64,000 bases of DNA from Blastocystis sp. Blastoise (lineage: Eukaryota > Sar > Bigyra > Opalinata > Blastocystidae): contig JBBPEB010000025.1 in NCBI GenBank assembly GCA_039096225.1, forward strand, positions 809,593 to 873,592, in the 5' to 3' direction. Below are positions 1 to 64,000 of this stretch, piece after piece. Under the pieces are notes generated by a model. That model was given only the letters and a program-made list of their open reading frames with translations. It made no database searches and was not told where the DNA came from. A program made the translations under genes and the position numbers. The number at the start of each line of letters is the position of its first letter. The stretch's first letter is position 1.

Positions 1-657
1 TTGATAAGTATCTACAAGAATAAAATTCTTAATTATAAGTATAGTTTTTCTTTTTGATTCTTTATTTCCATTTATGTATTCTATTATGATCTTGAATCAT
101 TCTGATTCATTTTCACCATCAACTATTTCTTTACAGTGTTTATATCAATCTGTATTTCAAGACAATGTATATTTAGTAAAAAGAAATATATTTAACGAAC
201 TCATTCCATAACATATATTATTGTTAAATAGCAATAATCTTTTTTGTTTTCCTCTTTATTAAATGATTTAGAGACAAAACCATTTTTAATAAAGTAATAT
301 CATGCATTCAATAATAAACTTTTCAATTTAGTTTTAAATATATATGATAGTATAAATAAAATTTCTTAGAAACACCAACCACATCACTTGAACATAACTC
401 AAAATATCACCCGATTTGTTTTATGTAGGTATACTCAAAAATAGCTTTTCCATATAAATTCTGTAATCAACTCGATGGAATATTTTTAAAAAACATGATA
501 ACATATAATAAGAAATGTATAATATTAAACAATATATGATATATAAAAATAATATAAACATGCATGTATTGATGATAATTCATACTTTTTCTCAATAGAA
601 TAACCATATTATTTTTAACATCTTAAGAATACTTAGAATATATTATGCAACTGATAG
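1..657. other. gene-free AT-rich DNA
   Basis: I see no convincing coding region, RNA gene or intact mobile element here. The sequence is dominated by A and T runs with stops in all frames. Confidence 0.6.
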
Positions 658-735
658 CACAACCTTCCCAACATTTTGTGACAGTCATCATGACTATCCC
701 AAAACTCATTTTTTACAAACTTGATTATAACAAAT
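658..735 (+). mobile_element. decayed MITE end, related to the 7687/8114 family
   Basis: This stretch aligns by eye with the outer part of the 181-bp MITE at 7687-7867. It begins with a degraded CAGAGCCTTCC (here CACAACCTTCC). It then shares TTTTGTGACAG, a CATGAC core, and CAAACTTGATT where the MITE has CAACCTGACTT. No second end or target duplication was found, so it is an old or truncated copy. The 68-codon open frame that covers it (645-851) is therefore not a gene. Confidence 0.5.
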
Positions 736-1532
736 ATTTATTTTTTAATACTATTTCACTATCAAAAAATATATCCTATTATTTTGGCTATGACCGTGTT
801 ATAAAAACCTTTTTAGAAGACATTGCGTGTAAAACTCTTGTTTTATTATGATAATATTATTCAAAAAACATTTGTATCAAGACTTCTCAATTACGAAAAA
901 TTCACCAAGTTTATACAACTATACTCAAAACTACGTCATTTAAATATGAAAATAAAAAACTCATTTATAAGCATAGTAAAACTCAAAAAAAAATATTGTA
1001 TAATAAGTAAAACTTATGTGTGTGTTACAAAATCTTGTTCTTCATTATCCTTATACTTCAGAAATATGATTTATAAAAAAAAATTAAACATATTTCTAAC
1101 ATAATAATTATTCTTTATCACTGAATATATTTATTGTAGAATAAAAATGTTAATCGAATAATTAATTTGAATAACAAAGAAATATTTTAAAAAACTGTCT
1201 ACTTCGATTTTTGTTTTTTATTTTAGAATTTTTAATCTATTATTTTGCTTCTCTGAGTTTTAATTAAATGAGATTTCAAAAACTACTTTTAGTAAGAAAT
1301 TCATTAATATTTTTAATCACATGAAAACTCATAATTATATTTTCATACATCATATTCACTAATAACAAAAGAGACTCGAATTAGTATAATAAAAATAATT
1401 GAATCAATATAAAAAAATTGAGCTAAAATTTTAAAAAGAAACAAAAAAATATTCACAAATTTTTCATGGTAATTATTATCAAATGAATACAAAATGGAAT
1501 TACTTTGATATATATTCGTAATGAATTAGTAT
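736..1532. other. gene-free AT-rich DNA
   Basis: Nothing recognisable. A 93-codon open frame at 823-1104 is lysine-, isoleucine- and asparagine-rich, resembles translated AT-rich spacer, and has no domain I recognise. Confidence 0.55.
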
Positions 1533-1640
1533 TAGAGCCGTTCAAAAGTTGAGACAAAAGTTGCGACAAAGTTGCGACAAAGTTGCGACAAAGTTGCGAC
1601 AAGTTGCGACAAGTTGCGACGAGTGGTGACACTTTTTTTT
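1533..1640 (+). repeat. hAT terminal block A with AAGTTGCGACA iterations
   Basis: The block opens with TAGAGCCGTTCAAAAGTTG and continues with about seven iterations of a 10-12 bp motif, (A)AAGTTGCGACA, ending in GGTGACACTTTTTTTT. Related blocks occur at 1888, 2320 and, inverted, at the edges of both long arms. Arrays of short subterminal motifs are common transposase-binding sites in hAT elements. That role is inferred here. The first C after GAGC and the GAGACA are mutated relative to the other blocks, suggesting this is the oldest terminus. Confidence 0.7.
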
Positions 1641-1729
1641 AATTGTTTTTATAAACAAAACGAATTTTTAATAAAGAAAACATAAATAAAGCATATAAAA
1701 TATAAATTATGAATTAATTAAGAAAAATA

Positions 1730-1887
1730 TTAATCAAGATTGATTTCTGAAACATTACTAAAAGTAGATAAATTATCAAAAGAAATTGATAAAATATCAT
1801 CAAGAGAATCAGATAAGAGACTATTTGAATTGAAATTTGTATTTTTTTCTTCATTTTCAGGTTCATTTGATAATATTTCATTATCAT
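1730..1887 (-). pseudogene. detached C-terminal tail of the hAT transposase
   Basis: Read on the minus strand from 1887 down to the stop at 1730-1732, this encodes an acidic, serine- and asparagine-rich tail (for example EILSNEPENEEKN, LLSDSLDDILS) with no domain I recognise. It abuts the left end of the inserted element at 1888. Removing that element together with one copy of its ATTATCAT duplication joins this frame to minus-strand codons reading SSITIVDDNE just inside 3529. The tail therefore belongs to the transposase at 3529-4979 and was cut off by the insertion. Two single-base corrections in homopolymers of the core are also needed for one continuous frame. An apparent upstream extension through 1888-2020 is translated terminal repeat, not protein. 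Confidence 0.55.
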
Positions 1888-2685
1888 TAGAGCGGTTCAA
1901 AAGTTGCGACAAAAGTTGCGACAAGTTGCGACAAAAGTTGCGACAAGTTGCGACAAAAGTTGCGAAAAAGTTGTGACAAGTTGCGACAAAGTTGCGACAA
2001 GTTGCGACAAGTTGCGACACTTTTTATATCTCATTTGTAAGTTATATATTCATTATATAATAAATTTATATATATAATTATAGAGAGATTTACATGATGA
2101 TTACATAAATAATTTTTAAATGAATTAAAAATAAGTTTAATACTCTTAATAAGCGTTTTAAACACTAAAAATTGAACTTTTAAAGTCACATTTATTCTAT
2201 AAATATCGTTATTTTAATCATTTTAATAATCTTTTAACGATTTTTAAAATATTATATTATTTTTATATTATAAGAATAATGTTATTAAATTTAAAAAGTG
2301 AAAAATTGAATGTCATAGATAGAGCGGTTCAAAAGTTGCGACAAAGTTGCGACAAAAGTTAAGACAGTTGCGACATTTTTTATATCTCATTTGTAAGTCA
2401 TATATTTATTATAAAATATATTTAAATATATAATTATAAAGATATTTTCATGATGATTACATAAATAATTTTTAAATAAATTAATAATAAGTTTAATACC
2501 TAAAATAAGCGTTTTAAACACTAAAAATTGAAATTTTTGAAATTCATAAGAAAAATTCATTAGATAAATATACTTATTTTAATCATTTTAACAATCTTTT
2601 AACGATTTTAAAAAAATTATATTATTTTTATATTATAAGAATAATGTTATTAAATATTAAAATCGAAGAATTGAATGTCATAAAA
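1888..2685 (+). repeat. tandem duplication of the element's left end
   Basis: Two consecutive copies, 1888-2319 and 2320 to about 2685, share the TAGAGCGG terminus, the AAGTTGCGACA motif array, TATATCTCATTTGTAAG, CATGATGATTACATAAATAA, GCGTTTTAAACACTAAAAA and TTATAAGAATAATGTTATTA. They differ mostly in the number of short motif iterations and by scattered substitutions. Only one copy is present in the right arm, so the duplication is specific to the left element. Confidence 0.75.
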
Positions 2686-3520
2686 GCTTCATTGAAGATA
2701 AAATGAGCTCATTAAGTATAAAAAGTATTTTAAAATGATTCATTTCTTCATAATGAGCTAATAATGAGCTATTGATAACATATATATTCAAATAATTTCA
2801 TTTCATCAAAATTCAATTTTTAACATTCTTCATTAAACATCATATATTGAATCATTATGATTTAAATATGTATCTATATGATAAATAAGAGCTAATTGTA
2901 ATTCTATTATTCTTAATTAGATGATAAAATGAGTTGATAAAAAATAAATCATTTCAAAAAGATCTAAAATCAATGTATTAATGAAATCATTCACATTATC
3001 AAATACTATAAATAATACAAACTATGATTTCAATTGAAAATGGATAAATAATGCAAAGAAAATAAAATTGAAATTCATTTGAATTGTCATTAAAAAATAT
3101 GATTTCAAAAATGAGTCAAAAATGGTTTTATCCCGTAAATAAATCAAATTTTTGACTGGAAAAAAAATGTTCAAAATATTTTGAATTCTTTCTTTAATTC
3201 ATTTCATATGATCTTTTCATTTTCATAAAATGAAATTTGGTATATATATTCATCACTACTTAGTTCATATAATGAAATATTCTATTATATAAAATATTAA
3301 TTAAATAAATGTTTAAATGAAAAGTTGTGACAAAGTTGTGACAAATTGCGACACTGAATTCATTCTTTAAACAAGTCTTTTTTAGTTGCCAAATTAATAA
3401 AATAATCACGGGACTCTCGCCATTATTCATGGTTAAAAAAGTTGCGACAAATGGCGACAAGTTGCGACAAGTTGTGAAATTTGTCGCAACTCTATTTGTC
3501 GCAACTTTTGAACCGCTCTA
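1888..3520 (+). mobile_element. non-autonomous hAT element, left long arm, with perfect TSD
   Basis: The element begins TAGAGCGGTTCAAAAGTTGC at 1888 and ends with the inverted AACTTTTGAACCGCTCTA at 3520. It is flanked by an exact 8-bp direct repeat, ATTATCAT (1880-1887 and 3521-3528), the hallmark of hAT insertion. It is 1,633 bp, has no coding capacity, and was inserted into the C-terminal coding part of the neighbouring transposase gene. Its portion 2320-3520 is a near-perfect inverted copy of 4980-6202. Its left end is duplicated in tandem: 1888-2319 repeats as 2320 to about 2685. Confidence 0.85.
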
Positions 3521-3588
3521 ATTATCATCTACAATTGTTATTGAAGAATCATTTTGTAGTATCTATTTCATCTTCAATAATCATTGAA

Positions 3589-5019
3589 TCATTTTGAATT
3601 GAAATAGTATCTATTTGTGGATTCATATAAAAAAAATAAATCTCTAAACAAATTTTCATCAGAATAACCAAATTTCTTCTTTGTAAATAAAATATTCATA
3701 AAAGAGAAAGATCTTTCTACACTAACAGTAGTAGAAGGTAATTGAAGAATGAAAGGAATTATTTTAGAAATAGAAGGAATTTGTTTAAGAAGAGGAAAAT
3801 AAAATTTTATCATTTGTTCTTTACTTATCATATTGTGAGGGAAACATTCATTTTCTTTCTTCTCATTATCAATAAAATCTTTCATTTTTGAAACACATAA
3901 TAAATAATTTTTCTTTTCTATATCTAAAAATTCAGATAAAGTGAAAGAAGGAAATGAAGAAGACATTAAAAAATGATTTTCATTATAAAATATCATTTGT
4001 TTCTTATTCATTGTTTTGATTTCTTTCAATTTTAATAATGTATTCGTAAAACCTATAAAATATAAATTAATAACAATAAATATACTTTTCTTATATTCTT
4101 GAATAAATGAAGATTGAACATTTGATAAATTATTTTCTTCACATATTTCATTCACTATCATAATTATATTATCTTTTGAATTCTTCAATTCTTCTTCAAT
4201 TTCATCTATCAAACTAGAAACATTACAACATTGAAAATTATCATTGGATAATAATTTTAATATTTCTTCAAACATTATTCCACTCTTCAAGAGAATCAAC
4301 ATTTCGATTTGTAAAGAAGAAGATAATTGATTATCTTGAAGAATATTCAATATTTCTTTATCTTTATCACTTAACATATCCAATGTTTCTAAATATTCAT
4401 AGAATGATTTCAAATATTTAAAATGTTTCAAAATATATCTTAATGATTTATACCAAGATATCCATCGTGTTTCGACATAAGAAAAGAAAGAAGAAGAAGG
4501 AAGATTATTTATCTTTAAAAAGGATAACCATAAATCATTTTTCTTTCTAAAGAAACGAAATGATGAATTAATGAGATTAATAAATGATTTTGTATTAATA
4601 AAACCATCTTTTAGTTTTTCAGCTACTAGATTAATCATATGCATAAAACATCCACAATAAATTCCATCACAAAAAATCGATTCATAATTATTACCAGCAT
4701 TTCGCATAGTATTACAGTTATCAGTGTGAAACGATTTGAATTGTTTTCTTTTAATATTCCATTCTTCTAATGTATCTTGAATGATAGAAAGATAATTATT
4801 CGATTTTTGATTTTCCATTCTTTTCAAGTTTATTAAGTAGAAAGGTTCATTCAAATTGAAAGTATTCAATCTTCTTACGATTATTGATAAATAATTAGAA
4901 CCAGCATCTGAGGTAGAAGAATCACATAGAACAGTTAGAGGACATTTTTCTAAATTCATTTTTACATATTGAATACGTTTAGAGCGGTTCAAAAGTTGCG
5001 ACAAATAGAGTTGCGACAA
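3589..5019 (-). pseudogene. hAT-family transposase, N-terminally truncated
   Basis: The 476-codon frame retains the catalytic core of a hAT transposase, a DDE/RNase H-fold enzyme for cut-and-paste transposition. Visible marks are CDSST (candidate catalytic D33), HTDN (candidate D100), the CFMH C-x2-H motif (124-127) before INLV, ETRW (183-186), and a C-terminal dimerisation motif LPSTTVSVERSFS (427-439) whose E435 is the likely third acidic residue. The first 13 codons (5019-4981) come from the inserted right arm, so that start is artificial; genuine sequence begins at 4979. The N-terminal BED zinc finger expected in hAT proteins is absent, and I found no coding continuation beyond 6202. Near the C-terminus, dropping one T from the minus-strand T8 run changes FLYES to a reading beginning YMNPQ, closer to other hAT ends. 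The acidic tail is displaced to 1730-1887. Probably inactive. Confidence 0.85.
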
Positions 5020-6202
5020 ATTTCACAACTTGTCGCAACTTGTCGCCATTTGTCGCAACTTTTTTTACCATTAATAATGGCGAGAGTACCGTGATTATTT
5101 TATTAATTTGGCAATTAAAAAAGACTTGTTTAAAAAATAAATTCAGTGTCGCAATTTGTCACAACTTTGTCACAACTTTTCCATTAAACATAAATTGAAT
5201 TAATGTTTTATATAAGAGAATATTTCATTATAAGAATTAAGTATCGGCAAATATATATACCAAATTTCATTTTATAAAAATGAAAAGATCATATGAAATG
5301 AATTAAAGAAAGAATTCAAAATATTTTGAACAATTTTTTTCCAGTCAAAAATTTGATTTATTTACGGGATAAATCCATTTTTGACTCATTTTTGAAGTTA
5401 ATTTTCTAATCAAAATTCAAATGAATTTCAATTTTATTTTCTACTAATTATTTAATTATATTCAATTAAAATTATTATGTTTATCATTCATAGTATTTAA
5501 TAATGTGAATGATTTCATGAATTGATTGATTTTAAACCATTTTGAAATGATTTATTTTTTATCAGCTCATTTATATCATCTAATTAAGCATAATATATTT
5601 ATAATTGACTATTAATTATCATATAGATACATATTTACATCATAATAATTCATTATATGATGTTTAATGAAGAATGTTAAAAATTGAATTTTGATGAAAT
5701 GAAATTATTTGAATATATATGTTATCAATAGCTCACTATTAGCTCATTATGAAGAAATGAATCATTTTAAAATATTTTTATACTTAATGAGCTCATTTTG
5801 TCTTCAATGAAGCTTTTATGACATTCAATTTTTCACTTTTTATATTTAATAACATTATTCTTATAATATAAAAATAATATAATTTTTTTAAAATCGTTAA
5901 AAGATTGTTAAAATGATTAAAATAACGATATTTATCTAATGTATTTCACTTATGAATTTCAAAAATTTCAAATTTTAGTGTTTAAAACGCTTATTTTGTG
6001 TATTAAACTTATTATTAATTTATTTAAAAATTATTTATGTAATCATCATGAAAATATCTTTATAATTATATATTTGAATATATTATATAATAAATATATG
6101 GCTTACAAATGAGATATAAAAAGTGTCGCAACTTTTTCGCAACTTTTGTCGCAACTTGTCGCAACTTGTCGCAACTTTTGTCGCAACTTTTGAAGCGCTC
6201 TA
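4980..6202 (-). mobile_element. non-autonomous hAT element, right long arm
   Basis: This 1,223-bp segment begins TAGAGCGGTTCAAAAG at 4980 and ends GAAGCGCTCTA at 6202. It is the inverted counterpart of 2320-3520. For example, CCAGTCAAAAATTTGATTTA near 5341 mirrors the sequence near 3140-3162. It has no coding capacity. Unlike the left arm it has no target duplication of its own: AATACGTT precedes it and AATAGAAT follows. It replaces the 5' end of the transposase gene. This fits recombination, gene conversion, or insertion into the original right terminus better than a simple independent insertion. Confidence 0.75.
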
Positions 6203-7339
6203 AATAGAATATAATGTGTATTAAATATATGTACAAAAAATCGATTTAACACCATTGCATCTTATCAATACTTGAACTCTTCTACCAAGAATGGTAGTAT
6301 TATTATTTAAAAAATATAGATATCAAAAAATAAATTATAAAATAATTTAGTTTTTAATATATTATATTTAAAAATATATTTAAATAGATATACAAAATTT
6401 ATAAAAGAAAACGATTTATAATAATTAATAATTAATAATACAGTTATGGTGTATTAAATATGGGATATATATAAATATTAAAAGATTATGCAGCATTCAC
6501 AATTTGTGTTGCATTTTATTGTATTTTTGGTAATTATTTGAAAAAAATATGTTTTTATGAGAATTAATAGTATTTTTCGCAGCTTTCATGATACATCATA
6601 TTATAATAATGTCAATAATATGTTGCCGCTTTTAAACAGCTCCATTTTAGTTTAGCTAAAAAAGAAAAATGGTTATTGTTGAAATGTTTTTATGTAACAT
6701 TAAATATTTATTTATGAAAGAGTCCAAGATTTGGCATATTTTCAAAAAGTATCATAATTTTAATATTGTAATATATTTTCTACTGTATTCAGAATTATAT
6801 AGTAATAACTTTTTTTTCAACATTATATTTTTATAAAATAATGATTCTGGATGTAAAATAAAAAAACAACGCAAATATATATTAAACAGAAAAATACCTA
6901 AGCAAAAATATAAAAATTGTTAAATATACAAGAATTATTACAGTTTAAAAAGAAAATATTATGAATAGACTGTTTGTTTTTAAGTTTAATGTTTTCATAA
7001 TATTTATAATGATTTTTATTGTCAGATTATGGGACATTATTTACAGGTTTTTTATCATTTTAAAAACTCTAATTGATTTTTGTAAGTGGAACGATAAATG
7101 TTGCCAACTACTTTGTGAATATAAGATATTCTACGGTGAATGCTTAATAATTATTGACCAATACCTAAGATAGTATAAGGTATACAAAATGCCATTATTG
7201 TCTAAAATCTAACTATGAATAGCTAGAGCTCGATGCCTATTATGCAATTGTGTGGAGTAGAAGTACTATAAATTATACATTTTTCATATTTGCCATGAAT
7301 AAAAAAGATTTGAAGAATAGTTAGATGAATTAATAATAA
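6203..7339. other. gene-free AT-rich DNA
   Basis: No supported gene. A 70-codon open frame at 6961-7173 has a hydrophobic start and five cysteines, but no recognisable family and no flanking splice pattern I trust. A weak match to the hAT terminus, GTTGCCGCTTTTAAACAGCT, occurs at 6622 (about 16 of 22 positions) and could be a fossil end. Confidence 0.5.
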
Positions 7340-7560
7340 CAATCCTTTCTAATGTCAATGGACAGAATTGTTATATGACAATTGTTGACAATATTGTGAT
7401 ACTTGCAACACTTTTTTTTGGCAGTGTAATTTCTATTGTTTTATTGATCCACATCAATTTTTTCTGAAGAAACAATAAATTATTGTCATGACAGAGAACT
7501 CGTTAGAATTGTCAATCTTGTCAATTATTCTAATGGATTGTCTATTGGACGACTTCAATG
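7340..7560 (-). mobile_element. diverged relative of the 181-bp MITE
   Basis: In the orientation of the 8114-8294 copy, this shares a CAATCCTTTCT-like terminus, TTGTTATATGACAATTGT (MITE: TTGCCATATGGCAATTGT), ATTGTGATA, GGCAGTGTAATTT (MITE: GACAGTGTAATTT) and TATTGTCATGACA (MITE: TATTGTCATGGCAA), in the same order and roughly the same spacing. Substitutions and indels are frequent and no target duplication is evident. The right part (7487-7555) is shared with 8829-8899, so the exact right boundary is unclear. Confidence 0.45.
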
Positions 7561-7686
7561 AATCAATATATATCATTATTTATTTATTCTCGTTTTTTTA
7601 TAGAGTATTAAAATACTAAAAGAAGACTCTATTGTATTATTTAATTATTTAGACTCATTCTCAATATTATAACTGTATTCAATTGG

Positions 7687-7867
7687 CAGAGCCTTCCATC
7701 CCTTTTGTGACAGTTGCCATGACAATAGCTGACTGTCACTTTCAACCTGACTTAAATTGACTTAGTCATAAAAATTTAAAATTACACTGTCAAAAATAAA
7801 TATTTTGTCACAAATTTTGGTGACAATTGCCATATGGCAAAAAAAAAGGGCCTCAGGGAAGGGGCTG
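7687..7867 (+). mobile_element. 181-bp hAT-like MITE, copy 1, with perfect TSD
   Basis: The element starts CAGAGCCTTCC and ends GGAAGGGGCTG, giving a short imperfect terminal inverted repeat. An exact 8-bp duplication, TCAATTGG, lies at 7679-7686 and 7868-7875. It has no coding capacity. The interior contains GCCATATGGC and a short homopolymer A tract followed by GGGCC. The 8-bp duplication and CAG...CTG ends point to mobilisation by a hAT transposase from a different subfamily than the TAGAGCGG elements. It is nearly identical to copy 2, so both insertions are recent. Confidence 0.9.
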
Positions 7868-8113
7868 TCAATTGGTTTATGCTAAATATAACACATCACA
7901 TACTTCTAGAGTAATATATAAACATTAAATATAATATGTTTGACACATTTTTATACATATTAGAATTATTCTTTTCATTATAATGCTTTTTAATTACATG
8001 ATTCTTATTCTTTTATAATTAATAATTTTTCTATGGGTTATATAAGTCTTATGAAGATAATATATTTTGCAATAGATTATCATGATTAGTTTTAAACATA
8101 ATTCGATTGAAAT

Positions 8114-8294
8114 CAGCCCCTTCCCTGAGGCCCTTTTTTTTTGCCATATGGCAATTGTCACCAAAATTTGTGATAAAATATTTATTTTTGACAGTGTAAT
8201 TTTAAATTTTTATGACTAAGTCAATTTAAGTCAGGTTGAAAGTGACAGTCAGCTATTGTCATGGCAACTGTCACAAAAGGGAGGGAAGCCTCTG
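8114..8294 (-). mobile_element. 181-bp hAT-like MITE, copy 2, with perfect TSD
   Basis: This is the reverse complement of copy 1 with only a few differences, for example CTTCCCTCCC against CTTCCATCCC near the end and GTGATAAA against GTGACAAA. It has its own exact 8-bp duplication, ATTGAAAT, at 8106-8113 and 8295-8302. The separate duplications show that copies 1 and 2 are independent insertions 246 bp apart, not the two arms of one foldback element. The intervening 7868-8113 is AT-rich DNA without a gene. Confidence 0.9.
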
Positions 8295-8302
8295 ATTGAA
8301 AT

Positions 8303-9012
8303 AGTTGTTATTAATGTATGAAAACAATACATTGATTAATAAATATTAGTAAGGATACTTTTCATATATATGATTCTGATATTTTTTATTATGTATTGCT
8401 AAGACTTTATTAGAAGTCACTATTTGACTTAAGAATGATTTTGGTATTATATACTTTGTATTAGTATATATAAAAAAAAAAAACAATAGATTTAAAAAAT
8501 TCATATTAGATATATTAGAAAATAATTGTTAGATACTAATCCTAATTGTGTATTTAACTAAAAAAAGAAATAAACTAGAAATTTAAAAAACTTCATACAA
8601 CTTTATTATATATTTAACATTAATGGTTGTGCTATATATTATGCTTGCATTTCATCAAACTATACTTCATTTTATAGGATAGAAATATAAACCAATAGAA
8701 TTATTATTGTAATATTGAAGATATAGATAAAATAGTGTATAATACTTTTCAATACCATAAGTTGATTAAAAATATATATATATGAAATAAGAGAATAATA
8801 GAATGAACAAGCTAATAATACATGATGCAGGTTGCCCAATAGAAAAATTCTAATGATAGAATTGACATAATTGATGACTCTAGTAAATTCTCTGTCATGA
8901 GAACTATCAGATAGTGTTCTTGTAATTACCAAGAACATGATGTGAAAACTCATTTAATAGTAGATGCTTAGAAATGGAGACAGCAGTTGCTAAATGTGTC
9001 ACATACTGATTG
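8303..9012. other. gene-free AT-rich DNA with a repeat fragment
   Basis: No supported gene. Minus-strand 8899-8829 is related to plus-strand 7487-7555. Both begin CATGACAGAGAA, and in translation share HDRE, then R, N and VN at the same spacing. A 93-codon minus-strand frame (8672-8953) covers this repeat and otherwise looks like translated spacer. Confidence 0.5.
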
Positions 9013-9034
9013 GTTGCAACTTTTGAACCGCTCA
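9013..9034 (-). repeat. solitary hAT terminal repeat
   Basis: GTTGCAACTTTTGAACCGCT followed by CA matches the terminus of the elements at 1888-3520, with GCAAC instead of CGCAAC and CTCAA at the tip. No partner end with the TAGAGCGG signature is present between 8295 and here. It is either a relic of a deleted element or one end of a badly decayed one. Confidence 0.65.
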
Positions 9035-9800
9035 ATTTAATTACAAAAATCGATAGATTGGTGAAATAATATATGCAATATATATATATAAAATTTTACA
9101 TATTTTTAATATTTCTTTTTGCAAACAATATATTAAAGGTATAACTCGTTTTATTGTGATATATAAAAATATATTTAAACAAATAAATTATAAAAAAATG
9201 ACATTTACAATAAAACATCTTGATGTTTACACCAATCAATTAAATAAAGACCTGGAAACGTCTAATCAAATAGTAAAAAAAAAGTGTCTCACGATTATAC
9301 GTTGATAGAAACATAGTCTTTAAGAAATTTATATTTTTGTTGTAGAAGTAATATTGTCGAACATCATTTATTGATATAGAGGCACATCGCAAAAGAAATA
9401 ATAACAGTAAGAATTGTTGAGAAATGTGTAAATGTAATGAAAAGTAATCATAAATATATTTATAAGCGTCTTTGAATCTGAACAAAACAGAGTTAGCAGT
9501 TATAATGATGGATAAATGATAAAGAAGCTAATTGCTTTGAGAATGAGCATCTCGTTGCCATGAGAATTGTCTTTTTATATAAAAATTCAGAAATCTCTTT
9601 AACATATTTAGCTCTATTGAAAATAATATAATACTTTTTAATTAGATAAAATAGAAAAAAATTAAGAATCATTTCCAAAAGTCACATGTTAAGAAATCAA
9701 AGAAAAGATTTGATTGGAGAGAAATTAATTAAGTTTCAAATTTTTATTTTTCTTATGTAGTTGTAGCTAGTTGATTAATTATTTCCTATCTATTTCCCGA
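9035..9800. other. gene-free AT-rich DNA
   Basis: I see no gene. Minus-strand open frames at 9240-9485 and 9493-9678 are short, rich in F, Y, I and L, and lack homology I recognise. A minus-strand TCTCATGGCAACGAG at about 9550-9564 resembles the CATGGCAAC core of the MITE family and may be another fossil. Confidence 0.5.
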
Positions 9801-9807
9801 TATAGTG

Positions 9808-9818
9808 TATATAAATAG
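9808..9818 (+). promoter_or_regulatory. possible TATA box of the giant gene
   Basis: TATATAAATAG lies 52 bp upstream of the proposed start codon and is followed by a GC-poor leader ending in an A-rich AAAAATCAAA immediately before the ATG. In DNA this AT-rich such a motif can occur by chance, so it is only a candidate. Confidence 0.3.
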
Positions 9819-9869
9819 AGTTATACATGCATCTAATACTATATTAACATATAGGAAAAAAAAATCAAA

Positions 9870-9929
9870 ATGCAAAATTTCAAAACGGCCATCTTTTTGT
9901 TATGGCTATTCTTTATTCCAGGCTTTTGC
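9870..9929 (+). other. signal peptide coding segment
   Basis: Twenty codons encode a short polar start with a lysine at residue 5, a hydrophobic core (AIFLLWLFFI, residues 7-16), then PGFC. Cleavage is most likely after C20, before NELNS. The rest of the protein alternates cysteine-rich modules, consistent with folding in the oxidising endoplasmic reticulum. Confidence 0.8.
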
Positions 9930-12900
9930 AATGAATTAAATAGCACCAAATCTGTTATTTACAAAAATAAAAATATAAACACGTTTCTTGTTGTTGAACC
10001 AGATAATGAGTACTGTCCACCAGGTATATTTTTATTAAAATTATTCTAATGAAGTTAGGCTCTTATTATGATGGATCTTTATGTATACAATGTCATGATG
10101 GTAACTAATTACTTAAATATTATTTATTAATTTAGGTTTTTATTCGTCGGAGAGTGTTCCAATGAGCGACGAATACATATCTGACAATTGTCCAGAGTTA
10201 TGTCCAGAGTTTTATTATTGTCCAGATGGTATAGTTTATATTTGTTAATTTCTTATAATTTTAGGTACTTCATCGCTTGAATCCGCAATAGAATGTTCAA
10301 ATGAAGGCTATTACTGTCCTATAGGATCAAGTAATATCACTGCTGTATATATTTATTGTTTAAACTATAATATTTAGGTTCCAAATGGATATTATGCAAA
10401 TACAATATCAGACGGTATAAAAACGTTATACGGAGATATATCAATATGCAAAAGAGGTATATTTGTAAAGAATATAATATTTATATAAATATAGGACATT
10501 ATTGTTCATCAGGTATACTTAATAAGTGTCCAAAAGGAACATTTAGAACAATTACAGGAGGAAAAACAATAAATGATTGTGAGAAATGTGCAGCCGGCAC
10601 ATATAGTACCACTTTAGGAAGATCTACAAAATGTACGTTGAAATGTTTAGAAGGTTATTATTGTTTAGAAGGATCTATATCATCAATTGAAAATGAATGT
10701 GGTAATGCAAATGTATATTGTCCTTTAGGTTCTTCTTCTCCTATTAATGTTCCTTTAGGTTCTTATTCTATTCCTCTTGATGTTAATTCTACAATTCGTT
10801 CTAATTTTGTTATTTGTGAAGAAGGTAATTATTGTATAGAAGGTATTAAATATTCTTGTCCATCTGGTTCTTATGGTAATGAAACTGGTCTTTATAATAA
10901 TAATTGTAGTGGTAAATGTTTAGAAGGTTATTATTGTTTAGAAGGATCTATATCATCAATTGAAAATGAATGTGGTAATGCAAATGTATATTGTCCTTTA
11001 GGTTCTTCTTCTCCTATTAATGTTCCTTTAGGTTCTTATTCTATTCCTCTTGATGTTAATTCTACAATTCGTTCTAATTTTGTTATTTGTGAAGAAGGTA
11101 ATTATTGTATAGAAGGTATTAAATATTCTTGTCCATCTGGTTCTTATGGTAATGAAACTGGTCTTTATAATAATAATTGTAGTGGTAAATGTTTAGAAGG
11201 TTATTATTGTTTAGAAGGATCTATATCATCAATTGAAAATGAATGTGGTAATGCAAATGTATATTGTCCTTTAGGTTCTTCTTCTCCTATTAATGTTCCT
11301 TTAGGTTCTTATTCTATTCCTCTTGATGTTAATTCTACAATTCGTTCTAATTTTGTTATTTGTGAAGAAGGTAATTATTGTATAGAAGGTATTAAATATT
11401 CTTGTCCATCTGGTTCTTATGGTAATGAAACTGGTCTTTATAATAATAATTGTAGTGGTAAATGTTTAGAAGGTTATTATTGTTTAGAAGGATCTATATC
11501 ATCAATTGAAAATGAATGTGGTAATGCAAATGTATATTGTCCTTTAGGTTCTTCTTCTCCTATTAATGTTCCTTTAGGTTCTTATTCTATTCCTCTTGAT
11601 GTTAATTCTACAATTCGTTCTAATTTTGTTATTTGTGAAGAAGGTAATTATTGTATAGAAGGTATTAAATATTCTTGTCCATCTGGTTCTTATGGTAATG
11701 AAACTGGTCTTTATAATAATAATTGTAGTGGTAAATGTTTAGAAGGTTATTATTGTTTAGAAGGATCTATATCATCAATTGAAAATGAATGTGGTAATGC
11801 AAATGTATATTGTCCTTTAGGTTCTTCTTCTCCTATTAATGTTCCTTTAGGTTCTTATTCTATTCCTCTTGATGTTAATTCTACAATTCGTTCTAATTTT
11901 GTTATTTGTGAAGAAGGTAATTATTGTATAGAAGGTATTAAATATTCTTGTCCATCTGGTTCTTATGGTAATGAAACTGGTCTTTATAATAATAATTGTA
12001 GTGGTAAATGTTTAGAAGGTTATTATTGTTTAGAAGGATCTATATCATCAATTGAAAATGAATGTGGTAATGCAAATGTATATTGTCCTTTAGGTTCTTC
12101 TTCTCCTATTAATGTTCCTTTAGGTTCTTATTCTATTCCTCTTGATGTTAATTCTACAATTCGTTCTAATTTTGTTATTTGTGAAGAAGGTAATTATTGT
12201 ATAGAAGGTATTAAATATTCTTGTCCATCTGGTTCTTATGGTAATGAAACTGGTCTTTATAATAATAATTGTAGTGGTAAATGTTTAGAAGGTTATTATT
12301 GTTTAGAAGGATCTATATCATCAATTGAAAATGAATGTGGTAATGCAAATGTATATTGTCCTTTAGGTTCTTCTTCTCCTATTAATGTTCCTTTAGGTTC
12401 TTATTCTATTCCTCTTGATGTTAATTCTACAATTCGTTCTAATTTTGTTATTTGTGAAGAAGGTAATTATTGTATAGAAGGTATTAAATATTCTTGTCCA
12501 TCTGGTTCTTATGGTAATGAAACTGGTCTTTATAATAATAATTGTAGTGGTAAATGTTTAGAAGGTTATTATTGTTTAGAAGGATCTATATCATCAATTG
12601 AAAATGAATGTGGTAATGCAAATGTATATTGTCCTTTAGGTTCTTCTTCTCCTATTAATGTTCCTTTAGGTTCTTATTCTATTCCTCTTGATGTTAATTC
12701 TACAATTCGTTCTAATTTTGTTATTTGTGAAGAAGGTAATTATTGTATAGAAGGTATTAAATATTCTTGTCCATCTGGTTCTTATGGTAATGAAACTGGT
12801 CTTTATAATAATAATTGTAGTGGTAAATGTTTAGAAGGTTATTATTGTTTAGAAGGATCTATATCATCAATTGAAAATGAATGTGGTAATGCAAATGTAT

Positions 12901-15900
12901 ATTGTCCTTTAGGTTCTTCTTCTCCTATTAATGTTCCTTTAGGTTCTTATTCTATTCCTCTTGATGTTAATTCTACAATTCGTTCTAATTTTGTTATTTG
13001 TGAAGAAGGTAATTATTGTATAGAAGGTATTAAATATTCTTGTCCATCTGGTTCTTATGGTAATGAAACTGGTCTTTATAATAATAATTGTAGTGGTAAA
13101 TGTTTAGAAGGTTATTATTGTTTAGAAGGATCTATATCATCAATTGAAAATGAATGTGGTAATGCAAATGTATATTGTCCTTTAGGTTCTTCTTCTCCTA
13201 TTAATGTTCCTTTAGGTTCTTATTCTATTCCTCTTGATGTTAATTCTACAATTCGTTCTAATTTTGTTATTTGTGAAGAAGGTAATTATTGTATAGAAGG
13301 TATTAAATATTCTTGTCCATCTGGTTCTTATGGTAATGAAACTGGTCTTTATAATAATAATTGTAGTGGTAAATGTTTAGAAGGTTATTATTGTTTAGAA
13401 GGATCTATATCATCAATTGAAAATGAATGTGGTAATGCAAATGTATATTGTCCTTTAGGTTCTTCTTCTCCTATTAATGTTCCTTTAGGTTCTTATTCTA
13501 TTCCTCTTGATGTTAATTCTACAATTCGTTCTAATTTTGTTATTTGTGAAGAAGGTAATTATTGTATAGAAGGTATTAAATATTCTTGTCCATCTGGTTC
13601 TTATGGTAATGAAACTGGTCTTTATAATAATAATTGTAGTGGTAAATGTTTAGAAGGTTATTATTGTTTAGAAGGATCTATATCATCAATTGAAAATGAA
13701 TGTGGTAATGCAAATGTATATTGTCCTTTAGGTTCTTCTTCTCCTATTAATGTTCCTTTAGGTTCTTATTCTATTCCTCTTGATGTTAATTCTACAATTC
13801 GTTCTAATTTTGTTATTTGTGAAGAAGGTAATTATTGTATAGAAGGTATTAAATATTCTTGTCCATCTGGTTCTTATGGTAATGAAACTGGTCTTTATAA
13901 TAATAATTGTAGTGGTAAATGTTTAGAAGGTTATTATTGTTTAGAAGGATCTATATCATCAATTGAAAATGAATGTGGTAATGCAAATGTATATTGTCCT
14001 TTAGGTTCTTCTTCTCCTATTAATGTTCCTTTAGGTTCTTATTCTATTCCTCTTGATGTTAATTCTACAATTCGTTCTAATTTTGTTATTTGTGAAGAAG
14101 GTAATTATTGTATAGAAGGTATTAAATATTCTTGTCCATCTGGTTCTTATGGTAATGAAACTGGTCTTTATAATAATAATTGTAGTGGTAAATGTTTAGA
14201 AGGTTATTATTGTTTAGAAGGATCTATATCATCAATTGAAAATGAATGTGGTAATGCAAATGTATATTGTCCTTTAGGTTCTTCTTCTCCTATTAATGTT
14301 CCTTTAGGTTCTTATTCTATTCCTCTTGATGTTAATTCTACAATTCGTTCTAATTTTGTTATTTGTGAAGAAGGTAATTATTGTATAGAAGGTATTAAAT
14401 ATTCTTGTCCATCTGGTTCTTATGGTAATGAAACTGGTCTTTATAATAATAATTGTAGTGGTAAATGTTTAGAAGGTTATTATTGTTTAGAAGGATCTAT
14501 ATCATCAATTGAAAATGAATGTGGTAATGCAAATGTATATTGTCCTTTAGGTTCTTCTTCTCCTATTAATGTTCCTTTAGGTTCTTATTCTATTCCTCTT
14601 GATGTTAATTCTACAATTCGTTCTAGTTTTGTTATTTGTGAAGAAGGTAATTATTGTATAGAAGGTATTAAATATTCTTGTCCATCTGGTTCTTATGGTA
14701 ATGAAACTGGTCTTTATAATAATAATTGTAGTGGTAAATGTTTAGAAGGTTATTATTGTTTAGAAGGATCTATATCATCAATTGAAAATGAATGTGGTAA
14801 TGCAAATGTATATTGTCCTTTAGGTTCTTCTTCTCCTATTAATGTTCCTTTAGGTTCTTATTCTATTCCTCTTGATGTTAATTCTACAATTCGTTCTAAT
14901 TTTGTTATTTGTGAAGAAGGTAATTATTGTATAGAAGGTATTAAATATTCTTGTCCATCTGGTTCTTATGGTAATGAAACTGGTCTTTATAATAATAATT
15001 GTAGTGGTAAATGTTTAGAAGGTTATTATTGTTTAGAAGGATCTATATCATCAATTGAAAATGAATGTGGTAATGCAAATGTATATTGTCCTTTAGGTTC
15101 TTCTTCTCCTATTAATGTTCCTTTAGGTTCTTATTCTATTCCTCTTGATGTTAATTCTACAATTCGTTCTAATTTTGTTATTTGTGAAGAAGGTAATTAT
15201 TGTATAGAAGGTATTAAATATTCTTGTCCATCTGGTTCTTATGGTAATGAAACTGGTCTTTATAATAATAATTGTAGTGGTAAATGTTTAGAAGGTTATT
15301 ATTGTTTAGAAGGATCTATATCATCAATTGAAAATGAATGTGGTAATGCAAATGTATATTGTCCTTTAGGTTCTTCTTCTCCTATTAATGTTCCTTTAGG
15401 TTCTTATTCTATTCCTCTTGATGTTAATTCTACAATTCGTTCTAATTTTGTTATTTGTGAAGAAGGTAATTATTGTATAGAAGGTATTAAATATTCTTGT
15501 CCATCTGGTTCTTATGGTAATGAAACTGGTCTTTATAATAATAATTGTAGTGGTAAATGTTTAGAAGGTTATTATTGTTTAGAAGGATCTATATCATCAA
15601 TTGAAAATGAATGTGGTAATGCAAATGTATATTGTCCTTTAGGTTCTTCTTCTCCTATTAATGTTCCTTTAGGTTCTTATTCTATTCCTCTTGATGTTAA
15701 TTCTACAATTCGTTCTAATTTTGTTATTTGTGAAGAAGGTAATTATTGTATAGAAGGTATTAAATATTCTTGTCCATCTGGTTCTTATGGTAATGAAACT
15801 GGTCTTTATAATAATAATTGTAGTGGTAAATGTTTAGAAGGTTATTATTGTTTAGAAGGATCTATATCATCAATTGAAAATGAATGTGGTAATGCAAATG

Positions 15901-18900
15901 TATATTGTCCTTTAGGTTCTTCTTCTCCTATTAATGTTCCTTTAGGTTCTTATTCTATTCCTCTTGATGTTAATTCTACAATTCGTTCTAATTTTGTTAT
16001 TTGTGAAGAAGGTAATTATTGTATAGAAGGTATTAAATATTCTTGTCCATCTGGTTCTTATGGTAATGAAACTGGTCTTTATAATAATAATTGTAGTGGT
16101 AAATGTTTAGAAGGTTATTATTGTTTAGAAGGATCTATATCATCAATTGAAAATGAATGTGGTAATGCAAATGTATATTGTCCTTTAGGTTCTTCTTCTC
16201 CTATTAATGTTCCTTTAGGTTCTTATTCTATTCCTCTTGATGTTAATTCTACAATTCGTTCTAATTTTGTTATTTGTGAAGAAGGTAATTATTGTATAGA
16301 AGGTATTAAATATTCTTGTCCATCTGGTTCTTATGGTAATGAAACTGGTCTTTATAATAATAATTGTAGTGGTAAATGTTTAGAAGGTTATTATTGTTTA
16401 GAAGGATCTATATCATCAATTGAAAATGAATGTGGTAATGCAAATGTATATTGTCCTTTAGGTTCTTCTTCTCCTATTAATGTTCCTTTAGGTTCTTATT
16501 CTATTCCTCTTGATGTTAATTCTACAATTCGTTCTAATTTTGTTATTTGTGAAGAAGGTAATTATTGTATAGAAGGTATTAAATATTCTTGTCCATCTGG
16601 TTCTTATGGTAATGAAACTGGTCTTTATAATAATAATTGTAGTGGTAAATGTTTAGAAGGTTATTATTGTTTAGAAGGATCTATATCATCAATTGAAAAT
16701 GAATGTGGTAATGCAAATGTATATTGTCCTTTAGGTTCTTCTTCTCCTATTAATGTTCCTTTAGGTTCTTATTCTATTCCTCTTGATGTTAATTCTACAA
16801 TTCGTTCTAATTTTGTTATTTGTGAAGAAGGTAATTATTGTATAGAAGGTATTAAATATTCTTGTCCATCTGGTTCTTATGGTAATGAAACTGGTCTTTA
16901 TAATAATAATTGTAGTGGTAAATGTTTAGAAGGTTATTATTGTTTAGAAGGATCTATATCATCAATTGAAAATGAATGTGGTAATGCAAATGTATATTGT
17001 CCTTTAGGTTCTTCTTCTCCTATTAATGTTCCTTTAGGTTCTTATTCTATTCCTCTTGATGTTAATTCTACAATTCGTTCTAATTTTGTTATTTGTGAAG
17101 AAGGTAATTATTGTATAGAAGGTATTAAATATTCTTGTCCATCTGGTTCTTATGGTAATGAAACTGGTCTTTATAATAATAATTGTAGTGGTAAATGTTT
17201 AGAAGGTTATTATTGTTTAGAAGGATCTATATCATCAATTGAAAATGAATGTGGTAATGCAAATGTATATTGTCCTTTAGGTTCTTCTTCTCCTATTAAT
17301 GTTCCTTTAGGTTCTTATTCTATTCCTCTTGATGTTAATTCTACAATTCGTTCTAATTTTGTTATTTGTGAAGAAGGTAATTATTGTATAGAAGGTATTA
17401 AATATTCTTGTCCATCTGGTTCTTATGGTAATGAAACTGGTCTTTATAATAATAATTGTAGTGGTAAATGTTTAGAAGGTTATTATTGTTTAGAAGGATC
17501 TATATCATCAATTGAAAATGAATGTGGTAATGCAAATGTATATTGTCCTTTAGGTTCTTCTTCTCCTATTAATGTTCCTTTAGGTTCTTATTCTATTCCT
17601 CTTGATGTTAATTCTACAATTCGTTCTAATTTTGTTATTTGTGAAGAAGGTAATTATTGTATAGAAGGTATTAAATATTCTTGTCCATCTGGTTCTTATG
17701 GTAATGAAACTGGTCTTTATAATAATAATTGTAGTGGTAAATGTTTAGAAGGTTATTATTGTTTAGAAGGATCTATATCATCAATTGAAAATGAATGTGG
17801 TAATGCAAATGTATATTGTCCTTTAGGTTCTTCTTCTCCTATTAATGTTCCTTTAGGTTCTTATTCTATTCCTCTTGATGTTAATTCTACAATTCGTTCT
17901 AATTTTGTTATTTGTGAAGAAGGTAATTATTGTATAGAAGGTATTAAATATTCTTGTCCATCTGGTTCTTATGGTAATGAAACTGGTCTTTATAATAATA
18001 ATTGTAGTGGTAAATGTTTAGAAGGTTATTATTGTTTAGAAGGATCTATATCATCAATTGAAAATGAATGTGGTAATGCAAATGTATATTGTCCTTTAGG
18101 TTCTTCTTCTCCTATTAATGTTCCTTTAGGTTCTTATTCTATTCCTCTTGATGTTAATTCTACAATTCGTTCTAATTTTGTTATTTGTGAAGAAGGTAAT
18201 TATTGTATAGAAGGTATTAAATATTCTTGTCCATCTGGTTCTTATGGTAATGAAACTGGTCTTTATAATAATAATTGTAGTGGTAAATGTTTAGAAGGTT
18301 ATTATTGTTTAGAAGGATCTATATCATCAATTGAAAATGAATGTGGTAATGCAAATGTATATTGTCCTTTAGGTTCTTCTTCTCCTATTAATGTTCCTTT
18401 AGGTTCTTATTCTATTCCTCTTGATGTTAATTCTACAATTCGTTCTAATTTTGTTATTTGTGAAGAAGGTAATTATTGTATAGAAGGTATTAAATATTCT
18501 TGTCCATCTGGTTCTTATGGTAATGAAACTGGTCTTTATAATAATAATTGTAGTGGTAAATGTTTAGAAGGTTATTATTGTTTAGAAGGATCTATATCAT
18601 CAATTGAAAATGAATGTGGTAATGCAAATGTATATTGTCCTTTAGGTTCTTCTTCTCCTATTAATGTTCCTTTAGGTTCTTATTCTATTCCTCTTGATGT
18701 TAATTCTACAATTCGTTCTAATTTTGTTATTTGTGAAGAAGGTAATTATTGTATAGAAGGTATTAAATATTCTTGTCCATCTGGTTCTTATGGTAATGAA
18801 ACTGGTCTTTATAATAATAATTGTAGTGGTAAATGTTTAGAAGGTTATTATTGTTTAGAAGGATCTATATCATCAATTGAAAATGAATGTGGTAATGCAA

Positions 18901-21900
18901 ATGTATATTGTCCTTTAGGTTCTTCTTCTCCTATTAATGTTCCTTTAGGTTCTTATTCTATTCCTCTTGATGTTAATTCTACAATTCGTTCTAATTTTGT
19001 TATTTGTGAAGAAGGTAATTATTGTATAGAAGGTATTAAATATTCTTGTCCATCTGGTTCTTATGGTAATGAAACTGGTCTTTATAATAATAATTGTAGT
19101 GGTAAATGTTTAGAAGGTTATTATTGTTTAGAAGGATCTATATCATCAATTGAAAATGAATGTGGTAATGCAAATGTATATTGTCCTTTAGGTTCTTCTT
19201 CTCCTATTAATGTTCCTTTAGGTTCTTATTCTATTCCTCTTGATGTTAATTCTACAATTCGTTCTAATTTTGTTATTTGTGAAGAAGGTAATTATTGTAT
19301 AGAAGGTATTAAATATTCTTGTCCATCTGGTTCTTATGGTAATGAAACTGGTCTTTATAATAATAATTGTAGTGGTAAATGTTTAGAAGGTTATTATTGT
19401 TTAGAAGGATCTATATCATCAATTGAAAATGAATGTGGTAATGCAAATGTATATTGTCCTTTAGGTTCTTCTTCTCCTATTAATGTTCCTTTAGGTTCTT
19501 ATTCTATTCCTCTTGATGTTAATTCTACAATTCGTTCTAATTTTGTTATTTGTGAAGAAGGTAATTATTGTATAGAAGGTATTAAATATTCTTGTCCATC
19601 TGGTTCTTATGGTAATGAAACTGGTCTTTATAATAATAATTGTAGTGGTAAATGTTTAGAAGGTTATTATTGTTTAGAAGGATCTATATCATCAATTGAA
19701 AATGAATGTGGTAATGCAAATGTATATTGTCCTTTAGGTTCTTCTTCTCCTATTAATGTTCCTTTAGGTTCTTATTCTATTCCTCTTGATGTTAATTCTA
19801 CAATTCGTTCTAATTTTGTTATTTGTGAAGAAGGTAATTATTGTATAGAAGGTATTAAATATTCTTGTCCATCTGGTTCTTATGGTAATGAAACTGGTCT
19901 TTATAATAATAATTGTAGTGGTAAATGTTTAGAAGGTTATTATTGTTTAGAAGGATCTATATCATCAATTGAAAATGAATGTGGTAATGCAAATGTATAT
20001 TGTCCTTTAGGTTCTTCTTCTCCTATTAATGTTCCTTTAGGTTCTTATTCTATTCCTCTTGATGTTAATTCTACAATTCGTTCTAATTTTGTTATTTGTG
20101 AAGAAGGTAATTATTGTATAGAAGGTATTAAATATTCTTGTCCATCTGGTTCTTATGGTAATGAAACTGGTCTTTATAATAATAATTGTAGTGGTAAATG
20201 TTTAGAAGGTTATTATTGTTTAGAAGGATCTATATCATCAATTGAAAATGAATGTGGTAATGCAAATGTATATTGTCCTTTAGGTTCTTCTTCTCCTATT
20301 AATGTTCCTTTAGGTTCTTATTCTATTCCTCTTGATGTTAATTCTACAATTCGTTCTAATTTTGTTATTTGTGAAGAAGGTAATTATTGTATAGAAGGTA
20401 TTAAATATTCTTGTCCATCTGGTTCTTATGGTAATGAAACTGGTCTTTATAATAATAATTGTAGTGGTAAATGTTTAGAAGGTTATTATTGTTTAGAAGG
20501 ATCTATATCATCAATTGAAAATGAATGTGGTAATGCAAATGTATATTGTCCTTTAGGTTCTTCTTCTCCTATTAATGTTCCTTTAGGTTCTTATTCTATT
20601 CCTCTTGATGTTAATTCTACAATTCGTTCTAATTTTGTTATTTGTGAAGAAGGTAATTATTGTATAGAAGGTATTAAATATTCTTGTCCATCTGGTTCTT
20701 ATGGTAATGAAACTGGTCTTTATAATAATAATTGTAGTGGTAAATGTTTAGAAGGTTATTATTGTTTAGAAGGATCTATATCATCAATTGAAAATGAATG
20801 TGGTAATGCAAATGTATATTGTCCTTTAGGTTCTTCTTCTCCTATTAATGTTCCTTTAGGTTCTTATTCTATTCCTCTTGATGTTAATTCTACAATTCGT
20901 TCTAATTTTGTTATTTGTGAAGAAGGTAATTATTGTATAGAAGGTATTAAATATTCTTGTCCATCTGGTTCTTATGGTAATGAAACTGGTCTTTATAATA
21001 ATAATTGTAGTGGTAAATGTTTAGAAGGTTATTATTGTTTAGAAGGATCTATATCATCAATTGAAAATGAATGTGGTAATGCAAATGTATATTGTCCTTT
21101 AGGTTCTTCTTCTCCTATTAATGTTCCTTTAGGTTCTTATTCTATTCCTCTTGATGTTAATTCTACAATTCGTTCTAATTTTGTTATTTGTGAAGAAGGT
21201 AATTATTGTATAGAAGGTATTAAATATTCTTGTCCATCTGGTTCTTATGGTAATGAAACTGGTCTTTATAATAATAATTGTAGTGGTAAATGTTTAGAAG
21301 GTTATTATTGTTTAGAAGGATCTATATCATCAATTGAAAATGAATGTGGTAATGCAAATGTATATTGTCCTTTAGGTTCTTCTTCTCCTATTAATGTTCC
21401 TTTAGGTTCTTATTCTATTCCTCTTGATGTTAATTCTACAATTCGTTCTAATTTTGTTATTTGTGAAGAAGGTAATTATTGTATAGAAGGTATTAAATAT
21501 TCTTGTCCATCTGGTTCTTATGGTAATGAAACTGGTCTTTATAATAATAATTGTAGTGGTAAATGTTTAGAAGGTTATTATTGTTTAGAAGGATCTATAT
21601 CATCAATTGAAAATGAATGTGGTAATGCAAATGTATATTGTCCTTTAGGTTCTTCTTCTCCTATTAATGTTCCTTTAGGTTCTTATTCTATTCCTCTTGA
21701 TGTTAATTCTACAATTCGTTCTAATTTTGTTATTTGTGAAGAAGGTAATTATTGTATAGAAGGTATTAAATATTCTTGTCCATCTGGTTCTTATGGTAAT
21801 GAAACTGGTCTTTATAATAATAATTGTAGTGGTAAATGTTTAGAAGGTTATTATTGTTTAGAAGGATCTATATCATCAATTGAAAATGAATGTGGTAATG

Positions 21901-24900
21901 CAAATGTATATTGTCCTTTAGGTTCTTCTTCTCCTATTAATGTTCCTTTAGGTTCTTATTCTATTCCTCTTGATGTTAATTCTACAATTCGTTCTAATTT
22001 TGTTATTTGTGAAGAAGGTAATTATTGTATAGAAGGTATTAAATATTCTTGTCCATCTGGTTCTTATGGTAATGAAACTGGTCTTTATAATAATAATTGT
22101 AGTGGTAAATGTTTAGAAGGTTATTATTGTTTAGAAGGATCTATATCATCAATTGAAAATGAATGTGGTAATGCAAATGTATATTGTCCTTTAGGTTCTT
22201 CTTCTCCTATTAATGTTCCTTTAGGTTCTTATTCTATTCCTCTTGATGTTAATTCTACAATTCGTTCTAATTTTGTTATTTGTGAAGAAGGTAATTATTG
22301 TATAGAAGGTATTAAATATTCTTGTCCATCTGGTTCTTATGGTAATGAAACTGGTCTTTATAATAATAATTGTAGTGGTAAATGTTTAGAAGGTTATTAT
22401 TGTTTAGAAGGATCTATATCATCAATTGAAAATGAATGTGGTAATGCAAATGTATATTGTCCTTTAGGTTCTTCTTCTCCTATTAATGTTCCTTTAGGTT
22501 CTTATTCTATTCCTCTTGATGTTAATTCTACAATTCGTTCTAATTTTGTTATTTGTGAAGAAGGTAATTATTGTATAGAAGGTATTAAATATTCTTGTCC
22601 ATCTGGTTCTTATGGTAATGAAACTGGTCTTTATAATAATAATTGTAGTGGTAAATGTTTAGAAGGTTATTATTGTTTAGAAGGATCTATATCATCAATT
22701 GAAAATGAATGTGGTAATGCAAATGTATATTGTCCTTTAGGTTCTTCTTCTCCTATTAATGTTCCTTTAGGTTCTTATTCTATTCCTCTTGATGTTAATT
22801 CTACAATTCGTTCTAATTTTGTTATTTGTGAAGAAGGTAATTATTGTATAGAAGGTATTAAATATTCTTGTCCATCTGGTTCTTATGGTAATGAAACTGG
22901 TCTTTATAATAATAATTGTAGTGGTAAATGTTTAGAAGGTTATTATTGTTTAGAAGGATCTATATCATCAATTGAAAATGAATGTGGTAATGCAAATGTA
23001 TATTGTCCTTTAGGTTCTTCTTCTCCTATTAATGTTCCTTTAGGTTCTTATTCTATTCCTCTTGATGTTAATTCTACAATTCGTTCTAATTTTGTTATTT
23101 GTGAAGAAGGTAATTATTGTATAGAAGGTATTAAATATTCTTGTCCATCTGGTTCTTATGGTAATGAAACTGGTCTTTATAATAATAATTGTAGTGGTAA
23201 ATGTTTAGAAGGTTATTATTGTTTAGAAGGATCTATATCATCAATTGAAAATGAATGTGGTAATGCAAATGTATATTGTCCTTTAGGTTCTTCTTCTCCT
23301 ATTAATGTTCCTTTAGGTTCTTATTCTATTCCTCTTGATGTTAATTCTACAATTCGTTCTAATTTTGTTATTTGTGAAGAAGGTAATTATTGTATAGAAG
23401 GTATTAAATATTCTTGTCCATCTGGTTCTTATGGTAATGAAACTGGTCTTTATAATAATAATTGTAGTGGTAAATGTTTAGAAGGTTATTATTGTTTAGA
23501 AGGATCTATATCATCAATTGAAAATGAATGTGGTAATGCAAATGTATATTGTCCTTTAGGTTCTTCTTCTCCTATTAATGTTCCTTTAGGTTCTTATTCT
23601 ATTCCTCTTGATGTTAATTCTACAATTCGTTCTAATTTTGTTATTTGTGAAGAAGGTAATTATTGTATAGAAGGTATTAAATATTCTTGTCCATCTGGTT
23701 CTTATGGTAATGAAACTGGTCTTTATAATAATAATTGTAGTGGTAAATGTTTAGAAGGTTATTATTGTTTAGAAGGATCTATATCATCAATTGAAAATGA
23801 ATGTGGTAATGCAAATGTATATTGTCCTTTAGGTTCTTCTTCTCCTATTAATGTTCCTTTAGGTTCTTATTCTATTCCTCTTGATGTTAATTCTACAATT
23901 CGTTCTAATTTTGTTATTTGTGAAGAAGGTAATTATTGTATAGAAGGTATTAAATATTCTTGTCCATCTGGTTCTTATGGTAATGAAACTGGTCTTTATA
24001 ATAATAATTGTAGTGGTAAATGTTTAGAAGGTTATTATTGTTTAGAAGGATCTATATCATCAATTGAAAATGAATGTGGTAATGCAAATGTATATTGTCC
24101 TTTAGGTTCTTCTTCTCCTATTAATGTTCCTTTAGGTTCTTATTCTATTCCTCTTGATGTTAATTCTACAATTCGTTCTAATTTTGTTATTTGTGAAGAA
24201 GGTAATTATTGTATAGAAGGTATTAAATATTCTTGTCCATCTGGTTCTTATGGTAATGAAACTGGTCTTTATAATAATAATTGTAGTGGTAAATGTTTAG
24301 AAGGTTATTATTGTTTAGAAGGATCTATATCATCAATTGAAAATGAATGTGGTAATGCAAATGTATATTGTCCTTTAGGTTCTTCTTCTCCTATTAATGT
24401 TCCTTTAGGTTCTTATTCTATTCCTCTTGATGTTAATTCTACAATTCGTTCTAATTTTGTTATTTGTGAAGAAGGTAATTATTGTATAGAAGGTATTAAA
24501 TATTCTTGTCCATCTGGTTCTTATGGTAATGAAACTGGTCTTTATAATAATAATTGTAGTGGTAAATGTTTAGAAGGTTATTATTGTTTAGAAGGATCTA
24601 TATCATCAATTGAAAATGAATGTGGTAATGCAAATGTATATTGTCCTTTAGGTTCTTCTTCTCCTATTAATGTTCCTTTAGGTTCTTATTCTATTCCTCT
24701 TGATGTTAATTCTACAATTCGTTCTAATTTTGTTATTTGTGAAGAAGGTAATTATTGTATAGAAGGTATTAAATATTCTTGTCCATCTGGTTCTTATGGT
24801 AATGAAACTGGTCTTTATAATAATAATTGTAGTGGTAAATGTTTAGAAGGTTATTATTGTTTAGAAGGATCTATATCATCAATTGAAAATGAATGTGGTA

Positions 24901-27900
24901 ATGCAAATGTATATTGTCCTTTAGGTTCTTCTTCTCCTATTAATGTTCCTTTAGGTTCTTATTCTATTCCTCTTGATGTTAATTCTACAATTCGTTCTAA
25001 TTTTGTTATTTGTGAAGAAGGTAATTATTGTATAGAAGGTATTAAATATTCTTGTCCATCTGGTTCTTATGGTAATGAAACTGGTCTTTATAATAATAAT
25101 TGTAGTGGTAAATGTTTAGAAGGTTATTATTGTTTAGAAGGATCTATATCATCAATTGAAAATGAATGTGGTAATGCAAATGTATATTGTCCTTTAGGTT
25201 CTTCTTCTCCTATTAATGTTCCTTTAGGTTCTTATTCTATTCCTCTTGATGTTAATTCTACAATTCGTTCTAATTTTGTTATTTGTGAAGAAGGTAATTA
25301 TTGTATAGAAGGTATTAAATATTCTTGTCCATCTGGTTCTTATGGTAATGAAACTGGTCTTTATAATAATAATTGTAGTGGTAAATGTTTAGAAGGTTAT
25401 TATTGTTTAGAAGGATCTATATCATCAATTGAAAATGAATGTGGTAATGCAAATGTATATTGTCCTTTAGGTTCTTCTTCTCCTATTAATGTTCCTTTAG
25501 GTTCTTATTCTATTCCTCTTGATGTTAATTCTACAATTCGTTCTAATTTTGTTATTTGTGAAGAAGGTAATTATTGTATAGAAGGTATTAAATATTCTTG
25601 TCCATCTGGTTCTTATGGTAATGAAACTGGTCTTTATAATAATAATTGTAGTGGTAAATGTTTAGAAGGTTATTATTGTTTAGAAGGATCTATATCATCA
25701 ATTGAAAATGAATGTGGTAATGCAAATGTATATTGTCCTTTAGGTTCTTCTTCTCCTATTAATGTTCCTTTAGGTTCTTATTCTATTCCTCTTGATGTTA
25801 ATTCTACAATTCGTTCTAATTTTGTTATTTGTGAAGAAGGTAATTATTGTATAGAAGGTATTAAATATTCTTGTCCATCTGGTTCTTATGGTAATGAAAC
25901 TGGTCTTTATAATAATAATTGTAGTGGTAAATGTTTAGAAGGTTATTATTGTTTAGAAGGATCTATATCATCAATTGAAAATGAATGTGGTAATGCAAAT
26001 GTATATTGTCCTTTAGGTTCTTCTTCTCCTATTAATGTTCCTTTAGGTTCTTATTCTATTCCTCTTGATGTTAATTCTACAATTCGTTCTAATTTTGTTA
26101 TTTGTGAAGAAGGTAATTATTGTATAGAAGGTATTAAATATTCTTGTCCATCTGGTTCTTATGGTAATGAAACTGGTCTTTATAATAATAATTGTAGTGG
26201 TAAATGTTTAGAAGGTTATTATTGTTTAGAAGGATCTATATCATCAATTGAAAATGAATGTGGTAATGCAAATGTATATTGTCCTTTAGGTTCTTCTTCT
26301 CCTATTAATGTTCCTTTAGGTTCTTATTCTATTCCTCTTGATGTTAATTCTACAATTCGTTCTAATTTTGTTATTTGTGAAGAAGGTAATTATTGTATAG
26401 AAGGTATTAAATATTCTTGTCCATCTGGTTCTTATGGTAATGAAACTGGTCTTTATAATAATAATTGTAGTGGTAAATGTTTAGAAGGTTATTATTGTTT
26501 AGAAGGATCTATATCATCAATTGAAAATGAATGTGGTAATGCAAATGTATATTGTCCTTTAGGTTCTTCTTCTCCTATTAATGTTCCTTTAGGTTCTTAT
26601 TCTATTCCTCTTGATGTTAATTCTACAATTCGTTCTAATTTTGTTATTTGTGAAGAAGGTAATTATTGTATAGAAGGTATTAAATATTCTTGTCCATCTG
26701 GTTCTTATGGTAATGAAACTGGTCTTTATAATAATAATTGTAGTGGTAAATGTTTAGAAGGTTATTATTGTTTAGAAGGATCTATATCATCAATTGAAAA
26801 TGAATGTGGTAATGCAAATGTATATTGTCCTTTAGGTTCTTCTTCTCCTATTAATGTTCCTTTAGGTTCTTATTCTATTCCTCTTGATGTTAATTCTACA
26901 ATTCGTTCTAATTTTGTTATTTGTGAAGAAGGTAATTATTGTATAGAAGGTATTAAATATTCTTGTCCATCTGGTTCTTATGGTAATGAAACTGGTCTTT
27001 ATAATAATAATTGTAGTGGTAAATGTTTAGAAGGTTATTATTGTTTAGAAGGATCTATATCATCAATTGAAAATGAATGTGGTAATGCAAATGTATATTG
27101 TCCTTTAGGTTCTTCTTCTCCTATTAATGTTCCTTTAGGTTCTTATTCTATTCCTCTTGATGTTAATTCTACAATTCGTTCTAATTTTGTTATTTGTGAA
27201 GAAGGTAATTATTGTATAGAAGGTATTAAATATTCTTGTCCATCTGGTTCTTATGGTAATGAAACTGGTCTTTATAATAATAATTGTAGTGGTAAATGTT
27301 TAGAAGGTTATTATTGTTTAGAAGGATCTATATCATCAATTGAAAATGAATGTGGTAATGCAAATGTATATTGTCCTTTAGGTTCTTCTTCTCCTATTAA
27401 TGTTCCTTTAGGTTCTTATTCTATTCCTCTTGATGTTAATTCTACAATTCGTTCTAATTTTGTTATTTGTGAAGAAGGTAATTATTGTATAGAAGGTATT
27501 AAATATTCTTGTCCATCTGGTTCTTATGGTAATGAAACTGGTCTTTATAATAATAATTGTAGTGGTAAATGTTTAGAAGGTTATTATTGTTTAGAAGGAT
27601 CTATATCATCAATTGAAAATGAATGTGGTAATGCAAATGTATATTGTCCTTTAGGTTCTTCTTCTCCTATTAATGTTCCTTTAGGTTCTTATTCTATTCC
27701 TCTTGATGTTAATTCTACAATTCGTTCTAATTTTGTTATTTGTGAAGAAGGTAATTATTGTATAGAAGGTATTAAATATTCTTGTCCATCTGGTTCTTAT
27801 GGTAATGAAACTGGTCTTTATAATAATAATTGTAGTGGTAAATGTTTAGAAGGTTATTATTGTTTAGAAGGATCTATATCATCAATTGAAAATGAATGTG

Positions 27901-30900
27901 GTAATGCAAATGTATATTGTCCTTTAGGTTCTTCTTCTCCTATTAATGTTCCTTTAGGTTCTTATTCTATTCCTCTTGATGTTAATTCTACAATTCGTTC
28001 TAATTTTGTTATTTGTGAAGAAGGTAATTATTGTATAGAAGGTATTAAATATTCTTGTCCATCTGGTTCTTATGGTAATGAAACTGGTCTTTATAATAAT
28101 AATTGTAGTGGTAAATGTTTAGAAGGTTATTATTGTTTAGAAGGATCTATATCATCAATTGAAAATGAATGTGGTAATGCAAATGTATATTGTCCTTTAG
28201 GTTCTTCTTCTCCTATTAATGTTCCTTTAGGTTCTTATTCTATTCCTCTTGATGTTAATTCTACAATTCGTTCTAATTTTGTTATTTGTGAAGAAGGTAA
28301 TTATTGTATAGAAGGTATTAAATATTCTTGTCCATCTGGTTCTTATGGTAATGAAACTGGTCTTTATAATAATAATTGTAGTGGTAAATGTTTAGAAGGT
28401 TATTATTGTTTAGAAGGATCTATATCATCAATTGAAAATGAATGTGGTAATGCAAATGTATATTGTCCTTTAGGTTCTTCTTCTCCTATTAATGTTCCTT
28501 TAGGTTCTTATTCTATTCCTCTTGATGTTAATTCTACAATTCGTTCTAATTTTGTTATTTGTGAAGAAGGTAATTATTGTATAGAAGGTATTAAATATTC
28601 TTGTCCATCTGGTTCTTATGGTAATGAAACTGGTCTTTATAATAATAATTGTAGTGGTAAATGTTTAGAAGGTTATTATTGTTTAGAAGGATCTATATCA
28701 TCAATTGAAAATGAATGTGGTAATGCAAATGTATATTGTCCTTTAGGTTCTTCTTCTCCTATTAATGTTCCTTTAGGTTCTTATTCTATTCCTCTTGATG
28801 TTAATTCTACAATTCGTTCTAATTTTGTTATTTGTGAAGAAGGTAATTATTGTATAGAAGGTATTAAATATTCTTGTCCATCTGGTTCTTATGGTAATGA
28901 AACTGGTCTTTATAATAATAATTGTAGTGGTAAATGTTTAGAAGGTTATTATTGTTTAGAAGGATCTATATCATCAATTGAAAATGAATGTGGTAATGCA
29001 AATGTATATTGTCCTTTAGGTTCTTCTTCTCCTATTAATGTTCCTTTAGGTTCTTATTCTATTCCTCTTGATGTTAATTCTACAATTCGTTCTAATTTTG
29101 TTATTTGTGAAGAAGGTAATTATTGTATAGAAGGTATTAAATATTCTTGTCCATCTGGTTCTTATGGTAATGAAACTGGTCTTTATAATAATAATTGTAG
29201 TGGTAAATGTTTAGAAGGTTATTATTGTTTAGAAGGATCTATATCATCAATTGAAAATGAATGTGGTAATGCAAATGTATATTGTCCTTTAGGTTCTTCT
29301 TCTCCTATTAATGTTCCTTTAGGTTCTTATTCTATTCCTCTTGATGTTAATTCTACAATTCGTTCTAATTTTGTTATTTGTGAAGAAGGTAATTATTGTA
29401 TAGAAGGTATTAAATATTCTTGTCCATCTGGTTCTTATGGTAATGAAACTGGTCTTTATAATAATAATTGTAGTGGTAAATGTTTAGAAGGTTATTATTG
29501 TTTAGAAGGATCTATATCATCAATTGAAAATGAATGTGGTAATGCAAATGTATATTGTCCTTTAGGTTCTTCTTCTCCTATTAATGTTCCTTTAGGTTCT
29601 TATTCTATTCCTCTTGATGTTAATTCTACAATTCGTTCTAATTTTGTTATTTGTGAAGAAGGTAATTATTGTATAGAAGGTATTAAATATTCTTGTCCAT
29701 CTGGTTCTTATGGTAATGAAACTGGTCTTTATAATAATAATTGTAGTGGTAAATGTTTAGAAGGTTATTATTGTTTAGAAGGATCTATATCATCAATTGA
29801 AAATGAATGTGGTAATGCAAATGTATATTGTCCTTTAGGTTCTTCTTCTCCTATTAATGTTCCTTTAGGTTCTTATTCTATTCCTCTTGATGTTAATTCT
29901 ACAATTCGTTCTAATTTTGTTATTTGTGAAGAAGGTAATTATTGTATAGAAGGTATTAAATATTCTTGTCCATCTGGTTCTTATGGTAATGAAACTGGTC
30001 TTTATAATAATAATTGTAGTGGTAAATGTTTAGAAGGTTATTATTGTTTAGAAGGATCTATATCATCAATTGAAAATGAATGTGGTAATGCAAATGTATA
30101 TTGTCCTTTAGGTTCTTCTTCTCCTATTAATGTTCCTTTAGGTTCTTATTCTATTCCTCTTGATGTTAATTCTACAATTCGTTCTAATTTTGTTATTTGT
30201 GAAGAAGGTAATTATTGTATAGAAGGTATTAAATATTCTTGTCCATCTGGTTCTTATGGTAATGAAACTGGTCTTTATAATAATAATTGTAGTGGTAAAT
30301 GTTTAGAAGGTTATTATTGTTTAGAAGGATCTATATCATCAATTGAAAATGAATGTGGTAATGCAAATGTATATTGTCCTTTAGGTTCTTCTTCTCCTAT
30401 TAATGTTCCTTTAGGTTCTTATTCTATTCCTCTTGATGTTAATTCTACAATTCGTTCTAATTTTGTTATTTGTGAAGAAGGTAATTATTGTATAGAAGGT
30501 ATTAAATATTCTTGTCCATCTGGTTCTTATGGTAATGAAACTGGTCTTTATAATAATAATTGTAGTGGTAAATGTTTAGAAGGTTATTATTGTTTAGAAG
30601 GATCTATATCATCAATTGAAAATGAATGTGGTAATGCAAATGTATATTGTCCTTTAGGTTCTTCTTCTCCTATTAATGTTCCTTTAGGTTCTTATTCTAT
30701 TCCTCTTGATGTTAATTCTACAATTCGTTCTAATTTTGTTATTTGTGAAGAAGGTAATTATTGTATAGAAGGTATTAAATATTCTTGTCCATCTGGTTCT
30801 TATGGTAATGAAACTGGTCTTTATAATAATAATTGTAGTGGTAAATGTTTAGAAGGTTATTATTGTTTAGAAGGATCTATATCATCAATTGAAAATGAAT

Positions 30901-33900
30901 GTGGTAATGCAAATGTATATTGTCCTTTAGGTTCTTCTTCTCCTATTAATGTTCCTTTAGGTTCTTATTCTATTCCTCTTGATGTTAATTCTACAATTCG
31001 TTCTAATTTTGTTATTTGTGAAGAAGGTAATTATTGTATAGAAGGTATTAAATATTCTTGTCCATCTGGTTCTTATGGTAATGAAACTGGTCTTTATAAT
31101 AATAATTGTAGTGGTAAATGTTTAGAAGGTTATTATTGTTTAGAAGGATCTATATCATCAATTGAAAATGAATGTGGTAATGCAAATGTATATTGTCCTT
31201 TAGGTTCTTCTTCTCCTATTAATGTTCCTTTAGGTTCTTATTCTATTCCTCTTGATGTTAATTCTACAATTCGTTCTAATTTTGTTATTTGTGAAGAAGG
31301 TAATTATTGTATAGAAGGTATTAAATATTCTTGTCCATCTGGTTCTTATGGTAATGAAACTGGTCTTTATAATAATAATTGTAGTGGTAAATGTTTAGAA
31401 GGTTATTATTGTTTAGAAGGATCTATATCATCAATTGAAAATGAATGTGGTAATGCAAATGTATATTGTCCTTTAGGTTCTTCTTCTCCTATTAATGTTC
31501 CTTTAGGTTCTTATTCTATTCCTCTTGATGTTAATTCTACAATTCGTTCTAATTTTGTTATTTGTGAAGAAGGTAATTATTGTATAGAAGGTATTAAATA
31601 TTCTTGTCCATCTGGTTCTTATGGTAATGAAACTGGTCTTTATAATAATAATTGTAGTGGTAAATGTTTAGAAGGTTATTATTGTTTAGAAGGATCTATA
31701 TCATCAATTGAAAATGAATGTGGTAATGCAAATGTATATTGTCCTTTAGGTTCTTCTTCTCCTATTAATGTTCCTTTAGGTTCTTATTCTATTCCTCTTG
31801 ATGTTAATTCTACAATTCGTTCTAATTTTGTTATTTGTGAAGAAGGTAATTATTGTATAGAAGGTATTAAATATTCTTGTCCATCTGGTTCTTATGGTAA
31901 TGAAACTGGTCTTTATAATAATAATTGTAGTGGTAAATGTTTAGAAGGTTATTATTGTTTAGAAGGATCTATATCATCAATTGAAAATGAATGTGGTAAT
32001 GCAAATGTATATTGTCCTTTAGGTTCTTCTTCTCCTATTAATGTTCCTTTAGGTTCTTATTCTATTCCTCTTGATGTTAATTCTACAATTCGTTCTAATT
32101 TTGTTATTTGTGAAGAAGGTAATTATTGTATAGAAGGTATTAAATATTCTTGTCCATCTGGTTCTTATGGTAATGAAACTGGTCTTTATAATAATAATTG
32201 TAGTGGTAAATGTTTAGAAGGTTATTATTGTTTAGAAGGATCTATATCATCAATTGAAAATGAATGTGGTAATGCAAATGTATATTGTCCTTTAGGTTCT
32301 TCTTCTCCTATTAATGTTCCTTTAGGTTCTTATTCTATTCCTCTTGATGTTAATTCTACAATTCGTTCTAATTTTGTTATTTGTGAAGAAGGTAATTATT
32401 GTATAGAAGGTATTAAATATTCTTGTCCATCTGGTTCTTATGGTAATGAAACTGGTCTTTATAATAATAATTGTAGTGGTAAATGTTTAGAAGGTTATTA
32501 TTGTTTAGAAGGATCTATATCATCAATTGAAAATGAATGTGGTAATGCAAATGTATATTGTCCTTTAGGTTCTTCTTCTCCTATTAATGTTCCTTTAGGT
32601 TCTTATTCTATTCCTCTTGATGTTAATTCTACAATTCGTTCTAATTTTGTTATTTGTGAAGAAGGTAATTATTGTATAGAAGGTATTAAATATTCTTGTC
32701 CATCTGGTTCTTATGGTAATGAAACTGGTCTTTATAATAATAATTGTAGTGGTAAATGTTTAGAAGGTTATTATTGTTTAGAAGGATCTATATCATCAAT
32801 TGAAAATGAATGTGGTAATGCAAATGTATATTGTCCTTTAGGTTCTTCTTCTCCTATTAATGTTCCTTTAGGTTCTTATTCTATTCCTCTTGATGTTAAT
32901 TCTACAATTCGTTCTAATTTTGTTATTTGTGAAGAAGGTAATTATTGTATAGAAGGTATTAAATATTCTTGTCCATCTGGTTCTTATGGTAATGAAACTG
33001 GTCTTTATAATAATAATTGTAGTGGTAAATGTTTAGAAGGTTATTATTGTTTAGAAGGATCTATATCATCAATTGAAAATGAATGTGGTAATGCAAATGT
33101 ATATTGTCCTTTAGGTTCTTCTTCTCCTATTAATGTTCCTTTAGGTTCTTATTCTATTCCTCTTGATGTTAATTCTACAATTCGTTCTAATTTTGTTATT
33201 TGTGAAGAAGGTAATTATTGTATAGAAGGTATTAAATATTCTTGTCCATCTGGTTCTTATGGTAATGAAACTGGTCTTTATAATAATAATTGTAGTGGTA
33301 AATGTTTAGAAGGTTATTATTGTTTAGAAGGATCTATATCATCAATTGAAAATGAATGTGGTAATGCAAATGTATATTGTCCTTTAGGTTCTTCTTCTCC
33401 TATTAATGTTCCTTTAGGTTCTTATTCTATTCCTCTTGATGTTAATTCTACAATTCGTTCTAATTTTGTTATTTGTGAAGAAGGTAATTATTGTATAGAA
33501 GGTATTAAATATTCTTGTCCATCTGGTTCTTATGGTAATGAAACTGGTCTTTATAATAATAATTGTAGTGGTAAATGTTTAGAAGGTTATTATTGTTTAG
33601 AAGGATCTATATCATCAATTGAAAATGAATGTGGTAATGCAAATGTATATTGTCCTTTAGGTTCTTCTTCTCCTATTAATGTTCCTTTAGGTTCTTATTC
33701 TATTCCTCTTGATGTTAATTCTACAATTCGTTCTAATTTTGTTATTTGTGAAGAAGGTAATTATTGTATAGAAGGTATTAAATATTCTTGTCCATCTGGT
33801 TCTTATGGTAATGAAACTGGTCTTTATAATAATAATTGTAGTGGTAAATGTTTAGAAGGTTATTATTGTTTAGAAGGATCTATATCATCAATTGAAAATG

Positions 33901-36900
33901 AATGTGGTAATGCAAATGTATATTGTCCTTTAGGTTCTTCTTCTCCTATTAATGTTCCTTTAGGTTCTTATTCTATTCCTCTTGATGTTAATTCTACAAT
34001 TCGTTCTAATTTTGTTATTTGTGAAGAAGGTAATTATTGTATAGAAGGTATTAAATATTCTTGTCCATCTGGTTCTTATGGTAATGAAACTGGTCTTTAT
34101 AATAATAATTGTAGTGGTAAATGTTTAGAAGGTTATTATTGTTTAGAAGGATCTATATCATCAATTGAAAATGAATGTGGTAATGCAAATGTATATTGTC
34201 CTTTAGGTTCTTCTTCTCCTATTAATGTTCCTTTAGGTTCTTATTCTATTCCTCTTGATGTTAATTCTACAATTCGTTCTAATTTTGTTATTTGTGAAGA
34301 AGGTAATTATTGTATAGAAGGTATTAAATATTCTTGTCCATCTGGTTCTTATGGTAATGAAACTGGTCTTTATAATAATAATTGTAGTGGTAAATGTTTA
34401 GAAGGTTATTATTGTTTAGAAGGATCTATATCATCAATTGAAAATGAATGTGGTAATGCAAATGTATATTGTCCTTTAGGTTCTTCTTCTCCTATTAATG
34501 TTCCTTTAGGTTCTTATTCTATTCCTCTTGATGTTAATTCTACAATTCGTTCTAATTTTGTTATTTGTGAAGAAGGTAATTATTGTATAGAAGGTATTAA
34601 ATATTCTTGTCCATCTGGTTCTTATGGTAATGAAACTGGTCTTTATAATAATAATTGTAGTGGTAAATGTTTAGAAGGTTATTATTGTTTAGAAGGATCT
34701 ATATCATCAATTGAAAATGAATGTGGTAATGCAAATGTATATTGTCCTTTAGGTTCTTCTTCTCCTATTAATGTTCCTTTAGGTTCTTATTCTATTCCTC
34801 TTGATGTTAATTCTACAATTCGTTCTAATTTTGTTATTTGTGAAGAAGGTAATTATTGTATAGAAGGTATTAAATATTCTTGTCCATCTGGTTCTTATGG
34901 TAATGAAACTGGTCTTTATAATAATAATTGTAGTGGTAAATGTTTAGAAGGTTATTATTGTTTAGAAGGATCTATATCATCAATTGAAAATGAATGTGGT
35001 AATGCAAATGTATATTGTCCTTTAGGTTCTTCTTCTCCTATTAATGTTCCTTTAGGTTCTTATTCTATTCCTCTTGATGTTAATTCTACAATTCGTTCTA
35101 ATTTTGTTATTTGTGAAGAAGGTAATTATTGTATAGAAGGTATTAAATATTCTTGTCCATCTGGTTCTTATGGTAATGAAACTGGTCTTTATAATAATAA
35201 TTGTAGTGGTAAATGTTTAGAAGGTTATTATTGTTTAGAAGGATCTATATCATCAATTGAAAATGAATGTGGTAATGCAAATGTATATTGTCCTTTAGGT
35301 TCTTCTTCTCCTATTAATGTTCCTTTAGGTTCTTATTCTATTCCTCTTGATGTTAATTCTACAATTCGTTCTAATTTTGTTATTTGTGAAGAAGGTAATT
35401 ATTGTATAGAAGGTATTAAATATTCTTGTCCATCTGGTTCTTATGGTAATGAAACTGGTCTTTATAATAATAATTGTAGTGGTAAATGTTTAGAAGGTTA
35501 TTATTGTTTAGAAGGATCTATATCATCAATTGAAAATGAATGTGGTAATGCAAATGTATATTGTCCTTTAGGTTCTTCTTCTCCTATTAATGTTCCTTTA
35601 GGTTCTTATTCTATTCCTCTTGATGTTAATTCTACAATTCGTTCTAATTTTGTTATTTGTGAAGAAGGTAATTATTGTATAGAAGGTATTAAATATTCTT
35701 GTCCATCTGGTTCTTATGGTAATGAAACTGGTCTTTATAATAATAATTGTAGTGGTAAATGTTTAGAAGGTTATTATTGTTTAGAAGGATCTATATCATC
35801 AATTGAAAATGAATGTGGTAATGCAAATGTATATTGTCCTTTAGGTTCTTCTTCTCCTATTAATGTTCCTTTAGGTTCTTATTCTATTCCTCTTGATGTT
35901 AATTCTACAATTCGTTCTAATTTTGTTATTTGTGAAGAAGGTAATTATTGTATAGAAGGTATTAAATATTCTTGTCCATCTGGTTCTTATGGTAATGAAA
36001 CTGGTCTTTATAATAATAATTGTAGTGGTAAATGTTTAGAAGGTTATTATTGTTTAGAAGGATCTATATCATCAATTGAAAATGAATGTGGTAATGCAAA
36101 TGTATATTGTCCTTTAGGTTCTTCTTCTCCTATTAATGTTCCTTTAGGTTCTTATTCTATTCCTCTTGATGTTAATTCTACAATTCGTTCTAATTTTGTT
36201 ATTTGTGAAGAAGGTAATTATTGTATAGAAGGTATTAAATATTCTTGTCCATCTGGTTCTTATGGTAATGAAACTGGTCTTTATAATAATAATTGTAGTG
36301 GTAAATGTTTAGAAGGTTATTATTGTTTAGAAGGATCTATATCATCAATTGAAAATGAATGTGGTAATGCAAATGTATATTGTCCTTTAGGTTCTTCTTC
36401 TCCTATTAATGTTCCTTTAGGTTCTTATTCTATTCCTCTTGATGTTAATTCTACAATTCGTTCTAATTTTGTTATTTGTGAAGAAGGTAATTATTGTATA
36501 GAAGGTATTAAATATTCTTGTCCATCTGGTTCTTATGGTAATGAAACTGGTCTTTATAATAATAATTGTAGTGGTAAATGTTTAGAAGGTTATTATTGTT
36601 TAGAAGGATCTATATCATCAATTGAAAATGAATGTGGTAATGCAAATGTATATTGTCCTTTAGGTTCTTCTTCTCCTATTAATGTTCCTTTAGGTTCTTA
36701 TTCTATTCCTCTTGATGTTAATTCTACAATTCGTTCTAATTTTGTTATTTGTGAAGAAGGTAATTATTGTATAGAAGGTATTAAATATTCTTGTCCATCT
36801 GGTTCTTATGGTAATGAAACTGGTCTTTATAATAATAATTGTAGTGGTAAATGTTTAGAAGGTTATTATTGTTTAGAAGGATCTATATCATCAATTGAAA

Positions 36901-39900
36901 ATGAATGTGGTAATGCAAATGTATATTGTCCTTTAGGTTCTTCTTCTCCTATTAATGTTCCTTTAGGTTCTTATTCTATTCCTCTTGATGTTAATTCTAC
37001 AATTCGTTCTAATTTTGTTATTTGTGAAGAAGGTAATTATTGTATAGAAGGTATTAAATATTCTTGTCCATCTGGTTCTTATGGTAATGAAACTGGTCTT
37101 TATAATAATAATTGTAGTGGTAAATGTTTAGAAGGTTATTATTGTTTAGAAGGATCTATATCATCAATTGAAAATGAATGTGGTAATGCAAATGTATATT
37201 GTCCTTTAGGTTCTTCTTCTCCTATTAATGTTCCTTTAGGTTCTTATTCTATTCCTCTTGATGTTAATTCTACAATTCGTTCTAATTTTGTTATTTGTGA
37301 AGAAGGTAATTATTGTATAGAAGGTATTAAATATTCTTGTCCATCTGGTTCTTATGGTAATGAAACTGGTCTTTATAATAATAATTGTAGTGGTAAATGT
37401 TTAGAAGGTTATTATTGTTTAGAAGGATCTATATCATCAATTGAAAATGAATGTGGTAATGCAAATGTATATTGTCCTTTAGGTTCTTCTTCTCCTATTA
37501 ATGTTCCTTTAGGTTCTTATTCTATTCCTCTTGATGTTAATTCTACAATTCGTTCTAATTTTGTTATTTGTGAAGAAGGTAATTATTGTATAGAAGGTAT
37601 TAAATATTCTTGTCCATCTGGTTCTTATGGTAATGAAACTGGTCTTTATAATAATAATTGTAGTGGTAAATGTTTAGAAGGTTATTATTGTTTAGAAGGA
37701 TCTATATCATCAATTGAAAATGAATGTGGTAATGCAAATGTATATTGTCCTTTAGGTTCTTCTTCTCCTATTAATGTTCCTTTAGGTTCTTATTCTATTC
37801 CTCTTGATGTTAATTCTACAATTCGTTCTAATTTTGTTATTTGTGAAGAAGGTAATTATTGTATAGAAGGTATTAAATATTCTTGTCCATCTGGTTCTTA
37901 TGGTAATGAAACTGGTCTTTATAATAATAATTGTAGTGGTAAATGTTTAGAAGGTTATTATTGTTTAGAAGGATCTATATCATCAATTGAAAATGAATGT
38001 GGTAATGCAAATGTATATTGTCCTTTAGGTTCTTCTTCTCCTATTAATGTTCCTTTAGGTTCTTATTCTATTCCTCTTGATGTTAATTCTACAATTCGTT
38101 CTAATTTTGTTATTTGTGAAGAAGGTAATTATTGTATAGAAGGTATTAAATATTCTTGTCCATCTGGTTCTTATGGTAATGAAACTGGTCTTTATAATAA
38201 TAATTGTAGTGGTAAATGTTTAGAAGGTTATTATTGTTTAGAAGGATCTATATCATCAATTGAAAATGAATGTGGTAATGCAAATGTATATTGTCCTTTA
38301 GGTTCTTCTTCTCCTATTAATGTTCCTTTAGGTTCTTATTCTATTCCTCTTGATGTTAATTCTACAATTCGTTCTAATTTTGTTATTTGTGAAGAAGGTA
38401 ATTATTGTATAGAAGGTATTAAATATTCTTGTCCATCTGGTTCTTATGGTAATGAAACTGGTCTTTATAATAATAATTGTAGTGGTAAATGTTTAGAAGG
38501 TTATTATTGTTTAGAAGGATCTATATCATCAATTGAAAATGAATGTGGTAATGCAAATGTATATTGTCCTTTAGGTTCTTCTTCTCCTATTAATGTTCCT
38601 TTAGGTTCTTATTCTATTCCTCTTGATGTTAATTCTACAATTCGTTCTAATTTTGTTATTTGTGAAGAAGGTAATTATTGTATAGAAGGTATTAAATATT
38701 CTTGTCCATCTGGTTCTTATGGTAATGAAACTGGTCTTTATAATAATAATTGTAGTGGTAAATGTTTAGAAGGTTATTATTGTTTAGAAGGATCTATATC
38801 ATCAATTGAAAATGAATGTGGTAATGCAAATGTATATTGTCCTTTAGGTTCTTCTTCTCCTATTAATGTTCCTTTAGGTTCTTATTCTATTCCTCTTGAT
38901 GTTAATTCTACAATTCGTTCTAATTTTGTTATTTGTGAAGAAGGTAATTATTGTATAGAAGGTATTAAATATTCTTGTCCATCTGGTTCTTATGGTAATG
39001 AAACTGGTCTTTATAATAATAATTGTAGTGGTAAATGTTTAGAAGGTTATTATTGTTTAGAAGGATCTATATCATCAATTGAAAATGAATGTGGTAATGC
39101 AAATGTATATTGTCCTTTAGGTTCTTCTTCTCCTATTAATGTTCCTTTAGGTTCTTATTCTATTCCTCTTGATGTTAATTCTACAATTCGTTCTAATTTT
39201 GTTATTTGTGAAGAAGGTAATTATTGTATAGAAGGTATTAAATATTCTTGTCCATCTGGTTCTTATGGTAATGAAACTGGTCTTTATAATAATAATTGTA
39301 GTGGTAAATGTTTAGAAGGTTATTATTGTTTAGAAGGATCTATATCATCAATTGAAAATGAATGTGGTAATGCAAATGTATATTGTCCTTTAGGTTCTTC
39401 TTCTCCTATTAATGTTCCTTTAGGTTCTTATTCTATTCCTCTTGATGTTAATTCTACAATTCGTTCTAATTTTGTTATTTGTGAAGAAGGTAATTATTGT
39501 ATAGAAGGTATTAAATATTCTTGTCCATCTGGTTCTTATGGTAATGAAACTGGTCTTTATAATAATAATTGTAGTGGTAAATGTTTAGAAGGTTATTATT
39601 GTTTAGAAGGATCTATATCATCAATTGAAAATGAATGTGGTAATGCAAATGTATATTGTCCTTTAGGTTCTTCTTCTCCTATTAATGTTCCTTTAGGTTC
39701 TTATTCTATTCCTCTTGATGTTAATTCTACAATTCGTTCTAATTTTGTTATTTGTGAAGAAGGTAATTATTGTATAGAAGGTATTAAATATTCTTGTCCA
39801 TCTGGTTCTTATGGTAATGAAACTGGTCTTTATAATAATAATTGTAGTGGTAAATGTTTAGAAGGTTATTATTGTTTAGAAGGATCTATATCATCAATTG

Positions 39901-42900
39901 AAAATGAATGTGGTAATGCAAATGTATATTGTCCTTTAGGTTCTTCTTCTCCTATTAATGTTCCTTTAGGTTCTTATTCTATTCCTCTTGATGTTAATTC
40001 TACAATTCGTTCTAATTTTGTTATTTGTGAAGAAGGTAATTATTGTATAGAAGGTATTAAATATTCTTGTCCATCTGGTTCTTATGGTAATGAAACTGGT
40101 CTTTATAATAATAATTGTAGTGGTAAATGTTTAGAAGGTTATTATTGTTTAGAAGGATCTATATCATCAATTGAAAATGAATGTGGTAATGCAAATGTAT
40201 ATTGTCCTTTAGGTTCTTCTTCTCCTATTAATGTTCCTTTAGGTTCTTATTCTATTCCTCTTGATGTTAATTCTACAATTCGTTCTAATTTTGTTATTTG
40301 TGAAGAAGGTAATTATTGTATAGAAGGTATTAAATATTCTTGTCCATCTGGTTCTTATGGTAATGAAACTGGTCTTTATAATAATAATTGTAGTGGTAAA
40401 TGTTTAGAAGGTTATTATTGTTTAGAAGGATCTATATCATCAATTGAAAATGAATGTGGTAATGCAAATGTATATTGTCCTTTAGGTTCTTCTTCTCCTA
40501 TTAATGTTCCTTTAGGTTCTTATTCTATTCCTCTTGATGTTAATTCTACAATTCGTTCTAATTTTGTTATTTGTGAAGAAGGTAATTATTGTATAGAAGG
40601 TATTAAATATTCTTGTCCATCTGGTTCTTATGGTAATGAAACTGGTCTTTATAATAATAATTGTAGTGGTAAATGTTTAGAAGGTTATTATTGTTTAGAA
40701 GGATCTATATCATCAATTGAAAATGAATGTGGTAATGCAAATGTATATTGTCCTTTAGGTTCTTCTTCTCCTATTAATGTTCCTTTAGGTTCTTATTCTA
40801 TTCCTCTTGATGTTAATTCTACAATTCGTTCTAATTTTGTTATTTGTGAAGAAGGTAATTATTGTATAGAAGGTATTAAATATTCTTGTCCATCTGGTTC
40901 TTATGGTAATGAAACTGGTCTTTATAATAATAATTGTAGTGGTAAATGTTTAGAAGGTTATTATTGTTTAGAAGGATCTATATCATCAATTGAAAATGAA
41001 TGTGGTAATGCAAATGTATATTGTCCTTTAGGTTCTTCTTCTCCTATTAATGTTCCTTTAGGTTCTTATTCTATTCCTCTTGATGTTAATTCTACAATTC
41101 GTTCTAATTTTGTTATTTGTGAAGAAGGTAATTATTGTATAGAAGGTATTAAATATTCTTGTCCATCTGGTTCTTATGGTAATGAAACTGGTCTTTATAA
41201 TAATAATTGTAGTGGTAAATGTTTAGAAGGTTATTATTGTTTAGAAGGATCTATATCATCAATTGAAAATGAATGTGGTAATGCAAATGTATATTGTCCT
41301 TTAGGTTCTTCTTCTCCTATTAATGTTCCTTTAGGTTCTTATTCTATTCCTCTTGATGTTAATTCTACAATTCGTTCTAATTTTGTTATTTGTGAAGAAG
41401 GTAATTATTGTATAGAAGGTATTAAATATTCTTGTCCATCTGGTTCTTATGGTAATGAAACTGGTCTTTATAATAATAATTGTAGTGGTAAATGTTTAGA
41501 AGGTTATTATTGTTTAGAAGGATCTATATCATCAATTGAAAATGAATGTGGTAATGCAAATGTATATTGTCCTTTAGGTTCTTCTTCTCCTATTAATGTT
41601 CCTTTAGGTTCTTATTCTATTCCTCTTGATGTTAATTCTACAATTCGTTCTAATTTTGTTATTTGTGAAGAAGGTAATTATTGTATAGAAGGTATTAAAT
41701 ATTCTTGTCCATCTGGTTCTTATGGTAATGAAACTGGTCTTTATAATAATAATTGTAGTGGTAAATGTTTAGAAGGTTATTATTGTTTAGAAGGATCTAT
41801 ATCATCAATTGAAAATGAATGTGGTAATGCAAATGTATATTGTCCTTTAGGTTCTTCTTCTCCTATTAATGTTCCTTTAGGTTCTTATTCTATTCCTCTT
41901 GATGTTAATTCTACAATTCGTTCTAATTTTGTTATTTGTGAAGAAGGTAATTATTGTATAGAAGGTATTAAATATTCTTGTCCATCTGGTTCTTATGGTA
42001 ATGAAACTGGTCTTTATAATAATAATTGTAGTGGTAAATGTTTAGAAGGTTATTATTGTTTAGAAGGATCTATATCATCAATTGAAAATGAATGTGGTAA
42101 TGCAAATGTATATTGTCCTTTAGGTTCTTCTTCTCCTATTAATGTTCCTTTAGGTTCTTATTCTATTCCTCTTGATGTTAATTCTACAATTCGTTCTAAT
42201 TTTGTTATTTGTGAAGAAGGTAATTATTGTATAGAAGGTATTAAATATTCTTGTCCATCTGGTTCTTATGGTAATGAAACTGGTCTTTATAATAATAATT
42301 GTAGTGGTAAATGTTTAGAAGGTTATTATTGTTTAGAAGGATCTATATCATCAATTGAAAATGAATGTGGTAATGCAAATGTATATTGTCCTTTAGGTTC
42401 TTCTTCTCCTATTAATGTTCCTTTAGGTTCTTATTCTATTCCTCTTGATGTTAATTCTACAATTCGTTCTAATTTTGTTATTTGTGAAGAAGGTAATTAT
42501 TGTATAGAAGGTATTAAATATTCTTGTCCATCTGGTTCTTATGGTAATGAAACTGGTCTTTATAATAATAATTGTAGTGGTAAATGTTTAGAAGGTTATT
42601 ATTGTTTAGAAGGATCTATATCATCAATTGAAAATGAATGTGGTAATGCAAATGTATATTGTCCTTTAGGTTCTTCTTCTCCTATTAATGTTCCTTTAGG
42701 TTCTTATTCTATTCCTCTTGATGTTAATTCTACAATTCGTTCTAATTTTGTTATTTGTGAAGAAGGTAATTATTGTATAGAAGGTATTAAATATTCTTGT
42801 CCATCTGGTTCTTATGGTAATGAAACTGGTCTTTATAATAATAATTGTAGTGGTAAATGTTTAGAAGGTTATTATTGTTTAGAAGGATCTATATCATCAA

Positions 42901-45900
42901 TTGAAAATGAATGTGGTAATGCAAATGTATATTGTCCTTTAGGTTCTTCTTCTCCTATTAATGTTCCTTTAGGTTCTTATTCTATTCCTCTTGATGTTAA
43001 TTCTACAATTCGTTCTAATTTTGTTATTTGTGAAGAAGGTAATTATTGTATAGAAGGTATTAAATATTCTTGTCCATCTGGTTCTTATGGTAATGAAACT
43101 GGTCTTTATAATAATAATTGTAGTGGTAAATGTTTAGAAGGTTATTATTGTTTAGAAGGATCTATATCATCAATTGAAAATGAATGTGGTAATGCAAATG
43201 TATATTGTCCTTTAGGTTCTTCTTCTCCTATTAATGTTCCTTTAGGTTCTTATTCTATTCCTCTTGATGTTAATTCTACAATTCGTTCTAATTTTGTTAT
43301 TTGTGAAGAAGGTAATTATTGTATAGAAGGTATTAAATATTCTTGTCCATCTGGTTCTTATGGTAATGAAACTGGTCTTTATAATAATAATTGTAGTGGT
43401 AAATGTTTAGAAGGTTATTATTGTTTAGAAGGATCTATATCATCAATTGAAAATGAATGTGGTAATGCAAATGTATATTGTCCTTTAGGTTCTTCTTCTC
43501 CTATTAATGTTCCTTTAGGTTCTTATTCTATTCCTCTTGATGTTAATTCTACAATTCGTTCTAATTTTGTTATTTGTGAAGAAGGTAATTATTGTATAGA
43601 AGGTATTAAATATTCTTGTCCATCTGGTTCTTATGGTAATGAAACTGGTCTTTATAATAATAATTGTAGTGGTAAATGTTTAGAAGGTTATTATTGTTTA
43701 GAAGGATCTATATCATCAATTGAAAATGAATGTGGTAATGCAAATGTATATTGTCCTTTAGGTTCTTCTTCTCCTATTAATGTTCCTTTAGGTTCTTATT
43801 CTATTCCTCTTGATGTTAATTCTACAATTCGTTCTAATTTTGTTATTTGTGAAGAAGGTAATTATTGTATAGAAGGTATTAAATATTCTTGTCCATCTGG
43901 TTCTTATGGTAATGAAACTGGTCTTTATAATAATAATTGTAGTGGTAAATGTTTAGAAGGTTATTATTGTTTAGAAGGATCTATATCATCAATTGAAAAT
44001 GAATGTGGTAATGCAAATGTATATTGTCCTTTAGGTTCTTCTTCTCCTATTAATGTTCCTTTAGGTTCTTATTCTATTCCTCTTGATGTTAATTCTACAA
44101 TTCGTTCTAATTTTGTTATTTGTGAAGAAGGTAATTATTGTATAGAAGGTATTAAATATTCTTGTCCATCTGGTTCTTATGGTAATGAAACTGGTCTTTA
44201 TAATAATAATTGTAGTGGTAAATGTTTAGAAGGTTATTATTGTTTAGAAGGATCTATATCATCAATTGAAAATGAATGTGGTAATGCAAATGTATATTGT
44301 CCTTTAGGTTCTTCTTCTCCTATTAATGTTCCTTTAGGTTCTTATTCTATTCCTCTTGATGTTAATTCTACAATTCGTTCTAATTTTGTTATTTGTGAAG
44401 AAGGTAATTATTGTATAGAAGGTATTAAATATTCTTGTCCATCTGGTTCTTATGGTAATGAAACTGGTCTTTATAATAATAATTGTAGTGGTAAATGTTT
44501 AGAAGGTTATTATTGTTTAGAAGGATCTATATCATCAATTGAAAATGAATGTGGTAATGCAAATGTATATTGTCCTTTAGGTTCTTCTTCTCCTATTAAT
44601 GTTCCTTTAGGTTCTTATTCTATTCCTCTTGATGTTAATTCTACAATTCGTTCTAATTTTGTTATTTGTGAAGAAGGTAATTATTGTATAGAAGGTATTA
44701 AATATTCTTGTCCATCTGGTTCTTATGGTAATGAAACTGGTCTTTATAATAATAATTGTAGTGGTAAATGTTTAGAAGGTTATTATTGTTTAGAAGGATC
44801 TATATCATCAATTGAAAATGAATGTGGTAATGCAAATGTATATTGTCCTTTAGGTTCTTCTTCTCCTATTAATGTTCCTTTAGGTTCTTATTCTATTCCT
44901 CTTGATGTTAATTCTACAATTCGTTCTAATTTTGTTATTTGTGAAGAAGGTAATTATTGTATAGAAGGTATTAAATATTCTTGTCCATCTGGTTCTTATG
45001 GTAATGAAACTGGTCTTTATAATAATAATTGTAGTGGTAAATGTTTAGAAGGTTATTATTGTTTAGAAGGATCTATATCATCAATTGAAAATGAATGTGG
45101 TAATGCAAATGTATATTGTCCTTTAGGTTCTTCTTCTCCTATTAATGTTCCTTTAGGTTCTTATTCTATTCCTCTTGATGTTAATTCTACAATTCGTTCT
45201 AATTTTGTTATTTGTGAAGAAGGTAATTATTGTATAGAAGGTATTAAATATTCTTGTCCATCTGGTTCTTATGGTAATGAAACTGGTCTTTATAATAATA
45301 ATTGTAGTGGTAAATGTTTAGAAGGTTATTATTGTTTAGAAGGATCTATATCATCAATTGAAAATGAATGTGGTAATGCAAATGTATATTGTCCTTTAGG
45401 TTCTTCTTCTCCTATTAATGTTCCTTTAGGTTCTTATTCTATTCCTCTTGATGTTAATTCTACAATTCGTTCTAATTTTGTTATTTGTGAAGAAGGTAAT
45501 TATTGTATAGAAGGTATTAAATATTCTTGTCCATCTGGTTCTTATGGTAATGAAACTGGTCTTTATAATAATAATTGTAGTGGTAAATGTTTAGAAGGTT
45601 ATTATTGTTTAGAAGGATCTATATCATCAATTGAAAATGAATGTGGTAATGCAAATGTATATTGTCCTTTAGGTTCTTCTTCTCCTATTAATGTTCCTTT
45701 AGGTTCTTATTCTATTCCTCTTGATGTTAATTCTACAATTCGTTCTAATTTTGTTATTTGTGAAGAAGGTAATTATTGTATAGAAGGTATTAAATATTCT
45801 TGTCCATCTGGTTCTTATGGTAATGAAACTGGTCTTTATAATAATAATTGTAGTGGTAAATGTTTAGAAGGTTATTATTGTTTAGAAGGATCTATATCAT

Positions 45901-48900
45901 CAATTGAAAATGAATGTGGTAATGCAAATGTATATTGTCCTTTAGGTTCTTCTTCTCCTATTAATGTTCCTTTAGGTTCTTATTCTATTCCTCTTGATGT
46001 TAATTCTACAATTCGTTCTAATTTTGTTATTTGTGAAGAAGGTAATTATTGTATAGAAGGTATTAAATATTCTTGTCCATCTGGTTCTTATGGTAATGAA
46101 ACTGGTCTTTATAATAATAATTGTAGTGGTAAATGTTTAGAAGGTTATTATTGTTTAGAAGGATCTATATCATCAATTGAAAATGAATGTGGTAATGCAA
46201 ATGTATATTGTCCTTTAGGTTCTTCTTCTCCTATTAATGTTCCTTTAGGTTCTTATTCTATTCCTCTTGATGTTAATTCTACAATTCGTTCTAATTTTGT
46301 TATTTGTGAAGAAGGTAATTATTGTATAGAAGGTATTAAATATTCTTGTCCATCTGGTTCTTATGGTAATGAAACTGGTCTTTATAATAATAATTGTAGT
46401 GGTAAATGTTTAGAAGGTTATTATTGTTTAGAAGGATCTATATCATCAATTGAAAATGAATGTGGTAATGCAAATGTATATTGTCCTTTAGGTTCTTCTT
46501 CTCCTATTAATGTTCCTTTAGGTTCTTATTCTATTCCTCTTGATGTTAATTCTACAATTCGTTCTAATTTTGTTATTTGTGAAGAAGGTAATTATTGTAT
46601 AGAAGGTATTAAATATTCTTGTCCATCTGGTTCTTATGGTAATGAAACTGGTCTTTATAATAATAATTGTAGTGGTAAATGTTTAGAAGGTTATTATTGT
46701 TTAGAAGGATCTATATCATCAATTGAAAATGAATGTGGTAATGCAAATGTATATTGTCCTTTAGGTTCTTCTTCTCCTATTAATGTTCCTTTAGGTTCTT
46801 ATTCTATTCCTCTTGATGTTAATTCTACAATTCGTTCTAATTTTGTTATTTGTGAAGAAGGTAATTATTGTATAGAAGGTATTAAATATTCTTGTCCATC
46901 TGGTTCTTATGGTAATGAAACTGGTCTTTATAATAATAATTGTAGTGGTAAATGTTTAGAAGGTTATTATTGTTTAGAAGGATCTATATCATCAATTGAA
47001 AATGAATGTGGTAATGCAAATGTATATTGTCCTTTAGGTTCTTCTTCTCCTATTAATGTTCCTTTAGGTTCTTATTCTATTCCTCTTGATGTTAATTCTA
47101 CAATTCGTTCTAATTTTGTTATTTGTGAAGAAGGTAATTATTGTATAGAAGGTATTAAATATTCTTGTCCATCTGGTTCTTATGGTAATGAAACTGGTCT
47201 TTATAATAATAATTGTAGTGGTAAATGTTTAGAAGGTTATTATTGTTTAGAAGGATCTATATCATCAATTGAAAATGAATGTGGTAATGCAAATGTATAT
47301 TGTCCTTTAGGTTCTTCTTCTCCTATTAATGTTCCTTTAGGTTCTTATTCTATTCCTCTTGATGTTAATTCTACAATTCGTTCTAATTTTGTTATTTGTG
47401 AAGAAGGTAATTATTGTATAGAAGGTATTAAATATTCTTGTCCATCTGGTTCTTATGGTAATGAAACTGGTCTTTATAATAATAATTGTAGTGGTAAATG
47501 TTTAGAAGGTTATTATTGTTTAGAAGGATCTATATCATCAATTGAAAATGAATGTGGTAATGCAAATGTATATTGTCCTTTAGGTTCTTCTTCTCCTATT
47601 AATGTTCCTTTAGGTTCTTATTCTATTCCTCTTGATGTTAATTCTACAATTCGTTCTAATTTTGTTATTTGTGAAGAAGGTAATTATTGTATAGAAGGTA
47701 TTAAATATTCTTGTCCATCTGGTTCTTATGGTAATGAAACTGGTCTTTATAATAATAATTGTAGTGGTAAATGTTTAGAAGGTTATTATTGTTTAGAAGG
47801 ATCTATATCATCAATTGAAAATGAATGTGGTAATGCAAATGTATATTGTCCTTTAGGTTCTTCTTCTCCTATTAATGTTCCTTTAGGTTCTTATTCTATT
47901 CCTCTTGATGTTAATTCTACAATTCGTTCTAATTTTGTTATTTGTGAAGAAGGTAATTATTGTATAGAAGGTATTAAATATTCTTGTCCATCTGGTTCTT
48001 ATGGTAATGAAACTGGTCTTTATAATAATAATTGTAGTGGTAAATGTTTAGAAGGTTATTATTGTTTAGAAGGATCTATATCATCAATTGAAAATGAATG
48101 TGGTAATGCAAATGTATATTGTCCTTTAGGTTCTTCTTCTCCTATTAATGTTCCTTTAGGTTCTTATTCTATTCCTCTTGATGTTAATTCTACAATTCGT
48201 TCTAATTTTGTTATTTGTGAAGAAGGTAATTATTGTATAGAAGGTATTAAATATTCTTGTCCATCTGGTTCTTATGGTAATGAAACTGGTCTTTATAATA
48301 ATAATTGTAGTGGTAAATGTTTAGAAGGTTATTATTGTTTAGAAGGATCTATATCATCAATTGAAAATGAATGTGGTAATGCAAATGTATATTGTCCTTT
48401 AGGTTCTTCTTCTCCTATTAATGTTCCTTTAGGTTCTTATTCTATTCCTCTTGATGTTAATTCTACAATTCGTTCTAATTTTGTTATTTGTGAAGAAGGT
48501 AATTATTGTATAGAAGGTATTAAATATTCTTGTCCATCTGGTTCTTATGGTAATGAAACTGGTCTTTATAATAATAATTGTAGTGGTAAATGTTTAGAAG
48601 GTTATTATTGTTTAGAAGGATCTATATCATCAATTGAAAATGAATGTGGTAATGCAAATGTATATTGTCCTTTAGGTTCTTCTTCTCCTATTAATGTTCC
48701 TTTAGGTTCTTATTCTATTCCTCTTGATGTTAATTCTACAATTCGTTCTAATTTTGTTATTTGTGAAGAAGGTAATTATTGTATAGAAGGTATTAAATAT
48801 TCTTGTCCATCTGGTTCTTATGGTAATGAAACTGGTCTTTATAATAATAATTGTAGTGGTAAATGTTTAGAAGGTTATTATTGTTTAGAAGGATCTATAT

Positions 48901-51900
48901 CATCAATTGAAAATGAATGTGGTAATGCAAATGTATATTGTCCTTTAGGTTCTTCTTCTCCTATTAATGTTCCTTTAGGTTCTTATTCTATTCCTCTTGA
49001 TGTTAATTCTACAATTCGTTCTAATTTTGTTATTTGTGAAGAAGGTAATTATTGTATAGAAGGTATTAAATATTCTTGTCCATCTGGTTCTTATGGTAAT
49101 GAAACTGGTCTTTATAATAATAATTGTAGTGGTAAATGTTTAGAAGGTTATTATTGTTTAGAAGGATCTATATCATCAATTGAAAATGAATGTGGTAATG
49201 CAAATGTATATTGTCCTTTAGGTTCTTCTTCTCCTATTAATGTTCCTTTAGGTTCTTATTCTATTCCTCTTGATGTTAATTCTACAATTCGTTCTAATTT
49301 TGTTATTTGTGAGATCGGTAGTTATTGTATAGAAGGTATTAAATATTCTTGTCCATCTGGTTCTTATGGTAATGAAACTGGTCTTTATAATAATAATTGT
49401 AGTGGTAAATGTTTAGAAGGTTATTATTGTTTAGAAGGATCTATATCATCAATTGAAAATGAATGTGGTAATGCAAATGTATATTGTCCTTTAGGTTCTT
49501 CTTCTCCTATTAATGTTCCTTTAGGTTCTTATTCTATTCCTCTTGATGTTAATTCTACAATTCGTTCTAATTTTGTTATTTGTGAAGAAGGTAATTATTG
49601 TATAGAAGGTATTAAATATTCTTGTCCATCTGGTTCTTATGGTAATGAAACTGGTCTTTATAATAATAATTGTAGTGGTAAATGTTTAGAAGGTTATTAT
49701 TGTTTAGAAGGATCTATATCATCAATTGAAAATGAATGTGGTAATGCAAATGTATATTGTCCTTTAGGTTCTTCTTCTCCTATTAATGTTCCTTTAGGTT
49801 CTTATTCTATTCCTCTTGATGTTAATTCTACAATTCGTTCTAATTTTGTTATTTGTGAAGAAGGTAATTATTGTATAGAAGGTATTAAATATTCTTGTCC
49901 ATCTGGTTCTTATGGTAATGAAACTGGTCTTTATAATAATAATTGTAGTGGTAAATGTTTAGAAGGTTATTATTGTTTAGAAGGATCTATATCATCAATT
50001 GAAAATGAATGTGGTAATGCAAATGTATATTGTCCTTTAGGTTCTTCTTCTCCTATTAATGTTCCTTTAGGTTCTTATTCTATTCCTCTTGATGTTAATT
50101 CTACAATTCGTTCTAATTTTGTTATTTGTGAAGAAGGTAATTATTGTATAGAAGGTATTAAATATTCTTGTCCATCTGGTTCTTATGGTAATGAAACTGG
50201 TCTTTTATAATAATAATTGTAGTGGTAAATGTTTAGAAGGTTATTATTGTTTAGAAGGATCTATATCATCAATTGAAAATGAATGTGGTAATGCAAATGT
50301 ATATTGTCCTTTAGGTTCTTCTTCTCCTATTAATGTTCCTTTAGGTTCTTATTCTATTCCTCTTGATGTTAATTCTACAATTCGTTCTAATTTTGTTATT
50401 TGTGAAGAAGGTAATTATTGTATAGAAGGTATTAAATATTCTTGTCCATCTGGTTCTTATGGTAATGAAACTGGTCTTTATAATAATAATTGTAGTGGTA
50501 AATGTTTAGAAGGTTATTATTGTTTAGAAGGATCTATATCATCAATTGAAAATGAATGTGGTAATGCAAATGTATATTGTCCTTTAGGTTCTTCTTCTCC
50601 TATTAATGTTCCTTTAGGTTCTTATTCTATTCCTCTTGATGTTAATTCTACAATTCGTTCTAATTTTGTTATTTGTGAAGAAGGTAATTATTGTATAGAA
50701 GGTATTAAATATTCTTGTCCATCTGGTTCTTATGGTAATGAAACTGGTCTTTATAATAATAATTGTAGTGGTAAATGTTTAGAAGGTTATTATTGTTTAG
50801 AAGGATCTATATCATCAATTGAAAATGAATGTGGTAATGCAAATGTATATTGTCCTTTAGGTTCTTCTTCTCCTATTAATGTTCCTTTAGGTTCTTATTC
50901 TATTCCTCTTGATGTTAATTCTACAATTCGTTCTAATTTTGTTATTTGTGAAGAAGGTAATTATTGTATAGAAGGTATTAAATATTCTTGTCCATCTGGT
51001 TCTTATGGTAATGAAACTGGTCTTTATAATAATAATTGTAGTGGTAAATGTTTAGAAGGTTATTATTGTTTAGAAGGATCTATATCATCAATTGAAAATG
51101 AATGTGGTAATGCAAATGTATATTGTCCTTTAGGTTCTTCTTCTCCTATTAATGTTCCTTTAGGTTCTTATTCTATTCCTCTTGATGTTAATTCTACAAT
51201 TCGTTCTAATTTTGTTATTTGTGAAGAAGGTAATTATTGTATAGAAGGTATTAAATATTCTTGTCCATCTGGTTCTTATGGTAATGAAACTGGTCTTTAT
51301 AATAATAATTGTAGTGGTAAATGTTTAGAAGGTTATTATTGTTTAGAAGGATCTATATCATCAATTGAAAATGAATGTGGTAATGCAAATGTATATTGTC
51401 CTTTAGGTTCTTCTTCTCCTATTAATGTTCCTTTAGGTTCTTATTCTATTCCTCTTGATGTTAATTCTACAATTCGTTCTAATTTTGTTATTTGTGAAGA
51501 AGGTAATTATTGTATAGAAGGTATTAAATATTCTTGTCCATCTGGTTCTTATGGTAATGAAACTGGTCTTTATAATAATAATTGTAGTGGTAAATGTTTA
51601 GAAGGTTATTATTGTTTAGAAGGATCTATATCATCAATTGAAAATGAATGTGGTAATGCAAATGTATATTGTCCTTTAGGTTCTTCTTCTCCTATTAATG
51701 TTCCTTTAGGTTCTTATTCTATTCCTCTTGATGTTAATTCTACAATTCGTTCTAATTTTGTTATTTGTGAAGAAGGTAATTATTGTATAGAAGGTATTAA
51801 ATATTCTTGTCCATCTGGTTCTTATGGTAATGAAACTGGTCTTTATAATAATAATTGTAGTGGTAAATGTTTAGAAGGTTATTATTGTTTAGAAGGATCT

Positions 51901-54900
51901 ATATCATCAATTGAAAATGAATGTGGTAATGCAAATGTATATTGTCCTTTAGGTTCTTCTTCTCCTATTAATGTTCCTTTAGGTTCTTATTCTATTCCTC
52001 TTGATGTTAATTCTACAATTCGTTCTAATTTTGTTATTTGTGAAGAAGGTAATTATTGTATAGAAGGTATTAAATATTCTTGTCCATCTGGTTCTTATGG
52101 TAATGAAACTGGTCTTTATAATAATAATTGTAGTGGTAAATGTTTAGAAGGTTATTATTGTTTAGAAGGATCTATATCATCAATTGAAAATGAATGTGGT
52201 AATGCAAATGTATATTGTCCTTTAGGTTCTTCTTCTCCTATTAATGTTCCTTTAGGTTCTTATTCTATTCCTCTTGATGTTAATTCTACAATTCGTTCTA
52301 ATTTTGTTATTTGTGAAGAAGGTAATTATTGTATAGAAGGTATTAAATATTCTTGTCCATCTGGTTCTTATGGTAATGAAACTGGTCTTTATAATAATAA
52401 TTGTAGTGGTAAATGTTTAGAAGGTTATTATTGTTTAGAAGGATCTATATCATCAATTGAAAATGAATGTGGTAATGCAAATGTATATTGTCCTTTAGGT
52501 TCTTCTTCTCCTATTAATGTTCCTTTAGGTTCTTATTCTATTCCTCTTGATGTTAATTCTACAATTCGTTCTAATTTTGTTATTTGTGAAGAAGGTAATT
52601 ATTGTATAGAAGGTATTAAATATTCTTGTCCATCTGGTTCTTATGGTAATGAAACTGGTCTTTATAATAATAATTGTAGTGGTAAATGTTTAGAAGGTTA
52701 TTATTGTTTAGAAGGATCTATATCATCAATTGAAAATGAATGTGGTAATGCAAATGTATATTGTCCTTTAGGTTCTTCTTCTCCTATTAATGTTCCTTTA
52801 GGTTCTTATTCTATTCCTCTTGATGTTAATTCTACAATTCGTTCTAATTTTGTTATTTGTGAAGAAGGTAATTATTGTATAGAAGGTATTAAATATTCTT
52901 GTCCATCTGGTTCTTATGGTAATGAAACTGGTCTTTATAATAATAATTGTAGTGGTAAATGTTTAGAAGGTTATTATTGTTTAGAAGGATCTATATCATC
53001 AATTGAAAATGAATGTGGTAATGCAAATGTATATTGTCCTTTAGGTTCTTCTTCTCCTATTAATGTTCCTTTAGGTTCTTATTCTATTCCTCTTGATGTT
53101 AATTCTACAATTCGTTCTAATTTTGTTATTTGTGAAGAAGGTAATTATTGTATAGAAGGTATTAAATATTCTTGTCCATCTGGTTCTTATGGTAATGAAA
53201 CTGGTCTTTATAATAATAATTGTAGTGGTAAATGTTTAGAAGGTTATTATTGTTTAGAAGGATCTATATCATCAATTGAAAATGAATGTGGTAATGCAAA
53301 TGTATATTGTCCTTTAGGTTCTTCTTCTCCTATTAATGTTCCTTTAGGTTCTTATTCTATTCCTCTTGATGTTAATTCTACAATTCGTTCTAATTTTGTT
53401 ATTTGTGAAGAAGGTAATTATTGTATAGAAGGTATTAAATATTCTTGTCCATCTGGTTCTTATGGTAATGAAACTGGTCTTTATAATAATAATTGTAGTG
53501 GTAAATGTTTAGAAGGTTATTATTGTTTAGAAGGATCTATATCATCAATTGAAAATGAATGTGGTAATGCAAATGTATATTGTCCTTTAGGTTCTTCTTC
53601 TCCTATTAATGTTCCTTTAGGTTCTTATTCTATTCCTCTTGATGTTAATTCTACAATTCGTTCTAATTTTGTTATTTGTGAAGAAGGTAATTATTGTATA
53701 GAAGGTATTAAATATTCTTGTCCATCTGGTTCTTATGGTAATGAAACTGGTCTTTATAATAATAATTGTAGTGGTAAATGTTTAGAAGGTTATTATTGTT
53801 TAGAAGGATCTATATCATCAATTGAAAAATGAATGTGGTAATGCAAATGTATATTGTCCTTTAGGTTCTTCTTCTCCTATTAATGTTCCTTTAGGTTCTT
53901 ATTCTATTCCTCTTGATGTTAATTCTACAATTCGTTCTAATTTTGTTATTTGTGAAGAAGGTAATTATTGTATAGAAGGTATTAAATATTCTTGTCCATC
54001 TGGTTCTTATGGTAATGAAACTGGTCTTTATAATAATAATTGTAGTGGTAAATGTTTAGAAGGTTATTATTGTTTAGAAGGATCTATATCATCAATTGAA
54101 AATGAATGTGGTAATGCAAATGTATATTGTCCTTTAGGTTCTTCTTCTCCTATTAATGTTCCTTTAGGTTCTTATTCTATTCCTCTTGATGTTAATTCTA
54201 CAATTCGTTCTAATTTTGTTATTTGTGAAGAAGGTAATTATTGTATAGAAGGTATTAAATATTCTTGTCCATCTGGTTCTTATGGTAATGAAACTGGTCT
54301 TTATAATAATAATTGTAGTGGTAAATGTTTAGAAGGTTATTATTGTTTAGAAGGATCTATATCATCAATTGAAAATGAATGTGGTAATGCAAATGTATAT
54401 TGTCCTTTAGGTTCTTCTTCTCCTATTAATGTTCCTTTAGGTTCTTATTCTATTCCTCTTGATGTTAATTCTACAATTCGTTCTAATTTTGTTATTTGTG
54501 AAGAAGGTAATTATTGTATAGAAGGTATTAAATATTCTTGTCCATCTGGTTCTTATGGTAATGAAACTGGTCTTTATAATAATAATTGTAGTGGTAAATG
54601 TTTAGAAGGTTATTATTGTTTAGAAGGATCTATATCATCAATTGAAAATGAATGTGGTAATGCAAATGTATATTGTCCTTTAGGTTCTTCTTCTCCTATT
54701 AATGTTCCTTTAGGTTCTTATTCTATTCCTCTTGATGTTAATTCTACAATTCGTTCTAATTTTGTTATTTGTGAAGAAGGTAATTATTGTATAGAAGGTA
54801 TTAAATATTCTTGTCCATCTGGTTCTTATGGTAATGAAACTGGTCTTTATAATAATAATTGTAGTGGTAAATGTTTAGAAGGTTATTATTGTTTAGAAGG

Positions 54901-57900
54901 ATCTATATCATCAATTGAAAATGAATGTGGTAATGCAAATGTATATTGTCCTTTAGGTTCTTCTTCTCCTATTAATGTTCCTTTAGGTTCTTATTCTATT
55001 CCTCTTGATGTTAATTCTACAATTCGTTCTAATTTTGTTATTTGTGAAGAAGGTAATTATTGTATAGAAGGTATTAAATATTCTTGTCCATCTGGTTCTT
55101 ATGGTAATGAAACTGGTCTTTATAATAATAATTGTAGTGGTAAATGTTTAGAAGGTTATTATTGTTTAGAAGGATCTATATCATCAATTGAAAATGAATG
55201 TGGTAATGCAAATGTATATTGTCCTTTAGGTTCTTCTTCTCCTATTAATGTTCCTTTAGGTTCTTATTCTATTCCTCTTGATGTTAATTCTACAATTCGT
55301 TCTAATTTTGTTATTTGTGAAGAAGGTAATTATTGTATAGAAGGTATTAAATATTCTTGTCCATCTGGTTCTTATGGTAATGAAACTGGTCTTTATAATA
55401 ATAATTGTAGTGGTAAATGTTTAGAAGGTTATTATTGTTTAGAAGGATCTATATCATCAATTGAAAATGAATGTGGTAATGCAAATGTATATTGTCCTTT
55501 AGGTTCTTCTTCTCCTATTAATGTTCCTTTAGGTTCTTATTCTATTCCTCTTGATGTTAATTCTACAATTCGTTCTAATTTTGTTATTTGTGAAGAAGGT
55601 AATTATTGTATAGAAGGTATTAAATATTCTTGTCCATCTGGTTCTTATGGTAATGAAACTGGTCTTTATAATAATAATTGTAGTGGTAAATGTTTAGAAG
55701 GTTATTATTGTTTAGAAGGATCTATATCATCAATTGAAAATGAATGTGGTAATGCAAATGTATATTGTCCTTTAGGTTCTTCTTCTCCTATTAATGTTCC
55801 TTTAGGTTCTTATTCTATTCCTCTTGATGTTAATTCTACAATTCGTTCTAATTTTGTTATTTGTGAAGAAGGTAATTATTGTATAGAAGGTATTAAATAT
55901 TCTTGTCCATCTGGTTCTTATGGTAATGAAACTGGTCTTTATAATAATAATTGTAGTGGTAAATGTTTAGAAGGTTATTATTGTTTAGAAGGATCTATAT
56001 CATCAATTGAAAATGAATGTGGTAATGCAAATGTATATTGTCCTTTAGGTTCTTCTTCTCCTATTAATGTTCCTTTAGGTTCTTATTCTATTCCTCTTGA
56101 TGTTAATTCTACAATTCGTTCTAATTTTGTTATTTGTGAAGAAGGTAATTATTGTATAGAAGGTATTAAATATTCTTGTCCATCTGGTTCTTATGGTAAT
56201 GAAACTGGTCTTTATAATAATAATTGTAGTGGTAAATGTTTAGAAGGTTATTATTGTTTAGAAGGATCTATATCATCAATTGAAAATGAATGTGGTAATG
56301 CAAATGTATATTGTCCTTTAGGTTCTTCTTCTCCTATTAATGTTCCTTTAGGTTCTTATTCTATTCCTCTTGATGTTAATTCTACAATTCGTTCTAATTT
56401 TGTTATTTGTGAAGAAGGTAATTATTGTATAGAAGGTATTAAATATTCTTGTCCATCTGGTTCTTATGGTAATGAAACTGGTCTTTATAATAATAATTGT
56501 AGTGGTAAATGTTTAGAAGGTTATTATTGTTTAGAAGGATCTATATCATCAATTGAAAATGAATGTGGTAATGCAAATGTATATTGTCCTTTAGGTTCTT
56601 CTTCTCCTATTAATGTTCCTTTAGGTTCTTATTCTATTCCTCTTGATGTTAATTCTACAATTCGTTCTAATTTTGTTATTTGTGAAGAAGGTAATTATTG
56701 TATAGAAGGTATTAAATATTCTTGTCCATCTGGTTCTTATGGTAATGAAACTGGTCTTTATAATAATAATTGTAGTGGTAAATGTTTAGAAGGTTATTAT
56801 TGTTTAGAAGGATCTATATCATCAATTGAAAATGAATGTGGTAATGCAAATGTATATTGTCCTTTAGGTTCTTCTTCTCCTATTAATGTTCCTTTAGGTT
56901 CTTATTCTATTCCTCTTGATGTTAATTCTACAATTCGTTCTAATTTTGTTATTTGTGAAGAAGGTAATTATTGTATAGAAGGTATTAAATATTCTTGTCC
57001 ATCTGGTTCTTATGGTAATGAAACTGGTCTTTATAATAATAATTGTAGTGGTAAATGTTTAGAAGGTTATTATTGTTTAGAAGGATCTATATCATCAATT
57101 GAAAATGAATGTGGTAATGCAAATGTATATTGTCCTTTAGGTTCTTCTTCTCCTATTAATGTTCCTTTAGGTTCTTATTCTATTCCTCTTGATGTTAATT
57201 CTACAATTCGTTCTAATTTTGTTATTTGTGAAGAAGGTAATTATTGTATAGAAGGTATTAAATATTCTTGTCCATCTGGTTCTTATGGTAATGAAACTGG
57301 TCTTTATAATAATAATTGTAGTGGTAAATGTTTAGAAGGTTATTATTGTTTAGAAGGATCTATATCATCAATTGAAAATGAATGTGGTAATGCAAATGTA
57401 TATTGTCCTTTAGGTTCTTCTTCTCCTATTAATGTTCCTTTAGGTTCTTATTCTATTCCTCTTGATGTTAATTCTACAATTCGTTCTAATTTTGTTATTT
57501 GTGAAGAAGGTAATTATTGTATAGAAGGTATTAAATATTCTTGTCCATCTGGTTCTTATGGTAATGAAACTGGTCTTTATAATAATAATTGTAGTGGTAA
57601 ATGTTTAGAAGGTTATTATTGTTTAGAAGGATCTATATCATCAATTGAAAATGAATGTGGTAATGCAAATGTATATTGTCCTTTAGGTTCTTCTTCTCCT
57701 ATTAATGTTCCTTTAGGTTCTTATTCTATTCCTCTTGATGTTAATTCTACAATTCGTTCTAATTTTGTTATTTGTGAAGAAGGTAATTATTGTATAGAAG
57801 GTATTAAATATTCTTGTCCATCTGGTTCTTATGGTAATGAAACTGGTCTTTATAATAATAATTGTAGTGGTAAATGTTTAGAAGGTTATTATTGTTTAGA

Positions 57901-60900
57901 AGGATCTATATCATCAATTGAAAATGAATGTGGTAATGCAAATGTATATTGTCCTTTAGGTTCTTCTTCTCCTATTAATGTTCCTTTAGGTTCTTATTCT
58001 ATTCCTCTTGATGTTAATTCTACAATTCGTTCTAATTTTGTTATTTGTGAAGAAGGTAATTATTGTATAGAAGGTATTAAATATTCTTGTCCATCTGGTT
58101 CTTATGGTAATGAAACTGGTCTTTATAATAATAATTGTAGTGGTAAATGTTTAGAAGGTTATTATTGTTTAGAAGGATCTATATCATCAATTGAAAATGA
58201 ATGTGGTAATGCAAATGTATATTGTCCTTTAGGTTCTTCTTCTCCTATTAATGTTCCTTTAGGTTCTTATTCTATTCCTCTTGATGTTAATTCTACAATT
58301 CGTTCTAATTTTGTTATTTGTGAAGAAGGTAATTATTGTATAGAAGGTATTAAATATTCTTGTCCATCTGGTTCTTATGGTAATGAAACTGGTCTTTATA
58401 ATAATAATTGTAGTGGTAAATGTTTAGAAGGTTATTATTGTTTAGAAGGATCTATATCATCAATTGAAAATGAATGTGGTAATGCAAATGTATATTGTCC
58501 TTTAGGTTCTTCTTCTCCTATTAATGTTCCTTTAGGTTCTTATTCTATTCCTCTTGATGTTAATTCTACAATTCGTTCTAATTTTGTTATTTGTGAAGAA
58601 GGTAATTATTGTATAGAAGGTATTAAATATTCTTGTCCATCTGGTTCTTATGGTAATGAAACTGGTCTTTATAATAATAATTGTAGTGGTAAATGTTTAG
58701 AAGGTTATTATTGTTTAGAAGGATCTATATCATCAATTGAAAATGAATGTGGTAATGCAAATGTATATTGTCCTTTAGGTTCTTCTTCTCCTATTAATGT
58801 TCCTTTAGGTTCTTATTCTATTCCTCTTGATGTTAATTCTACAATTCGTTCTAATTTTGTTATTTGTGAAGAAGGTAATTATTGTATAGAAGGTATTAAA
58901 TATTCTTGTCCATCTGGTTCTTATGGTAATGAAACTGGTCTTTATAATAATAATTGTAGTGGTAAATGTTTAGAAGGTTATTATTGTTTAGAAGGATCTA
59001 TATCATCAATTGAAAATGAATGTGGTAATGCAAATGTATATTGTCCTTTAGGTTCTTCTTCTCCTATTAATGTTCCTTTAGGTTCTTATTCTATTCCTCT
59101 TGATGTTAATTCTACAATTCGTTCTAATTTTGTTATTTGTGAAGAAGGTAATTATTGTATAGAAGGTATTAAATATTCTTGTCCATCTGGTTCTTATGGT
59201 AATGAAACTGGTCTTTATAATAATAATTGTAGTGGTAAATGTTTAGAAGGTTATTATTGTTTAGAAGGATCTATATCATCAATTGAAAATGAATGTGGTA
59301 ATGCAAATGTATATTGTCCTTTAGGTTCTTCTTCTCCTATTAATGTTCCTTTAGGTTCTTATTCTATTCCTCTTGATGTTAATTCTACAATTCGTTCTAA
59401 TTTTGTTATTTGTGAAGAAGGTAATTATTGTATAGAAGGTATTAAATATTCTTGTCCATCTGGTTCTTATGGTAATGAAACTGGTCTTTATAATAATAAT
59501 TGTAGTGGTAAATGTTTAGAAGGTTATTATTGTTTAGAAGGATCTATATCATCAATTGAAAATGAATGTGGTAATGCAAATGTATATTGTCCTTTAGGTT
59601 CTTCTTCTCCTATTAATGTTCCTTTAGGTTCTTATTCTATTCCTCTTGATGTTAATTCTACAATTCGTTCTAATTTTGTTATTTGTGAAGAAGGTAATTA
59701 TTGTATAGAAGGTATTAAATATTCTTGTCCATCTGGTTCTTATGGTAATGAAACTGGTCTTTATAATAATAATTGTAGTGGTAAATGTTTAGAAGGTTAT
59801 TATTGTTTAGAAGGATCTATATCATCAATTGAAAATGAATGTGGTAATGCAAATGTATATTGTCCTTTAGGTTCTTCTTCTCCTATTAATGTTCCTTTAG
59901 GTTCTTATTCTATTCCTCTTGATGTTAATTCTACAATTCGTTCTAATTTTGTTATTTGTGAAGAAGGTAATTATTGTATAGAAGGTATTAAATATTCTTG
60001 TCCATCTGGTTCTTATGGTAATGAAACTGGTCTTTATAATAATAATTGTAGTGGTAAATGTTTAGAAGGTTATTATTGTTTAGAAGGATCTATATCATCA
60101 ATTGAAAATGAATGTGGTAATGCAAATGTATATTGTCCTTTAGGTTCTTCTTCTCCTATTAATGTTCCTTTAGGTTCTTATTCTATTCCTCTTGATGTTA
60201 ATTCTACAATTCGTTCTAATTTTGTTATTTGTGAAGAAGGTAATTATTGTATAGAAGGTATTAAATATTCTTGTCCATCTGGTTCTTATGGTAATGAAAC
60301 TGGTCTTTATAATAATAATTGTAGTGGTAAATGTTTAGAAGGTTATTATTGTTTAGAAGGATCTATATCATCAATTGAAAATGAATGTGGTAATGCAAAT
60401 GTATATTGTCCTTTAGGTTCTTCTTCTCCTATTAATGTTCCTTTAGGTTCTTATTCTATTCCTCTTGATGTTAATTCTACAATTCGTTCTAATTTTGTTA
60501 TTTGTGAAGAAGGTAATTATTGTATAGAAGGTATTAAATATTCTTGTCCATCTGGTTCTTATGGTAATGAAACTGGTCTTTATAATAATAATTGTAGTGG
60601 TAAATGTTTAGAAGGTTATTATTGTTTAGAAGGATCTATATCATCAATTGAAAATGAATGTGGTAATGCAAATGTATATTGTCCTTTAGGTTCTTCTTCT
60701 CCTATTAATGTTCCTTTAGGTTCTTATTCTATTCCTCTTGATGTTAATTCTACAATTCGTTCTAATTTTGTTATTTGTGAAGAAGGTAATTATTGTATAG
60801 AAGGTATTAAATATTCTTGTCCATCTGGTTCTTATGGTAATGAAACTGGTCTTTATAATAATAATTGTAGTGGTAAATGTTTAGAAGGTTATTATTGTTT

Positions 60901-63900
60901 AGAAGGATCTATATCATCAATTGAAAATGAATGTGGTAATGCAAATGTATATTGTCCTTTAGGTTCTTCTTCTCCTATTAATGTTCCTTTAGGTTCTTAT
61001 TCTATTCCTCTTGATGTTAATTCTACAATTCGTTCTAATTTTGTTATTTGTGAAGAAGGTAATTATTGTATAGAAGGTATTAAATATTCTTGTCCATCTG
61101 GTTCTTATGGTAATGAAACTGGTCTTTATAATAATAATTGTAGTGGTAAATGTTTAGAAGGTTATTATTGTTTAGAAGGATCTATATCATCAATTGAAAA
61201 TGAATGTGGTAATGCAAATGTATATTGTCCTTTAGGTTCTTCTTCTCCTATTAATGTTCCTTTAGGTTCTTATTCTATTCCTCTTGATGTTAATTCTACA
61301 ATTCGTTCTAATTTTGTTATTTGTGAAGAAGGTAATTATTGTATAGAAGGTATTAAATATTCTTGTCCATCTGGTTCTTATGGTAATGAAACTGGTCTTT
61401 ATAATAATAATTGTAGTGGTAAATGTTTAGAAGGTTATTATTGTTTAGAAGGATCTATATCATCAATTGAAAATGAATGTGGTAATGCAAATGTATATTG
61501 TCCTTTAGGTTCTTCTTCTCCTATTAATGTTCCTTTAGGTTCTTATTCTATTCCTCTTGATGTTAATTCTACAATTCGTTCTAATTTTGTTATTTGTGAA
61601 GAAGGTAATTATTGTATAGAAGGTATTAAATATTCTTGTCCATCTGGTTCTTATGGTAATGAAACTGGTCTTTATAATAATAATTGTAGTGGTAAATGTT
61701 TAGAAGGTTATTATTGTTTAGAAGGATCTATATCATCAATTGAAAATGAATGTGGTAATGCAAATGTATATTGTCCTTTAGGTTCTTCTTCTCCTATTAA
61801 TGTTCCTTTAGGTTCTTATTCTATTCCTCTTGATGTTAATTCTACAATTCGTTCTAATTTTGTTATTTGTGAAGAAGGTAATTATTGTATAGAAGGTATT
61901 AAATATTCTTGTCCATCTGGTTCTTATGGTAATGAAACTGGTCTTTATAATAATAATTGTAGTGGTAAATGTTTAGAAGGTTATTATTGTTTAGAAGGAT
62001 CTATATCATCAATTGAAAATGAATGTGGTAATGCAAATGTATATTGTCCTTTAGGTTCTTCTTCTCCTATTAATGTTCCTTTAGGTTCTTATTCTATTCC
62101 TCTTGATGTTAATTCTACAATTCGTTCTAATTTTGTTATTTGTGAAGAAGGTAATTATTGTATAGAAGGTATTAAATATTCTTGTCCATCTGGTTCTTAT
62201 GGTAATGAAACTGGTCTTTATAATAATAATTGTAGTGGTAAATGTTTAGAAGGTTATTATTGTTTAGAAGGATCTATATCATCAATTGAAAATGAATGTG
62301 GTAATGCAAATGTATATTGTCCTTTAGGTTCTTCTTCTCCTATTAATGTTCCTTTAGGTTCTTATTCTATTCCTCTTGATGTTAATTCTACAATTCGTTC
62401 TAATTTTGTTATTTGTGAAGAAGGTAATTATTGTATAGAAGGTATTAAATATTCTTGTCCATCTGGTTCTTATGGTAATGAAACTGGTCTTTATAATAAT
62501 AATTGTAGTGGTAAATGTTTAGAAGGTTATTATTGTTTAGAAGGATCTATATCATCAATTGAAAATGAATGTGGTAATGCAAATGTATATTGTCCTTTAG
62601 GTTCTTCTTCTCCTATTAATGTTCCTTTAGGTTCTTATTCTATTCCTCTTGATGTTAATTCTACAATTCGTTCTAATTTTGTTATTTGTGAAGAAGGTAA
62701 TTATTGTATAGAAGGTATTAAATATTCTTGTCCATCTGGTTCTTATGGTAATGAAACTGGTCTTTATAATAATAATTGTAGTGGTAAATGTTTAGAAGGT
62801 TATTATTGTTTAGAAGGATCTATATCATCAATTGAAAATGAATGTGGTAATGCAAATGTATATTGTCCTTTAGGTTCTTCTTCTCCTATTAATGTTCCTT
62901 TAGGTTCTTATTCTATTCCTCTTGATGTTAATTCTACAATTCGTTCTAATTTTGTTATTTGTGAAGAAGGTAATTATTGTATAGAAGGTATTAAATATTC
63001 TTGTCCATCTGGTTCTTATGGTAATGAAACTGGTCTTTATAATAATAATTGTAGTGGTAAATGTTTAGAAGGTTATTATTGTTTAGAAGGATCTATATCA
63101 TCAATTGAAAATGAATGTGGTAATGCAAATGTATATTGTCCTTTAGGTTCTTCTTCTCCTATTAATGTTCCTTTAGGTTCTTATTCTATTCCTCTTGATG
63201 TTAATTCTACAATTCGTTCTAATTTTGTTATTTGTGAAGAAGGTAATTATTGTATAGAAGGTATTAAATATTCTTGTCCATCTGGTTCTTATGGTAATGA
63301 AACTGGTCTTTATAATAATAATTGTAGTGGTAAATGTTTAGAAGGTTATTATTGTTTAGAAGGATCTATATCATCAATTGAAAATGAATGTGGTAATGCA
63401 AATGTATATTGTCCTTTAGGTTCTTCTTCTCCTATTAATGTTCCTTTAGGTTCTTATTCTATTCCTCTTGATGTTAATTCTACAATTCGTTCTAATTTTG
63501 TTATTTGTGAAGAAGGTAATTATTGTATAGAAGGTATTAAATATTCTTGTCCATCTGGTTCTTATGGTAATGAAACTGGTCTTTATAATAATAATTGTAG
63601 TGGTAAATGTTTAGAAGGTTATTATTGTTTAGAAGGATCTATATCATCAATTGAAAATGAATGTGGTAATGCAAATGTATATTGTCCTTTAGGTTCTTCT
63701 TCTCCTATTAATGTTCCTTTAGGTTCTTATTCTATTCCTCTTGATGTTAATTCTACAATTCGTTCTAATTTTGTTATTTGTGAAGAAGGTAATTATTGTA
63801 TAGAAGGTATTAAATATTCTTGTCCATCTGGTTCTTATGGTAATGAAACTGGTCTTTATAATAATAATTGTAGTGGTAAATGTTTAGAAGGTTATTATTG

Positions 63901-64000
63901 TTTAGAAGGATCTATATCATCAATTGAAAATGAATGTGGTAATGCAAATGTATATTGTCCTTTAGGTTCTTCTTCTCCTATTAATGTTCCTTTAGGTTCT
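9870..64000 (+). CDS. giant secreted cysteine-rich repeat protein, 3' end beyond window
   Basis: Proposed exons are 9870-10023, 10059-10100, 10136-10228, 10265-10344, 10378-10456 and 10495 to beyond 64000. Residues 1-20 (MQNFKTAIFLLWLFFIPGFC) form a signal peptide, so the product should enter the secretory pathway. Residues 49-87 are cysteine-rich (CPPGSYY, CIQCHDG). Residues 88-178 are a diverged unit with eight cysteines. Residues 161-196 (CPKGTF...CAAGTYS...C) look like the GCC2/GCC3 ephrin-receptor-like family. From residue 199 onward 91-residue units repeat without interruption. Discounting two single-base insertions, the window encodes 17,984 residues. Taken literally, it stops at 50208-50210 after 13,387. 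No transmembrane segment, kinase or anchor is visible; any lies downstream. An extracellular or surface structural/adhesive role is inferred. The ATG was chosen because it gives a signal peptide and every splice restores a cysteine-rich frame homologous to the array. Confidence 0.85.
10024..10058 (+). other. intron 1, 35 bp
   Basis: GTATAT donor and GTTAG acceptor, phase 1 inside a glycine codon (G|GC). Retention would hit an in-frame TAA. Splicing joins EYCPPG to SYYDGSLC. Confidence 0.8.
10101..10135 (+). other. intron 2, 35 bp
   Basis: GTAACT donor and TTTAG acceptor, phase 1 inside a glycine codon (G|GT). Retention gives an immediate TAA. Splicing joins CIQCHDG to FYSSES. Confidence 0.8.
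10229..10264 (+). other. intron 3, 36 bp
   Basis: GTATAG donor and TTTAG acceptor, phase 1 in a glycine codon (G|GT). Its length is a multiple of three but it holds an in-frame TAA. Splicing joins FYYCPDG to TSSLESAIEC, matching YYCLEG-SISSIENEC of the array unit. Confidence 0.85.
10345..10377 (+). other. intron 4, 33 bp
   Basis: GTATAT donor and TTTAG acceptor, phase 0. The in-frame reading ends in TAG at the acceptor. Splicing joins CPIGSSNITA to VPNGYY, matching CPLGSSSPIN-VPLGSY in the array. A GTAATA at 10331 was rejected as donor because it breaks this homology and the frame. Confidence 0.85.
10457..10494 (+). other. intron 5, 38 bp
   Basis: GTATAT donor and TATAG acceptor, phase 1 in a glycine codon (G|GA). 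Splicing joins ICKRG to HYCSSG, matching ICEEG-NYCIEG in the array. Translation starting at the ATG at 10446 reads through this intron and loses the signal peptide, so that start is wrong. Confidence 0.85.
14626..14626 (+). other. single substitution in array copy 15 (N to S)
   Basis: TCTAATTTT of the consensus is TCTAGTTTT here, changing IRSNFV to IRSSFV. It is the only isolated substitution I noticed in the array. Confidence 0.85.
49313..49321 (+). other. five-base variant patch in array copy 142
   Basis: Consensus GAAGAAGGTAATTAT reads GAGATCGGTAGTTAT, changing CEEGNYC to CEIGSYC. All five differences fall within nine bases while the rest of the unit is consensus. This resembles a short conversion tract from a diverged copy rather than independent mutations. 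Confidence 0.85.
50203..50206 (+). other. +1 frameshift in array copy 145 (T3 to T4)
   Basis: GGTCTTTATAAT of the consensus is GGTCTTTTATAAT. The shift produces TAA at 50208-50210. The downstream array is intact in the next frame. An ATG at 50185 opens a new frame here, but it lies within the repeat and is not a plausible gene start. Confidence 0.9.
53825..53829 (+). other. +1 frameshift in array copy 159 (A4 to A5)
   Basis: TTGAAAATGAA of the consensus is TTGAAAAATGAA, so the frame entered after copy 145 ends in TGA at 53830-53832. The array then continues open in the third frame to the window edge. Confidence 0.9.

Follow-up and report, generated by a model that had tools for sequence, protein, structure and literature searches.

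A tandem array of near-identical cysteine-rich modules that may encode a giant, rod-forming extracellular glycoprotein in Blastocystis

We analysed a window of 64,000 nucleotides that forms the right-hand end of contig C18 in a Blastocystis genome of 33.3 Mb and 34 contigs. On balance, this window probably contains the 5′ end and the repeat array of a gene whose product is a secreted glycoprotein of megadalton size that forms a rod. Best supported is the general form of this reading, a secreted, disulfide-braced and glycosylated megadalton rod made by copying one module, which may serve as a hair, a coating or part of a wall.

The array occupies 10641..64000 on the plus strand, as 195 complete units of 273 bp, each coding for a 91-residue module, and 123 bases of unit 196. 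Tandem Repeats Finder, run on the window, returned a single array with a period of 273, 195.5 copies and a 99% match, in agreement with the at least 195 near-identical copies of a preliminary description made from the letters alone. A unit-by-unit script located 196 unit starts, and the 195 intervals between them measure 273 bp in 193 cases and 274 bp in two. All but two of the 193 units of 273 bp (191) are letter-identical: unit 15 (14463..14735, plus strand) carries one substitution, A to G at unit position 164, and unit 142 (49134..49406, plus strand) carries five, clustered at unit positions 180-183 and 188. Units 16-141 form a succession of 126 without any distinguishing base. As had been described, the array has no end in the window. 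The last base of the window is also the last base of C18, so the array runs off the contig, and the 3′ end that was to be sought further along it is not there.

The preliminary description had begun at the array itself, at 10641; the start codon lies upstream of it, at 9870. On the plus strand, exon 1 (9870..10023) carries this ATG and, read by eye, a hydrophobic, signal-peptide-like N-terminus, and is followed by exon 2 (10059..10100), a cysteine-rich exon 3 (10136..10228), exon 4 (10265..10344), exon 5 (10378..10456) and the last exon seen (10495..64000), in which a diverged cysteine-rich lead-in (10495-10640) precedes the array. The five introns between them, drawn by frame continuity, all run from GT to AG (10024..10058, 35 nt; 10101..10135, 35 nt; 10229..10264, 36 nt; 10345..10377, 33 nt; 10457..10494, 38 nt). 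With these introns of 33-38 nt removed, the frame from 9870 to 10640 is free of stops, encodes 198 residues that include several cysteine-rich pieces and continues in frame into unit 1. In a genome search, the DNA of these upstream exons matched only itself.

A 23-base piece of the unit has 411 matches in the genome outside masked stretches, all on one strand and none in reverse; 196 fall in the window, and the remaining 215 agree with the length of the array on contig C34, so that two of the 34 contigs carry the unit. The C34 array extends from 966538 to the contig's last base, 215.0 units by length, and the last 100 bases are unit sequence. Its gene has an ATG at 965804 and six introns of 36-43 nt, and passes in frame into the array, entering the unit at a different point from the C18 gene. 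The unit is absent from the starts of all 34 contigs (first 600 bases of each, those of C14 being all N), and the right-hand ends examined are those of C18 and of C19-C34; the assembly as searched contains two 5′ ends of array genes and no 3′ end. We rejected the idea that C18 and C34 are the two ends of a single array because both enter it on the plus strand at right-hand contig ends, the reverse count is zero and no contig start carries the unit. Alleles of one locus are also unlikely, since the flanking paralogues described below differ strongly (33% identity over most of the C-terminal part) and the C18 upstream exons have no other DNA match. Two distinct genes, each in register with an identical array, would speak against an accidental misjoin and in favour of a recent exchange of sequence between the loci. 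Reading the contigs also turned up a pair of ends, C20 and C33, whose last 100 bases differ by one base and are probably a subtelomeric or dispersed repeat, and, by eye, a terminal stretch of C27 in which an 18S rRNA gene begins. C9 and C12 are gene-rich mitochondrial DNA, with nad3, rps12, rps7 and rpl16-like frames recognized by eye and nad7 by search. The top nad7 matches are 91% and 73-75% identical, and the species named among the 120 matches listed are Theca..., Chattonella marina and Pelag....

Only one of the six frames of the unit is open. Of 20,000 dinucleotide shuffles, 40 produced a frame that stays open through the whole unit in one or other of the six, and this rarity, with protein relatives at E values down to 1e-88, rules out a chance ORF. 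From the ATG the frame extends for about 13,386 codons to the first frameshift, the product as assembled would end after about 13,390 codons, and units 1-144 contain no indel. The uninterrupted frame that had been described then fails: an extra T in a T run lengthens unit 145 (49953..50226, plus strand) to 274 bp and an extra A in an A run does the same to unit 159 (53776..54049, plus strand), and because both insertions shift the frame, the ORF list changes frame within unit 145 and is broken at about 50.2 and 53.8 kb. The predicted product of more than 17,900 residues stands only in part, as the window encodes 17,984 residues if both insertions are ignored, and the product would have about 13,390 if they are not. 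All four insertions located in the two arrays add one base to a short homopolymer (T and A on C18; an A in complete unit 2 and a C near 1009327 in the part of the C34 array that was read). An identical insertion of A occurs once in each array, at 53818-53841 of the window and at C34:966952-966975, and nowhere else in the genome; it is either a shared variant or a recurrent error. The frameshifts are most simply read as sequencing errors left in the assembly, although real mutations are possible. If they are real, the C34 product would terminate soon after the A insertion in its second complete unit.

Translation of the unit confirmed the eight cysteines and three N-glycosylation sequons that had been reported per 91 residues, in a module of 9.7 kDa with a pI of about 4.1. 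When 5.8 billion proteins were searched and 8,000 candidates scored, 49 relatives reached E <= 0.001, the best five being 36-45% identical. A spacing of 34 residues between two CxxGxxC motifs, as in the unit (34 and 57), recurs in 24 of these 49. The likeness to GCC2/GCC3 domains that had been proposed holds for the general cysteine-glycine style, and 5 of 33 aligned proteins (the unit and 32 of its 49 relatives) match PF07699 (Ephrin_rec_like) at E <= 0.01. However, the unit is not among these five: against three units, Pfam gave nothing convincing, and PF07699 gave no match at E <= 1 (curated cut-off, 23.1 bits). The unit differs from that family in being a 91-residue, two-part module with its own 34/57 spacing of CxxGxxC. 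Scanning two peptide patterns against viral contigs, for a viral origin, found nothing.

Three modules in succession were predicted as one continuous, confident all-beta structure, a cysteine-rich rod of the growth-factor-receptor type. Its best match among solved structures is the cysteine-rich shaft of MST1 from the Chlamydomonas mastigoneme, which covers all three modules at 20% structural identity; weaker matches include Eph receptor and thyroglobulin chains. No sequence match to MST1 appeared among solved chains, searched with a single query at E <= 1 and with two profiles. Silk, mucin and EGF-rod families were not among the fold matches listed, an absence that does not exclude them. The match also suggests that the cysteine-rich shaft of mastigonemes is perhaps a single instance of a broader type of module, which occurs in metagenomes and in a brown-alga record.

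For the 3′ end that is missing, the most useful guide is a pair of short paralogues that lie upstream of the array genes and divergent from them, on the opposite strand, at a distance of about 20 kb on C18 (7064-9941 of stretch L010, minus strand) and about 290 bases on C34 (598-3014 of stretch L093, minus strand). Read by eye, each has a signal-like start and tiny introns, followed by about one module, a C-terminal part and a stop. Their modules are identical to the unit at 54 of 127 and 52 of 102 residues. The C-terminus of the C18 paralogue matches HRM (PF02793) at 21.2 bits (E = 4e-4), under the cut-off of 26.2 bits. Used as a query, this C-terminal part gave 17 genome matches, which include its own exons, the C34 copy at 33% and large open frames elsewhere. 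One of these, on C33, is an open frame of 8,813 residues that ends in a C-terminal part of the paralogue type (2.8 kb of C33 read); its middle is not a tandem repeat and looks extracellular by eye in the 1.5 kb read. No membrane region, such as the 7TM part of an adhesion-GPCR-type protein, was seen by eye before the stop in either short paralogue or in the C33 frame. Among five relatives of a paralogue exon, one carries the name of a brown alga, Hapterophycus canaliculatus.

Codon usage sets the unit apart from the exons that lead into it. Fourfold-degenerate codons end in T in 32 of 39 cases in the unit and in 22 of 75 in its own upstream exons (p = 1e-7), and the unit also differs from the short paralogues (59 of 120 and 58 of 114; p = 3e-4 and 6e-4). 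It is not distinct from actin (156 of 172; p = 0.15), the C33 giant frame (198 of 232; p = 0.63) or an actin-family fragment on C2 (45 of 64; p = 0.24). Counts for four further sequences give T fractions of 0.66 (87 codons) for the C-terminal exon of the C18 paralogue, 0.89 (144) for the C33 end, 0.59 (167) for a large C26 frame and 0.56 (114) for a hAT-like ORF. The bias of the unit, which rests on 39 codons counted once, could fit selection for efficient translation.

These observations can be joined in one scheme. The protein would be secreted, and the frame breaks would be consensus errors. Each module would lengthen an N-glycosylated, disulfide-braced rod by about 3.5 nm; a single chain could then make a fibre outside the cell that measures about 0.7 micrometre or more, its length set by the number of repeats in the gene. 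The unseen 3′ end would code for the C-terminal part present in the short neighbouring paralogues, and recombination, by unequal exchange and by conversion between loci, would keep the two arrays identical. A more specific version, which we regard as possible but tentative, is a covalent, mastigoneme-type hair in which a single chain of about 2 MDa or more strings together at least 200 disulfide modules identical to the letter, repeat copy number acts as the length ruler, and the arrays are made uniform by recombination and exchanged between the two loci. End-to-end stacking into a surface filament, as first proposed, is partly supported by the predicted continuous rod and by the match to the mastigoneme shaft, although the same product could instead serve in a coat or wall.

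Such a hair would differ from the known one in several ways. As described for Chlamydomonas, MST1, with residues numbered up to about 1,950, forms a two-stranded polymer of antiparallel dimers and includes Ig-like domains and a polyproline helix, and a separate protein of 8,572 residues, MST3, is proposed to set length (PMC11015965). Thus, where the MST1 structures (PDB 9b4h, 8wa2 and 8tx1) are polymers of dimers, a single chain would here span the fibre, and where Chlamydomonas combines polymerized monomers with a proposed separate ruler, the repeat number of the array gene would itself be the ruler. The polyproline helix also has no counterpart in the unit (5 prolines in 91 residues) or in the upstream exons, the 3′ end being missing. 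A search of the genome for IFT46 (PF12317) as a sign of cilia, run without a positive control, gave no candidates. Elapor1 is not known as a tandem-repeat filament, and the model aligned only in part with its ectodomain (PDB 9vqm).

A different use of the same product, which we hold to be rather unlikely, is that of a secreted protein of a coat, cyst wall or matrix, perhaps with a binding or decoy function, that forms a dense, cross-linked glycoprotein layer. The density of cysteines and sequons and the low pI would suit such a layer, and both cysteine-rich families of the GCC2/GCC3 kind and a cyst protein rich in cysteine are reported from other protists (PMC9843837, PMC1762436). The distant C-terminal relatives, which include the giant C33 frame with its non-repetitive middle, point the same way. 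Against it, the solved structure that fits best, over all three modules, belongs to a filament protein, and identical repeats favour a regular polymer.

The main doubt concerns the length of the array, because units 16-141 are unmarked and both arrays run off their contigs. The gene family and the module might be real and the assembled length a product of assembly, the assembler having extended both contig ends through a repeat that it could not resolve and the true gene being shorter or of some other length. That all four located indels add a base to a homopolymer, as expected of residual long-read consensus error, also favours this reading, but two different flanks enter long arrays at separate points of the unit, each array continues the frame of the gene that precedes it, and rare interior variants are preserved rather than averaged out; we judge it unlikely. 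Less likely again, and in our view quite improbable, is a young satellite derived from coding sequence, in which one exon module was amplified and spread between two loci, the frameshifts are true mutations and hardly any giant protein, or none, is produced. The near-perfect identity, the lack of decayed units at the 5′ edge, the sharing of the unit by two loci and the frameshifts in both arrays, one of them so early on C34, would all be expected of a satellite. However, the unit is closer in codon usage to actin and to another giant ORF than to its own upstream exons, the first 144 units keep frame, the two arrays account for all matches outside masked stretches, and spliced starts are intact at both loci.

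Should the assembled length be correct, a protist would be making one very large extracellular protein built of repeats. Coding sequences of great length and repetitive make-up are familiar from titin, mucins and silk fibroin, whose repeats are, as far as is known, diverged or low in complexity, whereas the 91-residue cysteine modules of the array are letter-identical. We recognized no described protein of this kind in titles and the opening parts of abstracts, which is weak evidence of absence. Identical modules at two loci with strongly diverged flanks would then offer a test case for between-locus homogenization of coding arrays, and also for repeat number as a determinant of surface fibre length.

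The part of the window upstream of the gene holds other elements. A palindromic element (1875-6215) has nested inverted arms of up to 427 nt (94%) and contains, on the minus strand, an ORF of 476 codons (3589-5019) that is rich in AAAGTTGCGAC repeats and weakly resembles the hAT dimerization domain (PF05699; E = 0.015, below the cut-off). Closer to the gene, at 7687-8294, lies a short MITE-like element with 181-nt inverted arms that are 98% complementary and 246 nt apart.
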